Below are positions 1-64,000 of a DNA stretch of 64,000 nucleotides, in pieces. The translations under genes were made by a program, and so were the position numbers. Every line of letters starts with the position of its first letter. Positions within the stretch are counted from its first letter, which is position 1. Location: positions 1-64,000 of the IMG/VR virus record IMGVR_UViG_3300031788_000007, one strand, 5' to 3'. The notes under the pieces are model-generated. The model ran no database searches and was not told the DNA's origin. It worked only from the letters and a program-made list of their open reading frames with translations. The stretch comes from a virus.

Positions 1-452
1 AGGTCAAGGCATACGAACTTCAAGATGGAATGCTTCGCAAAGCGTATGAAGATTCAGGTGATGCGGGGCGGTTCACATGGAGTGGTTGGCTGCTGAAACT
101 TGTGCGCGATAATGCCGCGTTGGAGGCTGAGGTCAAGGCGGCAGGTACGGTCCAGCAGCCAGCCGGGCCGGAGCCGACGTTCACGCTGGAGCAGATCGAG
201 AAAGTCCGCGTAGCAATCCTAGCTCAAGATCACCAAGGAGGGCCTCTCCGCTGGCTTGAATTTGCAAAAGATGTGTGCAACCGTCTCGCTCCCGAGCCGC
301 AAAAGCAGGTGACTGTCTCTAAAAACTCTGTGCTTATAGATGGCGATGTTTGTGCGACATTTAGTGGCAAAGATTCCTTGGATGCCGCGCAGGATTACGC
401 TAGGCTGCGCATCGCCCGTCTCGCCGAGCTTGCGAAGGAGGCAGGACGTTGA
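1..452 (+). CDS. Hypothetical protein, 5' end outside window
   Basis: The reading frame is already open at base 3 and runs to a TGA at 450-452; the first internal ATG is at 30, but in-frame codons upstream of it have no stop, so the gene probably begins before the window. The visible part has an alpha-helical stretch rich in Glu, Ala and Lys (around LEAEVKAAG) and a second helical end. I do not recognise the family. It overlaps the next gene by 4 nt (TTGA), suggesting translational coupling. Confidence 0.6.
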   Translation, partial: VKAYELQDGMLRKAYEDSGDAGRFTWSGWLLKLVRDNAALEAEVKAAGTVQQPAGPEPTFTLEQIEKVRVAILAQDHQGGPLRWLEFAKDVCNRLAPEPQKQVTVSKNSVLIDGDVCATFSGKDSLDAAQDYARLRIARLAELAKEAGR

Positions 453-619
453 GCGAGAAGAAAAAGTGTGGAGTATGTGGCGAAGAAATGGAACACAAAT
501 TCTTCAAGGGCGGATTCCCTCCAATATGGCGTTGTCGTAGGTGTGAATACGCAAAGCCAGCCGAGGTCAAGGCGGCTGCTAGCGCCGCAGCACCCCCGGC
601 AGACAAGGCGGGCGCATGA
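449..619 (+). CDS. Small zinc-ribbon protein (TTG start)
   Basis: A 56-aa protein read from a TTG overlapping the previous stop (TTGA), with AAGGAGG about 8 nt upstream. It has two CxxC knuckles near residues 7-10 (CGVC) and 30-33 (CRRC), the spacing of a zinc ribbon, then an Ala/Pro-rich tail. The metal-binding pattern and SD support a real gene although it lacks an ATG. Function unknown. Copy 1 of the 17-bp palindrome starts 8 nt after its stop. Confidence 0.7.
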   Translation: MSEKKKCGVCGEEMEHKFFKGGFPPIWRCRRCEYAKPAEVKAAASAAAPPADKAGA

Positions 620-626
620 GCACGCC

Positions 627-643
627 AGTCCAAATTTTGGAGT
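627..643. repeat. 17-bp palindrome, copy 1 (AGTCCAAATTTTGGAGT)
   Basis: Intergenic, 8 nt after the stop of the small zinc-ribbon gene. The core TCCAAATTTTGGA is intact; the outer positions are AGT on the left and AGT on the right. Confidence 0.9.
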
Positions 644-1002
644 AAAAACCGTGGTGTTCCGCGGGAAAGGAGGGCAGCCCTATGCGACGAACCGACCTGC
701 AAGACAATCAGAAGAGCAATTCGATGCGGTAGACGGGCGCCGGCCACGCCGGAGTTCAGTTGGAAGTAGCGCGGGCCTGGGGCAACCTGGGCTCGCGGTG
801 TTTTGGTCGTGAGATCTGGCCGTGGGGTTCGGGACTTCCTCAAAACCCACCTACGGCCGCAGCAGGATTGGCTGAGACGAGCCGGCGGCTGTCGGGTGGC
901 GTCGTAGCACGGCGGAATCGTCTACGGGGCGACAGCGGCCAGGAAACGGGGGCCTTGCGGGAGGGCTTGGAGCGGGGCAAGATGATTCAGGAGGAAGAAG
1001 CC
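644..1002. other. 360-bp stretch without a convincing gene
   Basis: No long coding frame with an SD is seen. A 16-codon ORF at 682-732 has a good SD (AAAGGAGG) and could be a leader peptide or chance. An imperfect hairpin pairs 818-823 (GGCCGT) with 853-858 (ACGGCC), so part of the stretch may be structured RNA. No promoter or terminator can be called with confidence. Confidence 0.4.
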
Positions 1003-1185
1003 ATGCCTGAGCAGTTTTGGCACGTTTACAACTACTTGGCCCGTCAGTGGTACGAGACGGAATACGGGAAGGTTCCGTATGGGGATCGTTACTATGGGGT
1101 GGCGATGGATTATCTGTCTATGAGGGCAGCAACGGAGATGACTAGAATGGTCTGGGGTGAAAGCGATCAATCAACAGCGGCTTAG
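1003..1185 (+). CDS. Hypothetical small protein
   Basis: A 60-aa protein starting MPEQFWHVYNYL, rich in Tyr and Trp. The ATG at 1003 is chosen because AGGAGGAAGAAG lies just upstream; a longer frame exists upstream but looks non-coding. No recognised domain. An alternative ATG at 982 is possible. Confidence 0.6.
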   Translation: MPEQFWHVYNYLARQWYETEYGKVPYGDRYYGVAMDYLSMRAATEMTRMVWGESDQSTAA

Positions 1186-1207
1186 GCCGGGAGTAGGGGA
1201 GGAAACG

Positions 1208-2272
1208 ATGGGAATTAAGGAGAAGGTAGTTGAACTGCTTTGGGATTCTCTGAAAAGAGACCGCAGCAGCGGAAGTAATGACCGCAGGCTAACCGGCTGG
1301 GGAACGAAGACGCAAGACGGGCTGGTGGCCTGCATCGAGGAGATCACGAAGCAGCCGGAGCCGAAGGAAACTCCCTACGTTCCGAACGCGGTAGAGCTTG
1401 GCTTCATCGAGTACGCACGGGAGAACCTTGTCACCAACGAACTGGAGATCGACGACGGGCCAGACTGCAAGGGGAACTACCCAAAGGTGAGCCAGAGCGC
1501 AGACGGGGCTTTTGTAGCGGCCTGGGTATGGGTAAGCAACGAGCAGGCGGGAGTTGAGGAAGTGGAAGAGGAGGACACCGACGAAGTTTGCCCTCATTGT
1601 GGAGAGAAAGGCGTAGCGTATGGCGCTCACTGCAACATGGTCGATCACGAAGACACGCACATCTCAGAGGGATATTGCCCTGAGCATGGTCTGGTAAAAA
1701 CAGTAGACGACGCGGGTATTGACAAGTGCCCAGATTGCGGAAGAGCCACGTCTTTCGATGCGGAAGAGGCCGCACGTTTCGAGCATCAGGACGACGAGCC
1801 GGAAAGCAACTGCGAACGGGGCGAAGAGCCGATCAGCAAAGAAGGCTATGCGCGGGATGGGAATTGTGGTGGCGTGCTTTGCCGCACCTGCTCAATGAAG
1901 GACGACGCACTGCCGCCGGACCCGGAAGGCCAGAACGACGACCGGGCGAAGTGGGCAGGGGTGGCGCTCGATGCTTTTCAGTCCGAGACAGGAGCAGACG
2001 ACTGCGACAAGTTGGGCGACCTGTTGGGCGACCTCATGCACTGGTGCGACCGCAACAATCAAGAGTTTGAGTGGGCGCTTGACCGAGCCCGTGAGTATTA
2101 TCGCCAGGAGACGCTATCAGAGCCGGACGACGATCCAATGGACGTAGCCTCAACCGTTTGCCCCGAGGCCGTGAGGGGAAGCGCAGCCTGGGAAGCCAGC
2201 GGGCGGGAGCCGATGAGCATTTCTCCTCTTGAGGTATTGCTTCTAGCCGAGAAGGCTGGGGTGAAGCGTTGA
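1208..2272 (+). CDS. Acidic multi-zinc-ribbon protein, unknown function
   Basis: A 354-aa protein. The ATG at 1208 follows GGGGAGGAAACG; an in-frame GTG at 1157 has no SD. Around residues 125-185 it carries CPHC, CEH- and CPDC-type knuckles with intervening His/Cys, consistent with one or two zinc ribbons. The rest is strongly acidic (Asp/Glu-rich), especially near EVEEEDTDE and around PDDDP. It may bind nucleic acid or protein; the family is not recognised. It overlaps the next gene as TTGA. Confidence 0.7.
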   Translation: MGIKEKVVELLWDSLKRDRSSGSNDRRLTGWGTKTQDGLVACIEEITKQPEPKETPYVPNAVELGFIEYARENLVTNELEIDDGPDCKGNYPKVSQSADGAFVAAWVWVSNEQAGVEEVEEEDTDEVCPHCGEKGVAYGAHCNMVDHEDTHISEGYCPEHGLVKTVDDAGIDKCPDCGRATSFDAEEAARFEHQDDEPESNCERGEEPISKEGYARDGNCGGVLCRTCSMKDDALPPDPEGQNDDRAKWAGVALDAFQSETGADDCDKLGDLLGDLMHWCDRNNQEFEWALDRAREYYRQETLSEPDDDPMDVASTVCPEAVRGSAAWEASGREPMSISPLEVLLLAEKAGVKR

Positions 2273-2397
2273 GGGCTAAGAGATGGCACGACCTCATCTT
2301 GGCGGGCTTTCTGATAGCGGCACTGGTTGAGCTTTTTATCCTTCCAGTGTGCAAGATCGTCATCGGTCATGCGGTATTGCCGATGGTGCAACGTTAA
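2269..2397 (+). CDS. Small single-pass membrane protein (TTG start)
   Basis: A 42-aa product from TTG at 2269, overlapping the upstream TGA as TTGA. After a basic N-terminus (MRAKRWHD) comes a hydrophobic run from about residue 9 to 28 (LILAGFLIAALVELFILPV), long enough for one membrane helix. The start arrangement matches two other TTGA junctions in this arm. Function unknown. Confidence 0.5.
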   Translation: MRAKRWHDLILAGFLIAALVELFILPVCKIVIGHAVLPMVQR

Positions 2398-2437
2398 CGA
2401 TTCACTATGGGGAAGAGAACAGAGGAGGAGTGCAACT

Positions 2438-2809
2438 ATGGGATGGGATGGAGCGCACGACCGCAGAAAGTGGCTAGAAGCGCAGAAAACAAAGACTTGG
2501 CCTTACGGTGAAAACACTTGCTCGTATCGCAAGCACCACGCGCACGGCCAGGAGGATTGGTTCATTGTTGACGTGAAAGCGCCGGATGGATCGTTGGTCG
2601 AATCGTTTATCGCCGTGACCTTGTGGGATGGGGGGTACAAGAAGGACATGAGCGAATCGATGGGTCCGTACTGCTACGGCTGCCCTATCGAGTGGCTTGA
2701 TGAAGTGCCGGAGCCGCCGCATCACCCGGATTACAACTGGCGCGACCGCCGCAGGAAGATCGAAGCGGACAGGCTGGAAGCAGGGGCATTGCTCTCTATG
2801 GGGAAGTAG
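2438..2809 (+). CDS. Conserved phage hypothetical (DUF6927-like)
   Basis: A 123-aa protein from ATG 2438 after GAGGAGGAGTGCAACT. It begins MGWDGAH and carries KDMSESMGPYCYGCP near residues 76-90, a pattern I associate with the DUF6927 phage family (MGW start; KDMxExMGP...CP). That assignment is from memory. The C-terminus is Arg/Glu-rich. Function unknown; probably an early-region accessory gene. Confidence 0.65.
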   Translation: MGWDGAHDRRKWLEAQKTKTWPYGENTCSYRKHHAHGQEDWFIVDVKAPDGSLVESFIAVTLWDGGYKKDMSESMGPYCYGCPIEWLDEVPEPPHHPDYNWRDRRRKIEADRLEAGALLSMGK

Positions 2810-2850
2810 GAGACTATCAGTTATCGGCAACAGCCGATGGAGGAATGGGG

Positions 2851-3114
2851 ATGATTTTTCCAACACTGCACATGAACGGAACGAGCAAGCAACAATTGCT
2901 CGATGACTGTTGCGACATGGGCCATGCGCTCAATGCCGCAATGGAGAAGATGATCGAGAACGGTCCCAATGGCAGGGACTACTACCCTCAAGGCGACCAA
3001 GCCTTTGCTCAGGCCCGGAAAGAGCACATGGACCGCATCGCAAAGATTCACGCCGTTAAGGCTGAGATCGACCAGATTGCAGAGCACATTGCGGACGCGG
3101 AAGGAGGCCGATAG
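2851..3114 (+). CDS. Conserved phage hypothetical, helical
   Basis: An 87-aa protein. ATG 2851 is preferred over ATG 2845 because GGAGG at 2839-2843 is correctly spaced only for the former. It starts MIFPTLHMNGTSKQQLL and contains GPNGRDYYPQG near residue 40, a pattern typical of a widespread small phage protein of unknown role. The rest is predicted helical. It shares TAGTG with the next gene. Confidence 0.65.
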   Translation: MIFPTLHMNGTSKQQLLDDCCDMGHALNAAMEKMIENGPNGRDYYPQGDQAFAQARKEHMDRIAKIHAVKAEIDQIAEHIADAEGGR

Positions 3115-3356
3115 TGGTAAAAATCGGTAGGCGTTACGAGGAGATTGAGCGGCGCTACCCTCTGCTAATCGCGGCGATGAAGTGGGCGGCCATTCTCTCG
3201 ACGACCGAGGCCGTAGACTGCATCAAGGCAATTCAGGAGGAGCGCGGCAGCGGAGAGGCCGTGCAGCACTTTGGAGGCCCGGTGGCAGTGTTTGAGGGCG
3301 CGATGCGGTGCCGGAAGTGGGCGAAGCAGCTTCGCCAGGGAAGGAGGGCAATTTGA
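3114..3356 (+). CDS. Hypothetical protein (GTG start)
   Basis: An 80-aa protein from GTG 3114, overlapping the previous TAG by one base, with AAGGAGG at 3101-3107. Helical and basic at the C-terminus (KWAKQLRQGRRAI). No recognised motif. It overlaps the next gene as TTGA. Confidence 0.6.
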   Translation: MVKIGRRYEEIERRYPLLIAAMKWAAILSTTEAVDCIKAIQEERGSGEAVQHFGGPVAVFEGAMRCRKWAKQLRQGRRAI

Positions 3357-3568
3357 GGAGCCCTGATTTCATCATTAAGATCGCAGCCGACAGCATAGAT
3401 CGGTTGCGGCGTTCTGACGTGGAGCGCGTTCTGGAAAATTGCTCTGACGTGGAATTGGGTCCGACCGCAAAGTGGATTGTCGAGAACCGGGCGGATTTGG
3501 CCGTCAAAGTAGAAGACGAAGTGGCCTACCAGGAGGCACAGCGGTTTTCTCCGCATCGGCCAGCCTAA
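3353..3568 (+). CDS. Hypothetical protein (TTG start)
   Basis: A 71-aa product, MRSPDFIIKIAADSIDRL..., read from TTG 3353 in the TTGA overlap. AAGGAGG at 3340-3346 is well placed for this start. No alternative ATG fits the SD. Unknown function. Confidence 0.55.
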   Translation: MRSPDFIIKIAADSIDRLRRSDVERVLENCSDVELGPTAKWIVENRADLAVKVEDEVAYQEAQRFSPHRPA

Positions 3569-3623
3569 GCAGGGGCCTTGAATCTAAGGCCCACTCACTT
3601 CATTATGGGGATGGAGGCAGTCA

Positions 3624-3887
3624 ATGAGAGCAACGGCACACAACACGAGAGGAGCCTGCCAGCGATGCGGCAAGGTAGGCTGTTTTGTTATGGCCGTAGC
3701 CTTCCAAGGAGACGGGACAGCAACCTTCCGTCACCTGTGCGCCAGTTGTGAGCGGATGGAGAAACACAAGAACGAGCCGCACCTGTTCATCGGGATCGAG
3801 TGGGTATTCATCGGGACGCCTGAGCCGGAGGAAGAGATCGAAGCGGAGCCGGTAGAAGTCTACAGCCCGCAAATGTGTTTGTTTTAA
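3624..3887 (+). CDS. Small zinc-ribbon protein
   Basis: An 87-aa protein from ATG 3624 after GGAGGCAGTCA. Two CxxC pairs (CQRC at 13-16 and CASC near 40-43) form a zinc ribbon; the C-terminal half is acidic. It resembles the other zinc-knuckle genes of this arm in layout but not in detailed sequence. Function unknown. Confidence 0.65.
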   Translation: MRATAHNTRGACQRCGKVGCFVMAVAFQGDGTATFRHLCASCERMEKHKNEPHLFIGIEWVFIGTPEPEEEIEAEPVEVYSPQMCLF

Positions 3888-3916
3888 TCGCGGCCCAGCC
3901 GCAGGAGGAGGGAAGA

Positions 3917-4330
3917 ATGGAGACATGCCCACAATGTGAAGGAACGCCGGACCTGTGCAACGGCTATTGTGAAGGAACCGGCAAAGTGACGACCAGCCAT
4001 GCGGCAGAGTGGCATCGGCAGAATGATGAACCGAAGGCAGGGAAGACACTGGCCGACTTCGCCCACAGCGGGAAGCTCTTCAAGCGCCCGATGCACGCCA
4101 ACCCGCACGGATTTACGGCAGGCAGTGACAGCCTGAAAGAGATCCGCACATCGACATGGGGCGACCAGATCAACATTTGCTCAGACTTCCCACGGCTGAC
4201 CCGCGAAGACCTCACGGCGACCGACTGGGAAGAAGTAACACTCCCTAAAGAAGTCGAGGAGTACAGGAATTTCGGCGCGAACAACACCACGAACACCGGA
4301 GCCGACGGCCTGTTACCGGCGCTCAGTTAG
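3917..4330 (+). CDS. Zinc-knuckle protein with Tad2-like (DUF2829) C-terminus
   Basis: A 137-aa protein from ATG 3917 after GGAGGAGGGAAGA; upstream in-frame codons lack an SD. The N-terminus (CPQC ... C ... C, residues 4-18) could bind zinc. The region from ADFAHSGKLFKRP to LTREDLTATDWEEV follows the DUF2829 pattern (gain of a GK..+R motif, then xEDLxAxDW), the family containing Thoeris anti-defence protein Tad2, which binds the signalling nucleotide. The usual Trp after the basic pair is absent. The assignment is by remembered motif. Its TAG stop overlaps palindrome copy 2. Confidence 0.5.
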   Translation: METCPQCEGTPDLCNGYCEGTGKVTTSHAAEWHRQNDEPKAGKTLADFAHSGKLFKRPMHANPHGFTAGSDSLKEIRTSTWGDQINICSDFPRLTREDLTATDWEEVTLPKEVEEYRNFGANNTTNTGADGLLPALS

Positions 4331-4345
4331 TCCAAAATTTGGACT
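4329..4345. repeat. 17-bp palindrome, copy 2 (AGTCCAAAATTTGGACT)
   Basis: Perfect dyad over 17 bp. The TAG stop of the preceding gene (4328-4330) supplies the first two bases. Confidence 0.9.
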
Positions 4346-4490
4346 CGTGGCTTCTGGTGTTCTGGTGTCGTGGAATCTTCCAGAGCGCCGGGAGCCTTCT
4401 TTTTGCGGCGAGATCCGAAGGACAGGACGGCCGTCGGAAGCCCCAGGCCGGCGGGAGGGAAGGCAGGATTTAAGCCGCAGGGCAGGGGGA

Positions 4491-4518
4491 TTGCAAACGC
4501 CAGGAACCGCGTTACAGT
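4491..4518 (+). promoter_or_regulatory. Possible sigma70-type promoter
   Basis: TTGCAA (4491-4496) and TACAGT (4513-4518) are separated by 16 bp, in a 218-bp gap between genes and about 30 bp before the next start. The match to consensus is partial; a similar TTGCAA-17-TACTGT pair lies at 30098. Confidence 0.3.
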
Positions 4519-4548
4519 GAAGGAGTGGCAAGAGCCACAGGAGGAAAG

Positions 4549-4743
4549 ATGGAAGCCTATTACAACGTGTTTGTTCGCAACTGGTGGAGGCGCACGGCAA
4601 CCGGAAGGGAGCCAGGGGTGGGGAAGAAAACTTACCTCAGGAAGCACGTCACATACTCCGACGCCCGCGCGATCTGCAAGCAGTACAACGACACCCACGA
4701 ACCCGGCTACCTCAGCCGCAAAGCGGAATTTGAGGAAGCCTAA
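4549..4743 (+). CDS. Conserved small phage hypothetical
   Basis: A 64-aa protein from ATG 4549 after CAGGAGGAAAG. It begins MEAYYNVFVRNWW and has KTYLRKHVTYSDARAIC followed by YNDTHEPGYLSRKAEFEE, a pattern I have seen in many small phage proteins of unknown role. Basic, probably single-domain. Confidence 0.65.
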   Translation: MEAYYNVFVRNWWRRTATGREPGVGKKTYLRKHVTYSDARAICKQYNDTHEPGYLSRKAEFEEA

Positions 4744-4787
4744 CCACAGCGCGGAGCCAGCGCACAACCAACGGAGAAGAGGACAAC

Positions 4788-5375
4788 ATGAGCGAATACA
4801 CCGAACAGGCAGAGAATTTCTTAAAGGCGCATGGGCTGGAATTTCGGTCTGTGCTTGTGGGCGACGACTGCCCGAAGTTTTGCGAAGACGCCCAGGCAGG
4901 CCGGGACATGGACAAGGTAAACACCTTCCCCCGGAAGAGCCACATTCACGGCAAGCACTACCGCTGCACGATCAGCGGCACCGATCGCGGGCACGTTGAC
5001 TTTGACTTCTGGAATAGCTACGCGGACGAGGAATTTAACGCGCTCGGCTCGCCGGAATATCGGAAGGCGCAACAGGAAGGCCGGTTTGCGGTGGGGCTGT
5101 ACAAGTACGGTCGCATCAAACGGCCAGTGACGCCAGAGAACGCGGGCCTGTCTGCGTGGATGAATGGACCCAAGAAGACCCCGGAAGCCTACGACCTCCT
5201 AGCCTGCATCGAGAAGAACGAGCCCGGCACGTTCAAGGACTTTTGCGGCGATTTCGGATACTCTGACGACTCAATGAAGGCGTTCGACGTGTACCGCGCC
5301 GTGCAGGAGGAGTACGCCAAGTTCCGGCGCTTCTTCACAGCCGAAGAGATCGCCGAGGCGCAAGAAATATCGTAG
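4788..5375 (+). CDS. Conserved phage hypothetical
   Basis: A 195-aa protein from ATG 4788 after GGAGAAGAGGACAAC. It contains a His-Tyr-rich segment (HGKHYRCTISGTDRGH) and a C-terminal block ending FCGDFGYSDDSMKAF ... EEYAKFRRFFTAEEIAE, typical of a family of phage proteins with no assigned activity. No catalytic motif is evident. The 192 bp that follow show no convincing gene. Confidence 0.65.
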   Translation: MSEYTEQAENFLKAHGLEFRSVLVGDDCPKFCEDAQAGRDMDKVNTFPRKSHIHGKHYRCTISGTDRGHVDFDFWNSYADEEFNALGSPEYRKAQQEGRFAVGLYKYGRIKRPVTPENAGLSAWMNGPKKTPEAYDLLACIEKNEPGTFKDFCGDFGYSDDSMKAFDVYRAVQEEYAKFRRFFTAEEIAEAQEIS

Positions 5376-5567
5376 CGCAACCCGCGACGGTGGGCAGCGC
5401 AGGCGGTAGGAGACTTGGGAAAGGACTCGCGGCCCGAACTGCCAAAGCATCGGCACTAGGACAAACCGATTGGAGCGCCCTACTCGGCCGAGAGGTTTCC
5501 TACTGCCTACCCTGCCCACTGACCGATAACCGGCGCAAGCCGCAACCGAAGGAAGGAGCACGAGAGA

Positions 5568-5807
5568 ATGAAGAGCTTTTATGTGTCAATGTCTTACGAC
5601 CTGCTTCACGTCTATATCGAGTACAAGGCAGAGAGCGACAAAGCAGTGAGGCAGTACCTAGAGCGGCAATACCTGAGAAATGGAATTTGGAAGCTGCCCT
5701 GGTGCGCGATCTACACGGTATTACCAGCCAACGAGCCGGAGCGGATCATCGTAAAGGCTCAATGCGGAACGATCTACGAGGAGCCGGAAGAAATCGCGGC
5801 CCGGTAG
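5568..5807 (+). CDS. Hypothetical protein
   Basis: A 79-aa protein from ATG 5568 after GGAAGGAGCACGAGAGA. It alternates Tyr-rich beta-like segments and an acidic tail (YEEPEEIAAR). No family recognised. Confidence 0.55.
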   Translation: MKSFYVSMSYDLLHVYIEYKAESDKAVRQYLERQYLRNGIWKLPWCAIYTVLPANEPERIIVKAQCGTIYEEPEEIAAR

Positions 5808-5874
5808 ACGGCCCCAGCCGCCAAGCCCCGCAGGGAAGGCGAGAGAGGCACTCAAAGGAAAGCGAGGAAAGCAA

Positions 5875-6096
5875 ATGGACAGATACGAGAAGCGGCTTTT
5901 TATCGAAGACCTGTGTGACAGCATCAAGTTAACGGTAGTTGATTCAATCTCGAAGATGCCAGAAGAGTGGGACGGTTTCGAGCTTCGAGAACTCATCGCA
6001 GAGAAGGCTACGCAATCGGCGGGATGGTTGAACAAGCCAGAGAACAGGAAGCGCCGGAAAGACTACCGAAACACAGTCATTGTCAGGAACCTTTAA
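5875..6096 (+). CDS. Hypothetical protein
   Basis: A 73-aa protein from ATG 5875 after GCGAGGAAAGCAA. Helical N-terminus (MDRYEKRLFIEDLCDSI), basic C-terminus (KRRKDYRN). No recognised domain. It is followed by a 380-bp gene-free stretch. Confidence 0.55.
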   Translation: MDRYEKRLFIEDLCDSIKLTVVDSISKMPEEWDGFELRELIAEKATQSAGWLNKPENRKRRKDYRNTVIVRNL

Positions 6097-6438
6097 CCAG
6101 GCTCGGGTATCGTTGCACCACCCCACCACAGGCACCGATACCCACCCACCCCTATACTAAATTCCCCTAATCTCTACTGCCCTTCCCCATACAAGAATCC
6201 CCCTACCCCCAGCCTCACCCCTTCAGCGCCAGCCCCACCTGAGCCAACCTAAAGCCCAAAACATCCACGAAACAGCCAGCGCAGCGGCCCAAGCCAACAC
6301 GAACACGGAGCCAGGGACGCGAAAGAGACGCGGCGGTAATCTCGTCTCGCCGTCCTCCAGCGCCCTCTTAGATGGCGCAATAGTGCCAATTGTATCGAGG
6401 TATCAAGATGCGTTGATGAGTGTGTTAGACTCGCCGAC
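6097..6438. other. Gene-free stretch, strongly C-rich on the top strand
   Basis: Bases about 6110-6250 contain many C-runs and few G on this strand; the reverse strand could form a non-canonical G-quadruplex near 6185-6240. No ORF with an SD is seen. The 3' end leads into two 15-bp direct repeats. It could hold a promoter or operator region for the gene at 6476. Confidence 0.45.
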
Positions 6439-6476
6439 GGTACTATGTGTCCAACCCTAGTGGTACTATGTGTCCA
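6439..6476 (+). repeat. Two 15-bp direct repeats before a start codon
   Basis: GGTACTATGTGTCCA occurs exactly at 6439-6453 and 6462-6476, start-to-start 23 bp, separated by ACCCTAGT. The second copy runs into the ATG at 6476. Each copy includes TACTAT, a -10-like hexamer. This may be an operator pair or a duplicated promoter element. Confidence 0.75.
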
Positions 6477-6766
6477 TGTACAAACAGGTGATGGCATTTG
6501 AGTGTAGGTGTGATTTGTGCGGGCATCGTTGGATAAGTGAGGCGAAGCCGGTCAGGTGCGCGAAGTGTAAGAGCCGCATCTGGAACTGTGACGATAAGAC
6601 CGTTGATCCCGTGGTCGTAGAGTCGCGGAGTCCTGGAGCCGTGGTCTCAAAGGAAGAGAAACCGAAACCGATAATCATTCAAGAGGAAGCGAAACCAGCG
6701 GCCAGGTCGAGCGGCTGCTTGAAGTGTGGCGCGTTGGGTGGCGTCCACATGAAAGGCTGCAAGTAG
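6476..6766 (+). CDS. Zinc-ribbon protein
   Basis: A 96-aa protein starting MYKQVMAFECRCDLCG. CxxC pairs near residues 12-15 (CDLC) and 28-31 (CAKC) form a zinc ribbon; a second Cys cluster (CLKCG ... KGC) lies at the C-terminus after a Pro/Lys/Glu linker. There is no clear SD, and the ATG sits in the second 15-bp repeat, so the start (6470 GTG, 6476 ATG or 6491 ATG) is uncertain. Possibly a small regulator. Confidence 0.6.
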   Translation: MYKQVMAFECRCDLCGHRWISEAKPVRCAKCKSRIWNCDDKTVDPVVVESRSPGAVVSKEEKPKPIIIQEEAKPAARSSGCLKCGALGGVHMKGCK

Positions 6767-6817
6767 GGGTATTGAACCCTTAGCGGTTTGGGGCGATAGT
6801 TGAGGCATGGAGGAAGT

Positions 6818-7099
6818 ATGCACAGCCCACACAAATACACGGCAGTTGATTACATGGGCCACCGTCCCGGCCTCTGCGATATTTGCAATGAAGCGGAGGG
6901 CGCACCCATCCACGTTTACACCTTCGCCGGCCTTGAAACCTGCGACCAGGACAGGGAAGCAGCCTTAGCCATTAGCCAGCGCGAGGAGATGGAGACGCGC
7001 CTACGGTCTACCAGAGGCGATATTTCGGCCCGATCTGGCAAGATGGAGCGGCACAGCCCGCTATTCTTCGGGACGGGAGACAACCCGCTGCTTTGGTAG
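6818..7099 (+). CDS. Small Cys-containing hypothetical protein
   Basis: A 93-aa protein from ATG 6818 after GGAGGAAGT. A CxxC (CDIC) near residue 21 and further Cys/His suggest metal binding; the second half is Arg/Glu-rich and helical. Function unknown. Its last codons overlap a small zinc-ribbon frame. Confidence 0.55.
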   Translation: MHSPHKYTAVDYMGHRPGLCDICNEAEGAPIHVYTFAGLETCDQDREAALAISQREEMETRLRSTRGDISARSGKMERHSPLFFGTGDNPLLW

Positions 7100-7221
7100 C
7101 GTACCGATGTATTAACTGTCGGCATAGTTGCGTTAGCTTTGCCGATGCGGTCCCGGCCTGCGGCTGGTGTGGGTCTGGACCTATCTTTCAGAGAGTGGAG
7201 CACAGAGAGCCAGCAGAATGA
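7093..7221 (+). CDS. Mini zinc-ribbon protein (TTG start)
   Basis: A 42-aa frame from TTG 7093, overlapping the upstream stop. It has CINC near residue 6 and CGWC near residue 24, flanked by aromatic residues (YRC ... IFQRVE), typical of a minimal rubredoxin-like zinc ribbon. The SD is weak (GGGAG, 14 nt upstream). Called on the paired CxxC pattern. Confidence 0.45.
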   Translation: MVAYRCINCRHSCVSFADAVPACGWCGSGPIFQRVEHREPAE

Positions 7222-7245
7222 CAACCGCAAGAGGAGGCAGGAGCA

Positions 7246-7434
7246 ATGCACATGATGGAGCGGATTTTAACGAACGCCATCAACGCCGGATTCGTGGGGA
7301 TGATTCCGGCAACCGTGGGAGCCGTGGAGCAAGAGACGCGGTATCAACAGGAGCTCGACCGGCAGGAAGAGCAATTCAGGCAGGAGCAGGCACAGCGAGC
7401 GCGGCGCCGGATACTGCGGCTTGGCTGCGAATAG
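7246..7434 (+). CDS. Small protein with hydrophobic N-terminus and helical tail
   Basis: A 62-aa protein from ATG 7246 after GAGGAGGCAGGAGCA. A mildly hydrophobic segment (residues 9-26, including AGFVGMIPATVGAV) precedes a Gln/Glu/Arg-rich coiled-coil-like tail. Could be membrane-associated. Unknown function. Confidence 0.5.
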   Translation: MHMMERILTNAINAGFVGMIPATVGAVEQETRYQQELDRQEEQFRQEQAQRARRRILRLGCE

Positions 7435-7525
7435 GCGCCACCGTCACGGACTGGGGTCAGCTTCGGCTGGCCCCTTGCCGTCAGGAGGAAACAGGGACAC
7501 AGTAAGAGGAGAGGAGAAACAACCG

Positions 7526-7861
7526 ATGAGCAACTTGGCAACGATCACCCACACACACCTTTATGCAGTAGTCATGCCACCGGCAGGGTACAAAGACGAT
7601 GTGGATTTCCAGCTTCGCACCCTCGCCCACAAAGAAGAGGCACTTGCACGGCAAGCGAGAGACCAGCGGCGGAACCTCGACGCCCAGACCCACGCCGACA
7701 GAGCGATTCGTTACCACCTGGAAGCGGAAGGCCGTTACGCGCCGACGATTCAACCAAGGCGGATAGTGGCTGATCTCCCGGCAGGAGAGAAGATAGCGAT
7801 TGCGTTCTTTACCTTCACGGCAGCTTGCGGCCTGTTCGGCTGGCTGGCAGGTATTCTGTAG
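7526..7861 (+). CDS. Tail-anchored membrane protein, unknown
   Basis: A 111-aa protein from ATG 7526 after AGAGGAGAGGAGAAAC. The middle is a charged helical region rich in His, Arg, Gln; the last about 22 residues (IAIAFFTFTAACGLFGWLAGIL) form one hydrophobic helix, so the protein is probably anchored by its C-terminus. No recognised family. Confidence 0.6.
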   Translation: MSNLATITHTHLYAVVMPPAGYKDDVDFQLRTLAHKEEALARQARDQRRNLDAQTHADRAIRYHLEAEGRYAPTIQPRRIVADLPAGEKIAIAFFTFTAACGLFGWLAGIL

Positions 7862-7904
7862 GACAACGGCACGGCACCGGCGAACCCGGAGGAGATGAGG
7901 AGAC

Positions 7905-8429
7905 ATGGAAGCAGCGGAGAGAATAGGGAAACTGGTAGCGGCTCGATGCTTCAAAGAGCGCGGCAACCATTCACAGGCCCACTTGCTACAGGTAGAACTG
8001 GCGGGCTGGTGTCAGGTAGCGGCAGAGCTAGCCTTGAGAGTGGCAGACAACGCGCACACGGCGGCCCTGATGGAACCCAGCGACCGGCAGGACTGCGAGA
8101 CCTCAGAAGTGACGGAAGAGGCGAAAGCAGCTAACCGGGCGATGATAGCGGAGATGGAGCAGGACGGCGGCAGGACGCGGATCGGCAACACTCCAAGTTG
8201 TGATCTATGCGGAGAGCAGCACAGCGAGGAGCGGTCATGCGAGGAGCGTACAGCGATCGTCAACACGCCACGGTTTAAGGCAACCCATCGCGGTCAGGTT
8301 ATAGGTTGGTACGACACAGCCGCAGAGGCGGAGGCGGCAATAGACGCCGAAGCGGCAGGCTGCGACGAGTGCGGAGAGATCGACGGCCACGGCCCGGCCT
8401 GCTCCCTCAATCACGCCAACTTCGTCTAG
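7905..8429 (+). CDS. Hypothetical protein with Cys-rich C-terminus
   Basis: A 174-aa protein from ATG 7905 after GGAGGAGATGAGGAGAC. The N-terminal half is helical (EAAERIGKL ... ADNAHTAALM) and resembles a small-molecule or protein-binding helical bundle. The C-terminal half has CDLCGEQH and CDECGEIDGHGPAC, likely zinc knuckles. Last gene of the left arm: palindrome copy 3 and a strong terminator follow. Confidence 0.6.
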   Translation: MEAAERIGKLVAARCFKERGNHSQAHLLQVELAGWCQVAAELALRVADNAHTAALMEPSDRQDCETSEVTEEAKAANRAMIAEMEQDGGRTRIGNTPSCDLCGEQHSEERSCEERTAIVNTPRFKATHRGQVIGWYDTAAEAEAAIDAEAAGCDECGEIDGHGPACSLNHANFV

Positions 8430-8430
8430 C

Positions 8431-8447
8431 ACTCCAGAATTTGGACT
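8431..8447. repeat. 17-bp palindrome, copy 3 (one core mismatch)
   Basis: ACTCCAGAATTTGGACT starts 1 nt after the stop codon TAG; one core A is replaced by G. It directly precedes a rho-independent terminator. Confidence 0.8.
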
Positions 8448-8450
8448 CAC

Positions 8451-8480
8451 GCCCCCGGCTTCGGCTGGGGGCTTTCTTTT
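8451..8480 (+). terminator. Strong rho-independent terminator with UUCG loop
   Basis: GCCCCCGGC pairs with GCTGGGGGC around a TTCG tetraloop (8451-8472, one G-T pair), followed by TTTCTTTT. It ends the left-arm transcription unit. Confidence 0.9.
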
Positions 8481-9083
8481 GCCCGGAACCCGGCCAGGGG
8501 CGGAACCGGCAGGGAACGAGGCACGACGTTGCCCCAGGACGCGCCGCCGCATCGGTGGACATACTACGGCACCCGGCAAACGCCAGCCGCAGGACGCCCA
8601 CAGCCAGCCCCAGCCGCCAGCCCCGCAGGGAGGGAAGAGCAGAGCATCCAAGAGGAGAGAGGCATAAGGTAGGAGACGGCACCGCAGTACCACCCTGTTA
8701 CATCGCACTTCCCCAGCCCAGCCAGCTATCGACGCCACCCGCCCGGCAGGCTGCACCGCTTTCAACCCGGCCCCCCGGCCCCTGCCCTGCCCGGCCCGCC
8801 CGCCCCGCGCCCCGCTCGACCGCCGCGCCGCCGCCGCCCCTCCTTCGACGCGCACAGGTGGGGGCAAGGGGGTCGGGTACCCCGTCGCCTTCGGCGACTA
8901 TGTCCATCAGCACAAAACCGAGTTCTCATTTTTGATGTAGGCAGGAAATAGATTTGATTTTGAATTTGAGATTTTAATTTTCAATTCAAGAAAAGTGGGA
9001 GATTTTAAATTTAGCAGTTGCAGGGTATTGTGTTTTGTGAGTGTGGGTTGTATGGTTTGTGAGAGGGTAAGACGGGGGTGGGG
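8481..9083. other. 600-bp gene-free stretch: G4-prone tract then AT-rich tract
   Basis: From about 8680 to 8850 the top strand is extremely C-rich; at 8766-8814 at least nine C-runs of three or more are separated by 1-3 bases, a canonical G-quadruplex motif on the reverse strand. A small hairpin GTCGCC-TTC-GGCGAC lies near 8890. From about 8935 to 9030 the sequence switches to AT-rich. No ORF with an SD is visible. The abrupt composition change suits a replication origin, packaging site or major promoter region, but none can be proven. Confidence 0.5.
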
Positions 9084-9359
9084 ATGGACATTGGGGTTCA
9101 GGAGTTGATTGATAATTTAGGAAAGATCGCGTTGGTGCGTCAGCATCCTACGGTGCTAGTGATTGTCCACAGTGAGGTTGACTTGGAGATGATGTCGTCA
9201 ACGGGGGATTTTGTAATGAAGATGGGGATGTTGGATGTGGCGAAGCTGATGGTGGTAGACATACATACGCGGTTGAACGAGGAGAACGCGGAGATGTGCC
9301 GGAGGGCAGGGGAAGCGGCAGTGGCGGCTTTGGCGGTAAAACCAGGGAAGGCGAACTAG
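9084..9359 (+). CDS. Hypothetical protein
   Basis: A 91-aa protein; ATG 9084 is chosen although a GTG at 9078 is in frame and the SD is poor (GGGTGGGG). Contains a Val/Ile-rich segment (PTVLVIVHSEVDLEMM) and a helical C-terminus. No family recognised. Codon use is G-rich in the leader. First gene after the composition switch. Confidence 0.5.
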   Translation: MDIGVQELIDNLGKIALVRQHPTVLVIVHSEVDLEMMSSTGDFVMKMGMLDVAKLMVVDIHTRLNEENAEMCRRAGEAAVAALAVKPGKAN

Positions 9360-9362
9360 GGT

Positions 9363-9662
9363 ATGAACAAGTTTCTGTGGCGGCTATTCGGGATTGAGGA
9401 CGAAGAAGAGTTTGTCGACCTAAGCCGACGCGGGTTCTTGCGTGGGGTGGGAGCGGCAGCGGTTTTGGTGGCGGCTGGACCAAAATTTTTTCTTCCGCCG
9501 ATTGGCGGGTGGAGCCCGGCGGTTGCGGAGCCTGTGTATCAGTTCGGGTTTCTGGAGTGGAAGGATTTGACTGCGGTTACCAACAACTACATCGTGCCGT
9601 TGCTGACAGACAATGTATTCAAGCCAAGCCCATTATTTACAAAGTTGAGGAGGTCGAACTGA
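9363..9662 (+). CDS. Tat-signal protein fused to a major-capsid N-terminal fragment
   Basis: A 99-aa protein. Residues 20-27 (LSRRGFLR) followed by a hydrophobic, Ala/Gly-rich stretch and a Pro-containing region match a twin-arginine export signal. The last about 33 residues (from EWKDLTAVTNN to FTKLRR) align with residues 2-32 of the major capsid protein at 21767: W, DLT, TN, IVP, TDNVFK, SP, FT and LR are shared. The fragment then stops. So this looks like a chimera of an export signal and a truncated capsid copy. Role unknown; it could be a decoy, a moron remnant, or a recombination scar. Confidence 0.65.
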   Translation: MNKFLWRLFGIEDEEEFVDLSRRGFLRGVGAAAVLVAAGPKFFLPPIGGWSPAVAEPVYQFGFLEWKDLTAVTNNYIVPLLTDNVFKPSPLFTKLRRSN

Positions 9663-9663
9663 T

Positions 9664-10071
9664 ATGGGGACAGAAGCGGAAGAGAAAGAACTGGCGGCTG
9701 CGCGGGAGCATTTAGGGTACTGGCAACGGGAGTTGCGGCTTGACCACGTAGACTTCGAGATTATCTTGATGGCGCCAGAAGACAACAACGGGAACCTGGG
9801 AGACTGCAAGCACTCGTTCGGCCGGCACAGGCAAAAGATTCGGTTGTACAATCCGGCAGACCGGACGGATAAAGACCGAGCGGTTTTCCGGCGCGATTTG
9901 GAAGTTGTGATTGTGCATGAGTTATTGCACACCAAGGAAATGCCGTGGCGGGATCACCCGAAGGTAGATGAGATTTTCGACAAAGACAAGTGGCTGGAGG
10001 GTCTACATGAGGACAGCCTGGACGCGGTGGCCGAGGCTCTTGTGCGGGCTCGGAGAGGGATGAGGAGGTAA
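9664..10071 (+). CDS. Zincin-like phage metallopeptidase
   Basis: A 135-aa protein from ATG 9664 after GAGGAGGTCGAACTGAT. It has VVIVHELLHTKE near residues 80-91; HExxH is the zinc and catalytic signature of zincin peptidases, and a downstream Glu/Asp-rich helix (GLHEDSLDAVAEAL) could give the third ligand. Size and context fit small phage metallopeptidase-like proteins of unknown substrate. A second HELMH protein is at 40919. Confidence 0.65.
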   Translation: MGTEAEEKELAAAREHLGYWQRELRLDHVDFEIILMAPEDNNGNLGDCKHSFGRHRQKIRLYNPADRTDKDRAVFRRDLEVVIVHELLHTKEMPWRDHPKVDEIFDKDKWLEGLHEDSLDAVAEALVRARRGMRR

Positions 10072-10073
10072 GT

Positions 10074-10688
10074 ATGGGGATGGAAATAATCGACAAGAGG
10101 GCGGAGAAGCGGGCGGCTGAGGCGGCTGCACCGAAAGAGCCAACGGTTTTGGAAATCTGCGAGGATCGCGCACAACGAGCGGCAGAGGCGATTGCGAACG
10201 GGGACATGGAGACAATCAACGCGGTAGCGGCTGAGTGCAAGAATCCGCCGTCGACGTATGGTGATGTCGTTCCGTTCAAGAAGACGGTGCGTGGCGAAGT
10301 GCAGATGTGGAAGAGTGTCGGGTACGTGGTGGCTTTTCTTCCTCTCGGGCAGAATCAGGTGTTGATGGTCCGAGCGGCGGGTTTGCGGTCGGACGGGATG
10401 CTGTTCACTGCGGACTACGCGATGCCTCCAGTGTGGGAGGATGGGACGGATTTCACGGGTGAGGCGCGGAAGCGGCTTGACACGTTCAAGGGGTGTTCGT
10501 GCGACAAACGGGGGAGGTGCAAGTTCCACGGCGAGGTATGTCCGGGGCCGGCCGGGCCTGGGCGGTGGCTGGAGGATGACATCAAGCGGTTACAGGCGAT
10601 CCAGGGGCAGCAGTTGCCGGAGGCTGTCGAGGTGTTGATGCGTGCTGAGGCCAACAAGCCGAATATCATCGTGCCGGGGAGGGGATGA
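10074..10688 (+). CDS. Hypothetical protein with Cys/His cluster
   Basis: A 204-aa protein from ATG 10074 after GAGGAGGTAAGT. The N-terminus is helical and charged. The C-terminal half has GCSCDKRGRCKFHGEVC (about residues 140-156), a likely metal-binding cluster. No recognised family. It overlaps the next gene as ATGATG. Confidence 0.55.
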   Translation: MGMEIIDKRAEKRAAEAAAPKEPTVLEICEDRAQRAAEAIANGDMETINAVAAECKNPPSTYGDVVPFKKTVRGEVQMWKSVGYVVAFLPLGQNQVLMVRAAGLRSDGMLFTADYAMPPVWEDGTDFTGEARKRLDTFKGCSCDKRGRCKFHGEVCPGPAGPGRWLEDDIKRLQAIQGQQLPEAVEVLMRAEANKPNIIVPGRG

Positions 10689-11194
10689 TGGACAACCCAA
10701 AGATGACATTCTCGGGTTGGCGCGGGCCAAAGGAGCCAGTACGTGTCGTAATTCCAGAGGGAATGCTTCAAGTCGGTCGAGCGGCATACAACGCCTACGT
10801 AACGGCAGATAGAGGTGCGATATTTATTCTCGAAGCGGCCCTTCGCTGGCTGTCGGAGAACCCGGTGGTGCCGACACCAGAGCAGACTAAAAAACTTCTT
10901 GCCACGGTGCAGTTCGGGGCAGGAAGAGAAATTGATCCTCATTTGATCGAAAACTTATTGTTGGCGTGGCAGCGCCGCATGTTCCTCGCGCCCGAGCCGG
11001 AAGTTCCGGAGGCGATCAAAGATTTGCTGTACGCTGGCAATGGCTTGACGAGTGGCGACATTGATAAGAAAGTGATCGAAGCCTACCGCCGCGGCCAGAA
11101 AGCGGCCTGCCCAACTTGCGGCAACACCCTGGGATGCGTCTCGTGCTTCGATGAAGCCAAAACGCCGACGGCGGAAAAGGCGGCGCAAAGATGA
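10685..11194 (+). CDS. Hypothetical protein with C-terminal zinc knuckle
   Basis: A 169-aa protein starting in the previous stop region. Mostly helical; near the C-terminus CPTCGNTLGCVSC gives a possible zinc knuckle. Function unknown. It overlaps the next small gene as ATGA. Confidence 0.55.
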   Translation: MMDNPKMTFSGWRGPKEPVRVVIPEGMLQVGRAAYNAYVTADRGAIFILEAALRWLSENPVVPTPEQTKKLLATVQFGAGREIDPHLIENLLLAWQRRMFLAPEPEVPEAIKDLLYAGNGLTSGDIDKKVIEAYRRGQKAACPTCGNTLGCVSCFDEAKTPTAEKAAQR

Positions 11195-11322
11195 AAGCCC
11201 ACCTTGGAAATTTATGGCGTGAGAGGGCAGACGAAATACTCTGTCTCGGGAAGTACCGTCGATCCCTGATGGCGTTGAAAGTTACGCTATGGGAACTTCA
11301 AAGCCTGTTCGTGGAGAGGTAG
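11191..11322 (+). CDS. Small hypothetical protein, 43 aa
   Basis: From ATG 11191 in an ATGA overlap, MKAHLGNLWRERADEILCL..., ending at TAG 11320-11322. Amphipathic and basic. The stop-start coupling on its left and the SD it carries for the following TTG start (GGAGAGG) support it as a real gene. Function unknown. Confidence 0.5.
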   Translation: MKAHLGNLWRERADEILCLGKYRRSLMALKVTLWELQSLFVER

Positions 11323-11324
11323 CC

Positions 11325-11939
11325 TTGAAACTCTATTTCTTCGGGTCAGAGATGGTTTCGCAATCGGCGTATCTTGAGATCGAAATTCTCTACCCGCAAG
11401 AGTTAGAATACCTTCGGAACATTGAAGCGCACATGCTTGCGGTCATCAACGAGTTTGGGATACCGGGGTTGGCCGCTCCACAGATCGGGTTTCCGATTCA
11501 GATGGTAGTGGTGAGGTTATCGGGAGGGAAGCGGTTGACGCTTTTGAATCCTCATATCGAGAGGATGTACGGAGCGGAGACAGAATATCCCGAAGGCTGC
11601 ATAAGTTGCCCTCCAGGCGGAAACCGATGCCCTACGGCGAGGATGCAATTCATCAACGTAATAGGGAGTTCGATCGAAGAGCCGGCAGTTGTGAAAGACT
11701 GGCATTTCTCCAGCAGGGATGCGAGGGTGGTGCAGCATGAAGTAGATCACTTGGCGGGGACATTCTTTGTAGACAGAGCGAGTGTGGTGGAGAAGTCGAA
11801 GGTGTTGGATCAGTTCCACCAGTGGAAGCACACATTCAAACAGAATGGGAGTCCAAATTTTGGACTCACACGAGGAGGACACAATGGCAGAGCAACCACC
11901 AGTACCCAGGCGCAGCATTCCCGAACAGTCACCGCTTGA
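11325..11939 (+). CDS. def: Peptide deformylase, phage copy 1
   Basis: Removes the formyl group from new N-terminal Met. All three family motifs are present: GLAAPQIG (motif 1), EGCIS (motif 2, metal Cys) and QHEVDHLAG (motif 3, HExxH). TTG 11325 is preferred because GGAGAGG is 6-7 nt upstream; an ATG at 11289 is in frame but lacks an SD. The protein (about 204 aa) is longer than usual: its last about 30 residues come from palindrome copy 4 (read S-P-N-F-G-L) and overlap the next gene. The tail has no PDF similarity, so the original stop seems to have been lost. Confidence 0.85.
   Translation: MKLYFFGSEMVSQSAYLEIEILYPQELEYLRNIEAHMLAVINEFGIPGLAAPQIGFPIQMVVVRLSGGKRLTLLNPHIERMYGAETEYPEGCISCPPGGNRCPTARMQFINVIGSSIEEPAVVKDWHFSSRDARVVQHEVDHLAGTFFVDRASVVEKSKVLDQFHQWKHTFKQNGSPNFGLTRGGHNGRATTSTQAQHSRTVTA
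11850..11866. repeat. 17-bp palindrome, copy 4 (AGTCCAAATTTTGGACT)
   Basis: Perfect 17-bp dyad lying inside the extended 3' end of the deformylase frame and 17 bp before the next start codon. Confidence 0.9.
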
Positions 11940-12153
11940 GGGTGGAACAGTCATTTGCGGCGGCTGTGGTAAGGCAATGACCATGACGGTCAAGATGGGG
12001 CGCCGTGGCGTCGACTCATTGCGCTACGAGTGTTTCAACGAAGAGCGCGGGTGCTCCTACGGCTTTGACCGGAAGGTGTACGTGAGCAACACGGAGATGA
12101 AGGGGATACGGAAGGACGGGACCGAAGTCAAGGTTCCCGAAGCGAGGGTGTGA
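11884..12153 (+). CDS. Zinc-ribbon hypothetical protein
   Basis: An 89-aa protein from ATG 11884 after GAGGAGGACACA. CGGC near residue 25 and later Cys residues (YECFNEERGCSYGF) make a likely zinc ribbon; the C-terminus is basic. It overlaps the deformylase tail and couples to the next gene as GTGATG. Function unknown. Confidence 0.6.
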   Translation: MAEQPPVPRRSIPEQSPLEGGTVICGGCGKAMTMTVKMGRRGVDSLRYECFNEERGCSYGFDRKVYVSNTEMKGIRKDGTEVKVPEARV

Positions 12154-12347
12154 TGGGTACATGCTCTGCCTGCGGAACACGAATCGAACTTGGGTCTTCG
12201 ATAACCAAAGGGTGCAAAGAGTGCTTCTTTGGATATTTGAAGCTGCGAGAGGCTGCTAAGGAGTCTGGGGGGAAGGTATACCCGTTGGCGCCTTGGGTTG
12301 GGAAAGTGAAAGATAAGTGGGAAAGTTTTTTGTCGAGGTGGAGTTAA
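12153..12347 (+). CDS. Small zinc-ribbon protein
   Basis: A 64-aa protein from ATG 12153 (overlapping the previous TGA). CSAC near residue 4 and CKEC near residue 22 form a ribbon, followed by a basic helix. Unknown function; one of several similar small knuckle proteins in this phage. Confidence 0.6.
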   Translation: MGTCSACGTRIELGSSITKGCKECFFGYLKLREAAKESGGKVYPLAPWVGKVKDKWESFLSRWS

Positions 12348-12545
12348 ATGAACCAGACGTGGATGAAGGGGACAGTTATCGAGTATCACGGAGAAAAGTT
12401 CGTGGCGGCCGATGACGAGATCCTTGGATTGCTTGAAGAGGCAACGATCTTTGAGAGAGGGGGATCGGCGAGTCTCCACGAGGCATTCAGGGTGGCAATA
12501 GGGTGCGGGAGACTAATTCCTCACTTTTTGACAGAGAGGGTATGA
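12348..12545 (+). CDS. Hypothetical protein
   Basis: A 65-aa protein from ATG 12348, immediately after the TAA of the upstream gene, with GAGGTGGAG upstream. Starts MNQTWMKGTVIEYHGEKF, a beta-rich OB-like beginning. No family recognised. Confidence 0.5.
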   Translation: MNQTWMKGTVIEYHGEKFVAADDEILGLLEEATIFERGGSASLHEAFRVAIGCGRLIPHFLTERV

Positions 12546-12547
12546 TT

Positions 12548-12802
12548 ATGGGTACGAACATCGGACCTGACATTAAGTACAAGTGCAACAACGATTGCAG
12601 CCAGATGGGTTGCCCTGGACACACTATGCGAATGGACGACAGCCGCTCAAGTGATGTGATTTCATTTGTGATGGACGGAGACCCTCTCATCTATCTCGAT
12701 GAAAACCAGTGGAAGGCCATGCAGGACGCCGAGAAAGAACATGCCAAGAAATACAACTGGAATCTCGACATTCTAAAAAGTTCGCTAGTGGAGGGGATAT
12801 GA
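12548..12802 (+). CDS. Hypothetical protein
   Basis: An 84-aa protein. ATG 12548 is preferred to ATG 12542 by spacing from AGAGAGG. Cys residues near the N-terminus (CNNDCSQMGCPGH) may bind metal; the C-terminal half is helical. Unknown function. Confidence 0.5.
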   Translation: MGTNIGPDIKYKCNNDCSQMGCPGHTMRMDDSRSSDVISFVMDGDPLIYLDENQWKAMQDAEKEHAKKYNWNLDILKSSLVEGI

Positions 12803-13287
12803 ACCAGATACTCAGCGGCCTAGCCGGGGCGGTGATCCTCGCAGCGGCCTACGCAACCTTTGTGTTGGCTCGAAGGATCGGCGCTGGCGCCAAGCAATTG
12901 ACGGCGGCCTTGAACGGGATACCAAAGTTGGTGAAGTCTCAGCAAGAGGTCGCCGTGGCCTTGCATCGCTTCTCGGGGGAGTTGGAGTTCCTTCGGACAG
13001 CCATGATCGGAGGGACGCCAGAGGCAGAGCCAGGGGAAGCAGCCAACCCTACAGCGCAGCCGAGGCCGAGGGGTGGACCGATTCCATCATTCCCTCAGTG
13101 GCAGCCTTTCGTAGCGTCTCCGGCTGATGTTCCTGATGCGGCGGTGGAGGATACCGAAGTGATCGACACCTCCGACGAAGATTTTGTCCAGCAAGAGCAG
13201 ATCGAGGAAATCCGCGGCCAAGGGTTCGCGGCTGGACCCGAGGCTGACCCGATGGAAAATCCGCCGGGGGTAACAGCAAACGTATGA
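12799..13287 (+). CDS. Membrane-anchored hypothetical protein
   Basis: A 162-aa protein from ATG 12799, preceded by GGAGGGGAT. Residues 6-24 (LAGAVILAAAYATFVLA) form one hydrophobic helix near the N-terminus, followed by a helical segment, then a Pro/Ala-rich and acidic low-complexity tail. It lies directly before TerS and overlaps it as ATGA. Could be a membrane-associated assembly or lysis accessory; unclear. Confidence 0.55.
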   Translation: MNQILSGLAGAVILAAAYATFVLARRIGAGAKQLTAALNGIPKLVKSQQEVAVALHRFSGELEFLRTAMIGGTPEAEPGEAANPTAQPRPRGGPIPSFPQWQPFVASPADVPDAAVEDTEVIDTSDEDFVQQEQIEEIRGQGFAAGPEADPMENPPGVTANV

Positions 13288-13889
13288 GCCCAGCCATTTC
13301 AAGACGGCCGGCAGCGAGAGACGCCCGTCACCTCATGCGCTACATTAAGGCGAAGGGTGGGATGGCACCTGCGGCCATTGCTAAGTCGGAAAAAGTGTCT
13401 CTTTCGACGGTAGTGGAATCGATCAAGTCGATCGAGGTGTACGAACAGCAGAACACTGAGGGACAGTTGCAGTTGGCTGTGCGGGATCTGGTAATCTCGA
13501 CCATCCCGCAGGCGAAAGAGACCCTGCACGGCTTGCTGACCGCTACGGAAGTGGTGATGAAAAAGAACCTCAAGACCGGCAAGGATGAGTATGTGACGGT
13601 CGACGACAAGACGACGCGGCTTGAGGGAACCCGTCTTGTGCGGGATTTGGTGATAGGGATGCAGCCGAAGGGGCCGGGGGTAGCTGTCCAAGTGAACAAT
13701 AACAATCAACCAACAGTGAACCTTGGAACAACTGAAACTACGGAAGAGAGGATGAAACGCCTTCGTGCTCAAGCTCAGGCTTTCAACTTGCTTCCCCCAC
13801 AAGTGACGGCAGTTCCTCAGCATATAGATGAGGGTGAGGATTCTCCCGACGACGAACACGATGAGGATGACGACGAAGAGGGCGAGTAA
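13284..13889 (+). CDS. Probable small terminase subunit (TerS)
   Basis: A 201-aa protein starting in an ATGA overlap and ending directly before TerL. Residues 20-48 (MRYIKAKGGMAPAAIAKS ... STVVESIKS) look like a helix-turn-helix for pac/cos recognition, the middle is a helical oligomerisation region, and the C-terminus is very acidic (DDEHDEDDDEEGE). TerS proteins vary in sequence; the call rests on position, size and the HTH-like start. Confidence 0.6.
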   Translation: MSPAISRRPAARDARHLMRYIKAKGGMAPAAIAKSEKVSLSTVVESIKSIEVYEQQNTEGQLQLAVRDLVISTIPQAKETLHGLLTATEVVMKKNLKTGKDEYVTVDDKTTRLEGTRLVRDLVIGMQPKGPGVAVQVNNNNQPTVNLGTTETTEERMKRLRAQAQAFNLLPPQVTAVPQHIDEGEDSPDDEHDEDDDEEGE

Positions 13890-16052
13890 ATGGGAATCCG
13901 TCGCGCAAATCCTCACTTAGAAGAAATTATTGAGGTGTTGGACCTCCATCTCCAAAAGTACAGTGGCGATCAAGCGAAGGCCCGCGAGTATCTTTCTAAA
14001 GATGACAATGCTTGGATAGATGCAGAGATACTCCACTGCATGACTGAGCGACGTTACTTCCTATCCAACTACTATGCCATCAAAACTGAGGACCGCGGCT
14101 TCACCGGGTTGTACCCGTTTTGGGATTCGCAGGAGATTCTGCATGACGAATTCCGCCGGCTGGAGAAGCAGTTTGGACGCGTAAAAGCAATCGTCAACAA
14201 GGCTCGACAGATGGGGGGCAGCACGTATGTCTCAGGGGAAGTCTTCGCGGCAACAATCTTCAGTGAGCATGTAAACTCCATCGTCGTAGCTCAGGACGCC
14301 GATGTGACCCGGTACATCCTCGATATGTACGCAGCGGCTCTTGACTTTTTACCGTGGTGGATGCGTCCCCGAATTCGCTATCAAGAGGCCGGAAAATTCA
14401 TCGACTTTGATGAGAAAGACGAAACCCTGCGAATCACTCGCCCAGGACTGAAGACGCGCATCTACGGAGACAACGGGAACAAGCCGACCGGAGTGGGGAG
14501 GTCTAAAACTTTCGCAAGAGCCCACCTCGACGAGTTGCCGTTCTGGACCGATCCAAGCCAACTTACTAAAGCACTATTCCCAACCTTCAACTCCCCCGAC
14601 GGCTTCTATGTAATGATTTCAACCCCTAAGGGGCGTAATAATCCTTGGCACAATATGTGGCGTAAAGCGGAAGCTGGAGACATTGACTGGAACCCGGTCT
14701 ATATTCCGTTTTACAGGCGCGAAAAGACGTACTCTCTGCCGATTCCCAAAGGCGAAGTCTTTACGTTGACGAAGGACGAGGAAGAGATAAAATACCTCGT
14801 TCTCAAAAAAGACGGCTTCGCGATGAAGAACGAAGTCTTCAACTGGCGCCGGAAGAGGATTCAGGAATTCATCGCTAACGATGGCGACGACAAAATGTTC
14901 AATCAGGAATACAGCCTTACCGCAGAGGAGTCTTTCCAGACCTCCGCAGTCACCGCATATCCGTTGGGCATCATCAACAAGCTGATGAAACGAGTGCTGA
15001 ACCCGAAGTGGATTGGGGAGATCAGTTACGACTTCGACGCTGGCCGGCCGAAGGTGATGGTCCGCGAAGTGGAGCCGACTGCCGACTTGGAGTATCCAAA
15101 GCACCACAACCGCTTCAGTGTATGGAAGCGTGAGCGGCCAGGCGCGGTCTATGTCGTAGGGGTGGACGTGAGCCTTGGAAACGACGGCGGCGACTTCTCA
15201 TCAGTCACGGTAATCGACATATCTCTAGACCTGCCGAAGGATGAAGTGGTGGCAGTGTGGCACGGCTATATTGATCCCGAGTCGCTGGCTGATGTAACTC
15301 TAGCAATTTGCTGGATGTACAACGAGGCTCTGGCGGCCGTGGAAGTAAATTCGATGGGCATGGTGACGAACAACAAGTTGGTCCGCCAGTACGAGTACGA
15401 GAACATCTATCGGTACAAGCACCTCGACAAACTGACTCATTGGATGACCGACATTATCGGCTTTTGGACGAATGACAAGACCAAGCGGGCCTTGATGTCG
15501 AAGATGTCGAAGACGCTGATTGATGACTTGCTCAACATTCCAGACAAATTCACCGTCGACGAGTTTTATGATTTCACTGAAGATGGAGCCGAGGGAGACG
15601 GGGCTAGGGACGACCTTATGATGAGTCTTCACATCGCTCTTTACTGCGGCCACGAGGCTGAGTACCGCGAGATGCGGGAGGGGACCAGCAAGCAGGAATC
15701 GACAAAGCAGCAGAATGAATTCAAAATCCTCGACCGATTCGGTACAATCATTCAGACGACGAACTCGCAGCATGAAGCGGAGCGAGTGTCGAAGAAGAAC
15801 ATCGGAAGCAGTATCGTGAGGACGGCGGGGGCGACCGCTACAGTCAACCTGAAGGGATTGGGGGAAAGGAAAGTACCTAGCGATTTTCAGAATAGCGAGT
15901 ACAGCCCTGTGTTTGACGGCAATGGGACGGCTTCGCGCATGTACGAGGACGGGATCGATCCGGAGCTGATAACTCCAGAGGCGATAGCCCAGTACGAGGC
16001 GGATCAGGCGGAACTGGACTCGGATGACGAGAATTCATGGCTTTATCAGTGA
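13890..16052 (+). CDS. terL: Terminase large subunit (TerL), full length
   Basis: A 720-aa packaging motor: ATPase plus headful/cos nuclease. The Walker A-type motif is KARQMGGST (104-112); Walker B region HLDELPFW near 211; coupling motif ISTPKGRNN near 245. The RNase H-like nuclease begins VVGVDVSLG near 423 with catalytic Asp, then EVNSMG near 485 and GARDDLMMS near 571. Length is at the long end for TerL. It directly follows TerS. A second, split TerL lies at 46562 and 49010 and shares the blocks AVEVNS-G--TNN-L-RQYE. Confidence 0.9.
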   Translation: MGIRRANPHLEEIIEVLDLHLQKYSGDQAKAREYLSKDDNAWIDAEILHCMTERRYFLSNYYAIKTEDRGFTGLYPFWDSQEILHDEFRRLEKQFGRVKAIVNKARQMGGSTYVSGEVFAATIFSEHVNSIVVAQDADVTRYILDMYAAALDFLPWWMRPRIRYQEAGKFIDFDEKDETLRITRPGLKTRIYGDNGNKPTGVGRSKTFARAHLDELPFWTDPSQLTKALFPTFNSPDGFYVMISTPKGRNNPWHNMWRKAEAGDIDWNPVYIPFYRREKTYSLPIPKGEVFTLTKDEEEIKYLVLKKDGFAMKNEVFNWRRKRIQEFIANDGDDKMFNQEYSLTAEESFQTSAVTAYPLGIINKLMKRVLNPKWIGEISYDFDAGRPKVMVREVEPTADLEYPKHHNRFSVWKRERPGAVYVVGVDVSLGNDGGDFSSVTVIDISLDLPKDEVVAVWHGYIDPESLADVTLAICWMYNEALAAVEVNSMGMVTNNKLVRQYEYENIYRYKHLDKLTHWMTDIIGFWTNDKTKRALMSKMSKTLIDDLLNIPDKFTVDEFYDFTEDGAEGDGARDDLMMSLHIALYCGHEAEYREMREGTSKQESTKQQNEFKILDRFGTIIQTTNSQHEAERVSKKNIGSSIVRTAGATATVNLKGLGERKVPSDFQNSEYSPVFDGNGTASRMYEDGIDPELITPEAIAQYEADQAELDSDDENSWLYQ

Positions 16053-16066
16053 AAAAGGAGGAAACA

Positions 16067-16273
16067 ATGGAAAATCAAATGAAGGTCTGTTTTATCACGC
16101 TGGATCAGTACAACAGGATTTGGGCGAAGTTACAGCCACAGGAGAGGTTCGTTGTGGAGATGCCAACACTGGGCCTGATGCACAGAAAGGCAAACGCGCT
16201 TCTCATTGTCGGGAAGCAGGAAGATTTCATTGCAGACGTGAAGACGGTCATTCGACCAGATTGGTTGGCGTAA
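16067..16273 (+). CDS. Hypothetical small protein
   Basis: A 68-aa protein from ATG 16067 after AAAAAGGAGGAAACA; an upstream in-frame ATG at 16037 has no SD. MENQMKVCFITLDQYNRIW..., beta/alpha mixture. Unknown; follows TerL by 14 nt. Confidence 0.6.
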   Translation: MENQMKVCFITLDQYNRIWAKLQPQERFVVEMPTLGLMHRKANALLIVGKQEDFIADVKTVIRPDWLA

Positions 16274-16275
16274 AC

Positions 16276-16596
16276 ATGGACGTATCAAGAAGGAAGTTCT
16301 TCGGAGTAGGAGCAACAGTAATGGCGGCAGCAGCTATCCCGGCAGTAGCAGCCGAGAAGCCTGCGGACGAGGCCGTAGGGCCGATGATGTTTGAACATAC
16401 CTGCGACAGAGGAGCATCGCGACTGACGCCTGAAGAGGTGACGGAGATTCAGAAGGAGGCTCCGTGGATGTATCGAGGCTGCGGAACACGCTTTCGGTGG
16501 TGGTTTGGAATGCCGGTGATCTGCCCGAACTGCGGCTGGCACTATGTGTTCACAATCGAAGATGTGAAGACCAACTTTTACAAGCGGGTTCAGTAG
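16276..16596 (+). CDS. Tat-signal protein with Cys-rich C-terminus
   Basis: A 106-aa protein from ATG 16276. Residues 4-26 (SRRKFFGVGATVMAAAAIPA) form a twin-arginine signal with a hydrophobic h-region and an AVAA cleavage-like site. The exported part has C...C and CPNCGWHY, likely a rubredoxin-like metal site. The SD is weak. Its stop TAG (16594-16596) overlaps palindrome copy 5. The second Tat-type protein here; role unknown. Confidence 0.65.
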   Translation: MDVSRRKFFGVGATVMAAAAIPAVAAEKPADEAVGPMMFEHTCDRGASRLTPEEVTEIQKEAPWMYRGCGTRFRWWFGMPVICPNCGWHYVFTIEDVKTNFYKRVQ

Positions 16597-16611
16597 TCCA
16601 AATTTTGGAGC
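16595..16611. repeat. 17-bp palindrome, copy 5 (AGTCCAAATTTTGGAGC)
   Basis: Starts inside the stop codon TAG. The last base differs from consensus. Together with copy 6 it brackets a single gene. Confidence 0.9.
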
Positions 16612-16623
16612 CGAGGAGGGGTT

Positions 16624-16929
16624 ATGGAATGGGTGAAGCGTAGAGTATTCCAGTTTCAAAAAAAAGACCCGTGCCACACGGAGATTGAGCATGTATGTTT
16701 CTTCAGGCTCCGCAGCGACGGGACGATGTGGTATCAGGTGTCGCGGCTCTCAATGGCCGAAATGATTCATCGGCTTCCCGGCGGGTGGCTACATGATAAG
16801 TGGAAGCGGTTCTTGGCAGAGGAAACAAAAGTTCCGAAGGTAACAGTCGAAGAGTTCGATAGAGAGTTCGAGGCTTGCATGAACCGTATGCGCGGCGTCG
16901 AGGTCGAGTTGATGTTCAAAAACACGTAG
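16624..16929 (+). CDS. Hypothetical protein in a palindrome-bracketed cassette
   Basis: A 101-aa protein from ATG 16624 after GAGGAGGGGTT. Contains aromatic and charged residues (MEWVKRRVFQFQKKDPC..., GGWLHDKWKRFL). No recognised domain. It is flanked by copies 5 and 6, 333 bp apart, with its own stop TAG forming the start of copy 6, so the unit looks like a discrete one-gene cassette. Confidence 0.6.
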   Translation: MEWVKRRVFQFQKKDPCHTEIEHVCFFRLRSDGTMWYQVSRLSMAEMIHRLPGGWLHDKWKRFLAEETKVPKVTVEEFDREFEACMNRMRGVEVELMFKNT

Positions 16930-16944
16930 TCCAAATTTTGGAGT
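16928..16944. repeat. 17-bp palindrome, copy 6 (AGTCCAAATTTTGGAGT)
   Basis: Starts in the TAG stop (16927-16929) and is followed 7 bp later by the SD of the next gene. Confidence 0.9.
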
Positions 16945-16959
16945 AAGGGGAGGAGAAAG

Positions 16960-17589
16960 ATGCCAGCATTCAAGACGGAATTTAGCTGTCCGAAGTGCAA
17001 GCGTGAAACGGGGCAGTCGAACCAGATTTCAGCCGCCGAGGGAAGGTTGACGTGCCCGGCCAACTCGAATCATCGGTGGGACGACACCGCGGCCTTCTAC
17101 GCAGACGGGCCTCAAATGGAGTTCAAGGTAGGGCCGGCCAAGTTCCCACCTGTTGAGGGGCAGACGCCGATCACCCTGAAGATACCCTTGCGGATCAAGA
17201 CCGATCTATCCGCTCAGTGGGGGAGTGACGAGGCAGTTTCGGCCAGGGTAGCCGACATCCTTTTACAGATGGCCGAGGGCGAAGTGATGATCCTTGGGAT
17301 GACAGACAAAGGGCGTCTGTTTGACCGCCTTGGACAGAAGTTCTCAAATTCCAGTGAACTTGTTGGCATAGTCTATGCGAAGATGTGTGAAGTAGACGAA
17401 GCCAAGGGTGAGCGGGACGCAGCCGTAGAAGACCTAAAGGCTTACGAGTCGAGGTCGCCGGGGAGGGTTATCGTGGATTTGGGAGACCAGTTCGCAACCG
17501 CTCAGGCGAAGGCTAAGGATGCGGAGACCCCACTCAAGCTCTGGATCGAAGAGCGGACACGGATGGCACTTCAAGAGAACTGGTTTTGA
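16960..17589 (+). CDS. Hypothetical protein with N-terminal zinc ribbon
   Basis: A 209-aa protein from ATG 16960 after AGGGGAGGAGAAAG. Residues 9-32 include CPKCKRE and CPANSNH, a zinc-ribbon-like site. The central part is beta-rich (ITLKIPLRIKTD), the C-terminus helical. It sits just before the portal gene and may be a head-completion accessory. Family not recognised. Confidence 0.55.
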   Translation: MPAFKTEFSCPKCKRETGQSNQISAAEGRLTCPANSNHRWDDTAAFYADGPQMEFKVGPAKFPPVEGQTPITLKIPLRIKTDLSAQWGSDEAVSARVADILLQMAEGEVMILGMTDKGRLFDRLGQKFSNSSELVGIVYAKMCEVDEAKGERDAAVEDLKAYESRSPGRVIVDLGDQFATAQAKAKDAETPLKLWIEERTRMALQENWF

Positions 17590-17600
17590 TAGGAACTCCA

Positions 17601-19436
17601 ATGACGCTGGACGATTTTCCCGAGATAAGGCAGAAGCCGAGCGAGGAAGATAAGCGGACCTCCTCACGAGCCGAGTATTACATCCAACTCAACAACTGGT
17701 GCGATTCGGTTGTAGAGGAGGGGATAGCACTCCAGCAGGACGTTCCTGAACTCAAGGACATCTCTAACGCCCTCGACTATCTGGTAGGGATGCAGTGGAA
17801 GGATGCAATGCCTTCCTACCGGGCGAAGCCGGTCTCGAACGAGTTCTTATCGATGTTCTGGGAGACGGTTGGGCTCATCACGGACATCCGGCCCACCTCG
17901 CACATCGTCGACATCTCCAACGACGGCAAGTATTCCGAGATTCAGAAAATCCTCAACAACTTGAATAAGGGCTGGGTATCGACCTCCGGGTACGAGCGCC
18001 GGATGGCGTTCTGCATCATGTGGGCGATGTTCACTTCGGCGCCGGCCATGCTGTACTATAACCCGTTCGCCAGGGGAGACAGCGGCGATCCCGAAGACGG
18101 CGACTTGACCCTTGAGGCTCTGCCGCCAAGCTCGATTCTGCGGTTGGGGATGGGTGAAGACCTTCAGGAAGACGAGTGCGTAGTCTATCGCAAGATGCGG
18201 ACGCTAGCGTGGATCAAGCGGGCCTACCCGACGATGGGCAAGTATGTTCAGGCCGAGGAGACCAAGAGCCGGTACACGGTCGACGTACAGAGTCCGATGG
18301 GCGTATCGCCGCAGTTGTACCCACCGCTATCGCCGGGCATGAAGCGGCTTTTAGGGGCAGGTGACAAACAATCCTACGAGAGCAACTTCCCCCAGGCCGA
18401 AGTGCAGCAGTTTCACCGGAAAGACGACTCGATCAATGAGGGTCGAGACAAGATTTGGATGGGTCCAAAGGGCGCACCTTGGGGATACTGGGTCGAGCCG
18501 GGGAAGAAGTTGTACCCCAGAGGCCGCTTATTCATCCGGGCCAACCGGGTCACCCTGTACGACCAGCCAAACCCCTACTTCCATCGGAAGAAGCCGTTCG
18601 CCTCTCTTGGGTTGTACGGAGTGCCGTGGCAGCAGTACGCGATGAGCGTAGTGAAGCCTTGGATGAGCCAGCAGGACATCTTGAATCAGATGATGGCTGG
18701 GATGCTCCAGACGGTAAAGAAGGCGATCAACCCTGCCTTGATGGCGGCCAAGTCAGCTATCAATCCAGCCGCGATGAAGGCGATCGACAGTTCCAAGCCG
18801 GGGTTGAAGATCACCTACAGCCAGAACGCGCCACATCCCCCAACGTGGCAGACGCCTCCAGTTCTGCCAACCTACGTCCTGCAAATCTACACGCAGATTC
18901 TCCAATCGATGAAGCAGAGTTCTGGAGCCGCGGCAATCGGGGATGCGCTCGGGAAGAAGCAGGTTCCTTCAGGAGACTCTCTCGACAAGATTCAGATGGC
19001 GAAGAACACCCCGATCCGGGTCATGGGCCGCAGCGTGGAATGGTTTGCCGACGACATTGGTCAACAGTGGTGCGCTGACGCCTTGCAGTTCTACAGCGCC
19101 GAGCGCCGGATGGAGTTGCTGGGCATGGCCGGTCTCACGAAGGAAGACATGGACGACAGGCCAGGTTCGCTCATCCCTGATGGAATCCAGTCAGAGGCAT
19201 TCGTAAGGCGCTACCACTATCGCACGGAGCGCGGAACCCTACTCCACGTCGAGCAGCAGGAGCGTGTTCCGATTGCGTTCGCTCTACGCAAGGGACGCGA
19301 CCTATCTCGGAAGCAGGTATTCAAGATCCTCAAGTGGAATATCGACCAACAGGCCAACGATGAAGAGTTGAAGGCTGAGGCCGCGGCAATGGCTCAGGCC
19401 CAAGCCGGCGCACCACCGAAAGCGGGGCATAAGTGA
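17601..19436 (+). CDS. Portal protein
   Basis: A 611-aa protein forming the DNA entry ring at a capsid vertex. ATG 17601 has AGGA 6 nt upstream; a TTG at 17586 (TTGA overlap) is an alternative. Features typical of podoviral-type portals: GISNALDYLVGMQW-like N-terminus, wing residues rich in Trp/Tyr, LPPSSI segment, helical stem (MSQQDILNQMMAGMLQTVKKA) and C-terminal Gln/Ala-rich crown helix. Position after TerL and before scaffold and capsid supports the call. Confidence 0.8.
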   Translation: MTLDDFPEIRQKPSEEDKRTSSRAEYYIQLNNWCDSVVEEGIALQQDVPELKDISNALDYLVGMQWKDAMPSYRAKPVSNEFLSMFWETVGLITDIRPTSHIVDISNDGKYSEIQKILNNLNKGWVSTSGYERRMAFCIMWAMFTSAPAMLYYNPFARGDSGDPEDGDLTLEALPPSSILRLGMGEDLQEDECVVYRKMRTLAWIKRAYPTMGKYVQAEETKSRYTVDVQSPMGVSPQLYPPLSPGMKRLLGAGDKQSYESNFPQAEVQQFHRKDDSINEGRDKIWMGPKGAPWGYWVEPGKKLYPRGRLFIRANRVTLYDQPNPYFHRKKPFASLGLYGVPWQQYAMSVVKPWMSQQDILNQMMAGMLQTVKKAINPALMAAKSAINPAAMKAIDSSKPGLKITYSQNAPHPPTWQTPPVLPTYVLQIYTQILQSMKQSSGAAAIGDALGKKQVPSGDSLDKIQMAKNTPIRVMGRSVEWFADDIGQQWCADALQFYSAERRMELLGMAGLTKEDMDDRPGSLIPDGIQSEAFVRRYHYRTERGTLLHVEQQERVPIAFALRKGRDLSRKQVFKILKWNIDQQANDEELKAEAAAMAQAQAGAPPKAGHK

Positions 19437-19606
19437 TGGCCGATTCAGAAATGAGCAAAAAGATAGCCGAGCAGGACATCCCGAGAATCCTTGCCGCGAT
19501 TAAGAATGGGGTTGATTCCAAACAGTATTGGACATTGACGATCAAAGGCACTGACAACGGCGGGATCATCGACATTCGGCTAGTGAAAGAGCAGAGCTTC
19601 AAGTAG
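19436..19606 (+). CDS. Small hypothetical protein
   Basis: A 56-aa protein from ATG 19436 in a TGATG overlap with the portal stop: MADSEMSKKIAEQDIPRIL ... IIDIRLVKEQSFK. Helix then two beta-like strands. Translational coupling to the portal gene supports it. Unknown role in head assembly. Confidence 0.6.
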   Translation: MADSEMSKKIAEQDIPRILAAIKNGVDSKQYWTLTIKGTDNGGIIDIRLVKEQSFK

Positions 19607-19712
19607 TAATTTTGCAGGCGTGTTAAGAAATCGCTTGACGAAGCACGGACTGCGGATAATGATTCTCACAGGGCAAGAGTAGCGGTTACCGAGAAATCGG
19701 AGAGGCCGCAGC

Positions 19713-19752
19713 AGCCGCGCAAGGGAGAAATCCTGAGTGCGGCTTTTCTTTT
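19713..19752 (+). terminator. Rho-independent terminator downstream of portal unit
   Basis: AGCCGC (19713-19718) pairs with GCGGCT (19739-19744), followed by TTTCTTTT (19745-19752). The loop is 20 nt, so strength is moderate. It lies in a 250-bp gap before the capsid gene group. Confidence 0.6.
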
Positions 19753-19863
19753 GTCCGAGAGGCCCCAAATCTTTCCTGGGGGCAACCTCAGCGGTGGAGG
19801 CCGCCGGCCGAGCGATCGGTCGCAATAAAAAACCCAGGGGGCAACCCCGGAAAGGACTACACC

Positions 19864-19914
19864 ATGGCACGCAAAAAGGGCCGCAAGGGTGGACGGAAGC
19901 ACGGCCGCAAGTAG
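19864..19914 (+). CDS. 16-aa highly basic peptide
   Basis: MARKKGRKGGRKHGRK from ATG 19864, with GGAAAGGAC upstream. Ten of 16 residues are Lys, Arg or His. The good SD and the resemblance to the basic cluster at 23865-24783 argue that it is translated. May bind DNA; very short, so uncertain. Confidence 0.45.
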   Translation: MARKKGRKGGRKHGRK

Positions 19915-19984
19915 TTCGCGGCAGTCAGCAGTAAACGGGGGGCGTTAACAGCGCCCCTCCATCACACCTCAAGGGGAGCATCCA

Positions 19985-20179
19985 ATGAAGAAGTCAGGCA
20001 TGGCCGAGAACATCGAGCAGGGCCACTACCTTGCTACCCCAAGCCCAAAATTGGGCAAGGGAACCTTCGATCAGGTGGGGACTTTCATAGACGAAGGCGA
20101 AATGACAACCACCACGCCAAAGGGCACGAGCGTCAACGTGAAGACCGGCAAGCTCCAGAACAACGAGAACGGATTCTAG
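19985..20179 (+). CDS. Hypothetical small protein
   Basis: A 64-aa protein from ATG 19985 after AAGGGGAGCATCC. Gly/Thr/Lys-rich with TPSPKLGKGTFDQVG, probably extended or beta-structured. Could be a minor virion protein. Family unknown. Confidence 0.55.
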   Translation: MKKSGMAENIEQGHYLATPSPKLGKGTFDQVGTFIDEGEMTTTTPKGTSVNVKTGKLQNNENGF

Positions 20180-20182
20180 TCC

Positions 20183-20512
20183 ATGCCTCCAATGACACAG
20201 CCGCCGATGGCGCCGGATGTTCAAGCCCAGATGGGTGCTGGACCGCAGTTTGGGGCGGGCGTTGGTCAGGCGCAGCAGCAGATGGGGAAGAATCCGATTG
20301 AGCTTGCCGTGGGCACCGTGGAGAAAATCCTCAACGGGATTCAGGATGAAGCGATGCGCCCCTTCATTCAGAAGGCACTCGCCACCCTCAAGGTAGGTTT
20401 GGCGCAAGCACAGCAAAAACAACCACAGTCGGCCGGTATGGGGGCACCGCCTCCAGGTGGAGGCCCACCTCAGATACCGACGCCACCGACTCCGGGGCAG
20501 ATGCCGGGGTAG
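20183..20512 (+). CDS. Pro/Gln/Gly-rich protein
   Basis: A 109-aa protein from ATG 20183. Pro/Met/Gln-rich ends flank a central helix (NPIELAVGTVEKILNGIQDEAMRPFIQKAL). Located between portal and scaffold; likely a minor head or scaffold-associated protein. No known domain. Confidence 0.5.
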   Translation: MPPMTQPPMAPDVQAQMGAGPQFGAGVGQAQQQMGKNPIELAVGTVEKILNGIQDEAMRPFIQKALATLKVGLAQAQQKQPQSAGMGAPPPGGGPPQIPTPPTPGQMPG

Positions 20513-20597
20513 GCAACGATAACAGGTAAGCAGTCGGAAACGGCGATCTTATCCCGAGCTTCGCGGAACCCGAAAGGGAAGCGAGGAAGGAAGTTAG

Positions 20598-21539
20598 ATG
20601 GCAGTCCAAACGTGGGAAGAAATTGTATCGGCAGCGCAGCTTAGTGCTGATGAACGCAAGCTCCTTGACAACATCGTGCAGAAAGTCCCCGAGTTCAAAG
20701 ATGGGCGGCTTCGGCAAGCGGACTACAGCCGGAAACTGACTGAGTTGCAGACGCAAGAGAAGGAATACACAGAAGCTCTTGCATACAACCAGAAGATGAA
20801 GGTGTGGGCTGACGAAAAGGTTCCGATCTGGGAATCCCTTGTAGAGCAAGGGGTGATCGACGAGGAATCGAAACCGTTATGGCCTGAAGAGAAGGCCAGG
20901 CTTGCAGCAGAACTTGAAGCGGCTAAGAAGGCAGCAGTTGGAGGCGAGATGGACCCGGCAGAGTTGGACAAGCGAGTGAAGGAAATCGTGGTGGCATCGG
21001 GCTTGAGCCTGAACGCCGAGCAATATCGAAACCTCTACGCCAGCGAGGGAAAGAAGTTGGTGGAAGAGACGATCAACGCCAAGTACACGGAGTTCGAGAA
21101 GAACTTCAACGAAAAGACGATTCCATTCACGACCGGATTCGCAACGTCCATGGCGATCATGGCGAACAAGTTTGAGAAGGAAACCGGGAAAGAGTTCACC
21201 GACGAAGATCAGAAGGCAGTATTCGATCTGATGTCGAAGGAGAAGGACTTCAATCCCAGGACCGCCGTGGAGAAGTACATGGAACCAACAGTCCGCGAGA
21301 AGAAGACGGCGGCCGACATTGAGCGGCTGGCTGAGGAGCGGGCGAACAAGATCATTGCCGAGCGCGGCGGTTTGCCGGGCGGCGGCAGCGAGGGTCACTT
21401 CCCAACAGGCGAAGCAAGGGGCAGTCTGCAAAAGATGTTGGAGCAAAGCGCCAAGGAGGGTGAGGGCGACGTTGAATCACTCACCATGGCGGCGGCAAGA
21501 ACAGCGGCGGCCGAACTTCGGAGTGTTGGCAAGTTTTAG
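20598..21539 (+). CDS. Probable scaffolding protein
   Basis: A 313-aa protein from ATG 20598 after GAGGAAGGAAG. It is almost entirely charged and helical, with long Glu/Lys/Ala coiled-coil-like stretches (EEKARLAAELEAAKKA) and a Gly-rich hinge (GGLPGGGSEGHFPTG) before a helical C-terminus, as in capsid scaffolds. Placement directly upstream of the major capsid gene supports the role. No protease signature was seen. The 227 bp after it contain a GCGGGA/TCCCGC hairpin (21552-21573) but no gene. Confidence 0.7.
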   Translation: MAVQTWEEIVSAAQLSADERKLLDNIVQKVPEFKDGRLRQADYSRKLTELQTQEKEYTEALAYNQKMKVWADEKVPIWESLVEQGVIDEESKPLWPEEKARLAAELEAAKKAAVGGEMDPAELDKRVKEIVVASGLSLNAEQYRNLYASEGKKLVEETINAKYTEFEKNFNEKTIPFTTGFATSMAIMANKFEKETGKEFTDEDQKAVFDLMSKEKDFNPRTAVEKYMEPTVREKKTAADIERLAEERANKIIAERGGLPGGGSEGHFPTGEARGSLQKMLEQSAKEGEGDVESLTMAAARTAAAELRSVGKF

Positions 21540-21766
21540 GTGGTGAGGCAGGCGGGACGCCTTGAGTTCCCGCAACTGCAATTCTCCAAGGAAGCATGGG
21601 TCCATGCGGAGCCTGAAGGGATAGCAGGGATGAGTTGAACGGGAAGCCGAGAGGCCGAGCCTGTGAGACTAGGGCGACAACGGCGAAGGCCGCGGTAATC
21701 AAACATCTCTGGCCCAATAGGGCGCTCGACAAGGGCTCAACCCGAGTCGAAGAAAGCAAAGGGCTT

Positions 21767-22735
21767 ATGCTTACGTGGAATGATCTCACGGGCAAAACGA
21801 ACGATCATATCGTTCCGATCATCACCGACAACGTGTTCAAGTCTTCGCCGGTATTCACCCGCCTCCGCAAAAAGCGGAGATTCGCATTTCCCGGCGGCTT
21901 GACCATTCGCCATAACATCATGTACGCGCCGCTGAAGGGCGGGTTCTTCCAGCGCGGCCAAGCCTTTGACACCTCGGCAGTGCAGACGGACACGGCTCTT
22001 CAGTTCAACCTGAAGTACGCCTATGTGAACGTCACGCTGTATGGTGTGGATCAGGTTCTCAACCGCGGCGCAGAAGCCGCGATGAGTTACGTCTCCTCGA
22101 AGATGGTGAACGCTTCGGGCACGATGGCCCAGATCCTCGGCACCTCGGTCTTCGGTGACGGCCAGGGTACGCTGAACTCAACTCTTGAGTTGGATGGTTT
22201 ATCGGCGGCTGTTGACAACGGCGTGAACTACGCAACTTATGGTGGCATCACCCGGTCGGACATCTCCAGCACAGCGAACACTGGCATCAACTCTTACTAT
22301 GCGGCGCCATCGGCCTTTAACCTTTCTCAAATCCAGACAGCCTTTGGTGCGAGTTGGTTTGGGCAGGAGAAGCCGGACATGCTGCCGACCACGCAGCCGG
22401 TGTGGGATGCGTTCTGGAACAAGCTCCAGCCGCAGCAACGGTTCAACGACGAGACCTCCGACGTTCACGTTGGCTTCAAGTCGTTCAACTGGAACGGTGC
22501 GCAGGTGGTGGTTGACCAGTACCTCTCGGTCCTGGGCGGAACCTACACGATGTTTGGTCTCAACACCAACTACATCTACCTGTACGTCTCCGATGTGCCG
22601 AAGTACCAGTTTGGATTTACGGGCTGGAAGGAAGCGCAGAACACCGACGATGTGGCCGGACAGTATATGTTCGGTGGCAACATGGTTGTTGCCGCATCTC
22701 GCTTGATGTTCAGAGAGGCATTCACGGCCCTGTAA
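21767..22735 (+). CDS. Major capsid protein
   Basis: A 322-aa protein, HK97-fold type by context. ATG 21767 is used because the conserved start MLTWNDLTGKTNDH begins there and AAAGGG lies upstream; a longer frame to 21635 looks non-coding. The N-terminal arm (HIVPIITDNVFKSSPVFTRL) is followed by a Gly-rich E-loop-like region and a C-terminal P-domain-like segment (VPKYQFGFTGWKEAQN). The N-arm is duplicated in the Tat-fusion gene at 9363. Confidence 0.8.
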   Translation: MLTWNDLTGKTNDHIVPIITDNVFKSSPVFTRLRKKRRFAFPGGLTIRHNIMYAPLKGGFFQRGQAFDTSAVQTDTALQFNLKYAYVNVTLYGVDQVLNRGAEAAMSYVSSKMVNASGTMAQILGTSVFGDGQGTLNSTLELDGLSAAVDNGVNYATYGGITRSDISSTANTGINSYYAAPSAFNLSQIQTAFGASWFGQEKPDMLPTTQPVWDAFWNKLQPQQRFNDETSDVHVGFKSFNWNGAQVVVDQYLSVLGGTYTMFGLNTNYIYLYVSDVPKYQFGFTGWKEAQNTDDVAGQYMFGGNMVVAASRLMFREAFTAL

Positions 22736-22760
22736 TCGGCCTGATTGAGAGGACAAGACA

Positions 22761-23432
22761 ATGGCATTTTTGAATTCGTCGAATCAACTTATCCAGATCG
22801 ACACTGGGAACGCACTCACCTACTGCTACAACCCATCTTTGGGGCTCGGCGCGGTGGCTGCCTATTCGGGACTCGGGCAAATCCAGGTTCTCGGCCAGAG
22901 GTACGTGGGGTATTCCGCGGCATACACTTCCACGAATCCCTACGGATACCCGTCAGCCTCCAACCCGGCTGGCTCTCCGGCGGTCTACGTACAGGCGAAG
23001 TATCTGGCGACTTCGGCACTCTCGCTGGCAAACTGGCAGGCGGCCAATGCTCCGGCGCCTGTGTACTGGACAGACAACACGTTTACCACGGTCACCGGCA
23101 TCACCACCGAAGCCTTGGGGGGAACGACTCTCGGGTTGAACTTCCCGGCCGGCTTTATGATGGTCAACTATGCCTCGGCGCCGAAGTTGACGCTGGCGCA
23201 GTTGCTTGGCGGGTATGTGTTGGTGCAGGTGGCCGGTTACCTCAAGGGAGCCTACATTTCAGGCACATCAGCCCCCGGTATCGGATCTTCGATCATCCCG
23301 GTAGCTGGCACCCTGAGCGCGAACTCACTTGCGGCCGGCACGGCCCCAACCTACCGTCCATTCGGCCGGCAACTCACAGCGTTGGTCAGCACCAACTACT
23401 GCGATGTCATGGTCGAGTCCGACAACTTCTAA
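22761..23432 (+). CDS. Capsid decoration or head-fibre-like protein
   Basis: A 223-aa protein from ATG 22761 after GAGAGGACAAGACA. Gly/Ala/Thr/Tyr-rich and beta-structured, with few charges, as in virion surface proteins. It follows the capsid gene by 25 bp. Exact family not recognised; could also be a minor capsid protein. Confidence 0.55.
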   Translation: MAFLNSSNQLIQIDTGNALTYCYNPSLGLGAVAAYSGLGQIQVLGQRYVGYSAAYTSTNPYGYPSASNPAGSPAVYVQAKYLATSALSLANWQAANAPAPVYWTDNTFTTVTGITTEALGGTTLGLNFPAGFMMVNYASAPKLTLAQLLGGYVLVQVAGYLKGAYISGTSAPGIGSSIIPVAGTLSANSLAAGTAPTYRPFGRQLTALVSTNYCDVMVESDNF

Positions 23433-23444
23433 CCGGAGGGCAGC

Positions 23445-23798
23445 ATGGGTTACGTAATCACGAAACAGCCCGACGGCGATGTAAGCTGGGGGAACCTAAA
23501 CGGCGAGTTAGTGTCGCTGTCGGATTCCGTCTCGGATTACGCCACCGGAGGGTACGCAATCATCAGCGGGGAGACGGCGAATACCAACAACACGCCGCAA
23601 CTCATCAACTGCGACCTCTGGCGCATCCTTACCCTTATCCCGGTTGGTGGGCAAGGCGGATTCCAGCCTGTTTGGAATCCCAACACGCAGAAGATGCAGG
23701 TGTACTGCAATGGATCACTAAACGGTCCAGACAACGAAGTAGCCAACGGTTATGACTTGTCGGGGTACGTGTTTCAGTTCTTCTTGTTCGGGTACTAA
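23445..23798 (+). CDS. Virion structural hypothetical
   Basis: A 117-aa protein from ATG 23445 after ACCGGAGGGCAGC. Polar, Asn/Gly/Tyr-rich and beta-like (GYVITKQPDGDVSWGNLNG). Last gene before a terminator in the capsid operon. Possibly a second decoration protein. Confidence 0.55.
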   Translation: MGYVITKQPDGDVSWGNLNGELVSLSDSVSDYATGGYAIISGETANTNNTPQLINCDLWRILTLIPVGGQGGFQPVWNPNTQKMQVYCNGSLNGPDNEVANGYDLSGYVFQFFLFGY

Positions 23799-23821
23799 GC
23801 CCTTCGGGGCAATTACCGGGG

Positions 23822-23851
23822 GGCCGCTCTTTACCGGGCGGCCTTTCGTTT
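23822..23851 (+). terminator. Rho-independent terminator after capsid operon
   Basis: GGCCGC (23822-23827) pairs with GCGGCC (23838-23843) around a 10-nt loop, followed by TTTCGTTT. It separates capsid genes from the basic-protein cluster. Confidence 0.75.
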
Positions 23852-23864
23852 GTAGGAGGGTGTC

Positions 23865-24254
23865 ATGTACGGATACGCATACGGGTTTCTTCCAATGCAG
23901 TTGCTTGACAGCTACGACGACGATGGCCCCTCTCTCGGAGAACACGTCTCAGAGACGAAGCGTGAAACAAAACAAGGCAAGAGCGACAGGGCGAAGAGTA
24001 CCGCGGGCGCGATTGGAAGTTCCCTGAGTAGCATGGGAAAAGACGAATCCGACCGTGCATCGTCGATCTCGCAAAACATCCGTCCGGTCCAGTACCGCAA
24101 GGGTGGCAAGGTCCGCAAGACGGGCCGAGCCATCGTCCACAAGAATGAGCGTGTAATCCCTGCCAGCAAGCGCAAGAAGGCCGAGAAGGTCATGCGGAAG
24201 GCTGGGATGAGGCTCACGAATAAGAAGGGCCGGAAGTCTTCAGGGAGGTCGTAG
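23865..24254 (+). CDS. Basic protein with Lys/Arg-rich tail
   Basis: A 129-aa protein from ATG 23865 after TAGGAGGGTGTC. The N-terminus is mixed; the last about 55 residues (KGGKVRKTGRAIVHKNERV then KRKKAEKVMRKAG) are very basic. The segment K-GRAIVHKNERVIPA resembles a motif found in phage-associated basic proteins. Member 1 of a four-gene basic cluster; may bind packaged DNA. Confidence 0.6.
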   Translation: MYGYAYGFLPMQLLDSYDDDGPSLGEHVSETKRETKQGKSDRAKSTAGAIGSSLSSMGKDESDRASSISQNIRPVQYRKGGKVRKTGRAIVHKNERVIPASKRKKAEKVMRKAGMRLTNKKGRKSSGRS

Positions 24255-24257
24255 CCT

Positions 24258-24464
24258 ATGCCGTGGGGCAGCAAGGACGCCAAGAGGCACACAAAGAAGG
24301 CGAAGTTGCCTAAACATAAGCGGCAGTGGGCTCATGTGGCCGACTCGGTTCTTGAGAGGACAGGGGATGAAGGTGCCGCAGTACGGGCGGCAAATGGTGT
24401 CGTGAAGAAGTCTGGAAAGAAGCGAAAGTCAAAGCGGTCTAAGGGCCGCACGAAGGGAAGGTAG
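24258..24464 (+). CDS. Basic DNA-binding-like protein
   Basis: A 68-aa protein from ATG 24258: MPWGSKDAKRHTKKAKLPK, a short helix (WAHVADSVLERTGDEGAAVRAANG) and a Lys/Arg/Ser-rich tail. The helix plus basic tails resembles a small family in phages and bacteria with a VADSxLxRTGDEGxAxRxAN motif. Possible nucleic-acid binder. Confidence 0.6.
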   Translation: MPWGSKDAKRHTKKAKLPKHKRQWAHVADSVLERTGDEGAAVRAANGVVKKSGKKRKSKRSKGRTKGR

Positions 24465-24466
24465 TC

Positions 24467-24616
24467 ATGGCGAAGCGCGAGAAGGACGAGAAGCCCTCAG
24501 ACGAAGCCAGGGAGCACAGCGTTGGTTTCTTGAAGAAGGCGGAGCGGTTGGCGGAGAAGAAGAGCAATCGCGGCAAAAAGCGCAGCAGTAAGGGTCGCGG
24601 AAAGGGGAGGTCGTAA
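24467..24616 (+). CDS. 49-aa Lys/Arg-rich protein
   Basis: From ATG 24467, two bases after the upstream TAG; its TAA overlaps the next ATG (TAATG). Sequence MAKREKDEKPSDEAREHSVG..., then KKSNRGKKRSSKGRGKGRS. About 40 percent of residues are basic. Member 3 of the basic cluster. Confidence 0.55.
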   Translation: MAKREKDEKPSDEAREHSVGFLKKAERLAEKKSNRGKKRSSKGRGKGRS

Positions 24617-24783
24617 TGGCATCCAGAACCGTCAAGAAGGCGCTTCCCGATCGAGAGGAAGCAAGGACTTGGAAGGGCGGTACGGTGAAGCGGGCTCTTC
24701 CTGAGCGCGAGACAGCGAAGCCGAAGAAGCAGCGTGGAAAGGTGAAGCGGGCCTTGCCGGTATCGAGAACACGTTCGCGGTAG
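24616..24783 (+). CDS. 55-aa basic protein with three internal repeats
   Basis: From ATG 24616 in a TAATG overlap to TAG 24781-24783. Three repeats of a VKxALP unit (TVKKALPDRE, TVKRALPERE, KVKRALPVSR) make up most of the protein. Its TAG stop forms the start of palindrome copy 7. Protamine-like composition; may be a virion DNA-condensing or linker protein. Confidence 0.55.
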   Translation: MASRTVKKALPDREEARTWKGGTVKRALPERETAKPKKQRGKVKRALPVSRTRSR

Positions 24784-24798
24784 TCCAAAATTTGGAGT
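24782..24798. repeat. 17-bp palindrome, copy 7 (AGTCCAAAATTTGGAGT)
   Basis: Starts in the TAG stop. Its own GGAG (24793-24796) is the only SD for the next gene, whose ATG is 7 nt later. Confidence 0.9.
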
Positions 24799-24803
24799 AA
24801 GAC

Positions 24804-25784
24804 ATGCCTGTTGTAATCACACAAAATCCGCAGTTCCCATATCAAGTCGGACCAAATGGGACGCAGGCATACGTCCAACAGCTCGGATTCAGACAAATGA
24901 TAAATCAGGTCTGCGCTTGGAACCCAGACCTAGACCCGATGTGGGCCGGCCGTTTCATCAACGACGCCTACCGTGAGGTGATTGACAGCTACCAATGGTA
25001 TGCCCTCAAGGTGCGCGGGAACATCAATATCCCCAAGATCACCACGACTGGGACTTGCATCCTCACAACCGGGAGCAACATCGTTCAAGGCATCGGAACA
25101 GCTTGGACAAACTCTCTCATCGGCTTTCAGTTCCGTGGCGGCTTTCAGGGGCCGTGGCGAACAATCAACAATGTCAACGCCATCACTCAGCAGTTGACGA
25201 TCGACACGCCTTACGGTGGCGCCACTCGGACAGGGGGCTACCAATGTCAATGCGTGTACGCAATGCTCGGCGCCAACGTCAAATATCTCCTTCACGCGAG
25301 GAACCAAAATCAAGGATGGCCGATCGAAGTCAACGGCAACCAGGAAACGATCGACGCCTGGGATGTGTGGAGAGTATCTCTCGGGTGGACAACGTACTTC
25401 GCAACGCTTCCACCGACTCCCGACGGACAATTTCAGATCGAGATGTGGCCGACGCCTTATCAGCCGCAGGTGTTTCCTTTTGAAGCATACATTCAGCCAC
25501 CAGACATGATGCTGGACAACGACTCGCCGGTATCCTTCATCCGTGCAGATGTGCTCGTGCGGAGAGCCATTGCCGATGCCAAGCTCTTTGGCGGCCGGCA
25601 GAGCAAATACTACGATCCACTCGTGGCCGGGCAGAAGATGAAAGAGTTCTACTCTACCCTTGAGCAGATGCAGAACGCCTCAAACATGCTTGACCAACAA
25701 GATGTTACCTGGCGGTACGGGGCGGAAGAGGGCCGCGTTGGATTCGGACCCGGTTCAACTTGGGTTCAGTCGCACGACGCCTAG
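24804..25784 (+). CDS. Head-tail adaptor-like protein
   Basis: A 326-aa protein from ATG 24804, using GGAG from palindrome copy 7 as its SD. The helical start (RFINDAYREVIDSYQWYALK) followed by beta-rich central parts and a helical end resembles connector/adaptor proteins that bind the portal ring in short-tailed phages. The family is inferred from pattern and position between capsid and tail genes. Confidence 0.55.
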   Translation: MPVVITQNPQFPYQVGPNGTQAYVQQLGFRQMINQVCAWNPDLDPMWAGRFINDAYREVIDSYQWYALKVRGNINIPKITTTGTCILTTGSNIVQGIGTAWTNSLIGFQFRGGFQGPWRTINNVNAITQQLTIDTPYGGATRTGGYQCQCVYAMLGANVKYLLHARNQNQGWPIEVNGNQETIDAWDVWRVSLGWTTYFATLPPTPDGQFQIEMWPTPYQPQVFPFEAYIQPPDMMLDNDSPVSFIRADVLVRRAIADAKLFGGRQSKYYDPLVAGQKMKEFYSTLEQMQNASNMLDQQDVTWRYGAEEGRVGFGPGSTWVQSHDA

Positions 25785-25841
25785 CAGAATCCAGTGGCAC
25801 TCATAGCCTCGGGGACGCATAATCATTCTGAGGAGTACAAG

Positions 25842-26246
25842 ATGCCGTTTCAGAAGATGTATTGTGCGGACCCCGGATGCCGGTGGCACACAGAGAGCAA
25901 AGGTGGGGAGTTTGTGTTCTCGGCTGAGAGGGGAGGATTCTACTGCCCCGAGTGCTTTCGAGCCGGGCCTCCAGTAATGAACTCAGCGAAGAATTTGTGG
26001 GACTTCACCACGACCCACTTCAACGGTGAGAAGATCCACGTTCGGGATGCGGCCCACTTGCAGCGGCTTGAGAAGCAGTTCGGAGTCTCGAATCAGGCTT
26101 TTCACAACGATCATGCACATTGGGATATTTCACCATCCTCGCGGCCGGAGCCGATGAATGCCGAGCTTGCAAGGTTCATAGGTAAGGCAAGCGAGATGGG
26201 GCGGATGGACAAAGGCTCTCGGGTATCAGGCGAGTGGCAGCGGTAG
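25842..26246 (+). CDS. Zinc-ribbon hypothetical protein
   Basis: A 134-aa protein from ATG 25842 after CTGAGGAGTACAAG; an upstream in-frame GTG lacks an SD. CADPGC near residue 7 and CPEC near residue 36 suggest a zinc ribbon; the C-terminus is helical with His and Asp. Set among structural genes; role unknown. Confidence 0.55.
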   Translation: MPFQKMYCADPGCRWHTESKGGEFVFSAERGGFYCPECFRAGPPVMNSAKNLWDFTTTHFNGEKIHVRDAAHLQRLEKQFGVSNQAFHNDHAHWDISPSSRPEPMNAELARFIGKASEMGRMDKGSRVSGEWQR

Positions 26247-26279
26247 GGAAGCGGCCTATTGGCCGAAGGAGACGTAACC

Positions 26280-26582
26280 GTGAAACGAAAGACAAGCCAA
26301 AGCGCGATCGAAACGCACGATACATCGTCAAGGCAGTTCCCAATGCCGGGGACGGACCTGGGGACCACGAACGCCATACCGTTCAACGAGGCGTGTGACG
26401 TTGACTTTAGCGGCGGCCGGCAGAGCCGGTATTGTCTCGGGCACGGGGACGACAGCAGTAACGAGTCCGTGTTGGTCGAGGACCGTAAAGGGATTCTCAT
26501 TCCGGCGACGAATCCGACAAGGAGTAAGGCGCCGCGGCCGTCATGGGAAACGCCCATGTCTTTCAGTAAGGAGATCGAATAG
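26280..26582 (+). CDS. Hypothetical protein (GTG start)
   Basis: A 100-aa protein from GTG 26280, chosen because CGAAGGAGACGTAACC precedes it; a TTG at 26259 is in frame. Polar, Ser/Thr/Asp-rich with little predicted structure. Could be a minor virion protein. Family unknown. Confidence 0.5.
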   Translation: MKRKTSQSAIETHDTSSRQFPMPGTDLGTTNAIPFNEACDVDFSGGRQSRYCLGHGDDSSNESVLVEDRKGILIPATNPTRSKAPRPSWETPMSFSKEIE

Positions 26583-26584
26583 CC

Positions 26585-27124
26585 ATGTTCAGAACCTTTG
26601 GACTTCAAGCATTGACGGGAGTTTCACAGCCGTTGTTTGGCGACAAGTTGACTGCGGCCATGCCAATCCCACAAGCGGGAGTGGATGCGATAGCGCAGGT
26701 AGCGAACACAGCCATCTACCAAGTTGGCGACAGGATCACTTTTGATCCCTATACGGCGAACCAAGACACGTTGATGGTGAGCAAGATCCTCACCTCCACG
26801 ACCATGCAGGTCACATCTCAGGGAGGCGCTCCGCAACATGCTCATGCTTCCAGTGCAGTTATGTGTTTATCAATTTCCGTAGGGGAGTTGATTATCGAGC
26901 CCTTAGATGGAGGGCAAGGACAAGTCTACCTTGGTTCTGATAACACAGTGACGGCTGGCGGCGGCGGAAACACGTTCTATAAGCTCTTGAAGGTCGCCGC
27001 AGGAACGATGCCGAACATCTTCAGGGCAACGAACAGCATAGCCTTCAATCCGGTCAGGACTGATGACATATGGATTGCGGGCTCGGCGAGCGACTCGTAC
27101 TACGCTGGGGCTGAGATCATTTAA
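26585..27124 (+). CDS. Virion structural hypothetical
   Basis: A 179-aa protein from ATG 26585, 2 nt after the previous stop. Gly/Ala/Thr-rich beta pattern (ALTGVSQPLFGDKLTAAMP ... DRITFDPYTANQ) typical of head or tail structural proteins. Function not assigned. Confidence 0.55.
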   Translation: MFRTFGLQALTGVSQPLFGDKLTAAMPIPQAGVDAIAQVANTAIYQVGDRITFDPYTANQDTLMVSKILTSTTMQVTSQGGAPQHAHASSAVMCLSISVGELIIEPLDGGQGQVYLGSDNTVTAGGGGNTFYKLLKVAAGTMPNIFRATNSIAFNPVRTDDIWIAGSASDSYYAGAEII

Positions 27125-27135
27125 GGTGGGTATGA

Positions 27136-27831
27136 ATGGCGACGACGCTGGCGACACTTCTTCCAGACGTACTCGGGAGGATAGAAGAAGAAAATCCTCC
27201 CGTTTTCTGGAATGAGACTTACGAGGTTCTTCCGGCGCTCGTAGATGCAATGTTCGAGGCCGCGCTGATAACAGGGACCGTGCAGGCTATCAATGTGCCG
27301 GTCACCCTTCCGGCTAACACCACCTTCATCTCCCTCCAGAACAACACAGCCATCGGCATACCAGCGGGCGTGATTGCGGCCCTGCGGTTAAGGTTGCCGT
27401 GGCCGATCAGGAAGACGACACTGAAGGGGTTGAGTGACGTGATACCAGGGTGGGAGAACGAGGCACCGGCGTATCAGTTGAGGGCGTGGTTTCCTCTCGG
27501 GGTGTCCCAGTTTGGAATCTATCCGCAGTTGGCCTACTCACAGATTGCGGTGATGGACTTCATTGTGGCTCCAACCACCGCGGCCAGGCCGTACACGACG
27601 GCGATAGCAGTTCCTTTTCAGGAGGAGTTCTCGTCGGCCTTTCCTGAGTACGCGGCGGTGATGTTAAGGACGAAAGAACTCGGATTGGAAGCGGAAGCGG
27701 CCAGCACCGTCTTGAACGAGTATATGGAGCAGATGAAGGCTCTCTCGATCTTCCAAGGCCGAATCGACAGTTTGGTTATGACGAACACTTACGGAGCCCG
27801 AGCAGCGGTCAATCGTAGAGAGGTAGTCTAA
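27136..27831 (+). CDS. Adaptor-like structural protein
   Basis: A 231-aa protein from ATG 27136. Helical N-terminus (LLPDVLGRIEEENPPVFWNETYEVLPALVDAMFEAALI broken by Pro), central beta region with WPIRKTTLKGL, helical C-terminus. The layout is seen in podoviral head-tail connectors. Its TAA overlaps the next ATG (TAATG). Confidence 0.5.
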   Translation: MATTLATLLPDVLGRIEEENPPVFWNETYEVLPALVDAMFEAALITGTVQAINVPVTLPANTTFISLQNNTAIGIPAGVIAALRLRLPWPIRKTTLKGLSDVIPGWENEAPAYQLRAWFPLGVSQFGIYPQLAYSQIAVMDFIVAPTTAARPYTTAIAVPFQEEFSSAFPEYAAVMLRTKELGLEAEAASTVLNEYMEQMKALSIFQGRIDSLVMTNTYGARAAVNRREVV

Positions 27832-28709
27832 TGCCCGTGCAAGGTGTTGGCGCCCTCATCGCCAATGACATTTTGACCGATGTGGCGTTCTGGCTGATCG
27901 AGCCGTGCGTAAATACCATCATCCCGGCAGGTGGCATAGGCGCAGGCTCACAGACGGTCAACGTATGGGATGCAAGCCTCTACGTAGGCGCCCAAGTGCT
28001 TGTAGGGGTGCTTGGAGGCAATTTAGAGGTAGTCACGTTAACAGCCACGGTGCCTGGCGTCTCTTTCACGGCTACCTTCACTGTTCCGCACATTGCAGGG
28101 GAAGCGATCATAGGAGCTACCTTCCCGGTTCAAAACACGGCCGGCGATCCATTCTTTACCCAGGCCGAGATGCTTCAGTACCTCTCCAACGCCGTCAACG
28201 AGTTCCTACTTGCCGTACCGTTGGTTTACAACGTCACCGATGCCATCTCCATGCCGCCAACGCAGCAGTTCACGGCTCTACCTTCGGACTGTATGCTCCC
28301 GGTGCGTATAAGCGCCTTTGGCATCGGTTTGAGGGAGACCTCACAGAGCAATCTCGACGGAGTGGACTACAGGTGGATGATGGAGACCGGGAATCCTCCC
28401 ATGGTTTACTACCGGGACAAGATTGGAGTGCAGAACTTCGGGATCTGGCCCGTGCAGGCAAACACTACTCCAGTGGAGATCGTGTACCAGCAGCGCGGCC
28501 AGGAGACGATGGGGCTGGGTGATGGGTTCTTAGTGTCTGATCCGTTCCTTGTCTACGTCAAAGCCCGTGTGCTTGAGTTCGCTTATTCCAAAGATGGGGA
28601 GCAGTCCTCTCCGGCTCTGGCGAGGTTCTGGAACGGCCGCTACGAAGTGGGCTGCAAAATCTCGAAGATATTCCTCGAAGCGGTTATCGAAGATCCCAAT
28701 ATGCAGTGA
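27831..28709 (+). CDS. Adaptor-like structural protein
   Basis: A 292-aa protein from ATG 27831. Contains FTQAEMLQYLSNAVNEFL, LPSDCMLPVRISAFG and a helical end (VKARVLEFAYSKDG ... RFWNGRYEVG), a pattern I associate with phage adaptor proteins. Works presumably with the preceding proteins in head completion. Confidence 0.55.
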   Translation: MPVQGVGALIANDILTDVAFWLIEPCVNTIIPAGGIGAGSQTVNVWDASLYVGAQVLVGVLGGNLEVVTLTATVPGVSFTATFTVPHIAGEAIIGATFPVQNTAGDPFFTQAEMLQYLSNAVNEFLLAVPLVYNVTDAISMPPTQQFTALPSDCMLPVRISAFGIGLRETSQSNLDGVDYRWMMETGNPPMVYYRDKIGVQNFGIWPVQANTTPVEIVYQQRGQETMGLGDGFLVSDPFLVYVKARVLEFAYSKDGEQSSPALARFWNGRYEVGCKISKIFLEAVIEDPNMQ

Positions 28710-28766
28710 GCAATCTGGAACATCCTTCAGTTTCCTAAAGGGCATCTACTCAACCCGAGGTGCCTT

Positions 28767-28973
28767 ATGCTTTCGCTGCTTATAACTATTCTCGTGGTCT
28801 GCATCATCTTCGCGTTGATCTGGTGGATTCTCACACAGATTCCCCTGCCACCACCCTTCGCACAGATCGTGCGCGTTGTCGTGGTCGTGATTTTTTGTAT
28901 TTGGTTGATCTACATGCTGTTGCCGCTTGCTGGCGGCCTTGGCGGTGGATTGGGGCGTCCGTTGGGGAGATAG
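28767..28973 (+). CDS. Two-helix membrane protein, holin-like size
   Basis: A 68-aa protein from ATG 28767 with two hydrophobic helices (about residues 2-23 and 35-54) separated by PLPPPFAQ, ending in Gly/Arg. Its profile resembles the Thivi_2564-type membrane family. No lysin gene is adjacent, so a holin role is only a guess. The SD (CCCGAGG) is weak but present. Confidence 0.55.
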   Translation: MLSLLITILVVCIIFALIWWILTQIPLPPPFAQIVRVVVVVIFCIWLIYMLLPLAGGLGGGLGRPLGR

Positions 28974-28974
28974 G

Positions 28975-28991
28975 ACTCCAAAATTTGGACT
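28975..28991. repeat. 17-bp palindrome, copy 8 (ACTCCAAAATTTGGACT)
   Basis: Starts 1 nt after the TAG stop (28971-28973). It marks the end of the structural block before the reverse-strand deformylase; about 210 bp downstream hold no gene. Confidence 0.9.
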
Positions 28992-29204
28992 ATTCTCGGA
29001 ACGGATCAATCCCCCGCTCTCGCAGGAACACCAGATCCTTCTGAGTGAACTCCAGCAGCGGCGACTCGACAATCACAAACACATCTTCGCAGCGAGGGGC
29101 TTCAAATATCCTCAAGCCCTCCTGTGGCCGGTGATCCGAGTTGGGGATGGGTCTAAGGTAGTGGCGTATGCTCATGCGCTTGCTCCAAGGGAAGAGTCTT
29201 CTCA

Positions 29205-29687
29205 TTACTGCTTTCCTGCGGCTGTGGCGAACTCTTCCAAGCCCGCTCGTACCGAGAACAGAACCCCGTCCAGATGATCGAGTTCATGCTGAAACACCCT
29301 AGCCTCCAAGTTACGGAGGGAGCCCCAGTGTACGTCTCCAGAGAGCGTCTGTGAGACGAAGTGCAGGTAGGTTGCCCTGCGGACGTTCAGGAAGAGCCCA
29401 GGCATCGAGAGACAGCCCTCCTCATCGACGGCGCTACCCGTTGCGGCCTCAAGTTGCGGGTTGATGAACGCGAGTGGGTTGTGGGGCTTCTTGCTGTTGC
29501 GAACGTCCATGACGAAGATACGCTTCAATTCCCCGATCTGTGGCGCGGCCAGGCCCACGCCGTCGCTGGAATACATTGTCTGGAAGAGGTCTTCCACCAG
29601 GTCGTTGAGTTGTTTATCGAAAGACTTCACAGGCTCGCAGACGGTGGTCAAGCGGTCGTCTGGAAAAATGATTATTGGTCGTTTCAT
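29205..29687 (-). CDS. def: Peptide deformylase, phage copy 2
   Basis: A 160-aa enzyme that removes N-terminal formyl groups. It is close to the standard size and has GVGLAAPQIG, EEGCLS and QHELDHLDG. The Met at 29687 is selected because GGGGGA precedes it and the sequence MKRPIIIFPD matches the usual PDF start; the frame extends to 29750. One of very few reverse-strand genes. It is not closely similar to copy 1, so the two were probably acquired separately. Confidence 0.88.
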   Translation of the reverse strand: MKRPIIIFPDDRLTTVCEPVKSFDKQLNDLVEDLFQTMYSSDGVGLAAPQIGELKRIFVMDVRNSKKPHNPLAFINPQLEAATGSAVDEEGCLSMPGLFLNVRRATYLHFVSQTLSGDVHWGSLRNLEARVFQHELDHLDGVLFSVRAGLEEFATAAGKQ

Positions 29688-30529
29688 CCCCATTCCCCCA
29701 TGCCGAAGAATATAGCACAGCCGGCATTCCTGCCGGATGAGTGCCAGCAAGAGAGGATGATTTGGTTTGCAAGAATGAGACTTCGAGGCGGGACTGTGCT
29801 GCGCGGAATTTCAAGTGGAGCTGGCTGTTGAAGGAATTGTACACCAAACACACCACGGTCCCCGGAGGCAAGCCGGAGGCCGTGGTGCAGAAGGAGGGAG
29901 AATGAACAACCAGCGGAGTATGCGACCCGAACTCCAGTCGCCGTAGATTGAAGAGTACACCGGGTCAAATAAAAATGCAAACACCAAACCCCTCTTTCGA
30001 GGGGCTGGGTGCGCTCTTAGCGAAACTGTCGAGGGATCGGAAAAGAGACGGCGGCCGTGGCGACCACACTCATAAGATACATGATTTTAGAAAGTAGTTG
30101 CAAATTAAATCGCGTTGAATTACTGTGAATTCGTCGAGGTTGATGCGGAAAATTGAGATGCAGGAAAGTGCCTCTCATTCCCCCATTCATTTGTACCCGG
30201 CAAGCTGATACGTGGCAGCCAGCTTTATGCTGGCCGGTGGGTTCGCGGCACTCCTTACTCCGAAGAAGCAACGGGCCGCTTTTGCAGTGAAAGCGTACAG
30301 ACATAGGCACTGATGACGACACGGGAATGGCGAAACCCAGGCAACGGGCAGGTGGTTGACTCCTGCATACGCGGCTACGCCCTGGTCCTACGGGATTGGG
30401 CGTGAGCCCTTTCGCATACTAAGCCTTCACCCGGTCGTCAAGACGCTTCAGCCACGTAGAGAATAGCGGCCACTTAGGAGCTTATCCCTAGGGAAGCCGC
30501 GCTCTGTCTAAGAGGGAAAGAGAGGGAAG
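29688..30529. ncRNA. 840-bp gene-free, hairpin-rich stretch before HNH gene
   Basis: No supported ORF on either strand. At least four hairpins are present: CACCACGG (29851-29858) with CCGTGGTG (29880-29887); CCCCTC-TTTC-GAGGGG (29989-30004), which on the reverse strand is followed by T-rich sequence and could be a terminator; GCCAGC-TTTAT-GCTGGC (30218-30234); and GGCTACGCCC with GGGCGTGAGCC (30373-30408). It does not match group I or II intron cores, tmRNA or RNase P RNA as I know them. A structured RNA is possible; strand uncertain. Confidence 0.4.
30098..30126 (+). promoter_or_regulatory. Possible promoter
   Basis: TTGCAA (30098-30103), 17-bp spacer, TACTGT (30121-30126), in AT-rich sequence of the gene-free stretch. 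Similar in form to the 4491 element. Weak match to sigma70 consensus. Confidence 0.25.
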
Positions 30530-31132
30530 ATGGGATTGTCGAAGTCGGTTCGGTTTGAGGTCTTCGCAAGAGATGGGTTCACCTGCCAGTATTGCGGCCG
30601 GCGGCCTCCAGATGTGGTTTTGGAATGTGACCATATCCACCCTCAGTCGAAGGGCGGCAAGAATGATCTGACGAACCTTATCACATCTTGCTTTGACTGC
30701 AACCGCGGGAAGTCAGCTAAGGTAATCTCGGAGGTGGCGCCCAGGCCCGACGCTGATCTTGCATTTTTGAAGACACAGCAGGAGATTGCGGAGGTTCAGA
30801 GATTCCTTGAGGCGAAGAAAAGACAGGACGAGTTGAACGATCAACTCTGCGATGCGTTGCGGGACTTGTGGTGCCAATCTCTCACTCCAAAGAACGAGCC
30901 GAGCAACTTTTTACTCCTTCCCTGGATTGCGCAATACGGAGCAGAAGAGATAGCGGAAGCAATCAAAATTGCGACTCTTCCATATCTTCGTGGTCAGTTC
31001 TACGGATGTGATGAGTTTAGAAAATTGGTGAAGTATATTGGTGCCGTGATGCGCAACCGAAAGAAAGAACCGGAAAAGTGGGGGGTTGACGTAAGCAAAG
31101 ACAAGGAACAATCTGAAGTAGGGACCATGTGA
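30530..31132 (+). CDS. HNH endonuclease
   Basis: A 200-aa nuclease from ATG 30530 after GAGAGGGAAG. The HNH module spans residues 5-65: FARDGFTCQYCG, ECDHIHPQSKGGKNDLTNL and CFDCNRGKS give both Cys pairs, the catalytic His and the Asn. The C-terminal part is helical with no known domain. Common in phages near packaging or accessory genes; may nick DNA during packaging or act as a selfish nuclease. The long structured leader is unusual. Confidence 0.8.
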   Translation: MGLSKSVRFEVFARDGFTCQYCGRRPPDVVLECDHIHPQSKGGKNDLTNLITSCFDCNRGKSAKVISEVAPRPDADLAFLKTQQEIAEVQRFLEAKKRQDELNDQLCDALRDLWCQSLTPKNEPSNFLLLPWIAQYGAEEIAEAIKIATLPYLRGQFYGCDEFRKLVKYIGAVMRNRKKEPEKWGVDVSKDKEQSEVGTM

Positions 31133-31206
31133 AGCCTAGCGCAGCGGAGAAAAAGCATGGCGTGTTGAATACGCGCAACCATAGAGGAAAAGAGGAGGAT
31201 TGTTCA

Positions 31207-31452
31207 ATGGTGGGAAAAGAGAAAAGATTACCGGAGCATCCAAGAGCAAAGTGCATCCATCACGGCGAGATATTCATAGTCGTCGCGTGGGATGCTTTCT
31301 TTGCGGTCGGGCCGTTGCTTGGGCAGGGGAGCACGGCAGATGAAGCCTGGGAGAGCGCAGGGCGGCCTACGATGGCATCGGTGATGCCTACTGTTAACGC
31401 AGCGGTTCTCAGCGGAGAGCGGTATTTCAGGAAGCATCGGGGAAAGAGGTAG
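31207..31452 (+). CDS. Hypothetical small protein
   Basis: An 81-aa protein from ATG 31207 after GAGGAGGATTGTTCA; an in-frame GTG at 31129 is upstream without a good SD. Basic with a short Trp-containing segment (VVAWDAFFAVGPLLGQGSTADEAWESAG), like small phage proteins of unknown role. Confidence 0.55.
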   Translation: MVGKEKRLPEHPRAKCIHHGEIFIVVAWDAFFAVGPLLGQGSTADEAWESAGRPTMASVMPTVNAAVLSGERYFRKHRGKR

Positions 31453-31454
31453 TT

Positions 31455-31886
31455 ATGGCAATCACACTAAACTTCGCCTGCAACGATCCCGACAACGGGA
31501 ACTTTGTAGGCCGCTTCGACCGGATGGACTTAGACGCCGGGGATCTTCACATGGAGTTCGAGGGAAGTGAGACTTCAGTTGAGTTCGACTTCCCTACTCG
31601 TGGCGGCTATGGGAACGTCACGGTCGGAGAGAAGCAGACGACCTCGCTGGCATACAAAGAGTGGTATGGGAATTGGTGCTGGAATGCGGCGTCTTTTACC
31701 TGGGCGGAAGCGTTGGAGATCATCAACTATCTTGGCGCTACAGGTGAGTGGAGCATGACCGAGGGGCCTTGCTCTCTGTTTGATGCGTTCAACAAGCGTC
31801 ACAGGATTACACAGACGGAGTGGAAGACTGAGAACGAAGCGGGGAGGGTAGGCTGTGAAAGTTTGGATACTAGAACGCGACCATGA
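31455..31886 (+). CDS. Hypothetical protein
   Basis: A 143-aa protein from ATG 31455, 2 nt after the upstream stop. Beta-rich with several Trp and Gly (KEWYGNWCWNAASFTWAEALEI). No recognised family. The next gene starts inside its 3' end in another frame. Confidence 0.55.
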   Translation: MAITLNFACNDPDNGNFVGRFDRMDLDAGDLHMEFEGSETSVEFDFPTRGGYGNVTVGEKQTTSLAYKEWYGNWCWNAASFTWAEALEIINYLGATGEWSMTEGPCSLFDAFNKRHRITQTEWKTENEAGRVGCESLDTRTRP

Positions 31887-32040
31887 GCCGATCACGACGC
31901 TCCGCGATACCCCTGAAGGCACGGCTGCTGCTAGAAGTATCCTCAACAGCCTTCCAACGGGAGAGGATCACTACTACGACGCAGTTCTTTACGAGCGCAT
32001 TGAGCCGGGGCCGCGAGTCCAAAATTTGGAGTCACGATGA
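31855..32040 (+). CDS. Hypothetical small protein (GTG start)
   Basis: A 61-aa protein from GTG 31855 with GGGGAGGG about 8 nt upstream, overlapping the previous gene by 32 nt. MKVWILERDHEPIT... Its last seven codons are made by palindrome copy 9 (read R-V-Q-N-L-E-S-R). Confidence 0.5.
   Translation: MKVWILERDHEPITTLRDTPEGTAAARSILNSLPTGEDHYYDAVLYERIEPGPRVQNLESR
32016..32032. repeat. 17-bp palindrome, copy 9 (AGTCCAAAATTTGGAGT)
   Basis: Lies in the last codons of the gene at 31855. Its GGAG (32028-32031) is the SD for the ATG at 32037. Confidence 0.9.
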
Positions 32041-32282
32041 TTACCTGCCGATACTGCGGAGAGAAGATTGTGCCGGATACCCGCGAGGGTTGGCTGCTCG
32101 ACATTCACCAGCCGGCGGGGGTGTTTAAGAGGGTCTGGGGCCGCACAGGAGGAATCTTCGGCTGGATGCACGCTCCGAAGACCGCGAAGGCCCGCCATTG
32201 CGATTACTGGGCCGAGGCTAGACCGAACTGGCGCCGGGCGCTCAGGGGCCGCAGGGAGAGGATAGGGAGGGTTTCAGCATGA
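32037..32282 (+). CDS. Small Cys/His protein
   Basis: An 81-aa protein from ATG 32037 (ATGA overlap). CRYC near residue 4 and HCDYW near residue 58 suggest zinc binding; the C-terminus is Arg-rich (RRALRGRRERIGR). Nucleic-acid binding is possible. Starts use the SD in palindrome copy 9. Confidence 0.55.
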   Translation: MITCRYCGEKIVPDTREGWLLDIHQPAGVFKRVWGRTGGIFGWMHAPKTAKARHCDYWAEARPNWRRALRGRRERIGRVSA

Positions 32283-32551
32283 AGATCAAACTAGAACTCG
32301 AAGACTTCCGTTTCGCCACGACAAGGGGAGCGACTTTCGGCGATGTCCGCTGGCTACTTGTGGATGTAGGAGGTAAGCCTTTTTCGGTGTACACCACGAT
32401 GAGCCCACAGCCATTTCAGTCGCCAGAGAAGAGCGAATACTACGACCGCCTGTTGATCGAGAAGATGGAGTTAATGCTTCGGATGGTGTTCGTGGATGCT
32501 TGTGCAGCGATACCGCCGGGGACGGCGATACTTGACGAGGAAGTGCGATGA
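32279..32551 (+). CDS. Hypothetical protein
   Basis: A 90-aa protein from ATG 32279 (ATGA overlap): MKIKLELEDFRFATTRG..., beta strands then a helical, hydrophobic C-terminal half. Part of a run of coupled small genes. Unknown. Confidence 0.5.
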   Translation: MKIKLELEDFRFATTRGATFGDVRWLLVDVGGKPFSVYTTMSPQPFQSPEKSEYYDRLLIEKMELMLRMVFVDACAAIPPGTAILDEEVR

Positions 32552-32748
32552 GCGACGAGAGCATCCTTGGACTTCTCCTTCGGGCGCACAAAGATTGCTG
32601 TGCTCAGGCTTATGGGGAAGAGTTTATCCACAAAAACGTCAGCGCTATGTGCTGTTACCAACAGGCGGCACAGAGCATCGAGTCTGCAATCAAGTCGGTA
32701 TTCATGGCTCAAGCTCACGTGATTGCCGACAAGAAGCCGAGGGGGTGA
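32548..32748 (+). CDS. Hypothetical small protein
   Basis: A 66-aa protein from ATG 32548 (ATGA overlap), Cys- and Ala-containing helices (AHKDCCAQAYG, MCCYQQAAQSIE). No known family; coupled to its neighbours. Confidence 0.5.
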   Translation: MSDESILGLLLRAHKDCCAQAYGEEFIHKNVSAMCCYQQAAQSIESAIKSVFMAQAHVIADKKPRG

Positions 32749-32750
32749 CA

Positions 32751-33032
32751 ATGAGCAACTGGGTCTATGACAAGTGGATGGAGCCGAAGGTGGTCAAGAC
32801 GGAGATACTGCCTCCCGAGACTGCGCAAGAGCGGGCGTACCGCGATCCCATGTACTTCGCAAAGCACTATCTGCTTGGCGAGTGGCCGGTCAACGATGCC
32901 GTCTACAGCCGCGAGGAAGTGGAGAAAATGGTGAATCGGGGAGAGATTTTCCCAGCGCGGGCGGATGAGTTGCTGCGGCTTCGCTACGAGGTTAAGCGCA
33001 AGGGAGAGAAGGTGCAGGTATGCGAAAAGTAA
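32751..33032 (+). CDS. Hypothetical protein
   Basis: A 93-aa protein from ATG 32751, 2 nt after the upstream stop. Charged and helical with EEVEKMVNRGEIFPARADELLRL broken by Pro. Family not recognised. Confidence 0.5.
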   Translation: MSNWVYDKWMEPKVVKTEILPPETAQERAYRDPMYFAKHYLLGEWPVNDAVYSREEVEKMVNRGEIFPARADELLRLRYEVKRKGEKVQVCEK

Positions 33033-33277
33033 GGATCACAGCAATGGGGCCTTTGGGTTGGAAGGACACAGAGGACATCTTCGAGGAGGACGATTTGGTT
33101 CTTATCTCGAACGGTCGAGTGAAGCCGGTTCGTCAGTTGCGGGAGGGGGAAGTTCTGGTACGGTTCAACGGCCAGCCGGGGACTCCGCAGTGGTGGACGG
33201 TGATGAAGATGGAGTGGTTGAGGAGGGATCATCATAGAAGTCATCTTGACAAACCATCTTTGGGGACGGACACTTAA
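33020..33277 (+). CDS. Hypothetical protein
   Basis: An 85-aa protein from ATG 33020, overlapping the previous gene by 13 nt, with GGAGAAGGTGCAGGT upstream. Beta-rich N-terminal half (MRKVRITAMGPLGWKDTEDIF). Last gene before a strong terminator. Unknown. Confidence 0.5.
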   Translation: MRKVRITAMGPLGWKDTEDIFEEDDLVLISNGRVKPVRQLREGEVLVRFNGQPGTPQWWTVMKMEWLRRDHHRSHLDKPSLGTDT

Positions 33278-33302
33278 ACCACGAAACGCGAAGCGCGACC
33301 TT

Positions 33303-33329
33303 GGGGGTCTTGATAGACCCCCGATTTTT
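33303..33329 (+). terminator. Strong rho-independent terminator
   Basis: GGGGGTCT (33303-33310) and AGACCCCC (33315-33322) form a perfect 8-bp stem with a TGAT loop, followed by GATTTTT. It isolates the accessory cassette downstream. Confidence 0.9.
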
Positions 33330-33352
33330 GGGGGAAGATGGGGAGGAAGTAC

Positions 33353-34324
33353 ATGGGGACACAGACACACAAAGTAGAAGTCGTGCGTATTCAGATCGAA
33401 GCGCATCCCAATGCAGATCGCCTCGATGTTGCCCGAATCTTTGGGTTTACCTGTTGTGTAGCCAGAGGCCAATTCCAAGACGGACAACTTGCCGCCTACG
33501 TCCAACCGGACTCGGTTGTAGACTCGGCGCGGCCGGAATTTGAGTTTCTAGTGGGGCATGAGCGCATCCGCGTGAAGAAGTTGCGCGGGGTGGTTTCGAT
33601 GGGACTCTTGCTTCCCGCTCCCGATGGAGCGCAAGAAGGCGACGATTTGGCAGAGCATTTCGGCGTTACCCACTATGAGCCTCCGATCCCTGGAGAACGC
33701 TGTGGCGAGGTCGAGGGCGGTCCTGTCGGCATCTGGGCTCCAAAGTATGATGTGGAGTCAATGTACCGCTATAAGCGCCTATTTGAGCCAAGAGAGCTTG
33801 TTGTAGCAACCGAGAAGATTCACGGAGCCAACAGTCGTTTCGTGTTCGCACAAGCCGAGGATCGGATGTATTGCGGAAGCCGCGGTGAGTGGAAAGCTCC
33901 GAACCCTGCTGACATTTGGTGGAAGGCACTTAAAACGAATCCTTGGATTGAGGAGTTCTGCCGCCAATTTCCAGGTGACGTGCTTTACGGAGAAGTGTTT
34001 GGAAATGTCCAGAGTCTCAAGTACGGAGCCGGGCCGGGAGAGGTGTTCTTCCGAGCTTTTGACGTGCTGAGAGGCAGCGCATGGAGAGAGTACAACGACT
34101 GGACTCAATACATCTCGGCAGATCATCGCGTCCCGGTGGTCTATGGTGGAGCGTTTGATTTCGACATGCTCGTTAAGTTATCAGACGGACCAAGTTTGAT
34201 ACCGGGAGCGAACCACTGCCGAGAGGGGATTGTAGTGCGACCTATCCCCGAGCGCATCCATGAACACCTTGGCCGCATCCATCTCAAGTTGGTTAGCAAC
34301 ACTTATCTGGAAAAGGAGAAGTGA
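33353..34324 (+). CDS. RNA ligase, Rnl5/DraRnl-like
   Basis: A 323-aa ATP-dependent nucleotidyltransferase. ATG 33353 follows GGGGAGGAAGT. The N-terminus (EAHPNADRLDVARI.G) resembles an OB-fold domain as in Deinococcus-type RNA ligase. Motif I is EKIHGAN near residue 153 with the adenylated Lys, motif III YGEVFG near 215, motif IV EGIVVRP near 297, motif V LKLVSNTYL near the end. Would seal nicks in RNA, possibly repairing host tRNA cleaved by defence nucleases. First gene of the accessory cassette; couples to the next gene as TGATG. Confidence 0.75.
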   Translation: MGTQTHKVEVVRIQIEAHPNADRLDVARIFGFTCCVARGQFQDGQLAAYVQPDSVVDSARPEFEFLVGHERIRVKKLRGVVSMGLLLPAPDGAQEGDDLAEHFGVTHYEPPIPGERCGEVEGGPVGIWAPKYDVESMYRYKRLFEPRELVVATEKIHGANSRFVFAQAEDRMYCGSRGEWKAPNPADIWWKALKTNPWIEEFCRQFPGDVLYGEVFGNVQSLKYGAGPGEVFFRAFDVLRGSAWREYNDWTQYISADHRVPVVYGGAFDFDMLVKLSDGPSLIPGANHCREGIVVRPIPERIHEHLGRIHLKLVSNTYLEKEK

Positions 34325-35520
34325 TGGCACCTATTCCCCTCCTTCTTGTTAGCGACTCCCCTGCGGCCCCAACAGGGCTTGGCAGGATCACGCGAGAGCT
34401 TGCAGTCCGCATCCACGAGAACCTGGGGGACACCTTCCGGCTGGCAACACTGGGCTACGGGGGGAACTATTCCAGCCGCTTCAAGTGGCCGCAGTATCAG
34501 ATTTCCAGACTTGAAGCGTGGAGTGTTCCTGATCTTCCGAGGGTTTGGAAGGACTTCGCTGGCGACGAGAAGGGAATAATTCTGACCATCTGGAATCCTT
34601 CATGGTTGCCCTGGTTGGCCGATCCCGAGAAGTTGGCGCCGGGGACTTTGAAAGACTTCCTGAAAACGAAGCCGTTCGAGCGGTGGGGATACTTCCCCGT
34701 GGATGCGGAAGGCCCGAACGGGAAGCTGCCGGCGGAAGTGGAGATGGTAATTAAGGGGTTCGACAGGCCATTGATGTATACCCAGTGGGCCTCAGACCTT
34801 GTTGAGAATACGTGCGGCTTGAAGGTGCCTCACCTTCCTCACGGGACCGACACGAACATCTTCTATCCCCGCGACAAGAGGGAGATGCGGAAGACGTTCC
34901 TGCGGACGGTGAACGGCTTGGGAGAGCCGAAGGAAGGCGAGAACCCGATGCTGATGGCCGACAGCGTGTTCTTGGTCGGAGCGATTGCCACCAACAGCGC
35001 CCGCAAGGATTGGAACCTCTGCTTCGAGGTGTGCCAGGAGTTGCTTCGCCGCGGAGTCAACGTAGGTCTGTGGGCTCACACAAACGCTCTCAGCAAGCAC
35101 TGGAACATCATGGGGCTGGCGAAGGCTTACGGGATGGAGGGAAGGATCGTTCCAACGGTCACGGAGCTTACAGACGAACAGATGGCCGAGGCGCAGTGCG
35201 CTTGCGATGTGACGATAATGCCGAGTCTGGGAGAAGGTTTTGGACTGCCGATTTTTGAGTCCCTCGCGTGTGGTGTTCCATGTATCCATATCGACTACGC
35301 AGGAGCGGCTGAGTTTCTTCCAGACGAGTACAAAGTGAAGCCGGTTGCTTTTTATGGAGAGGGGTTTTACGCTAACCGGCGCCCTGTCTCTACCCCGTCA
35401 GATTGGGCAGACAAGATTCAAGCGGCATACGGAACTAAGGCGGAACTGCCGAGCAAGTTGACTTGGGAAAATCTGTGGCCGAGGTGGAAGGCGTGGCTTG
35501 AGGATGGGGTAAATGGGTAA
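34324..35520 (+). CDS. Glycosyltransferase, GT4/GT-B type
   Basis: A 398-aa GT-B enzyme from ATG 34324 after GGAGAAGTG. The N-terminal Rossmann start LLLVSDSPAAPTGLGRI and the C-terminal EGFGLPIFESLACGVPCI (E-x7-E donor site) are typical of GT4. It would transfer a sugar from a nucleotide donor to a glycan, host surface or virion target; substrate unknown. Ends D-G-V-N-G; the HNH gene that follows overlaps by 8 nt and ends with K-G-V-N-G-E-T-L. Confidence 0.75.
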   Translation: MAPIPLLLVSDSPAAPTGLGRITRELAVRIHENLGDTFRLATLGYGGNYSSRFKWPQYQISRLEAWSVPDLPRVWKDFAGDEKGIILTIWNPSWLPWLADPEKLAPGTLKDFLKTKPFERWGYFPVDAEGPNGKLPAEVEMVIKGFDRPLMYTQWASDLVENTCGLKVPHLPHGTDTNIFYPRDKREMRKTFLRTVNGLGEPKEGENPMLMADSVFLVGAIATNSARKDWNLCFEVCQELLRRGVNVGLWAHTNALSKHWNIMGLAKAYGMEGRIVPTVTELTDEQMAEAQCACDVTIMPSLGEGFGLPIFESLACGVPCIHIDYAGAAEFLPDEYKVKPVAFYGEGFYANRRPVSTPSDWADKIQAAYGTKAELPSKLTWENLWPRWKAWLEDGVNG

Positions 35521-36328
35521 GATTATCGATCTTGAGGGTCAGAGGTTTGGACTACTTGTTGCTCGTAATCGAGCGGGTGTCAATAGGCATGGACAGTCTC
35601 GATGGCTATGCCTGTGCGACTGCGGGGAAGAGACAATTGTGGTTATTGGTAATTTACGCAATGGCATCACGAGGAGTTGCGGATGCTTGAAACACTACGT
35701 ATGCCAAACAAAGTTTAGGACGCACGGAAATTCAAGCGGTGGAGTAAAAACACGAGAATATACAACATGGAGAAACATGCGATCTCGCTGTGGAAATCAA
35801 AATAACACCGAGTGGAAAAACTACGGAGGTCGCGGAATATCTGTTTGCGAGCGTTGGGAATCGTTTGAGAATTTTCTTTTCGATATGGGGAAAAAACCGG
35901 ATGGGTTAAGCCTTGAAAGAGAGGACGTAAACGGAAACTATACCCCGGAAAACTGTCGATGGGCAACACCAAAAGAACAAGTAAAGAACAGGAGAGGAAG
36001 GACTAAATGTAAGCGAGGGCACGAACTAGTGAAGGGTAATGTCTATATCTCCGGTGGGACTCGACACTGCCGAAAGTGTGTTTTGGCGAGAACCTCCAAA
36101 TCCAAGAAACCAACAAATCAGGTTAAGGCTAGAGAATCGTTGGCTTGGGCTGTCAGGTCAGGAAAGATGAAACGACAACCATGTGAAGTCTGCGGAGATC
36201 CTCAATCACATGGGCATCACGAAGATTACAACCACCCATTGTTGGTATCGTGGTTGTGCCCAAAACATCACCTCGACAGACATCATCAACTGCGTCTCCT
36301 TAAGGGAGTGAATGGGGAGACACTGTAG
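35513..36328 (+). CDS. HNH homing-type endonuclease
   Basis: A 271-aa protein. The N-terminal part has a zinc-binding CDCGEE and CGC block, then YTTWRNMRSRCGN ... YGGRGISVCERW ... LEREDVNGNYTPENCRWAT, a module of free-standing phage homing endonucleases also present at 44982. Near the C-terminus CEVCGDPQSHGHHEDYNHP followed by CPKHHLDRHH forms a second HNH-like site. Sits between GT4 and radical SAM genes, breaking the cassette. Its last residues repeat the end of GT4. Confidence 0.75.
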   Translation: MGKIIDLEGQRFGLLVARNRAGVNRHGQSRWLCLCDCGEETIVVIGNLRNGITRSCGCLKHYVCQTKFRTHGNSSGGVKTREYTTWRNMRSRCGNQNNTEWKNYGGRGISVCERWESFENFLFDMGKKPDGLSLEREDVNGNYTPENCRWATPKEQVKNRRGRTKCKRGHELVKGNVYISGGTRHCRKCVLARTSKSKKPTNQVKARESLAWAVRSGKMKRQPCEVCGDPQSHGHHEDYNHPLLVSWLCPKHHLDRHHQLRLLKGVNGETL

Positions 36329-36331
36329 AGA

Positions 36332-37756
36332 ATGAAGATTTGCCTCATCACGCCGCCGTCTCCCTTCTTGCTAGATCAGCGAGTATTCCCCTCACTCGGA
36401 ATCTTGAAGGTCGCGGCGGTTCTGGAGCAAGCCGGTGTACAGGTGGACCATCTCGATCTAACCGGAGTGTCGAACTATGAAGAAGCTGCTAGGGAATATC
36501 AAGGAAATGCTGACGTTTATGCTTTTACCTCCACAACCCCGCAACTGCCAGCAGCTATTAGAATCCGCAGAGCAATTGGTGGACGAAGCGTGCTCGGCGG
36601 TCCTCATGCAACACTCGTACACGCCGCAGCAAAACGTGGAAATTCAAGAGCTAAATCGGCACTGGAAGGCTTGCTTGCGGAGTTTGGAACCGTCGTTGCT
36701 GGAGATGGAGAGAAGGCTATCTTTACGGCGCTTCACTCGCGGGGACTGGTAGACGCCGACGATCCGAAGGGCATCCTTTGGCAGTCGTCTAAAGACTTCA
36801 GCGAGTCACCCTGGCCGGCGCGTCACCTGCTCGACATGGAGAGCTACCACTACAGCATCGACGGCGCCAAGGCGGGGCATTGCATCGGGCAACTTGGATG
36901 CCCCTACCACTGCACGTTCTGCTCCGGCCGTAATTCTCCCATGTTGCGCCAGATCCGGCTAAGGACGCCTGACAGCGTTCTCGCCGAGGTTCGCCACCTG
37001 TATCAAACCTACGGCTTCACCGGAATCAACTTCTTCGACGACGAGTTGAACGTGAACCGGGAGATGATCCCACTGATGCGCGGCATGGCTTCTCTGGCAA
37101 AAGAATTGGGTATCGAGTGGAAGTTGCGCGGATTCATCAAATCAGAACTGTTCAACGAGGAGCAAGCGGAGGTCATGTACGAGGCCGGGTTCCGCTGGAT
37201 TCTGACCGGCTTTGAGAGTGGGTCTGACCGCATCTTGAAGAACATTCAGAAGATGGCCACCCGCGACCAAAACACCCGCTGTATGGAGATTGCCCATACT
37301 CACGGATTGAAAGTGAAGGCGCTGATGAGCTTGGGCCATGCCGGAGAGTCTCTTGAGACGGTGATGGACACCTGTAGTTGGCTATTGGAGACGAAGCCGG
37401 ACGACCTCGACGTTACGGTGATTACCCCGTATCCGGGTTCTCCGTATTGGGATGATGCAGTTCACCTCCGCGACAACGTGTGGCGATACACAGCCACCAA
37501 GACAGGCGACTTTCTCTACATGGAGGAGGTGGACTTCACACAGACAGCCGACTACTACAAAGGCGTTGCCGGGGAGTACGTGAGTCACGTCTGGACAGAT
37601 GAGTTGTCGCAGAAGGATTTAGTCGACTCTCGTGACTGGCTGGAGTGTGTCACAAAGGCAGAGTTAGGGATTGCCATGCCTACTAGCCAGCCAGCAATCG
37701 CTTATGAATCGTCGATGGGTATGACCTCAAAAATCCTTCGGAGTAGTGTAAAATGA
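36332..37756 (+). CDS. Radical SAM protein with B12-binding domain
   Basis: A 474-aa protein. Residues 1-140 are a cobalamin-binding-like domain (ICLITPPSPFLLDQRVFPSLG). The [4Fe-4S] motif CPYHCTFC lies near 192-199, followed by a TIM-barrel half with FFDDELNVN and GFESGSD. This class catalyses methylation or other radical rearrangements. In a cassette with glycosyltransferases and a methyltransferase, it likely modifies a sugar, lipid or nucleotide. Ends S-M-G-M...I-L-R-S-S, a pattern repeated at the end of the following HNH gene. Confidence 0.75.
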   Translation: MKICLITPPSPFLLDQRVFPSLGILKVAAVLEQAGVQVDHLDLTGVSNYEEAAREYQGNADVYAFTSTTPQLPAAIRIRRAIGGRSVLGGPHATLVHAAAKRGNSRAKSALEGLLAEFGTVVAGDGEKAIFTALHSRGLVDADDPKGILWQSSKDFSESPWPARHLLDMESYHYSIDGAKAGHCIGQLGCPYHCTFCSGRNSPMLRQIRLRTPDSVLAEVRHLYQTYGFTGINFFDDELNVNREMIPLMRGMASLAKELGIEWKLRGFIKSELFNEEQAEVMYEAGFRWILTGFESGSDRILKNIQKMATRDQNTRCMEIAHTHGLKVKALMSLGHAGESLETVMDTCSWLLETKPDDLDVTVITPYPGSPYWDDAVHLRDNVWRYTATKTGDFLYMEEVDFTQTADYYKGVAGEYVSHVWTDELSQKDLVDSRDWLECVTKAELGIAMPTSQPAIAYESSMGMTSKILRSSVK

Positions 37757-37809
37757 GGGCATCAGGCGTTGTAGCGCCCGACAAAAGTCACCGAGATAGG
37801 AGTCTCAGG

Positions 37810-38367
37810 ATGCCCCATGACCAGTTTATCTTAGATCGTCACGAAGTATTCATGGAGAGGTTCTTGGCCAAAATTGAGGTCGTTGGTGAGTGTTGGCTAT
37901 GGATTGGAGCCAAACAGAATCCACGAAGAAGCCAGCCTGTCGGTTACGGAGTCATGGTTGTTTGTCCCCGTCCGAGATATGCAATGTTAGCTCATCGTTT
38001 GAGTTGGGTGTTGCATCATGGGCTAATTCCAGAAGGTTTGGGAGTCCTGCATAAATGCGATAATCCTCCGTGTGTAAATCCAGATCATCACTTTCTTGGA
38101 GATCAGAAGGATAACATGGAGGATTGCGTAACCAAGGGTAGGAAGGAATATGGAGAAAATCACTCTCGGGCTACGCTTACCGAGTCTAAGGTTTTGGAAA
38201 TCAGGAGACTCGCCGATTCTGGGGTAGGACTACCCGAGATTGCATCTCGGTTTAACTCTCCTCACCCCACGATTTGGGCCGTAGCTAAAAGAAAGTCTTG
38301 GAGGTATCTCCCAGAAGAATATTCGATGGGGATGGGATTACCACCGTCGATTCTAAGGACAACATGA
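37810..38367 (+). CDS. HNH endonuclease (HNH_3 type)
   Basis: A 185-aa protein. ATG 37810 follows ATAGGAGTCTCAGG; an ATG at 37753 overlaps the radical SAM stop and is an alternative. GECWLWIGA, GYGVM ... AHRLSWVLHHG and LHKCDNPPCVNPDHHFLG form the HNH_3 nuclease; a C-terminal helix-turn-helix-like module (EIASRFNSPHPTIWAVAKRK) may bind DNA. It interrupts the accessory cassette and ends with a copy of the radical SAM gene's 3' end. Confidence 0.75.
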   Translation: MPHDQFILDRHEVFMERFLAKIEVVGECWLWIGAKQNPRRSQPVGYGVMVVCPRPRYAMLAHRLSWVLHHGLIPEGLGVLHKCDNPPCVNPDHHFLGDQKDNMEDCVTKGRKEYGENHSRATLTESKVLEIRRLADSGVGLPEIASRFNSPHPTIWAVAKRKSWRYLPEEYSMGMGLPPSILRTT

Positions 38368-38903
38368 ACATTGAACGAGCACTAGCAACGGAAGGATTCA
38401 TGGCTGAAAGCGAGTTGACCTATCTGGCCGAGCTTGCCACAAAGTCAAAGGCCATCGCTGAGGTTGGAACGTGGCAGGGAAGAAGCGCGATAGCTTTTGC
38501 GGAGAATACTCGGGGGAGTGTTCTTTGCGTCGACACATGGGCTGACAACGCCTACGGTAGCGCCTCCGCTGAGATGACGTGCCATCCAAACTGGCTGTGG
38601 GATGCGTTCATGCGGAACACGATTGATCTGGGAAACATCCACGCATGGCGCATGAACTCGGTCGAGGGAGCGAGTAAGGCGAAATCGTTGGGGATGACTT
38701 TTGATCTTGTCTTCATCGACGCCGGTCACAACTACGAGGATGTTGTTTCTGACATCAAAGCGTGGAGTTCAATGCTGGCTCCCGATGGAGTCTTGTGCGG
38801 CCACGACTATGCCGAATATCACCCCGGAGTGATGAAGGCTGTCGATGAACTCGTTTTGAAGTTCAGAGTAGTGGGGACGATCTGGACCACGGAGGGTGCA
38901 TGA
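38364..38903 (+). CDS. Class I SAM-dependent methyltransferase
   Basis: A 179-aa protein from ATG 38364 in an ATGA overlap with the HNH stop. EVGTWQGRSAIAFA is the SAM-binding motif I and VFIDAGHNYEDVVSDI the motif II region of methyltransferase_24-like enzymes. Acceptor unknown; neighbouring glycosyltransferases suggest a glycan. A longer frame to 38298 is an artefact of the HNH region. Confidence 0.7.
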   Translation: MNIERALATEGFMAESELTYLAELATKSKAIAEVGTWQGRSAIAFAENTRGSVLCVDTWADNAYGSASAEMTCHPNWLWDAFMRNTIDLGNIHAWRMNSVEGASKAKSLGMTFDLVFIDAGHNYEDVVSDIKAWSSMLAPDGVLCGHDYAEYHPGVMKAVDELVLKFRVVGTIWTTEGA

Positions 38904-39490
38904 GGTTTACGATCATCACCCCAACCGTTCAGCGCCAGAGTCTCCTGAAGGCTTGTGCGTCTGTGGATTCTCAGGTGGGAGTTGAGTGGGAACACGTCGT
39001 CATGGTGGACTCCGCAGAGTTTAATGCCGACATGATGCTCTCTCTCGCTCATCCCCGGAGGACGATTCTCCATTGCGACCGGCCGCATCGGAACGGAGGG
39101 AACACTTGCCGGCACAATGCCTGGGCTCTGGCGACCGGGGACTATTTCTTTTACCTCGACGACGACAACTACTTGGCCGACGAGAAGATTCTCGAAGACC
39201 TGTCGATTGCTTTGGAGCAGGCAGGAAACCCTCAGTGGGGAATCTTCCCGATCCTTCGTCACGGTCAGAGGTTCTATTTCAATCCCCCGCAGCCCTGCTA
39301 CGTTGACACAGGGAACGTCGTAGTGAGGCGGGAGGTAGGTAGGTGGCCCGACATCCCCGATTACTGCTCAGACGCGGTTTGGGTGGAGGGGTTGAAGCAG
39401 TATCCATTCGCGGCATTTCCCGATTCCAGGCCGATCATGGTGATGCCGGATTCTAGTTTTGGAGCAGGAGGAGGAATCAATGGGCAGTAA
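38900..39490 (+). CDS. Glycosyltransferase family 2 (GT-A)
   Basis: A 196-aa protein from ATG 38900 (ATGA overlap, GGAGGGTGC upstream). Begins FTIITPTVQRQSLLKACASV, and YLDDDN near residue 91 is the metal- and nucleotide-sugar-binding DxD. Length is short for GT2, so it is a single catalytic domain. Works with the GT4 and second GT2 in the cassette. Confidence 0.75.
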   Translation: MRFTIITPTVQRQSLLKACASVDSQVGVEWEHVVMVDSAEFNADMMLSLAHPRRTILHCDRPHRNGGNTCRHNAWALATGDYFFYLDDDNYLADEKILEDLSIALEQAGNPQWGIFPILRHGQRFYFNPPQPCYVDTGNVVVRREVGRWPDIPDYCSDAVWVEGLKQYPFAAFPDSRPIMVMPDSSFGAGGGINGQ

Positions 39491-40181
39491 TCCAGTTTTG
39501 ATCTTGACCCACAACTGCCTTGAGTTGACGAAGAAGTGCGTGGAGTCGGTGAGGAAGCAGGACGTTCCAACGTATCTCTGCGTTATTGACAACGGTTCTA
39601 CGGATGGAACGGTTGAGTGGTTTCTTTCACAAGGAGTTGATGGAGGTTTGTGCAAAAGTTTTGTGAGCAACGAGGGGGTATCGGCGGGGTGGAATGTCGG
39701 ACTCGAAATTTGTTTCAATGTGGATAAGGCGGATCATGTGCTTGTGGTCAACAATGACACGATCCTTCCACCATGGCTCTATCGCTCTCTGTTGGCCTAC
39801 GACGTGCCGTTTGTGACCGGGGTAAGTGTTGGGGAGATGGAGGCCATTGCAGCGCCACAGCCGCCCAAGGAACTCGCTCCGTGCCCTGATTTTTCGGCAT
39901 GGCTGATGCGCCGGGACTGTTGGGATAAGGTGGGAAGGTTTGACGAGCGCATGAAGCACTACGCCTCTGATAACGATTATCACGTCCGAGCGCACCGGGC
40001 GGGTGTTCCTTTGATGAACGCGGGAGTACACTTCTATCACGAGCGGTCTTCGACTCTGAAGCTGGCTCCTCCTGAAGAGCATCTGGAGATTTGCCGACAG
40101 GCAGACGCTGACCGGGAAGTTTTCAAGAGCATCTACGGATGTATGCCGTGGGAGCCGGGATACGCAGAGTTGTTCAAGTGA
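39480..40181 (+). CDS. Glycosyltransferase family 2, second copy
   Basis: A 233-aa protein from ATG 39480 after GGAGGAGGAATCA. VLILTHNCLELTKKCVESV and IDNGSTDGT form the nucleotide site, NNDTILP contains the DxD-equivalent, and DNDYHVRAHRAG resembles the catalytic base region. Rhamnosyl-type GT2 enzymes have this layout. Overlaps the previous GT by 11 nt. Confidence 0.75.
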   Translation: MGSNPVLILTHNCLELTKKCVESVRKQDVPTYLCVIDNGSTDGTVEWFLSQGVDGGLCKSFVSNEGVSAGWNVGLEICFNVDKADHVLVVNNDTILPPWLYRSLLAYDVPFVTGVSVGEMEAIAAPQPPKELAPCPDFSAWLMRRDCWDKVGRFDERMKHYASDNDYHVRAHRAGVPLMNAGVHFYHERSSTLKLAPPEEHLEICRQADADREVFKSIYGCMPWEPGYAELFK

Positions 40182-40291
40182 AGAAGTTGAGACCGGGCAT
40201 CCTCCGTTGGTTGAAGTATCAGCAGGAGGGCAGGAAGATTTTCAGGGTGACGGAGGCGTACCGTAGGTTTATCGCCAGGGAGGGGAAATGA
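40178..40291 (+). CDS. 37-aa basic peptide (GTG start)
   Basis: From GTG 40178 in a GTGA overlap with the GT2 stop to TGA 40289-40291, itself overlapping the next ATG. MKKLRPGILRWLKYQQEGRKIFR..., strongly basic. Tight coupling on both sides supports translation. Unknown function. Confidence 0.5.
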   Translation: MKKLRPGILRWLKYQQEGRKIFRVTEAYRRFIAREGK

Positions 40292-40470
40292 ATCATCCGA
40301 TAACGTGGGGAGAAGTGGTAACGGTCATCATTTGCATCTGGTTGGGGTTGCTTGTGCTTAGATTAGTCTTCGGAGTGATAGGAGCCTTGTTTATCCACCG
40401 GAAAGACATGAAGACCGACGAGGAAGTGGAAACGCATGAGCCATACGCAGGCAAGACTTTGGGCCTGTAG
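40288..40470 (+). CDS. Small single-pass membrane protein
   Basis: A 60-aa protein from ATG 40288 (ATGA overlap, CAGGGAGGGGAA upstream). Residues 10-36 (VVTVIICIWLGLLVLRLVF and GVIGALFI) are hydrophobic, then a charged tail. Could anchor the glycosylation cassette to the membrane. Its TAG (40468-40470) forms the start of palindrome copy 10. Confidence 0.55.
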   Translation: MNHPITWGEVVTVIICIWLGLLVLRLVFGVIGALFIHRKDMKTDEEVETHEPYAGKTLGL

Positions 40471-40485
40471 TCCAAAATTTGGAGT
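40469..40485. repeat. 17-bp palindrome, copy 10 (AGTCCAAAATTTGGAGT)
   Basis: Starts in the TAG stop of the small membrane-protein gene, marking the right end of the accessory cassette. Confidence 0.9.
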
Positions 40486-40500
40486 GACAAGGAGAGTGAT

Positions 40501-40917
40501 ATGGGAGATATGCGATGGTTGAGAATGGAGTGGGTGAAGCCGTTTCCGATAGAACGCGACGACGGATACGGGGGAAAGATCAAAGTGGGCGTCCAGATGT
40601 TGCGGGCGCTGAGAAGCGATGGGCAACTATTCGAGGTCCACGTTGAAGTTAATGAGGTTCCGTTCGATCTTACCGTGAAGCAGTTGAGGTTGACCCTAGA
40701 CGCCATGCTCGACAATCCAGCATTGCCGCCTTCGTTAGACGAAGAGAGCGGCTTGCCGATGACACGGAAGGTTCACTCAGAAACCTTCAAAGGGCAAGGG
40801 AATTGGTTCGAGGCGGCAGATTGGGATAAGTGGGTCGAGTGGATGAATACTTATACCCCAACCCCTGACAACTGGTGGCTATTCTCGTCATTTAAAGACA
40901 AGTTACGGGAGGCGTGA
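40501..40917 (+). CDS. Hypothetical protein
   Basis: A 138-aa protein from ATG 40501 after AAGGAGAGTGAT. Mixed alpha/beta, Trp-rich C-terminal half (NWFEAADWDKWVEWMN). No recognised family. One base separates its stop from the next ATG. Confidence 0.5.
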   Translation: MGDMRWLRMEWVKPFPIERDDGYGGKIKVGVQMLRALRSDGQLFEVHVEVNEVPFDLTVKQLRLTLDAMLDNPALPPSLDEESGLPMTRKVHSETFKGQGNWFEAADWDKWVEWMNTYTPTPDNWWLFSSFKDKLREA

Positions 40918-40918
40918 C

Positions 40919-41497
40919 ATGGGCAGACGCAAGGGATTTGGCAAGACCAAAGCGAAGAAGCTGCCTCCGTTCGAGTTGATCGACCACGAGGCAAAGCCGC
41001 AACTGGAACCCTACAAACTGTTGGCCGAGATCAGGAAGGCCCACCACCCGGACATCAAAGAGGCGAAGATTGTTCTCGCCTGGCAGAAGGGCATCAAGGC
41101 CGACAAAGACGGTCACGTAATGCTCGGGAAGTGCATCAAGATCGGCGACCTCCAGAAAGAGCTTGCCGACTGGGATTTTGTGATTACCCTCAACTTCGAG
41201 GTGTGGCAGTCGAGCGAGTGGACCCGCGAGAAGAAGCTGGCCCTACTCGACCACGAGTTGATGCACGCTGATGAGTCGCTCGACAAAGACGGTGAGCCCA
41301 AGGTAGACGCCAAAGGCCGGCGGCAGTGGCGGATTCGGAAGCATGACGTTGAGGAGTTTTCGGCCATCATCGAGCGCCACGGAATCTGGAAGCGCGACCT
41401 TCAGCGGTTCGCAGAAGCCATTATGAAGACGACACAGAAGACGCTGGAGTTCCCTCCCGTGGCGGCCGACGCCAGCGAGCAAGTGGTGGTGCAGTAG
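40919..41497 (+). CDS. Putative phage metallopeptidase
   Basis: A 192-aa protein from ATG 40919. ALLDHELMHADESLDKDG near residue 115 has HExxH with the surrounding pattern of the putative phage metallopeptidase family (PF18894 as I recall). FNFEVWQSSEWTREKK-like strands precede it. Substrate unknown. Second zincin-like protein in the window after 9664. Confidence 0.7.
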   Translation: MGRRKGFGKTKAKKLPPFELIDHEAKPQLEPYKLLAEIRKAHHPDIKEAKIVLAWQKGIKADKDGHVMLGKCIKIGDLQKELADWDFVITLNFEVWQSSEWTREKKLALLDHELMHADESLDKDGEPKVDAKGRRQWRIRKHDVEEFSAIIERHGIWKRDLQRFAEAIMKTTQKTLEFPPVAADASEQVVVQ

Positions 41498-41510
41498 GAA
41501 TTCAGATGAA

Positions 41511-41534
41511 AGTCTACCGGCACAGCGGTAGACT
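41511..41534 (+). promoter_or_regulatory. Perfect hairpin immediately before a start codon
   Basis: AGTCTACC (41511-41518), 8-nt loop, GGTAGACT (41527-41534), ending 6 nt before ATG 41541. The ATG has no other SD, and no T-run follows the stem. It may regulate initiation or protect the 5' end of a processed transcript. Confidence 0.6.
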
Positions 41535-41540
41535 CTTCTC

Positions 41541-44500
41541 ATGGCAGACGCTCCGTACCAGACGCAAAACTTTTTGCTCAAGAGCCTTGGGGTAGTCGCC
41601 CGTCCGGCAGACGACGCGGTTGATCCTGGGCATTATTTGCAACTCGACAGCCTCGAAGAGATAGAAGAAAACTCTCTTGCAAGTCGCCTTGGAACCACGA
41701 TCTTAAACAAGGTCGGCACAGCCGCTATGCCTATAGCGGGGTCTTTTCTTATAGGAAATCCGAACGTCCATAGCCTCCAGAAACTCAGTTCTATTCCAGC
41801 GCAAGGCAACGTTTCTGGAGCGTGGCGGTATGCTTCCAGAGGTGCAAGGCTCTACCGTATAGCAGGATTGAATCCAGGCGCATATACGCTCCTCTCCGCT
41901 TCTCTTAACGGCCAGCCGTGGGGAAGCGCGGTCTATTCTCCGTCTGTGACCGGCTACCCTTACCTTTACATTGCCGACTTGAACGGAATGTTGAAGGATA
42001 ACGGTTCTTTGGCTGCTCCACAGAAAGCGGGGATATTCCAGCCGCAGTATCCCGTACAGGCGCAAGCGCAGCCGTTATCGGAGATTGTTCTTGACTCCTT
42101 TGTGGGTTCCACTTATGCGACTTCCGGAGTGGGGGCATTTACAGCAAACACCACAGTCAACACTTCGACAAGTGGTTCTGCGATCGCCGTGACCGGCTTG
42201 CAGGAAGTTGTGTTTGCAGCATCGTGGAGGGATTTGTTTCAATCTCTAATCTTCGATGTTGGAGGGGCAAATCAAGAAACAGTTCTAGTTTTGCAGGTTA
42301 CAGATACGGGATTTGTCGCCAACTTCACCAAGACTCACCTTACCGGGGTGACCGTCAATGAAGCGGGTTGGACGGGAACGGTTGCAACCTCGACCACGGC
42401 GACGGTGAGCAAGACGTTTGTGGGAACGCCGATTGCGGCGTGGCCGACGACACTGGACCCAGCAGACTACATCGGGCTTTCACTGTACGTTGGAGATCCG
42501 AACGCGATTCAGTCGATCACCCTTCAATTCAATACGGCGAACGGGGCCTACTTTTACAGGACAATCGGCCAGGGGCCGCTCCAGCAGGCATTGAACGCCC
42601 AGACCGACAGTTCTACGGCCGCCGAGACTGCGGTGTTGACCGACACTCTCGGGGTGTACACGCCGGCCTCGGGAGGAGTGACTTCACTTAACACGGTCCC
42701 AGGTTGGACCCCATTTCTGGTGCAGTTGGAAAGTTTTTCGGGAGCAGGAGGAGCGGACTTCAATGATCCTGTGACGAACTGGCAGAACGTCACGGGCTAC
42801 CAGATAACGATTGTGACTGGGGCCGGGATAGCGACCACCTCATTTCCCATCACGATCAAAGCGGGGTCTTTGCTGCTTCTTGGCGGGGCCGGTCCAGACA
42901 CCTTTGCCGGAGTGGCCTACGATTATCTCGTCACCTACTTCAACATCAACGACTACACGGAATCCAACCCGTCGATGTCGATGACGAATGTAAATCCTCC
43001 ATCGAACACGAACTGGGTCTACCCGCGGCGCCAGCCTGTGCTGTTGACGATCACGAATGGAAGTTCCGACACTCAGATCACTCACCTTCGGATTTACCGC
43101 AGAGGAGGGACACTCGGAGACAACTACCGCAGGATCGACCAAGTGCCGTTGACGGCCGGCACAGGAGGGACTCAGACCTACCTCGACATCTGGAGTGACG
43201 CGGACATCCAGCAGGCGGATGTAGTCAGTTTCACCAATGATGTTCCAGTCACATCTCCGCTTCCCGTTCCGATGAATAACACTCTCGGATCGGCTATCGT
43301 CACCACGAATGGGGTTGTGACGGTAGTCTTGACGAATCAATACGACACATTGACGGGTGGTTTCACTGTTCCCTTATGGGTCGGACAACAGGTGAATATC
43401 GGAAATGTGGTGGCCGCGAATTTCGAGACGGTGATCGTTCTGACTGTTACCCGTGTAGGAATTTTAGGGAGGTTCATTACAGGGTTCACAGCATTTGTGC
43501 AGAACACTCACGCATTGAATGAACCTCTTTCCGCTACAGCGAAGTATGGACAGCCGTTCAACATCATGGCCGTGGCGTTCGATCAGGGGTGGTATGCAGG
43601 CGACTATCAGAATCCCTCATATCTGTACTGGACCCCCAAGGGGAATTTACAGGCGGTAAGCAGCGCATCCTACGAGCCGGTGAGCAGCCCAGGCGATGGC
43701 ATTACAGCGATCGTGGGGACGGCGGCCAATCTATTTGTGAGCACATTGCAGAGATGGTGGTCGGTGGCGCCAGGCAGCAACGTCAACTCTAGCCCGACAA
43801 TCTATCCGACCAATGTAGATCACGGTTGCGTAGGGCCGAGAGCGTGGACGCTGAAAGATGGAACGGTATTCTATCTTGGGTTAGATGGACTCCGCACGAT
43901 GCGTGGAGGTGGAGGGGAGTACATCTCTGAAATCATCGAGTTCGTATGGCAGAACACAGGGCCGACGCCTATTCCGATTGCAGACCCAACGCAGTTTGCG
44001 ACCGTGCAGGCGAGTTGGTGGAATCGGTGGGTGTTCTTCAGCTACATCGCCCTCGACGGGAACCGGCACAGAATCATTCTTGATGTGGACAACAAGCGGT
44101 ATCGCTGTGATGACCTCGATGCCCATAGCATGTTCTTAGAGGAGGATACCGGGACTCTGGTTTGGGGAGACTCTCAAGGGCTTATCCACCTCGACCGGCA
44201 GCTTGTCCAGTACGACGAAACGAACGTGGCCGGAACGGTGACGCAGAGCCCAATAGCGTTCACACTGCAAACACCATACGGGAACCAGGGGATGCCGGAG
44301 GTCCAGAAGCAGTACCAGGAGTTCACGCTGGACTGCAACACAAACGGAAATCCAGTTGGAGTGACTCTTTCGTTTGACGATGGAGAAACGACGGAATTCA
44401 TTGGGACTGTGACGACGACCGTGAGGGAGAGAATCAATCTCAACATCAACAACGGGGAAGGTTTTCAAGCGTACAAGGCGTCCTTGCTGTTGACGGGATC

Positions 44501-44888
44501 GGGAATAACTCGCATCTACCTATTCCAAGCGAAGTTGAAGTACCTGCCGCTGGCGATGACGCGGCAGAGCCTTGACACGTATTGGCTTCGGTTTGGAACC
44601 GACGAGAGCAAGATCTGCAAGCAGGCTTACTTCGAGTACAACGCGGGAGCGGTCATCAGCGGAGCGGTCTACTACGATGACAGCCCTACGGTCGGATTTC
44701 CGTTTACATTGCCACAGTATTCTGGAATCAGAAACCCGCTTCGGGTTCGGTTTCCTGCCGTAAAATTCAGGATGATGCGCTGTATTCTCACGAGCGCGGC
44801 AGACTTCCAAGTGTGGAATGAGAGTAACTTTGAAGTAAAGCCGCTGTGCCAGGGGAAGGGATACGCTAAGTTCCCGATGATGCCGTAA
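41541..44888 (+). CDS. Large tail-hub or DNA-stabilisation-like structural protein
   Basis: A 1115-aa protein from ATG 41541. Largely beta-structured with Ser/Thr/Gly-rich repeats and immunoglobulin-like stretches (SMTNVNPPSNTNW; TAGTGGTQTYLDIW), few Cys. It resembles large podoviral packaged-DNA stabilisation or tail-hub proteins by size and composition. No enzymatic motif is evident. Location after adaptors and before the split terminase fits a virion protein. Confidence 0.55.
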   Translation: MADAPYQTQNFLLKSLGVVARPADDAVDPGHYLQLDSLEEIEENSLASRLGTTILNKVGTAAMPIAGSFLIGNPNVHSLQKLSSIPAQGNVSGAWRYASRGARLYRIAGLNPGAYTLLSASLNGQPWGSAVYSPSVTGYPYLYIADLNGMLKDNGSLAAPQKAGIFQPQYPVQAQAQPLSEIVLDSFVGSTYATSGVGAFTANTTVNTSTSGSAIAVTGLQEVVFAASWRDLFQSLIFDVGGANQETVLVLQVTDTGFVANFTKTHLTGVTVNEAGWTGTVATSTTATVSKTFVGTPIAAWPTTLDPADYIGLSLYVGDPNAIQSITLQFNTANGAYFYRTIGQGPLQQALNAQTDSSTAAETAVLTDTLGVYTPASGGVTSLNTVPGWTPFLVQLESFSGAGGADFNDPVTNWQNVTGYQITIVTGAGIATTSFPITIKAGSLLLLGGAGPDTFAGVAYDYLVTYFNINDYTESNPSMSMTNVNPPSNTNWVYPRRQPVLLTITNGSSDTQITHLRIYRRGGTLGDNYRRIDQVPLTAGTGGTQTYLDIWSDADIQQADVVSFTNDVPVTSPLPVPMNNTLGSAIVTTNGVVTVVLTNQYDTLTGGFTVPLWVGQQVNIGNVVAANFETVIVLTVTRVGILGRFITGFTAFVQNTHALNEPLSATAKYGQPFNIMAVAFDQGWYAGDYQNPSYLYWTPKGNLQAVSSASYEPVSSPGDGITAIVGTAANLFVSTLQRWWSVAPGSNVNSSPTIYPTNVDHGCVGPRAWTLKDGTVFYLGLDGLRTMRGGGGEYISEIIEFVWQNTGPTPIPIADPTQFATVQASWWNRWVFFSYIALDGNRHRIILDVDNKRYRCDDLDAHSMFLEEDTGTLVWGDSQGLIHLDRQLVQYDETNVAGTVTQSPIAFTLQTPYGNQGMPEVQKQYQEFTLDCNTNGNPVGVTLSFDDGETTEFIGTVTTTVRERINLNINNGEGFQAYKASLLLTGSGITRIYLFQAKLKYLPLAMTRQSLDTYWLRFGTDESKICKQAYFEYNAGAVISGAVYYDDSPTVGFPFTLPQYSGIRNPLRVRFPAVKFRMMRCILTSAADFQVWNESNFEVKPLCQGKGYAKFPMMP

Positions 44889-44923
44889 ATGATTGTTGTG
44901 GATAGGGAGGTTCGGAGGTATAC

Positions 44924-44993
44924 TGAGGGTGTCGGGAGTGCGAATCCCGGCCAAGCCTAATCGCTACTGGAGGTAGCAACCATGACACCCTCA
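44924..44993 (+). promoter_or_regulatory. Inverted repeat sequestering the next start codon
   Basis: TGAGGGTGTC (44924-44933) is perfectly complementary to GACACCCTCA (44984-44993), which includes the G of ATG 44982. Between them a smaller GGGA/TCCC hairpin (44934-44948) and the SD GGAGGT. In RNA the pair would put the SD and start of the endonuclease gene in a large loop or stem, so translation may be controlled. Confidence 0.65.
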
Positions 44994-46124
44994 AACATCA
45001 ATTTAACACCTTTCACAAAACTGTGCCGCAAGGGTCTTCACGAGTACGACGCAACCAAGAAGCTCTGTCCTGAATGTTCCCGAGCCACAAAAGCATCTTG
45101 TCAATTGAGGAACAGAGAAAGATATGTAAAAGCCAACAGCGATAGATACTATTCAAACTATGAACGAAGCAAGGCAGAACATGCGGAATATAGGAAGAAG
45201 AATAGAGAGAAAATCAACGCAAGGCAACTAAAATCTTATCATGAGAACTTAGAGCTAAGGAGAAAACAATCAGCTAAGTATTGCCAGAAAAACAGGGAAC
45301 TGGCGGTGTGGAGAGCGATGGTTCTGCGCTGCACGGATACTAAAAATAAACAATATGAGGATTACGGAGCCAGGGGAATCAATGTTCACAGCGAATGGCT
45401 TGGAGAGAATGGGTATAAGGTTTTTCTCCGAGATATGGGGAAGAGACCAAGCGACAAACATACTCTCGACCGGAAGAATAACGATTTAGGGTACACCCCA
45501 GACAACTGCCGGTGGGTTTTGCCTATAGTCCAAGGAAGGAACAAAAGAAACAATCACCTTATCGAGTACAACGGAAAAACTCAATGCTTGTCTGCGTGGG
45601 CAGGGGAAGTCGGTGTGGGTTCTTCTACTCTGGCAAGGAGAATAACCTTCTGGGGTATAGATAGAGCCATGACCCAGAAACCGCGAATTGTGAACCAAGG
45701 GTTTCACCGTCAACTATGCGACCGAGGCGCAGCATGGTTACGCGACGAGAAATCGTGCCATACAGTCTTTACCGAGTGCGCCCGTAACGTGGACGAAAAA
45801 CCCGACGCAATTGGATGGAGTGGTGAATCTACGTACCTCGTTGAATGTAAGACAACGCGTACCAACTTCTTCGACGATGCCAAGAAAAAGATGAGGTTAC
45901 ACCCAGATAGAGGTGTCGGTTTATTCAGGTACTATCTAGTCCCAAAAGGCATGGTTCTACCAAAAGACGTTCCTGAAAAATGGGGACTCCTGTACGATGG
46001 AGATGTAGTGCAAATAGTCAAAGAGGCTGTTCGGTTCGATGTGAGAAATATCGAAGCAGAGACGCACATTCTTTCTCCGCGGCCTGGAAGGTGGAAAAAT
46101 GGGGCAAACAAATCAACTCCCTAA
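44982..46124 (+). CDS. Chimeric endonuclease: homing module plus PD-(D/E)XK domain
   Basis: A 380-aa protein from ATG 44982. Residues 110-205 (WRAMVLRCTD, YGARGINV, LDRKNNDLGYTPDNCRW) match the homing module at 35513, preceded by a Cys/Lys-rich helical start. From about residue 240 the sequence switches: DEKPDAIGW ... YLVECKTTRTNF is a PD-(D/E)XK nuclease core (Asp, Glu, Lys). Its end overlaps the next gene by 26 nt. Probably a selfish nuclease; fusion of two nuclease types is unusual. Confidence 0.65.
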   Translation: MTPSNINLTPFTKLCRKGLHEYDATKKLCPECSRATKASCQLRNRERYVKANSDRYYSNYERSKAEHAEYRKKNREKINARQLKSYHENLELRRKQSAKYCQKNRELAVWRAMVLRCTDTKNKQYEDYGARGINVHSEWLGENGYKVFLRDMGKRPSDKHTLDRKNNDLGYTPDNCRWVLPIVQGRNKRNNHLIEYNGKTQCLSAWAGEVGVGSSTLARRITFWGIDRAMTQKPRIVNQGFHRQLCDRGAAWLRDEKSCHTVFTECARNVDEKPDAIGWSGESTYLVECKTTRTNFFDDAKKKMRLHPDRGVGLFRYYLVPKGMVLPKDVPEKWGLLYDGDVVQIVKEAVRFDVRNIEAETHILSPRPGRWKNGANKSTP

Positions 46125-46515
46125 ACCGACATTCATTGGAATTACGCAGGATCATCAACGATTTCTTAGCCAACTGACCGACGCGACGAACACCTTGCTT
46201 GGGTACAACGGCACGATCCCGATGGTCAACACGCTCGATCTCAACAACAACCCCATTCAAAACGTAGCCGCTCCGGTAGCGCCCACAGATGCCTTGAACC
46301 TCGGGACGGCGGAAGCTAAATACGCTCCATCAGTGACCGGCCCTCAGTTGGATGTGGGAGGGTCGAACTCGTTGAAGGGGGTGACGTACCTCTACACTTG
46401 GAAGAACAAGGGTTTGAGCGTAACGATCACGACGGCGAAGCTGACGGGCGGGGGGACGAACGGGAGTATGACCTTCACTGCGGGCCTCTTGACCGCGCAG
46501 GTCCAAGCCACTTAG
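46099..46515 (+). CDS. Virion structural hypothetical
   Basis: A 138-aa protein from ATG 46099, overlapping the endonuclease 3' end. Gly/Thr/Asn-rich beta pattern (NTLDLNNNPIQNVAAPVAPTD) typical of tail fibre attachment or N-terminal adapter regions. The overlap hints that the nuclease gene was inserted next to it. Confidence 0.5.
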   Translation: MGQTNQLPKPTFIGITQDHQRFLSQLTDATNTLLGYNGTIPMVNTLDLNNNPIQNVAAPVAPTDALNLGTAEAKYAPSVTGPQLDVGGSNSLKGVTYLYTWKNKGLSVTITTAKLTGGGTNGSMTFTAGLLTAQVQAT

Positions 46516-46533
46516 GAGTATGCTGTTGTGGGG

Positions 46534-46550
46534 AGTCCAAAATTTGGACT
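46534..46550. repeat. 17-bp palindrome, copy 11 (AGTCCAAAATTTGGACT)
   Basis: Perfect dyad, 18 nt after a stop codon and 11 nt before the start of the split terminase ATPase gene. Left boundary of the split-terminase block. Confidence 0.9.
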
Positions 46551-46561
46551 GAGGAGGGGAT

Positions 46562-47365
46562 ATGGGGACAGCAACATCATTGACTCTGGATATGCTCAAG
46601 GTGATGACGCCAGATAAAGGTCTGGTGTCGGTCGGCGAGGGGCCTTGGGGAGAGATTTACGCCGATTACCTGAAGAACGCCGGAAACAGGAACATTGTTT
46701 GGAAGCGTCGGCAATTGGGTATGACGACGTTCTCTCTGGCGCGAGGGTTCTTGAAGGCCGCCGAAGGGAAGACCTGCATCATCGTTGCCCATCAGTTTGC
46801 TGGAGCGGATTACCTTTGGGATATGGTGGAGACATTCATCGCTAACCTTCCTGCTCCACTGCCGATCAAGTGGAAGAATAGTCAGAAGCGCTATTTTGGA
46901 TTGGATGGGCGCTTCCCAGCGCAATTCCAAATTGGTCACTTGATGATGGCTGGATTTGGATTAGGAATGAATGTAGACTTTGTTCACTTGCAAGAGTTTG
47001 CATGGTGGCCGAGGCGCGATCAGGAGAGGGTGTGGCAGGCTTTGGCTCCATGTCTAAAACCAGACGCCGAGGTAATCATTGAATCCGCTCCAAAAGAAGA
47101 AGATAACGGACTGTTTGACGAAATATGGAAAGGAGCACCCGCATACGGATTCACCCGTCACTTCTTCCCGTGGTGGAGGGATTCTCGTTACGTTGCCGAG
47201 CCCGTCGATCCTAAGAGTCTGAAGAAGGCCGAGAAGGAATTGATTGACGATCATGGATTGACGCTGGAGCAAATCGGCTGGAGGCGCAAGCAGTGTGACA
47301 GATTCATGGAACTCTACGGAAGTGAGAAGATGTTCAAGATGGAGTACAGTGAATCGGTCCAGTAA
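46562..47365 (+). CDS. Second terminase: ATPase-only half
   Basis: A 267-aa protein from ATG 46562 after GAGGAGGGGAT. The Walker A-type motif is KRRQLGMTT (48-56), the Walker B region VDFVHLQEF (138-146; Gln-Glu where full-length TerL has Asp-Glu), and the coupling motif IIESAPKEEDNG near 175. The final FKMEYSESVQ corresponds to the end of the ATPase domain of the full TerL (FNQEYSLTAEESF). The nuclease half is a separate gene at 49010. No nuclease residues here. Could be a packaging motor variant or a decaying paralogue. Confidence 0.75.
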   Translation: MGTATSLTLDMLKVMTPDKGLVSVGEGPWGEIYADYLKNAGNRNIVWKRRQLGMTTFSLARGFLKAAEGKTCIIVAHQFAGADYLWDMVETFIANLPAPLPIKWKNSQKRYFGLDGRFPAQFQIGHLMMAGFGLGMNVDFVHLQEFAWWPRRDQERVWQALAPCLKPDAEVIIESAPKEEDNGLFDEIWKGAPAYGFTRHFFPWWRDSRYVAEPVDPKSLKKAEKELIDDHGLTLEQIGWRRKQCDRFMELYGSEKMFKMEYSESVQ

Positions 47366-47381
47366 GAAGAGGGGGTAAGGG

Positions 47382-47984
47382 ATGTACGGATGGGGATGGT
47401 ACGGAACGAAAAGTCTTCAAGTGGTTCCTGTAATGAAGGGGACGCCATGCTTTCTCGACGGCATGATGAGCCACTTGTATTACGAGACGAAGCGGCTTGG
47501 TAAAATCCGGCAAACATTCTGTGGAGACGAGTTCTCGCATGACCACTTCATAGCCTACTTCGAGGCTCTGAAAACCGCTCAAGTTCTCTGCCGGGTGACC
47601 GATGAGGGGAAGTTGATTCCGGTCGGATACAGTTGGGTGAGCAATCCGCGAGGGGTAGACGGAGGCCGGGCCGCGCAGTGCGGGTTCTGCTTCTTGGAGG
47701 ACGGCAGTTCGGGGAAGTCGAGCGCAAGGGACTTGGCGAGATTGGCTGTAGCGTATGCTTTCGAGGATTTGCGGATTGACACAATCCACGGCGTCCAGGT
47801 CATCGACAACATCGCGGCCAGAAACTTCTCCATGCGGCTCGGCTTCAAGCCGGTAGCGGTGGTCCCTGATTACCATGCCATCGACGGCAAGTTGGTAGCG
47901 GCTCAGGTGATGATGCTCAGGAAAGCCGATTTTTGGCCTGGGTTTGTGGCGTGGAAAGAAAAGCAGCCGAAGGTGGGCGAGTGA
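47382..47984 (+). CDS. GNAT-type acetyltransferase-like protein
   Basis: A 200-aa protein from ATG 47382. GYSWVSNPRGVDGG, LARLAVAYAFEDLRI and DNIAARNFSMRLGFKPV are the strand-helix acetyl-CoA pattern of GNAT enzymes. Located between the two halves of the second terminase. Acceptor unknown; GNATs in phages can modify host proteins or virions. Confidence 0.65.
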   Translation: MYGWGWYGTKSLQVVPVMKGTPCFLDGMMSHLYYETKRLGKIRQTFCGDEFSHDHFIAYFEALKTAQVLCRVTDEGKLIPVGYSWVSNPRGVDGGRAAQCGFCFLEDGSSGKSSARDLARLAVAYAFEDLRIDTIHGVQVIDNIAARNFSMRLGFKPVAVVPDYHAIDGKLVAAQVMMLRKADFWPGFVAWKEKQPKVGE

Positions 47985-48169
47985 ACACGATCGAAGAGAA
48001 TCTTGACGAGAAGACGAAGGCCGCCTTGAAGGCGTTTCGAGAAAGTCTTTGCGCAGCGGCGAAGAAGGCGTATTCTGATTCCAGCATCGGAGCGAAGGGC
48101 GACTTCTCACCTACTCGGATTGAACATCCAAACGGAGCCAGCCCTTCCGATGTTTCTGACAATCATTAA
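47981..48169 (+). CDS. Small charged protein (GTG start)
   Basis: A 62-aa protein from GTG 47981 in a GTGA overlap: MNTIEENLDEKTKAALKAF..., helical with an acidic end. Could be a minor virion or chaperone protein. Unknown. Confidence 0.5.
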   Translation: MNTIEENLDEKTKAALKAFRESLCAAAKKAYSDSSIGAKGDFSPTRIEHPNGASPSDVSDNH

Positions 48170-48222
48170 AATCCAGTAGAAAACTTCGCACAGGTGTCGT
48201 ACCCTCCCTGTAGGAGTGCCGC

Positions 48223-48999
48223 GTGTCGAAACCTGTAAGTAGTGCCGGTGCAGAAGTGGCGCAGGACAACCTCGCTAATCAAATGGCCGCTACGGGGGCC
48301 TCAATGACGGCGGAGAACCAGCAACTCTTTGGAATGGCTCTCCCCGGCCTCCAGCAAGCGGAGACGTACTACGGGACGCTGGCCTCTGGCGATCCGAACG
48401 CTTTAGCAAGGGCGAACGCTCCAGCGATTCAGGCGCTCACGAAGTCTACAGACTCAGCCAAGAAAAACATTATGCAAGACAATCCGAGAGGAGGGGAACG
48501 GAACCTCGCCCTTGAGGAAGCGGATTTGTCGAAGGGCGCCCAGATCGGGCAACTGGAGACGGGATCGTATCTTTCATCCTTCGGTTCACTGGCGAGTCTG
48601 GGTGGTCAGAACGTCGGGCAGGGGACATCGGCAGCTTCGAGCGGGTTGCAGGGAATGAACGCGGCGGCGAACCAGTACGGAAACATTCAGCAGATCAATG
48701 CAGCGAACAAGGCGCAGACGATGGGCACGGTTTCTGATTTTGCCGGGATGGCGATGGAAGGTGCGGCGATGTGCTGGGTGGCGGCTGAGTTGTTCGGTGG
48801 CTGGACTGACCGTAGGACGCACATGGTCCGGTACTGGCTCAAGAACGTGTACTCGAAGACTCTCATCGGGTCGATATTCTGCCGGCTGTATCGGCGGTAC
48901 GGGGAGTGGACTGCCAAGCAGGTACGGACTTACAGGCCGGTTCGGTTCGCGGTCAAGCCGATCTTTGACCACTTTTTGATGGAATCTCAAACAATATGA
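48223..48999 (+). CDS. Internal virion-like protein
   Basis: A 258-aa protein from GTG 48223 after TAGGAGTGCC. The first 170 residues are Ala/Gly/Gln/Asn-rich and helical, typical of ejected internal proteins; the C-terminus has CWVAAELFGGW and YRRYGEWTAKQV, a motif repeatedly seen in phage proteins of this kind. Between the GNAT and the terminase nuclease half. Confidence 0.55.
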   Translation: MSKPVSSAGAEVAQDNLANQMAATGASMTAENQQLFGMALPGLQQAETYYGTLASGDPNALARANAPAIQALTKSTDSAKKNIMQDNPRGGERNLALEEADLSKGAQIGQLETGSYLSSFGSLASLGGQNVGQGTSAASSGLQGMNAAANQYGNIQQINAANKAQTMGTVSDFAGMAMEGAAMCWVAAELFGGWTDRRTHMVRYWLKNVYSKTLIGSIFCRLYRRYGEWTAKQVRTYRPVRFAVKPIFDHFLMESQTI

Positions 49000-49009
49000 G
49001 GAGGAAGTG

Positions 49010-49765
49010 ATGGGTAAAGAGAAATACGAACCGATCAACACCGCAAGAGAAGATCAAAAGACTATCACCTTTGTGTGCTCTTGCTGCGGTTCCCTCGTCA
49101 GGTCGGACTACACAGACGCACACGACAGGAAATGCGGGACGCCTGCGGAAAAGGGGATGGATGTGGTGTCAAATATGACTACCAAAGTTCTCGAATTAGT
49201 TGATGAGAGGAGAAAATCGGCTCCATCTCCGATACAAATATGGAGATTCCCTGAACCTGGGAAGTCCTATATTTTAGCGGCTGATCCCTGTACGGGGAGC
49301 GAGGGAGGAGACAATGCGGCGATTGAAGTGATCGACGCAGAGACGGGGGAGCAATGCGCCGAGTTTGCCGCAGTGGTTTCCCCGGAAGACTTAGCTCCCA
49401 TAATCCTTGATTTGGCGCAAAGGTACAACAGTGCGGAAGTGGCAGTCGAGGTGAACAGCGTCGGGCTGATTACAAACAACATCCTGATACGCCAATACGA
49501 GAACGTCTATCGCTATAAGCGCCTAGATAGGGTCAACCATACCGTGACCGATCTTATCGGTTGGTGGACGGACGTAAAAAAAACGAAGGCACTGATGGAA
49601 TCAGCATTCCGCGTAAGCGTTGAGAGGAATCCAAAACTGCTTAACAGCGCGGGCCTGATTGCCGAAATCCTTGCCTATGACGAGAATGGGTATGAGAAGA
49701 ATGATCGGTTCTCGGCGATGATGATTGCTCAAGCGGTTCGTGCCGAAAGAATGGTTACAGTCTAG
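49010..49765 (+). CDS. Second terminase: nuclease-only half
   Basis: A 251-aa protein. ATG 49010 is chosen because GAGGAGG is upstream (GTG 49007 is in frame). An N-terminal zinc-knuckle region (CSCCG ... C) precedes an RNase H-like nuclease: SYILAADPCTGSEGGDN (Asp near 91), VAVEVNSVG (Glu near 147) and a late DRF near 233. It shares AVEVNS-G-ITNN--IRQYENVYRYK and TDLIGWWT with the full TerL. Its TAG forms the start of palindrome copy 12. Confidence 0.75.
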   Translation: MGKEKYEPINTAREDQKTITFVCSCCGSLVRSDYTDAHDRKCGTPAEKGMDVVSNMTTKVLELVDERRKSAPSPIQIWRFPEPGKSYILAADPCTGSEGGDNAAIEVIDAETGEQCAEFAAVVSPEDLAPIILDLAQRYNSAEVAVEVNSVGLITNNILIRQYENVYRYKRLDRVNHTVTDLIGWWTDVKKTKALMESAFRVSVERNPKLLNSAGLIAEILAYDENGYEKNDRFSAMMIAQAVRAERMVTV

Positions 49766-49780
49766 TCCAAATTTTGGACC
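49764..49780. repeat. 17-bp palindrome, copy 12 (AGTCCAAATTTTGGACC)
   Basis: Starts in the TAG stop of the terminase nuclease gene; the last base is non-consensus. Right boundary of the split-terminase block opened by copy 11. Confidence 0.9.
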
Positions 49781-49789
49781 GAGGGAATC

Positions 49790-51496
49790 ATGGCTGTTGA
49801 CACACCTCAAATCTCGATAGACCCGTATCGCTCTCAGGTTCCCCTCGTCCAGATCCCTCAACAGGACTTGCAGGGACCGCCTCCGCAGGGAGCCATCTAC
49901 AGCAAGACTGGCGGGATTGCGACCATTGCCGATGGAGCAATGAAGGGGCTGTTGAAGGGCCTCCAAATGAAGGAGGAGAAGAAATACAAGACGGCCGAGG
50001 CGGTGATGAACGCCCAGGACGCTGGAATCTCAGCAGCAAAGAAGAACTACGAAGACCTCTTGACGACCGAAGGGGCGTGGACGGTCAGTAGTGATGGAGT
50101 GGCGAAGACGCCGAACTTGAAGACCCAGGCAGCTTATGCGGCCTGGCAGACGGCAGTGAACGCAGCCGCAGCGCAGCGGCAAGCATTCGCTGTTCCCGAG
50201 AAGACGGCGAAGCCGAAGAAGGGCGAGAAAAAAGACAAGACGGCAGCCGATGGAGCGCCGGCTGCGCCGGGGTTTGGCGGCGCCCTGAAGCAATTCTTCG
50301 AGAGGAACCCGCACGTCCTACCGGAACTGACAATCACAGCATGGAAGGCCGGTCAGAACACACCCTACGGGCAGATGTCGCCGGAAGCCTTACAGGCTCA
50401 GAGGCAGAACACCTCCGCTCAACGGCAGGATGCGACCGAGCAGATTCAACTTCAAGGAGCGCAGCGGACGGCGAACGCTCAGAAGGTCTACGACCAGTAT
50501 TCAGGGTTGAGTGCCGAGGAGTTGGCGAAACTGCCGAGGGAGACGCAGCAAGCCTTCCAAGCAGCCAAGAACGTCCTTGTTCCAATTCCAAGGGCGTCGT
50601 CTACAGAGCGTGAATACACATCTCCAGACGGAAAGCAGAGGGAGTGGTATATCCCAGGCACAGAACCGCAGGGGTGGAACGCTACGGCCAATCCAAGTTC
50701 GGGGACATTGAAGGTTGGGACGGAGCCGGAATTCACTTCTCAGGCATTGAAGGGGTACGGCTACACCGCTGACACTGCACCGCCTGCTTTGTTGAAGTAC
50801 CTGCATGACTCGTGGGCCTACAAAGCGGCGCAAACAACCTCTGGCACATCCGAGCACATGGAGACGGACCCGAAGACCGGGGAGTTGGTTGCGGTCAAGA
50901 CGGGCAGTTCGACGACTCGCGGGGCAGCGGCGCCAAAGCCGCCGGCCGGATTCTCTCCTCTCGGAGAGAATGGGCTACCACAAGAATCAGCCGCAGCGAA
51001 GCCAGCGGGGGACACCGCCTCATCGGCGGCCACGCCGAAGACTGGGAAGATGAGCAAGCCTCCAGCCGCGCCGGGCGCAGGAAAAGGAACGATGACGGCC
51101 GCTCCACTGCCGCCGGGAGTGCGTGACACCGGAATCAAATCACTAGCCGGAGTGCAGTTCGACGTTCACTCTGAGGAGTCAACGGCGAAGTCGTATGATA
51201 CGGCGACCCAAGCGTACAACAATCAAATCAACAAGAATCGGTCAAAGGCCGCGGACGCGAAGAGCTTGGAGGCATTGAACGCTACAGCCCGAGAGGACTA
51301 CGAGAAGGCGAAGGCGAGGATCATCATGTCTAGGGCTGCACACATCAAGACGACCGGCGGTGATCCGTGGAAGGTAGTGAAGCACGGCGGTAAGGATGTT
51401 CAATTTTCTCAAGGCCCAGATGGTGTTTACGGAACGATGGATGGAATAAATTGGGTGAACATCAATACGGGAATGCCGTATTCTGGACAGCAGTAA
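49790..51496 (+). CDS. Internal virion-type protein
   Basis: A 568-aa protein from ATG 49790. Ala/Gln/Lys-rich helical segments alternate with Pro-rich linkers (AAPGFGGALKQFFERNP; GKMSKPPAAPGAGKG). No enzyme motif. Composition, size and position before the giant polyvalent gene suggest an ejection protein. Family not recognised. Confidence 0.55.
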   Translation: MAVDTPQISIDPYRSQVPLVQIPQQDLQGPPPQGAIYSKTGGIATIADGAMKGLLKGLQMKEEKKYKTAEAVMNAQDAGISAAKKNYEDLLTTEGAWTVSSDGVAKTPNLKTQAAYAAWQTAVNAAAAQRQAFAVPEKTAKPKKGEKKDKTAADGAPAAPGFGGALKQFFERNPHVLPELTITAWKAGQNTPYGQMSPEALQAQRQNTSAQRQDATEQIQLQGAQRTANAQKVYDQYSGLSAEELAKLPRETQQAFQAAKNVLVPIPRASSTEREYTSPDGKQREWYIPGTEPQGWNATANPSSGTLKVGTEPEFTSQALKGYGYTADTAPPALLKYLHDSWAYKAAQTTSGTSEHMETDPKTGELVAVKTGSSTTRGAAAPKPPAGFSPLGENGLPQESAAAKPAGDTASSAATPKTGKMSKPPAAPGAGKGTMTAAPLPPGVRDTGIKSLAGVQFDVHSEESTAKSYDTATQAYNNQINKNRSKAADAKSLEALNATAREDYEKAKARIIMSRAAHIKTTGGDPWKVVKHGGKDVQFSQGPDGVYGTMDGINWVNINTGMPYSGQQ

Positions 51497-51516
51497 GTTG
51501 ATAGAGAGGGAGTCCA

Positions 51517-54500
51517 GTGGCAGTTCTCGACCAGACCGAGGCTCAAATTCCTGTCGGGTTGACCCCAATCCCACTCGGGCAAGCGCCATCTAGTGAGGCA
51601 AAAATCCCTGCCGGGCTTACTCCTATCCCACTCGGTAGTCAGCAATCGAGTCCAAATTTTGGAGTGAAGTCGCAGACTCAGGCGACTCACGCCGTTACCC
51701 CTCCAGTAGATGTAAAGAGTTCTATCCCTGCCGGATTGACGCCCATTCCTAAGGAAGATTCTCACGTTGACGCTTTCATGGCGGGAATCAGGAAGCCAGC
51801 GGCTCTCCGTCAGCAGGTCTACGACTACACAGTGGGGTCTGGTTATAACGCAGACCAAGGACGCCAGCGCCAGAATGAGTACGACTACGCCATCAAGAAC
51901 GGGATGAACCCACAGCGAGCGCAGGAGTTCGCCCTGGGGATGCAGTTCGAGGGCGGGACACCGAAGTACAATCTCACAGACCAAGAGAAGTCCGATCTCT
52001 ACGGGAAGGCGAAACAGGCCGCAGAGGGATTTAAGAGCGGCCAGCAGAAAACGATTGAAAGTCATTTCCTTGGAGAATCATTATTGCCGGGGGATGACGA
52101 AACATATCGTCAAAACATCGACCCCGACGAATACGCAAGAAACTATGTCAAGGGGTATACCTACGCTCGGTCTCAGGGATGGGATGAAGGGAAGGCGCAA
52201 GAGTACGCCACGTCTGATGCCGCATCGCAGTGGATGACTCGGGCTGGAGAGTGGATTGATCCGAAGTGGCACTCCGTCAAAAGCGCGATTCTCAACGTCA
52301 TTCCCGGCATCTCGAAGCCGGAGGAGAGAGCGGAGAACCCGTTCTTTGCGACGAATCAGGGGTATCGAGAGAATCAGTTCCACGTCTACCATGAGGCTGC
52401 TTGGCTGGATGAGCACGTAGGCAAGGTAGCTGGCAGCGTAGACGCTGGGCTCGGAAACGTGGTCAACGGCTTTTCTACTCCCGGCATGGCAGCATTGATG
52501 GTTGCCAGCGAAGGGCAGGGACTTCTTGCCCGTGGCGGTATAGGGGCGGCCGAAGAAGTCGAGACTGCGAATCTGGCTACACGTGCACTTGGAAGGGTGG
52601 CGCGGGCCGGGGGAAGACAACTTGGCCGGTCGGCAGCGGCAAGCGAGGAGATTGATTCAGCGCAGGCTCTCAGGGCGGCAGAGAACGCAGAAAAGGCCAT
52701 CCGAGCAATTCGTGACGCGAGACTTCCTGTGTCGGCACAGAAGGTGGCGAGAACGTTCAATAAACTCGTCACGGTAGGCTTTACGGCTCAGATGGCGCAA
52801 GGTTCCGCTGAACAACTGGAGCAGGCCGCTAAAACCGCGTTCCCCGGAGAAGGGAAGGACGGCGACAGTGCGCTGGCTGTCGAGTATGCGGTTGAGGGTC
52901 TTGTCAGCGGGTTGATGGCCGTGCAGGGTGGAAACCATCTTCGGCATGAGCATCTTCTCACGTCCGATCTCAACTCAAAGACCGCCGAGATGTACGGGCC
53001 GCAAAAGCTCTCGGATGTTGGCGGCTTACATGAGGGTCCGAGACAGAACGCCGCGACCAAATTTGGCGACCTCGACCCGTATCGACAGGCCGCAGTCATT
53101 CAGCGGTTGATTGAAGATGATCCGAAGTATAAAGCCGCAGAGGATGCAAGCGAGAAGGAGCAAAAGCGGCTTGCGAAGAAGATAGCCTACCGCTACAACA
53201 CAGCATTGCAGCAGGCGTGGAATCCCAACGCGGTAGATCGCATGGTGCGGGTGATTGACAACCATCGCGCAGCGAACGAATGGTACGGCGCAAGACAGAA
53301 GGCGGAGGATGAGGCTCGGAAGCACTACCTCGACCAGATCACGAAGCTCATTGACCTCCACAAGCAAGACAAAGCCGACGAAGAGGAACTTGTTAAGGCT
53401 GAGGCAGAGCGCCGGGCCGCGGCAAGGGAAGGCCGTCCGGTACGGAAGACTGTAGACGCGCAGAAGAGGGAAGAGAGTCGCAAGGTAACTCTGACGAACG
53501 CGGCGCAGATTGCCGAGCATCGGCAGGGGGTAGTAGATGCCCGCGATGTAGCGGATAAGGAAACGGCCGAGCAGGAGAGATCGGAGGCTCAGGACTCCAC
53601 CACGAACTCTCAAAAAGAATGGGACGATCGGTATGCTCGCGTCTACGGTATGCACGCCAGGAATAACCCTGATTGGTCTATGCCTCGTCTCCACGGTGAG
53701 ACGCTAGATATTGTCGGAGAAAGGCCCAAGGAGGATAAACAGGGAGAGTTACGCCACCCGGACGAGGTGACCGACGACCAAGGGTATGTGTCGTACCGTA
53801 GTCAGGTGTTTGGAGGGGAAGAGCACCACTTCGGCGTAGCTCAGACTCCAGACGGGAAGTGGGGAGTCTATCGGAAGACGCCGGATGGGATTGAATACCT
53901 GGGAGCCGGGGGAATCTTTGACGGCCAGCCGCAAGAAAGCTACCTTGCGCCCAATGAAGAGACGGCCAAGGCTCTCGCTCAGATCACTTCCCTTCGGGTC
54001 AATGCCGATTACGCTCTTGAGGAGCATGGAACCACGCCGGAGCGGGAAGCGGAACGGAAGCAACTCCGCGACTTAGAGCACAGTCTGGTAGATGGCACGA
54101 TCACGGGAGAGCAAGCACGCAAAGCCGCCGGACTGCCGGAGGAAGCGCAAGAAGCGCAGGCCAAGGAAAAGGCTAATCACGAGATCGAAGCCGCCAGAGC
54201 AGGAGCATTGAACGGTCCCCTTCACGGCAGAACGAAAGCTCAATACGAAGACGAGTTCCTTGCTGGGCTGGAAGAGGCGGGATGGGAGCCGGAGACGATC
54301 GAAGCGATGATCGACACCCTCCCTCTTCAACTTCGGATGGAGGCTGAGAACAATCTCCACTACGTCGGCCGTTCGGGAGACTGGATTGCCTCGAAGAAGG
54401 GTGTGACCTGGGTTCTCGACTCGAAGGGCATGTTGCAGCCGGACGATGGGATGAGTGCGCCGATCCCACTGATGAAGAATGGCCGCTACTCGACGCAGGC

Positions 54501-57500
54501 AATCGATCTGTCAATGTCGGGAAGGGTTGGATTCGGGCAGCGCAGTTGGGAAGACGCCAAAGTTGAAGAAGCGAAGGAGCGCGAAGCCAATCAGCAGTTG
54601 GAGAATCTTGTCGGAAACGTAGCCGATGAACTCCAGAGAGCCATTGAACTCTCGAAGCAGAACGCTGGCTTACAGATGGAAGCCGGGGAACTCCCTCTTG
54701 AGCGGCCGGCGCCGAAGCCGAGAAGCAGGTTCGCACCTCCAGTCGAAGGCCAAATGGCGGAATCTCCCGAGCGGGAGACTGACCGGGCCGTACAGGAAGG
54801 TCACGAGGCCATCCAAGCCGAGCAGAGGGCATTCGATGAAGCGTGGATTACCTTCATGGCCGAGGATCTGGCTGCGAACCATGAGACTCCGTGGCAGTTG
54901 ATTGAGAGGGTAGCCAAGAACAGCGGCATGACCCCGCAGGAAGTCTTGGCTCTCCAACTTGAGCGGTTGGCTCCTACAGACACCGTAGACGGCAGGATTC
55001 AACGGTTGAAGGCCGGGGACACCATCACCGACAAGATGGGCTTGCCGTGGGTGGTGAGGGCCGACAGGAACGGAACTCTGTATCTCCGTAAGGGGCAGGG
55101 AGCCAGAATCCACGTCAACAAGTTCAAGCCGTCAGACGACGTGCGGAGGATTGTTGGAACGGGAGAAGTTCAGCCGGCGCCAGGGCCGCGGTGGACTCCC
55201 GAAGACGTGCGGAAGGCCGCTTATGAACCTGCCTACATATCCCGCCGCAATGAAGTCATTGAAGAGGTGAAGCAAAGAGAGACGGGAGAGATTAAGGAGC
55301 ATCCACCGGCCACGCCAGAGGTTGCGGAGCGGCAAGCGGTGGCGGCAGAAGACCGTGAAACTCAGGTGAACGATGCGGCAGTAGCGGCAACCGCTGCGGC
55401 TGTTGATCCTCCACCAAAGGCGACCGACAAAGAGATCGACGAAGCCATTTCTAAGGCCGAGGAATTGCGGAAGGTTACCGAGGCCGCAGCGAGACAGGCG
55501 GCAGCCGCCAGAGGGCGCACAGCCGGGCCGGGAGAGTACCCACAGAAGGCGCCCATCACATCGAAGAGGGTTCCAGGGAGAGCATGGGCCGTAGGGCATG
55601 ACGGCTATATCCAGACGATCGCCAGCAAGATTCCCATGCACCGCGAACTCGTTAAATTGAATCAACTCACTCCATCCTTCAGATGGAACGGAAATATGCT
55701 AGAGAGGGTTACTGAGTATCCAGAGCAGATGCAGGATGTCCCCCCCGACGAAGCGACACGTTCACAACTTCTAGCAGATGCCCAGCCGGTCAGGTATGAC
55801 GTTGACCAATTTCTCGACCCAGGTTACGGCCCCGAGCGGGGACCGTCCATTGTGGACATTGGCGGCGATGTAGTTGGAGGGAACCGCCGCTTGCTCAGGA
55901 TGCTGAAGTACCTTGAGTTGATCCATGGAGACAAGGAAGCTCTTGCCGCGTTTCGAGCCAAGATGGCCGAATACGCCGGGAAGAACGGGATGGTGTACCC
56001 AGAGGGAGATGAAATCTACATCCCAGTTCGGATGCTTGACGAGCCGATAGGGACGATAGCCAAAGCGACTGAGTTAGGGCACTTATTCAACAAGAAGGCA
56101 TCTCATGGAATCGACGAAAACGCGAAGTCGATCACCTATGGACGGATGCTTTACGAAGCCCAGAGGACGGAAGAGGCACTAGGACGCAATGGAGTTCTGG
56201 ACCGTATAGCCGATGAGTTCAATAGAGCCGAGACGCCGCGAGATGCAATGGCTAACAAACCTGGATTCTTCGCCAATATAGTGCGAAATGAACTCGGGAT
56301 AGGCGGTGAAGATCAATCAGATTGGTTTAACAAAAACCCGAAGGGAGAATATGAGTTTCTGAGTACGAATGGTAAAGAGAAGCTAGAGAAAGCCCTGCTT
56401 GCCACCGTATTGAAGAATCCGTCTACGATCGACGCATTGGGAAGCTCGACGGCCTACGATTCGTTGCTGAAGTCGATTGGCCCTCTCACGCGCTTACGTG
56501 CCGTTCCAGACAAGGACATCATCAGTGTCATCGAAGAGGCAATTTCAGCCACGGCCACGACCGAGCGGAAAAGGGTTGATGGAGACTCCCCGAGGGTACG
56601 GTGGAATAAGACATTTGGAGAGCGAGAGTTTTTCTCGGACGAGAAGCCCCTCGATGAGCCGGGCCGGATGGTGGAAGCGATTTGGAGGGCATTGCATGAC
56701 CGGAAGACCACACGGTTCAAGAACGCTCTCAATGATTATTTGGTAGGCGAGGGAACCCAGCGTGGATTCTTTGACCCGGCAGAGCATGGATTGAAGACTC
56801 CCGCCGACCTTTTCAATGCGGCCTTCGAGGATGAACTGAAGGACGTGCGCGACTCTCGTGGACTGCAATTGGATGAGGCGAAGAGCGGGAAGTTCAAGGG
56901 CGATAACGCAAGTGGGATGAGAACATTCCTCGACACGCTTTCTTGGGAACTTACTCAGGATCAATTCGACGCTGCTCTTGAAAACCGCGACAATTACGGT
57001 GACGAATCGGTTGAGGATGCGAAGCGGTCAGAGGAAGGGAAGCCGCCACAGGAAGCGCCGAAGCCTGAAGGCGTGTCGAAGAAAATGTTCATCACGAAAC
57101 AAGATGAACGTGACCTGAAAGGACTCGGTTGGAAGCAAGAGCAGATCAATGCGATGAAGCCCGAAGAGGCGCAGGAGATTCTGTCTCTCGGGAAGCAAGC
57201 GCCGAAAGGGTTCAAGCCCCCAGAGCCCCCAGCGCCGAAGCCAGAAGCCGACCTCTCAGCGGCCAAAGCCGAGAAAGGCTACGTCACCCCCGACGAACTG
57301 GAGAAGTTCATCTCTGACCATCCGGCCACCGCAGATCATGCTCCTGAGATCATGCGTACCGCAAGGATGATGGCAGAGTATGTCTTCGATTCAGACCCAC
57401 CGGAGGGAGTGGAGAAGAAAGACGCTCTCGCCTGGGTGTTGGAGCAGCGCGTAGCAAAGTTGGCCTATGAGGAAAAGGGGAAGGGGAGAGGCTCCTACTC

Positions 57501-60500
57501 TGACCCCGAGATCGAGAAGGGCATTGGCACCCGCATTTTGAAGTTGACGAAGGCTTCAGATGAGACGACCTTCATCCATGAGTTCGCGCACGTCATCTTC
57601 CCGATGCTCTCTCAAGAGGACATGCGGGCCATCGACACGATCACCGGAGAGAAGGGTGAGCACTGGAAGCATGGCGACCCGCTCCGCGGCGAAGCCTACA
57701 AAACTGTCAGCGAGAAGTTTGCGCACGGGCTTGAGAAGTTCCTGCGGGACGAGAACCCGACCGGCTTTAGTGCTGAGGTGAAGAAGGTACTCGCCAAGGT
57801 CAAGGAGATGTTCCAAGCGGCCTATCTTCGGTTCCGTAGCGACCCGCTCTCGACGTTCAATCTGAGTGAGGACGCGAAGGAAGTCTTTGCGAATATGTTC
57901 CACATCGAAGACCTCGACCCCGCAGACGACTTCAGAAAGCAGCGAGAGGAAGCTCGCAAAGCAGACGCCAAGCAGAAGAAGGGCATGGTGAAGCCGGAAG
58001 CGGCTTTGCACCCAATTCAGCAGTTGGCGAAAGACCTGGGGCCGAAGCCAGTCCAAATTTTGGAGTCGATTGACGGATCGGTTGAGGATTCTTCAGGGGA
58101 GCGCGTGGACCCGTCGAAGCCGATGGCTGCATTCGTTTACGACGATGAAGAACATGCAGCGCAAGCCTATCTAAAAGCCGCAGAGGAAGGCTCTGGCGTG
58201 GCCGGCGTGGAGTTCGTGCAGACGAAGGACGGAAAGTACGCTGTCCGGTTCAACGTCAAGGCCAAGGTGCCAAAAGACATTCTCTATCAGGACGCGCAAG
58301 AGAAGCACCCCGGCCTGAGACTTGAGGACATGGAAGCGAAGTTGAAGACGACAACCTCGCCGATCCTGAAGAAGTTCCTTGAGACTCAGATTGGCAGGTT
58401 GAAAGCGGAGATCCGTAACGAGCCAAGGCCGCAGGTAGAACCCGGTTTGGCGAAGCAGGCAATCGCGGAGGTGAAACGTGGCACAGAAGGGCGAAAGACA
58501 GACACGGGACGAGCGGGGGTATCCGACTTACGAGGAGTACCTGATGGAAATCCTGGGGATGCAAAGCAAGCAGGAGTTGGACGACTTTCTCGGCCGCCCA
58601 TCATGGGGATGCCTGGACATGCAAGTGCCGGAGGTGCCGCCGATCGAAATAGACCCGGAGGAGGAAGTTCTCAGCCAGTTAACCTCGCAAACGTAACGCC
58701 GGTCAGACTCCAGCCGTTCGAGAGGGGGCGCGGAACACCAGTTGGCATCCTCGCCGGAGAGAAGTTTGACGAGAAGGTGTGGAGAGATGGCCTAAAGAGG
58801 GCTGGCCTTCCAGAGAACATGCCAGCGCCGACAGTGACGCTCTCCCCCGAGGTTGCTCGGACATTGAAGTATGCAGGACAGAAGCAGATCGTTCAGACCG
58901 TCCTATCAGCACTGGAGCAAGGAGACGGGGCTGTGATTGCATCTGTGGCGGGTTCCGGCAAGACATGGACGGAGATGGGTGTGGTTAAGGAAACGATCCT
59001 TCGGAACCCCGACGCCAAAGTTCTTGTCATCACCATGAATCGCGGATTGCTAGAAGAGGGCGACGATGCCGTTCGACAGGTAGCGAAGAACGGCTACGAT
59101 TTGAAGGTTGAAACCGACATCCTCGACAAACCTCCCGAGCCGGGTGTTTACGGGGCAACCTACCAGCGGTTGCTCAATAACTCCATCTACGCTCAAACGC
59201 AGTGGGACTTGGTGATCGCCGACGAGTCAGGAGCAGCGCGTAACTGGTACAGAGATGAAAACCAGCAGGGCAAACTCCTGAAGGCTGTGATGGACAACGC
59301 CAAGAAGGGTGTGTACGTCTCGGCGACTCCGTTCCATTCGCCTAACGAATACGGCTACGCCGAAAAGTTGAACTTGTGGCCGAAGGGAGGATTTGAAGAC
59401 TGGATCAAGAACAACTTTGCCCACGAGAAAATCGGCGACAAGGTGGTTGCGAAGCTCGACCCGGCAAAGCAGGCAAAACTACGTGAGCAGATGGTTGAGC
59501 GTGGGCAGTTCATCTCGCAGCAAATCTCCTACGATGGATTCTCTGTCCACTTCGGAGTGGTCCCTGTAACCGACGTGGTGGAACGGAAGCTAGACCGCAT
59601 CCATCAAGGAATTGCAGTTATGAAGAGGGAGTTGCTGAAGCAGGGCAAGAAGGGACTCTCTGAGCGGGTATCTGCTTTTGAGGCGACGTACACGAAAGCC
59701 TATCTTGAGCGGTCGAGACTGCCAGAGGCCATCGAAGTCGCAAAGAAAGCAAGAGCGCAGGGATGGCAGGTAGCCATATTCTCAGAAACCACATCTGAAG
59801 ACCTTTTCCGCCGGCCGGTTGGCCCGAAGGAGGAGCCGGGAACGTATCGTCTGTTAGACGAGGAAACCGGCGGCCAAATATCGCGCATCATGCCAGAGTT
59901 CCCGAACATTGCGGACGAACTCAAAGCCGAGTTTGGCGATGAGATGGGTGATTACAGCGGCGTTGGGAATACCGACGCGCAGCGCGAAGAGGCGAAGCAA
60001 GCCTTTTTGAAGGGGAAGAAGAAAGTTCTCTACACTTCATATGCCGCAGGAGGAATCGGCATCAACCTGCAAGACAAAGACGGAGATAAGCCAAGAATCT
60101 CCATCTTCCTTGGGCCGCCGTACTCTGGAATTCTACTCGAACAATCATTGGCGAGAACGTGGCGATTGGGAGTGAAGTCGAACGCGAGGGCGGTGTTCCT
60201 TGCGACAGACTCAGAGCCGGACATTCGTTTGATGGCTACAAAGATTGGGCCTCGCATGAGGGCGTTGAGCGCGGCGGTTCTAGGCGACCGTGATTCTTTG
60301 GCTTCGGTGATGACGAACTACACCGACGAAGAGAAGATGCGTGAACATCAGGACATGATGGCGTTCGACCAGGGCAACGAAGTGAAGGTTGACGCTCAGG
60401 GCTTCCAAGTGCGGAGCAAGCGGAAGGTCAATTTCGACAACTGGAGTTCGATCACCTTCCCGAACGCTGAAGAAGCCAAGAACAAAGGTATGCAGGTGGA

Positions 60501-63003
60501 GATGTCTGGAGGAGGCAAGGGGTCAGATTGGGCCACTCTCTATCAGGAGAAGCCGAGACGGTGGGAGCCACCTAACAGACCGTTGACCATCGAAGACCTC
60601 AAGATTCGCCGGGCGGTCAATGCGGCGGCCGACAAAGCAGCGGCGAACCCACAGATACCGCACGAAGAGGTCACCATGACGGCTGCGAGGGCCGAGGAGG
60701 TCGCCAAAGCCGCGCCAGAGGGAGTCGACAAAGAGGCGGCGGGTAGAGATGCCGTTGGCGGGCACCTGAAGGGCCTTGGCTACGTCCAAGACCCTCTCAC
60801 TGGCGAGTGGAAGACCCCAGAGAAGATTGAGCCGGCGCCGCCCAGCGGAGAGATCGAGGCTGCCAATCGCTCAGTCGCCAACCGACTTGTCGGATTCACG
60901 TTAAGCCAAGAGCAGAACATCCTCTCAGAAACAAGGCGCATGGGAGTGCCAGAACTCGGGCGGCAAATTGTCGGTATGGGGCGCTCATACTCCGGGCTTG
61001 TAAAAAATCATCTAGCGGACCTGCGCAATTCCCTATCTACAATCATGCGAAACAATGGTCTGAACCCGCACAATGAGAAGGTGATGCGTGACATCTTCGA
61101 CGTTGTGATGGGGAAGAGGGCCGTTGCCGATCCGCGAGTCAACAAGGGCGCAGAAGAAGTGCGTGTTTTGATGGGAGACATCCGCGAGAAGGGAGCCGCT
61201 GGCGGGTTGGCGGTGCGGACTCCAGATGGAAGAATAGTGCCGTGGGCGGATTTTCAGAACGATCCGAGCTACATGCCGCGGATAGCGGACTGGAACGCGA
61301 AGTTCACGGACGCGGAAGGCAAGACGTACACCCTGAAGGAGATCATGGGCGGAACCTTCGGTGAGATCAGGGCGAAGGAGTTACTGGCAAAGAAACTCAA
61401 AGAAGACGGCAATCCCATGTCTGCCGACAGAGCCTATCAACTCATCAAGCGTGAGCGGCTACAGGCACCCGTGCAGGGCAATATCCAGAGAACGAACGAG
61501 GTGAACTTCCCGTTTATCAGGAAGGACTATGGGGCGATCGACAACTACTTCAAGCAGTATTCACGGGCAATGGCGACCGAGAAAGTGTTTGGCTCGGACC
61601 TAAGAAAACTGCAAAAGGAGATTGGGAAGATCCCGAACAAGCAATTCAGGACAGATGTAGAGCAGATGTTCGGCTATATGTTCACGCCGCAAAACTGGGA
61701 TTCGGACCTGGGGGCGGTCTACAACGTCCTGTCCGCAGCGGAGACGGCCACAAAGATGTTCCCGTTCTCTGTAACAAAGGTGTTGTTCCATGCTGGGAAC
61801 GCGCCAATGATTATCGGCAAGACAGGCCACTACATGCCCGTCCTGAAGGCTGCATTCAAGGCGGCAACTGACCTCAAGGCCGTCAAAGAGAACGCCTATT
61901 TGGTTGGCACGATCGCGCATGGTGTCGATCCGGCAGTGATGTATATGCCGGATACGAAGACACAGCACGGCCTTTTCAAGTGGACTGGATTTGAGTACAT
62001 CTACAACGTGGCGCGAGCCATTGGCGGAGAGTCTGCGCGGGTCTACCTCGACCAGTACGCCGCGAACGACCTGAAGAAAGGCGGCAATACTGAGGTGCGG
62101 GCGCGAAGACTTCTGAAGAACTCGCTGCTCATTGGAGATCACGCCATTGACGAGTTCTTGAGAACAGGTAAGTGGGACCGCGATAGTTACAGGCTTGCTC
62201 AGGTTGCATTTGCCGACGAGTCACTATACTCGGAAAATCCAATGCAGATGCCGGAGTTTGCGCGTAGGAGAATCGCAGGAGAGGGATTAAGCTCCACGGA
62301 CAAGTATCTGAATATGGGCCTCCGGGCGTCCTATTCTCTCCAGTCGTTCACCGCCAAGACCTACTCAATGCTGAAAGAGCATCTCTACGATGAAGTGGTA
62401 CTCCACCATAATCTTCGTCCGCTCGCTTACGCGATGGTTGTGTCGCCGGTTATCGGGCAAATGCTGCAAGGAGTATCCTCGGCCGCAAAGGGCGGGGTAC
62501 ACCGTTTGGCGCAGTACGGCTTAGATAGGCCGCATACCGAGGATGCCTGGGATAAGTGGCTTTCGCAATTCTCTGGGATGAAGGACCATCCCGCTGCAAC
62601 CTTTCTGAAACTCTATGTCGACGGTCTTTGCGCACAGTGGGCTCTTGAGCGGACGAAGCGGCTGGCGGATGCGTTGTTTAACCTGTCTATAGATGACAAG
62701 CCTAGCCTAAAATCTGCAAAAGATACCGGGATGTATTTGTTGAACGATGAGGTTGAGCAGGATATAGGCCCCATCTGGACAGACACGGTAATGCGACCTT
62801 TTATTGACTTCCCAGCGGCCGAGATACAATCGGAAGCAGTAAGCGAGTCGCAGGAGCATCACGGCAAGCCAAGCAGTTTTTGGGATCGAACGGGGAAAAA
62901 CGTTGTGCGGGAATTGAGGGATACTGTGCCTGTACTCAGACAAGAGCCGGATGTGGAAGAATATCTCGCGCCGAAAAAGAGTGGAAAGTGGCAGGTTCCT
63001 TAG
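51517..63003 (+). CDS. Giant polyvalent protein: ParB-like, zincin and helicase domains
   Basis: A 3828-aa protein from GTG 51517 after GAGAGGGAGTCCA. Order: three IPxGLTPIP repeats (11-21, 30-40, 70-78); helical region; charged coiled coils (550-700); DdrB-like ParB domain with VDQFLDPGYGPERGP and IVDIGGDVVGGNRRLLR (about 1370-1640); zincin motif HEFAH (2021-2025); SF2 helicase with AGSGKTW (about 2478), DES (2569) and QSLARTWRLG (2876); long helical C-terminus. No methyltransferase motif seen. Large polyvalent proteins are typically ejected with phage DNA to blunt host defences. Confidence 0.75.
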   Translation: MAVLDQTEAQIPVGLTPIPLGQAPSSEAKIPAGLTPIPLGSQQSSPNFGVKSQTQATHAVTPPVDVKSSIPAGLTPIPKEDSHVDAFMAGIRKPAALRQQVYDYTVGSGYNADQGRQRQNEYDYAIKNGMNPQRAQEFALGMQFEGGTPKYNLTDQEKSDLYGKAKQAAEGFKSGQQKTIESHFLGESLLPGDDETYRQNIDPDEYARNYVKGYTYARSQGWDEGKAQEYATSDAASQWMTRAGEWIDPKWHSVKSAILNVIPGISKPEERAENPFFATNQGYRENQFHVYHEAAWLDEHVGKVAGSVDAGLGNVVNGFSTPGMAALMVASEGQGLLARGGIGAAEEVETANLATRALGRVARAGGRQLGRSAAASEEIDSAQALRAAENAEKAIRAIRDARLPVSAQKVARTFNKLVTVGFTAQMAQGSAEQLEQAAKTAFPGEGKDGDSALAVEYAVEGLVSGLMAVQGGNHLRHEHLLTSDLNSKTAEMYGPQKLSDVGGLHEGPRQNAATKFGDLDPYRQAAVIQRLIEDDPKYKAAEDASEKEQKRLAKKIAYRYNTALQQAWNPNAVDRMVRVIDNHRAANEWYGARQKAEDEARKHYLDQITKLIDLHKQDKADEEELVKAEAERRAAAREGRPVRKTVDAQKREESRKVTLTNAAQIAEHRQGVVDARDVADKETAEQERSEAQDSTTNSQKEWDDRYARVYGMHARNNPDWSMPRLHGETLDIVGERPKEDKQGELRHPDEVTDDQGYVSYRSQVFGGEEHHFGVAQTPDGKWGVYRKTPDGIEYLGAGGIFDGQPQESYLAPNEETAKALAQITSLRVNADYALEEHGTTPEREAERKQLRDLEHSLVDGTITGEQARKAAGLPEEAQEAQAKEKANHEIEAARAGALNGPLHGRTKAQYEDEFLAGLEEAGWEPETIEAMIDTLPLQLRMEAENNLHYVGRSGDWIASKKGVTWVLDSKGMLQPDDGMSAPIPLMKNGRYSTQAIDLSMSGRVGFGQRSWEDAKVEEAKEREANQQLENLVGNVADELQRAIELSKQNAGLQMEAGELPLERPAPKPRSRFAPPVEGQMAESPERETDRAVQEGHEAIQAEQRAFDEAWITFMAEDLAANHETPWQLIERVAKNSGMTPQEVLALQLERLAPTDTVDGRIQRLKAGDTITDKMGLPWVVRADRNGTLYLRKGQGARIHVNKFKPSDDVRRIVGTGEVQPAPGPRWTPEDVRKAAYEPAYISRRNEVIEEVKQRETGEIKEHPPATPEVAERQAVAAEDRETQVNDAAVAATAAAVDPPPKATDKEIDEAISKAEELRKVTEAAARQAAAARGRTAGPGEYPQKAPITSKRVPGRAWAVGHDGYIQTIASKIPMHRELVKLNQLTPSFRWNGNMLERVTEYPEQMQDVPPDEATRSQLLADAQPVRYDVDQFLDPGYGPERGPSIVDIGGDVVGGNRRLLRMLKYLELIHGDKEALAAFRAKMAEYAGKNGMVYPEGDEIYIPVRMLDEPIGTIAKATELGHLFNKKASHGIDENAKSITYGRMLYEAQRTEEALGRNGVLDRIADEFNRAETPRDAMANKPGFFANIVRNELGIGGEDQSDWFNKNPKGEYEFLSTNGKEKLEKALLATVLKNPSTIDALGSSTAYDSLLKSIGPLTRLRAVPDKDIISVIEEAISATATTERKRVDGDSPRVRWNKTFGEREFFSDEKPLDEPGRMVEAIWRALHDRKTTRFKNALNDYLVGEGTQRGFFDPAEHGLKTPADLFNAAFEDELKDVRDSRGLQLDEAKSGKFKGDNASGMRTFLDTLSWELTQDQFDAALENRDNYGDESVEDAKRSEEGKPPQEAPKPEGVSKKMFITKQDERDLKGLGWKQEQINAMKPEEAQEILSLGKQAPKGFKPPEPPAPKPEADLSAAKAEKGYVTPDELEKFISDHPATADHAPEIMRTARMMAEYVFDSDPPEGVEKKDALAWVLEQRVAKLAYEEKGKGRGSYSDPEIEKGIGTRILKLTKASDETTFIHEFAHVIFPMLSQEDMRAIDTITGEKGEHWKHGDPLRGEAYKTVSEKFAHGLEKFLRDENPTGFSAEVKKVLAKVKEMFQAAYLRFRSDPLSTFNLSEDAKEVFANMFHIEDLDPADDFRKQREEARKADAKQKKGMVKPEAALHPIQQLAKDLGPKPVQILESIDGSVEDSSGERVDPSKPMAAFVYDDEEHAAQAYLKAAEEGSGVAGVEFVQTKDGKYAVRFNVKAKVPKDILYQDAQEKHPGLRLEDMEAKLKTTTSPILKKFLETQIGRLKAEIRNEPRPQVEPGLAKQAIAEVKRGTEGRKTDTGRAGVSDLRGVPDGNPGDAKQAGVGRLSRPPIMGMPGHASAGGAADRNRPGGGSSQPVNLANVTPVRLQPFERGRGTPVGILAGEKFDEKVWRDGLKRAGLPENMPAPTVTLSPEVARTLKYAGQKQIVQTVLSALEQGDGAVIASVAGSGKTWTEMGVVKETILRNPDAKVLVITMNRGLLEEGDDAVRQVAKNGYDLKVETDILDKPPEPGVYGATYQRLLNNSIYAQTQWDLVIADESGAARNWYRDENQQGKLLKAVMDNAKKGVYVSATPFHSPNEYGYAEKLNLWPKGGFEDWIKNNFAHEKIGDKVVAKLDPAKQAKLREQMVERGQFISQQISYDGFSVHFGVVPVTDVVERKLDRIHQGIAVMKRELLKQGKKGLSERVSAFEATYTKAYLERSRLPEAIEVAKKARAQGWQVAIFSETTSEDLFRRPVGPKEEPGTYRLLDEETGGQISRIMPEFPNIADELKAEFGDEMGDYSGVGNTDAQREEAKQAFLKGKKKVLYTSYAAGGIGINLQDKDGDKPRISIFLGPPYSGILLEQSLARTWRLGVKSNARAVFLATDSEPDIRLMATKIGPRMRALSAAVLGDRDSLASVMTNYTDEEKMREHQDMMAFDQGNEVKVDAQGFQVRSKRKVNFDNWSSITFPNAEEAKNKGMQVEMSGGGKGSDWATLYQEKPRRWEPPNRPLTIEDLKIRRAVNAAADKAAANPQIPHEEVTMTAARAEEVAKAAPEGVDKEAAGRDAVGGHLKGLGYVQDPLTGEWKTPEKIEPAPPSGEIEAANRSVANRLVGFTLSQEQNILSETRRMGVPELGRQIVGMGRSYSGLVKNHLADLRNSLSTIMRNNGLNPHNEKVMRDIFDVVMGKRAVADPRVNKGAEEVRVLMGDIREKGAAGGLAVRTPDGRIVPWADFQNDPSYMPRIADWNAKFTDAEGKTYTLKEIMGGTFGEIRAKELLAKKLKEDGNPMSADRAYQLIKRERLQAPVQGNIQRTNEVNFPFIRKDYGAIDNYFKQYSRAMATEKVFGSDLRKLQKEIGKIPNKQFRTDVEQMFGYMFTPQNWDSDLGAVYNVLSAAETATKMFPFSVTKVLFHAGNAPMIIGKTGHYMPVLKAAFKAATDLKAVKENAYLVGTIAHGVDPAVMYMPDTKTQHGLFKWTGFEYIYNVARAIGGESARVYLDQYAANDLKKGGNTEVRARRLLKNSLLIGDHAIDEFLRTGKWDRDSYRLAQVAFADESLYSENPMQMPEFARRRIAGEGLSSTDKYLNMGLRASYSLQSFTAKTYSMLKEHLYDEVVLHHNLRPLAYAMVVSPVIGQMLQGVSSAAKGGVHRLAQYGLDRPHTEDAWDKWLSQFSGMKDHPAATFLKLYVDGLCAQWALERTKRLADALFNLSIDDKPSLKSAKDTGMYLLNDEVEQDIGPIWTDTVMRPFIDFPAAEIQSEAVSESQEHHGKPSSFWDRTGKNVVRELRDTVPVLRQEPDVEEYLAPKKSGKWQVP
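51649..51665. repeat. 17-bp palindrome, copy 13 (AGTCCAAATTTTGGAGT)
   Basis: Inside the giant gene, read in frame as S-P-N-F-G-V (residues 45-50), between the second and third IPxGLTPIP repeats. Confidence 0.9.
58050..58066. repeat. 17-bp palindrome, copy 14 (AGTCCAAATTTTGGAGT)
   Basis: Inside the giant gene, read in a different frame from copy 13, as V-Q-I-L-E-S, in a linker after the zincin domain. Confidence 0.9.
58478..58696 (+). CDS. Possible overprinted gene nested in the giant gene
   Basis: A 72-aa frame (+1 relative to the host gene) from GTG 58478, with GGAGGTGA 6 nt upstream, ending TAA 58694-58696. The product is acidic with a plausible fold (GYPTYEEYLMEILGMQSKQE; WGCLDMQVPEVPPIEI). 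Over the same bases the main frame encodes a Gly/Arg/Asp linker with unusual codons (CGA, AGA, GTA, TTA), suggesting the nested frame is the constrained one. Could be a spliced or frameshift remnant. Confidence 0.5.
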   Translation: MAQKGERQTRDERGYPTYEEYLMEILGMQSKQELDDFLGRPSWGCLDMQVPEVPPIEIDPEEEVLSQLTSQT

Positions 63004-63050
63004 TAGGAGTATGATTTTAATGTCTTCAGATTTGAAGACGAGGAGGACGT

Positions 63051-63224
63051 ATGGAGAAAGCGATAACTTTTGTGGAAGGAACGCAAACATGGATTGGCAA
63101 CCTTACAGAGAAGCGCGACAGGCTTCTTCGGGACGCCGAGCGTGTCAGCAAAGCAATCGCCTTTCTAGAGGCGCACCCGGAATTGGTAGAACTGTATACG
63201 GAGTATGTGGAAATAATGCCCTAA
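63051..63224 (+). CDS. 57-aa helical protein
   Basis: From ATG 63051 after CGAGGAGGACGT: MEKAITFVEGTQTWIGNL..., then a coiled-coil-like charged helix (LTEKRDRLLRDAERVSKAIAF broken by Leu). Ends at TAA 63222-63224, 4 nt overlapping the reverse-strand gene's end. Unknown function. Confidence 0.55.
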   Translation: MEKAITFVEGTQTWIGNLTEKRDRLLRDAERVSKAIAFLEAHPELVELYTEYVEIMP

Positions 63225-63874
63225 GTAGAAGACTGGGAAGTGGGCCGTTCCTTAACCGACTCCAAAATTTGGAGTACCTGTTGCGCCAACTTGACCTTTT
63301 GAGCGAAGTCGGCTTTCTGTGATTCAGTGACGATCATTGAAAGCCGCTGCTGGAGGGCTTCATCGGCGCGGAACTCTTTATCGGTAGGGATGAGTGAGAC
63401 TTCAGCCGACAGGCGGGAGCGGAAGAGTTCAATCATCTCGGAGAGCAAGAATGGCGCGAGTTGTTTATGGAGAGTCTTTTTAGACCTTTTGAGCATCGTT
63501 TCTCGCACAAACAACGGAGAGTAGAGAAAGTGTTTTTTATCAACCCGCACAGAAGGAATAGCGTGTCTCAGTACGTATCGTCCCATCATTATCTGGCTCA
63601 TGCCGAGGAGTTCGGCACACTCGCCCTGAGTGAGTAATGCTTTTTCAGTGAGGCCGGCGGGAACGGGGAAGTGGCGCCTGTGGATGATGGCGCCCAGGCG
63701 AAGCTGCTCTGCGTACTCGGGGGTGGGGTCGAGGTAACGCTTATCGGGGTTCTTCCCAATGACAGCCAAGCAGCCCTTCCGTTCGAGGGTACGGACCTGT
63801 CTAGGGGACAGCCGTAGGCGGTCACAGATGCCGGAGAGGGAGAGCCATGTCTGTTCAGAGGATGGGTTGTGCAT
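63221..63874 (-). CDS. DNA-binding protein with two helix-turn-helix motifs
   Basis: A 217-aa reverse-strand protein. Residues 10-50 (WLSLSGICDRLRLSPRQVRTLERKG) look like a MerR/excisionase-type HTH and residues 80-115 (TQGECAELLGMSQIMMGRYV) like a second HTH; the C-terminal half is helical and may dimerise. A regulator role is likely. Its coding sequence holds palindrome copy 15 near the 3' end (read L-Q-I-L-E-S-V), making it a candidate binder of the repeat. Overlaps the upstream partial gene by 20 nt. Confidence 0.65.
   Translation of the reverse strand: MHNPSSEQTWLSLSGICDRLRLSPRQVRTLERKGCLAVIGKNPDKRYLDPTPEYAEQLRLGAIIHRRHFPVPAGLTEKALLTQGECAELLGMSQIMMGRYVLRHAIPSVRVDKKHFLYSPLFVRETMLKRSKKTLHKQLAPFLLSEMIELFRSRLSAEVSLIPTDKEFRADEALQQRLSMIVTESQKADFAQKVKLAQQVLQILESVKERPTSQSST
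63259..63275. repeat. 17-bp palindrome, copy 15 (ACTCCAAAATTTGGAGT)
   Basis: Perfect 17-bp dyad inside the 3' part of the reverse-strand HTH gene, about 36 nt before its stop. Confidence 0.9.
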
Positions 63875-64000
63875 TCTTGCGCCTCCGGGGATGGGATGCC
63901 GCGGCCATTGCGGAGAACGTATCCGAAGGCAGGTTGCGCTTCTCTGCGCTGACGGAGCCGAGCTTGCGGAAGAAGTCAGGATCGGCTTTCGATAGCTTGA
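63855..64000 (-). CDS. Hypothetical protein, partial at window end
   Basis: Reverse-strand frame open from the window edge to TGA at 63855-63857. Visible residues ...LSKADPDFFRKLGSVSAEKRNLPSD... and a basic tail (SHPRRRKNAQPIL). The DPDFFRKLG block resembles short basic proteins near phage and plasmid regulators. The start lies outside the window. It overlaps the HTH gene start, suggesting one operon. Confidence 0.5.
   Translation of the reverse strand, partial: KLSKADPDFFRKLGSVSAEKRNLPSDTFSAMAAASHPRRRKNAQPIL

Follow-up and report, generated by a model that had tools for sequence, protein, structure and literature searches.

The stretch of phage DNA analysed here raises the question of why one short palindrome recurs at fifteen dispersed places and which protein might read it. 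The window, i.e. the whole stretch of 64,000 nt, represents bases 1-64000 of a contig of 78,982 bp (G000). All 15 palindromes sit at the first bases given in the original prediction, the core TCCAAAWTTTGGA is intact in 14 of them, and the copy at 8431 deviates by one mismatch (TCCAGAATTTGGA). The 17-mer consensus derived at that stage holds for most copies but not for those at 16595 and 49764, which end in C and thereby miss the last base. As held in the original prediction, the number far exceeds chance: a search allowing ≤2 mismatches to TCCAAAWTTTGGA yields exactly 15 matches in the window, whereas 100 dinucleotide shuffles gave 1.27 on average and never more than 5. Four more sites, at 65822, 69709 (one mismatch), 72408 and 78169, are present in the last 15 kb of the contig, which contains 19 sites in total (17 perfect cores and two with one mismatch) at a mean spacing of 4.3 kb.

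Almost all genes of this phage are found on the plus strand. They include those for a T4-like large terminase (13890-16052), the portal (17586-19436), the major capsid protein (ca. 21767-22735), which was assigned from conservation and position only and served as a marker, and an internal-virion-like protein (41541-44888), followed by a giant plus-strand ORF of 3828 residues (51517-63003; 11.5 kb). The helicase domains of the latter are located in its third quarter, its first 2000 residues contain no recognised domain, and it aligns between clades in parts only. Beyond the window, the contig encodes a RecT-like annealing protein, exonucleases, a DnaB-like helicase and a Holliday junction resolvase. 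The closest terminase among deposited phages is ca. 27% identical, and judged by such comparisons the family appears to be essentially undescribed in the deposited-phage collection searched. As side observations, two separate peptide deformylase genes (11289-11939, plus strand; 29205-29750, minus strand) are both kept in relatives, and an acyl carrier protein gene is present at 68845-69138 of the contig.

Most sites are placed in the gaps between the stop codon of one gene and the start codon of the next. The first (627-643; AGTCCAAATTTTGGAGT) is intergenic and precedes a ribosome-binding site and ATG by ca. 40 nt. In many cases a TAG stop codon takes its final AG from the palindrome. An example is the second site (4329-4345; AGTCCAAAATTTGGACT), whose AG completes the stop codon of the upstream ORF ending at 4330. 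The same overlap is found at 16595-16611 (ORF ending at 16596), at 16928-16944 (ORF ending at 16929), at 24782-24798, at 40469-40485 (ORF ending at 40470, next gene from 40501) and at 49764-49780 (ORF ending at 49765, next gene from 49790). The site at 16928 lies 5' of the pre-portal gene starting at 16960, the ortholog of which is also preceded by a site in other clades (e.g. G011 and G013). That at 24782 ends 5 nt ahead of the ATG at 24804 with its GGAG in the Shine-Dalgarno position and is kept ahead of the ortholog in G002, G006 and G012. The mismatched third site (8431-8447) begins 2 nt past the stop of ORF 7905-8429 and immediately 5' of a terminator-like GC-rich hairpin with a T-run; across the relatives described below, a strict terminator was found ≤60 nt from only 2 of 151 sites. 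The fourth (11850-11866) is positioned in the 3' part of the deformylase-like ORF 11289-11939, 17 nt 5' of the ribosome-binding site and ATG of the next ORF, and is kept in the related contig L015. Two further sites precede an ATG by 4 nt (32016-32032) or separate an ORF ending at 46515 from one starting at 46562 (46534-46550). Others deviate from this pattern. The site at 28975-28991 lies between convergent ORFs (plus strand ending at 28973, minus strand ending at 28990), where no promoter is to be expected, and others reside inside genes, with two within the giant ORF (51649-51665, encoding SPNFG, and 58050-58066, encoding VQILE) and one within the 3' end of a minus-strand gene for a double-HTH protein (63259-63275), which aligns with sites in G012/G031 and G013.

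With the terminase and capsid proteins as queries, ca. 50 related contigs were gathered, about 25 of which carry the site at densities of up to one per 3-4 kb. It occurs throughout the members whose terminases are 45-78% identical, with 25 copies in 97 kb of G036, 22 in 89 kb of G035, 21 in 56 kb of G013 and 9 in 104 kb of G011. In accordance with the expectation of the original prediction, both the sequence and many positions are kept. The site nevertheless has clade-specific forms (ASTCCAAAWTTTGGAST, AGTCCAAAWTTTGGACT and ATTCCAAAWTTTGGAAT), as its outer bases are S (C or G) in the clade of the window, G/C in palindromic arrangement in that of G011, G007 and G010, and mostly T/A in that of G013, G035 and G036. 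The distant relative G037, with a capsid protein of 59% identity, contains a different dispersed palindrome (gTCCCAATTGGGAc; TCCCAATTGGGA in 20 copies at ≤1 mismatch over 102 kb), and the TCCAAAWTTTGGA site was not found there. Such clade-specific forms, together with the different palindrome of G037, are as expected of a co-evolving pair of protein and site.

The giant gene indicates how the sites arise. In each relative it keeps one to three of them at changing positions. One in-gene site of G011 is conserved at 13 of 13 bases in G013 and G036 despite a protein identity of ca. 40-46%, a similarity reached by 0.4% of the windows in this gene; other sites in the gene occupy positions private to one clade. 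The site at 58586 in G036 aligns codon by codon and without gaps with relatives that have no site, which implies that sites are gained by base substitution; the site at 58050 of the window likewise aligns ungapped to G012, which has none there. Different positions in the giant gene have converged on similar peptides such as VQILE and LQILE. Two observations on sequence exchange and occurrence elsewhere are added here. Relative to the 99% identical G005, the gene content changes abruptly at 4325, 16053-16959 and 32018 of the window, and in this one contig pair homology resumes at palindromes at 4325 (second site) and 32018 (ninth site), so that shared sites may serve as recombination points. 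Moreover, the contig G016 (L133), whose proteins are nearly devoid of similarity to the phage family of the window, carries six TCCAAANTTTGGA sites (≤1 mismatch) clustered within 6 kb (ca. 46.8-52.6 kb), often flanked by TTTTGTCC and GGACTGTTTT; these may form an operator cluster of their own that arose in a similar way.

The alignment of 151 non-redundant sites (out of 184) also defines what kind of element the palindrome is. Information is limited to the 17 bp, and the flanking bases are not conserved. The two arms vary independently, complementary outer pairs being no more frequent than independence predicts. Given independent arms, no conservation outside the palindrome and in-gene gain by substitution, the palindrome is, as far as its sequence pattern tells, recognised as DNA by a symmetric protein that is probably a dimer, and is not an RNA hairpin, a promoter or a mobile element. 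A tiny mobile palindrome spreading by insertion, as considered in the original prediction, is hardly credible and was discarded: the copies are many and homology blocks resume at two of them in the near-identical pair, but their flanks share nothing, no longer repeat unit as in REP-like elements surrounds them, and inserting 17 bp would disrupt the reading frame, whereas the in-gene site stands in an ungapped codon alignment with site-less relatives.

An action at the RNA level, by an mRNA hairpin that hides a GGAG ribosome-binding site or is processed, is highly improbable. The TCC/GGA arms are able to pair and the GGAG of the site can act as Shine-Dalgarno sequence at some genes. However, the outer pairs do not covary, G-G is the commonest outer combination in the clade of the window with C-C also common, and compensated double changes amount to one, equal to the reversed-sequence control; the absence of covariation led us to reject the hairpin. 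Very unlikely is also the view that the sites are promoters or activator sites for the downstream gene, used by a phage RNA polymerase or an activator. It is favoured by a ribosome-binding site and start codon ≤55 nt downstream of 66% of the non-redundant sites (11% in the reverse direction), an association weaker than at first sight given the forward rate of 30% at random positions. Against it, the site is symmetric and has none of the conserved bases, directional or at fixed spacing, that accompany directional phage-polymerase promoters, on which grounds a promoter was rejected, and sites occur between convergent genes, within genes and ahead of the terminator-like hairpin.

The relation of the sites to promoters was analysed in 15 contigs, which contain 33 strong sigma70-like promoters, or 28 once orthologous duplicates are removed; the sigma70-like consensus may not be that of the host. 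No site lies ≤60 bp to either side or ≤500 bp upstream of these 28 promoters. In contrast, 9 of the 28 have a site ≤500 bp downstream versus 3.1 expected (p=0.0014), in a test that is exploratory, as some of the data had already been inspected when its distance limits were set. Placement downstream of promoters thus appears to fit stoperators better than classical operators, and the convergent-junction and in-gene sites likewise do not fit operators sitting on promoters.

A binding protein provided by the host, whose sites the phage would exploit, is quite unlikely. The clade variants could follow different hosts. However, hardly any cellular genome carries the 17-mer (392 of the 394 sampled lack it), which agrees with the original prediction that it should not be equally frequent in host DNA. 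It is missing in 198 of 199 Acidobacteriota genomes and, within the phylum to which a Victivallis bin belongs, in 194 of 195, the lone positive in each set being the genome that seeded the search. Among the cellular matches listed in the collection scan, most genomes have just one copy, the exception being an unrelated repeat. This repeat of Lentisphaerota, agcctaaaggctgg-ACTCCAAAWTTTGGAGT-tcacactttagtgtg, is composed of three palindromes and was observed in L195, L204, L205, L253, L260 and others, with 22 copies in one Victivallis bin and 5 each in two other bins. The 22-copy bin was considered as a carrier of the site and rejected, since its copies belong to this longer repeat. The REP-like centre ACTCCAAAWTTTGGAGT resembles the phage site but is embedded in a three-hairpin unit absent from the phages, and the likeness is probably a coincidence.

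If the protein is encoded by the phage, the best candidate is the double-HTH protein of 217 residues (63221-63874, minus strand), which contains two HTH_17/MerR-like domains and is transcribed opposite to nearly all other genes. In the collection scan its gene was found only in this phage clade, and it is present in every long contig with a TCCAAAWTTTGGA-type palindrome, always adjacent to the giant gene and in minus orientation; the earlier suspicion that it binds the sites is therefore reasonable. Conserved together with it is a small basic protein (63855-64000 and on to 64124 outside the window, minus strand), whose gene overlaps the start of the HTH gene. The predicted structure of the double-HTH protein is of low confidence (pLDDT 65, pTM 0.32) and in this model only the HTH domain matches known folds (MerR, BldC and RacA), so no function was deduced from it. 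G037 has a minus-strand gene with two HTH_17-like domains, which matches the double-HTH protein weakly (9.5 bits, E=0.21), and the neighbouring small gene shows no significant similarity; as the homology is not significant, the pairing of site and protein is presumptive. Alternative candidates are XRE-type HTH proteins encoded outside the window (64141-64341, 66884-67297 and 71334-71768 of the contig), which are also conserved and one family of which is encoded on the plus strand next to or near the double-HTH operon. Two other conserved HTH families thus compete with the 63221-63874 protein for the role of reader, making three in all. The divergent region between the two operons harbours a perfect site in G013 and a degenerate one in G036. 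At the N-terminus of the XRE-type protein of 66884-67297, part of the domain start is duplicated (FTVDGAKLTA repeated).

From the observed sites, their symmetry at the DNA level, conservation, drift, placement and spacing we infer a first scenario for their function. One sequence-specific, symmetric and probably homodimeric HTH protein would bind the palindromes; it would most likely be encoded by the phage, with the double HTH_17/MerR-like protein (63221-63874) as lead candidate. Sites at junctions, in genes away from junctions and downstream of promoters argue that the bound protein would most likely hinder transcription elongation genome-wide, as a roadblock or a silencer, similar to the dispersed repressor sites of phiC31 and L5. 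Our confidence in such a stoperator-like network is moderate. Among the readings of the original prediction, an operator or silencing network fits best, and a partition or condensation function persists, though no ParA-type gene was found.

The latter function is part of the strongest alternative, which we consider less likely: a phage or host protein on evenly spread palindromes might condense, bridge, anchor or segregate the replicating genome and have no direct role in transcription. Tested against a uniform null, the spacing is more even than random in G000 (CV 0.48, p=0.0005), G036 (p=0.0014) and G038 (p=0.004), and the CV of G000 was reached in none of 20,000 draws of random gene junctions. 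Site density is alike in structural and replication regions, the 11-kb gene retains its one to three sites while their positions change, and the fold matches take in RacA and BldC besides MerR regulators. Against genome architecture, even spacing is not universal, as the same null revealed none in G035, G037 and G007, the bias towards positions downstream of promoters is not predicted, ParA was not found, and the fold matches concern a generic DNA-binding domain in a low-confidence model.

Among known kinds of system, the networks of dispersed repressor sites in phiC31 and L5, with 18-30 sites per genome (PMC4557955), come nearest, although the present network belongs to neither. Analysed with the same code, the 41.5 kb of phiC31 yield 15 dispersed palindromes that have a core in common, 13 of them with CTACTCACGTGAGTAG. 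These conserved inverted repeats for the c repressor of the Streptomyces phage are likewise dispersed and mostly found just past stop codons. Their sequence is unrelated to the present 17-mer, no match to CTACTCACGTGAGTAG was obtained at ≤2 mismatches, and blastp detected no c repressor homolog among the contig ORFs. The stoperators of L5 and other cluster A phages, tens per genome, are mostly remote from promoters, block elongation and drift in motif with their repressor (PMC6550527). The present sites share the number and the motif drift between relatives, and appear to share the placement. L5 stoperators, however, are asymmetric, mostly in one orientation and bound by a monomer, whereas the present site is symmetric, and two of their forms gave no 13-mer match at 0-1 mismatch. 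In total, dispersion and junction placement are shared with the phiC31 and L5 networks; the site sequence, the stoperator asymmetry and a detectable repressor homolog are not. In SPbeta, the repeated element SPBRE is bound by the master repressor MrpR (PMC10516654), but it occupies promoter regions, and the fold of MrpR is that of a tyrosine recombinase, a domain not found in the present phages. The SAS/ESAS repeats of cluster K are short, near gene starts, common to subclusters and absent from host genomes (PMC3203893), features resembling those of the present sites; unlike the symmetric palindrome, SAS is asymmetric and presumed to function in translation, and a GGGATAGGAGCCC-like asymmetric 13-mer was not matched at 0-1 mismatch. 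ParABS partition employs a ParA-type ATPase, of which the present phages revealed none. What is new here is the site sequence; the proposed genome-wide switch looks like that of temperate phages of mycobacteria and Streptomyces.

The lifestyle differs from these precedents. Eight contigs, possibly incomplete, contain no match to tyrosine integrase, serine recombinase or ParA (PF00589, PF00239, PF13614), in contrast to the integrase-bearing phiC31, and a capsid profile retrieved no relative, i.e. no prophage, from ca. 85,000 cellular genomes. With neither maintenance genes nor a cellular relative detected, nothing so far points to lysogeny, the state served by the known dispersed-operator systems. 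Tentatively, a strictly lytic family might keep an even palindrome network, read by its own co-evolving protein, for genome organisation or transcription pacing rather than lysogeny. Genome-wide binding-site networks have so far been described in temperate phages, where they keep the prophage silent. The present one persists across a family whose structural genes are ca. 50-60% identical, with the site drifting by clade, and no genes for integration or ParA were detected alongside it. Should the roadblock reading be true, the network would be an unlinked origin of stoperator-like control, achieved with a symmetric site; if the palindromes instead serve genome architecture, the phage genome would carry a set of centromere-like or nucleoid-like sites.

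Follow-up and report, generated by a model that had tools for sequence, protein, structure and literature searches.

Single-domain paralogs of the large terminase accompanying an intact TerL in a family of metagenomic tailed phages

The window analyzed here, a stretch of 64,000 nucleotides (positions 1–64,000 of the IMG/VR record IMGVR_UViG_3300031788_000007), comes from a virus of bacteria. It encodes a complete large terminase, TerL (13890..16052, + strand), of 720 aa, assigned to PHROG 2 (E = 1.7e-20) and having 48–54% identical homologues in the related IMG/VR contigs G001–G003; this protein is the packaging motor of the phage. As an earlier note on this DNA had pointed out, further TerL parts are present alongside it. 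An ATPase-only paralog (46562..47365, + strand; 267 aa) comprises the full ATPase core and lid without a nuclease domain, and a nuclease-only paralog (49010..49765, + strand; 251 aa) represents a TerL nuclease of the RNase H/RuvC type. The distance between them is 1644 bp and accommodates a GNAT gene, a small ORF, and a 258-aa ORF, as the note had described, so that in this genome both single-domain genes lie in one operon within a span of no more than 3.2 kb. Each ORF has its own start and stop, and the ATPase and the nuclease are not fused in one chain. A Shine-Dalgarno sequence directly precedes the ATG start in both cases, GGAGGGG for the ATPase-only gene and GGAGGA for the nuclease-only gene, which starts at 49010.

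The ATPase-only gene occupies a slot in a late cassette whose neighbors recur in related genomes. Upstream of it are a gene for an HNH endonuclease that carries a second domain at its C terminus (44982..46124, + strand; PHROG 3377, E = 1.9e-43, and PHROG 631, E = 7e-30) and a gene for a short fiber-like protein (46099..46515, + strand) with a weak tail-fiber PHROG match and 39–47% homologues, which precedes the slot in relatives as well. The HNH gene, of the homing type, may have aided shuffling at the slot. The constant neighbor on the other side is the GNAT acetyltransferase-like protein (47382..47984, + strand; Pfam PF13302, E = 2e-7), with homologues in G002, G003, G005, G006, L224, L226, and L227. 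The small ORF (47933..48169) and the 258-aa protein (48223..48999, + strand; 70% identical to its homologue in G006) follow, the latter being probably internal-virion-protein-like by its position. Downstream of the nuclease-only gene lie a 568-aa protein (49790..51496, + strand), with 29–40% homologues at the same position in G002, G003, G005, and G006, and, at the end of the cassette, a giant protein of 3828 aa (51517..63003, + strand; PF13872, E = 2e-8; PF04851, E = 3.8e-8), which contains a strawberry-notch-type helicase region and also has homologues in relatives.

The ATPase-only protein is 25% identical to the TerL of the same phage (E = 5e-13), and a profile built from it and its relatives retrieves the T4 gp17 ATPase structures (E = 2e-21). 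Its AlphaFold2 model, predicted for this half alone (pLDDT 86.8), has the T4 gp17 ATPase as the top Foldseek match (E = 2.7e-10). The "(Q)EY" motif, with which the ATPase lid of TerL ends, is followed by only a few more residues before the ORF stops at the domain boundary, as the earlier note had proposed. The protein has a TerL-fold ATPase domain with a P-loop and a catalytic Glu: the P-loop Lys/Arg and the catalytic Glu are kept, and K48, R50, G53, and E145 are invariant in alignment A7. Two other residues, each present in 57/57 sampled TerLs, are lost in both known ATPase-only proteins. The coupling Thr of motif III is replaced by Ala/His, and the Gln of the adenine motif by Gly, the latter call being made in a poorly conserved N-terminal alignment and backed by the fact that residues 1–48 contain no Gln in either protein. 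The Walker B motif does read QE rather than DE, and since the 56%-identical relative has QE too, this is a fixed feature. Taken alone, QE, although unusual, is no sign of inactivity, and we reject it as a proof thereof, because the residue before E varies in full TerLs: it is S in 30/57 and either D or S in all but one of the 57 sequences, the exception having A.

The nuclease-only protein is closer to the TerL of this phage (36% identity over 177 aa, E = 5e-33), and the motifs AVEVNS, TNN, RQYE, YRYK, and TD-IG-WT noticed earlier in both proteins indeed align. The profile of the protein and its relatives matches nuclease structures of T4-type gp17 (RB49 3c6a, 3e-29; T4 3cpe, 8e-27), and the AlphaFold2 model of this half (pLDDT 80.8) finds the RB49 gp17 nuclease as the best Foldseek match (E = 3.8e-10); the PF17289 match (E = 0.0012) is under the Pfam cut-off. 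The protein has an RNase H fold with three metal-binding acidic residues, D92, E147, and D232, and the same D-E-D site is present in the relatives that are 63% identical as well as in the divergent copy from L226. A 70-aa N-terminal extension carries a CxxC..HxxxC cluster in the window genome only. Membership in the RuvC family was considered and rejected, as sequence-profile and fold comparisons match TerL only. Neither profile nor fold places either protein outside TerL. Among the ORFs scanned, which are a part of all ORFs, no resolvase of the RuvC, RusA, or endonuclease I type was recognized; one HNH ORF is weakly like endonuclease VII.

An assembly chimera is unlikely. The whole stretch recurs, with proteins that are 100% identical, in a separate record, IMGVR_UViG_3300029914_000487 (35 kb), which is perhaps not an independent sample, and the neighboring genes have syntenic homologues in four more records, including one near-identical pair. 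It could be imagined that one gene was broken by an intron or a (split) intein and is rejoined by splicing, in the manner of the group I introns of phage terL; indeed, in L135, a related TerL, an intein is inserted precisely at the ATPase/hinge boundary, the point at which the ATPase-only protein ends. However, no Rfam intron was detected in the window, including 46–50 kb, nor any intein motif or domain on either single-domain protein. Besides, the hinge of about 60 residues found in full TerLs is absent from both proteins, the ORFs have starts and stops of their own, full genes intervene between them, and the halves are apart in relatives. We therefore reject a split restored by splicing, which is scarcely credible.

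The distribution of the two genes is patchy. Only four distinct nuclease-only and two distinct ATPase-only sequences are known. Nuclease-only relatives, 62–64% identical, occur without an ATPase-only gene in G001, G002 (88.6 kb), and G003 (97 kb), either in the gap between TerL and portal, where the gene adjoins both in G001/G002, or in a cassette matching that of the window pair, and a divergent nuclease-only gene sits in the slot of L226 (an 18.6-kb fragment). The ATPase-only relative, 56% identical, is carried by G005/G006 without a nuclease-only gene at a third site, and the contig of G006 lacks a nuclease-only gene yet spans both sites known for it. Overall, the sites used are the TerL–portal gap, the slot before GNAT, the gap behind the 258-aa protein, and a position upstream of a metallopeptidase gene. 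The two halves were not found together in these related genomes, whose contigs are incomplete, so that a partner could lie unseen. Another 45 contigs of the family, most of them short fragments, have full TerLs only, the strongest GenBank matches examined for cultured phages are all full-length TerLs, and scans of bacterial and archaeal genome contigs yielded no relative. The literature on split or duplicated TerL offered only intron-split terL and one prophage annotated with two TerL ORFs.

Conservation of both genes across distant relatives is 56–66%, while their synonymous sites are saturated or nearly so (dN/dS of about 0.11–0.12 for the nuclease-only gene; dN 0.35 and saturated dS for the ATPase-only pair). 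The earlier suggestion that the genes may be decaying, which would make them remnants of a duplicated or invading TerL, could draw on the partial nature of the proteins and on the HNH endonuclease genes close by. Nevertheless, catalytic residues and reading frames are kept in distant relatives, and since both genes are conserved in spite of (nearly) saturated synonymous sites and have strong ribosome-binding sites, neither is decaying, and this reading has become most improbable. In the trees of TerL parts, the ATPase-only and the nuclease-only proteins each form a clade of their own (support 100/100). The nuclease-only clade is sister to the TerLs of the family at 97/96 in the first tree, strong support being absent in the second. 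The AU tests reject a recent copy of the ATPase part of this phage's TerL as the source of the ATPase-only gene (p = 0.005), and the corresponding origin is borderline for the nuclease-only gene (p = 0.063). Grouping of the ATPase-only proteins with the TerL of the family (p = 0.42) and their origin from CRP-7/Bas95-like TerLs (p = 0.27) are both compatible with the tests, and for the L226 nuclease, membership in the same clade versus separate capture gives p = 0.45. By these comparisons of sequences, both genes may descend from one ancient second TerL.

Such a common ancestor would fit a genuine second terminase of two subunits that acts in trans and packages the phage's own DNA under other conditions or another substrate, e.g., a satellite; both domains are indeed present in the late cassette 1.6 kb apart. 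Still, the halves are solitary at unrelated sites in relatives, neither protein has the hinge, and the ATPase-only protein has lost the coupling Thr and the adenine Gln, and we regard a two-subunit enzyme as unlikely. Of the two terminases claimed in the earlier note, what stands is that both extra genes are TerL-derived and additional to the intact TerL; a second terminase split by unrelated genes is not supported, since with the halves alone at different genomic sites, the intervening genes of the window are not an insertion into one gene.

A further, doubtful proposal is that the slot in the late cassette repeatedly captures single terminase domains, perhaps from several sources, which then work in trans, either retuning the packaging motor as exchangeable parts or serving as decoys against bacterial immunity that senses TerL. 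Avs-type bacterial sensors recognize TerL by its fold, and surplus single domains might fill such a sensor without triggering it. Avs sensors are known to target TerL; one Foldseek match of the ATPase-only model, a fold match only, is 8dgc, the structure of Avs3 with the PhiV-1 terminase bound; and the fast turnover of the domain type in one slot suits an arms race. On the other hand, the genes lie in a late cassette, the strictly conserved nuclease active site would be needless for a decoy, and single domains might trigger the sensor instead of blocking it; anti-defense decoys as such seem improbable. The patchy distribution and slot variation, as in accessory genes, together with the altered ATPase motifs, could likewise be expected of a weapon against competing phages or satellites, in which a free nuclease or a dominant-negative ATPase domain poisons the packaging of rivals. 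However, no rival-specific feature was found, and the nuclease-only copies are more alike (63% identical) than the TerLs of the same genomes (49–53%), and we give this idea little credence.

What the analysis establishes is that each gene is a complete TerL domain conserved without the other gene at varying sites, and that single-domain TerL paralogs are kept in one family of metagenomic tailed phages. Since some relatives have only the ATPase gene and others only the nuclease gene, at differing sites, the two appear to be helper genes maintained independently of each other and not the fragments of a single enzyme. That the two are separately inherited paralogs with auxiliary roles beside a normal TerL is the explanation we prefer, with confidence that is about evenly balanced. 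Both genes being in one operon, as expected of a two-subunit enzyme, counts against it. The nuclease-only protein is predicted from its sequence to be an active metal-dependent RuvC-like nuclease, which would be made late along with the morphogenesis genes and might act in trans on packaging DNA, either trimming or debranching concatemers or producing ends for the TerL motor by cleavage; the location of the gene beside TerL and portal in G001/G002 links it with packaging. As for the ATPase-only protein, it would bind NTP via its P-loop; with the adenine Gln and the coupling Thr lost, it is unlikely to be a motor that translocates DNA, and a role exerted through binding, in which it regulates TerL or the portal vertex, is more probable.

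TerL is regarded as an indivisible two-domain enzyme, and its sequence is used as a marker in tailed-phage phylogeny. Single-domain paralogs that are conserved and separately inherited beside an intact TerL mean that the domains are usable alone in nature, and they provide natural reagents for asking what each domain does in trans. Since one domain alone scores as a terminase, TerL-based classification of phages and metagenome contigs could mislead. Both proteins are like TerL (T4 gp17 type; Pfam Terminase_6N/6C, PHROG 2) in profile, active-site residues, and predicted fold; TerL, however, is one chain with a hinge, whereas here the genes are separate and lack the hinge, and the phage has an intact TerL as well. 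In Jug phages, terL is split by group I introns, and the RNA-spliced pieces make the phage's TerL (PMC12363816); the terL sequence there also occupies more than one ORF, but in our case there is no intron, and the genes are free-standing, conserved, and accompanied by a complete TerL. Among the TerL inteins (L135, L145, L148), one is located at the same ATPase/hinge boundary, while the single-domain proteins are without intein halves. The head-completion nuclease gp4 of T4, which is reported as necessary for packaging (discussed in PMC7824862), is likewise an extra nuclease beside TerL encoded among morphogenesis genes, but it has a restriction-endonuclease fold, in contrast to the TerL-derived RNase H fold of the nuclease-only protein. 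Finally, Mn2+ supports activity of an isolated TerL nuclease domain, whose closest relative by fold is RuvC (PMC5389553); Holliday-junction resolvases of the RuvC family are stand-alone proteins as well, but sequence and fold place the nuclease-only protein with the TerL nucleases.

Besides its intact large terminase (TerL, 720 aa; 13890-16052, + strand), the phage carries the two TerL-like ORFs claimed in the earlier note, one ATPase-only (46562-47365, +) and one nuclease-only (49010-49765, +). The 267-aa ATPase-only protein aligns to residues 99-346 of this intact TerL (25%, E=5e-13), and the 251-aa nuclease-only protein, starting at the ATG at 49010, to residues 409-582 (36%, E=5e-33). Single-sequence scans of the pair gave little: PF17289 in Pfam, under the cut-off (E=0.0012), PHROG 38407 (E=1e-12), which the full TerL matches too, and no match in NCBIfam; profiles built from relatives of both proteins strongly matched solved TerL structures. 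Each half, predicted alone as the note had proposed, gave a confident model; among solved structures the ATPase half best matched the T4 gp17 ATPase, and the nuclease half the RB49 gp17 nuclease. A second IMG/VR record (35 kb) contains this block too, its proteins being 100% identical, so the arrangement does not depend on one assembly alone; the window comes from a virus record of 78,982 bases.

Downstream of the intact TerL lies a P22/SU10-type portal gene (17586-19436). Full TerLs of this family bear a conserved C-terminal extension of ~120 residues past the nuclease domain (15690-16052 in the window). An ORF at 63221-63874 (-), 41-65% conserved in four relatives, weakly matches terminase small subunits (PHROG 57, E=4e-4). 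Other genes include an RNA ligase (33338-34324; PHROG 968, E=3e-31), a phage-encoded peptide deformylase with homologues in related phages (11289-11939; PHROG 2890, E=2e-22), and a 3828-aa ORF (51517-63003) that includes a helicase region of the strawberry-notch type and probably encodes a giant protein associated with the virion.

The pair had been read as one terminase split by unrelated genes. Related contigs do not support this: there each half occurs alone and at differing sites, unlike one gene interrupted by insertions. The nuclease-only protein, at 62-64% identity and with no ATPase-only partner, is found in G001 (42 kb), G002 (89 kb), and G003 (97 kb), whose full TerLs are 48-54% identical to that of the window. 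In the near-identical G001 and G002, its gene is flanked by a TerL-adjacent gene and the portal gene, and in G003 by a fibre-like gene and a GNAT gene. The ATPase-only protein, at 56% identity and with the nuclease-only protein absent, is found in another near-identical pair, G005 and G006, upstream of a metallopeptidase and large tail-cassette genes; the 48.8 kb of G006, running from within TerL through portal and capsid to the whole cassette, cover both known nuclease-only sites, which are empty. In the window, the slot between the fibre-like (46099-46515) and GNAT (47382-47984) genes holds the ATPase-only gene, and the nuclease-only gene follows a 258-aa protein (48223-48999). A six-frame profile search (four models, known genes as positive controls) returned the same one-or-other pattern. 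An 18.6-kb fragment, L226, has a divergent nuclease-only protein in the G003 slot (7722-8399; 28-30% to the others) that keeps the three metal-binding acids; its cassette genes are ~60-82% identical to their G003 counterparts, so the gene was either replaced or evolved fast. G028 (55.6 kb) and G018 (46 kb) encode a full TerL; the searches used detected neither type of single-domain gene in them. The two genes are conserved independently and inherited separately, in the pattern of mobile accessory genes.

The phylogeny of TerL parts, also proposed earlier, places both types in clades of their own (100/100 each). The nuclease-only proteins of the window phage, G001, and G003 branch outside the TerLs that these phages encode; their clade joins the window-phage TerL family at 97/96 in one tree and without such support in a second tree with different rows. 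The ATPase-only clade sits on a long stem that the tree does not place firmly. Its origin as a recent copy of the own-phage TerL ATPase was rejected (AU p=0.005), and the trees and AU tests exclude the present pair as a freshly split TerL. Union of the ATPase-only proteins with the TerLs of the entire family (p=0.42) or with a Roseobacter CRP-7-like group (p=0.27) was not rejected. Both genes may thus stem from a single ancient second TerL that broke up, or they may be two unrelated captures.

Decay, another earlier suggestion, is contradicted by dN/dS of 0.11-0.12 for nuclease-only pairs where dS is estimable (values of dS >2 being rough) and by strong Shine-Dalgarno sequences before both genes; for the ATPase-only pair, dN=0.35 and dS is saturated. 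Restoration of a split TerL by splicing was ruled out: no Rfam intron was matched, and the TerL hinge (~residues 347-408, EESFQTSAV...) is missing from both proteins, so that joining them would not yield TerL. The TerL of related contig L135 has a LAGLIDADG intein exactly where the ATPase-only protein ends, which may only show a boundary tolerant of breaks. Such inteins occur in related full TerLs (L135, 5992-9213; L148, 5992-9039; L145, 273-3491) at three different sites: where the ATPase domain meets the hinge, at the Walker A motif, and directly past the third nuclease acid.

The nuclease-only protein retains D92, E147, and D232. The window copy has an N-terminal CxxC...HxxxC cluster (49073-49137), a possible zinc finger, absent from the G001 and G003 copies. 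The ATPase-only protein retains the P-loop Lys K48 (ahead of RQ, as in the TerL group of this phage), R50, G53, and the catalytic E145. The reported QE in place of DE in Walker B is real and notable, but the Gln is not disabling alone, since, of 57 sampled full TerLs, 30 have Ser at the Asp position, 26 have Asp, and 1 has Ala. More telling are two other losses: the adenine-motif Gln and motif-III Thr, each invariant in the 57, are replaced in both ATPase-only proteins, the former by Gly and the latter by Ala or His; the adenine-motif region is weakly aligned, but the first 48 residues of either protein contain no Gln at all. The two lost residues are those through which TerL motors contact adenine and link hydrolysis to movement; because they are lost, the ATPase-only protein is predicted from its sequence to be a poor motor.

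As for activity, timing, partners, and role, we infer that the ATPase-only protein would most likely work through binding, and the nuclease-only protein as a free RuvC-like nuclease aiding the processing of replicating or packaging DNA. The location of its gene next to TerL and portal in G001/G002 suggests a part in packaging. The phage has genes for a RecT-like annealing protein and for exonucleases, and no resolvase of the RuvC, RusA, or endonuclease I type was recognised among the part of its ORFs scanned. Some of its HNH genes weakly match endonuclease VII; four HNH endonuclease genes (30530-31132, 35513-36328, 37753-38367, and 44982-46124), one with an added C-terminal domain, lie within 16 kb in a region variable among relatives. 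A decoy or an interference role is possible for either single-domain protein.

A search of the open literature, with few subscription papers covered, returned no description of conserved single-domain TerL paralogs that stand alone in a phage with an intact TerL; an intron-split terL has been described (PMC12363816). TerL domains are known, and it is their arrangement here that is new. The nuclease-only protein may be likened to the TerL nuclease domain of phage G20c, which is RuvC-like and, when isolated, active with Mn2+ (PMC5389553).
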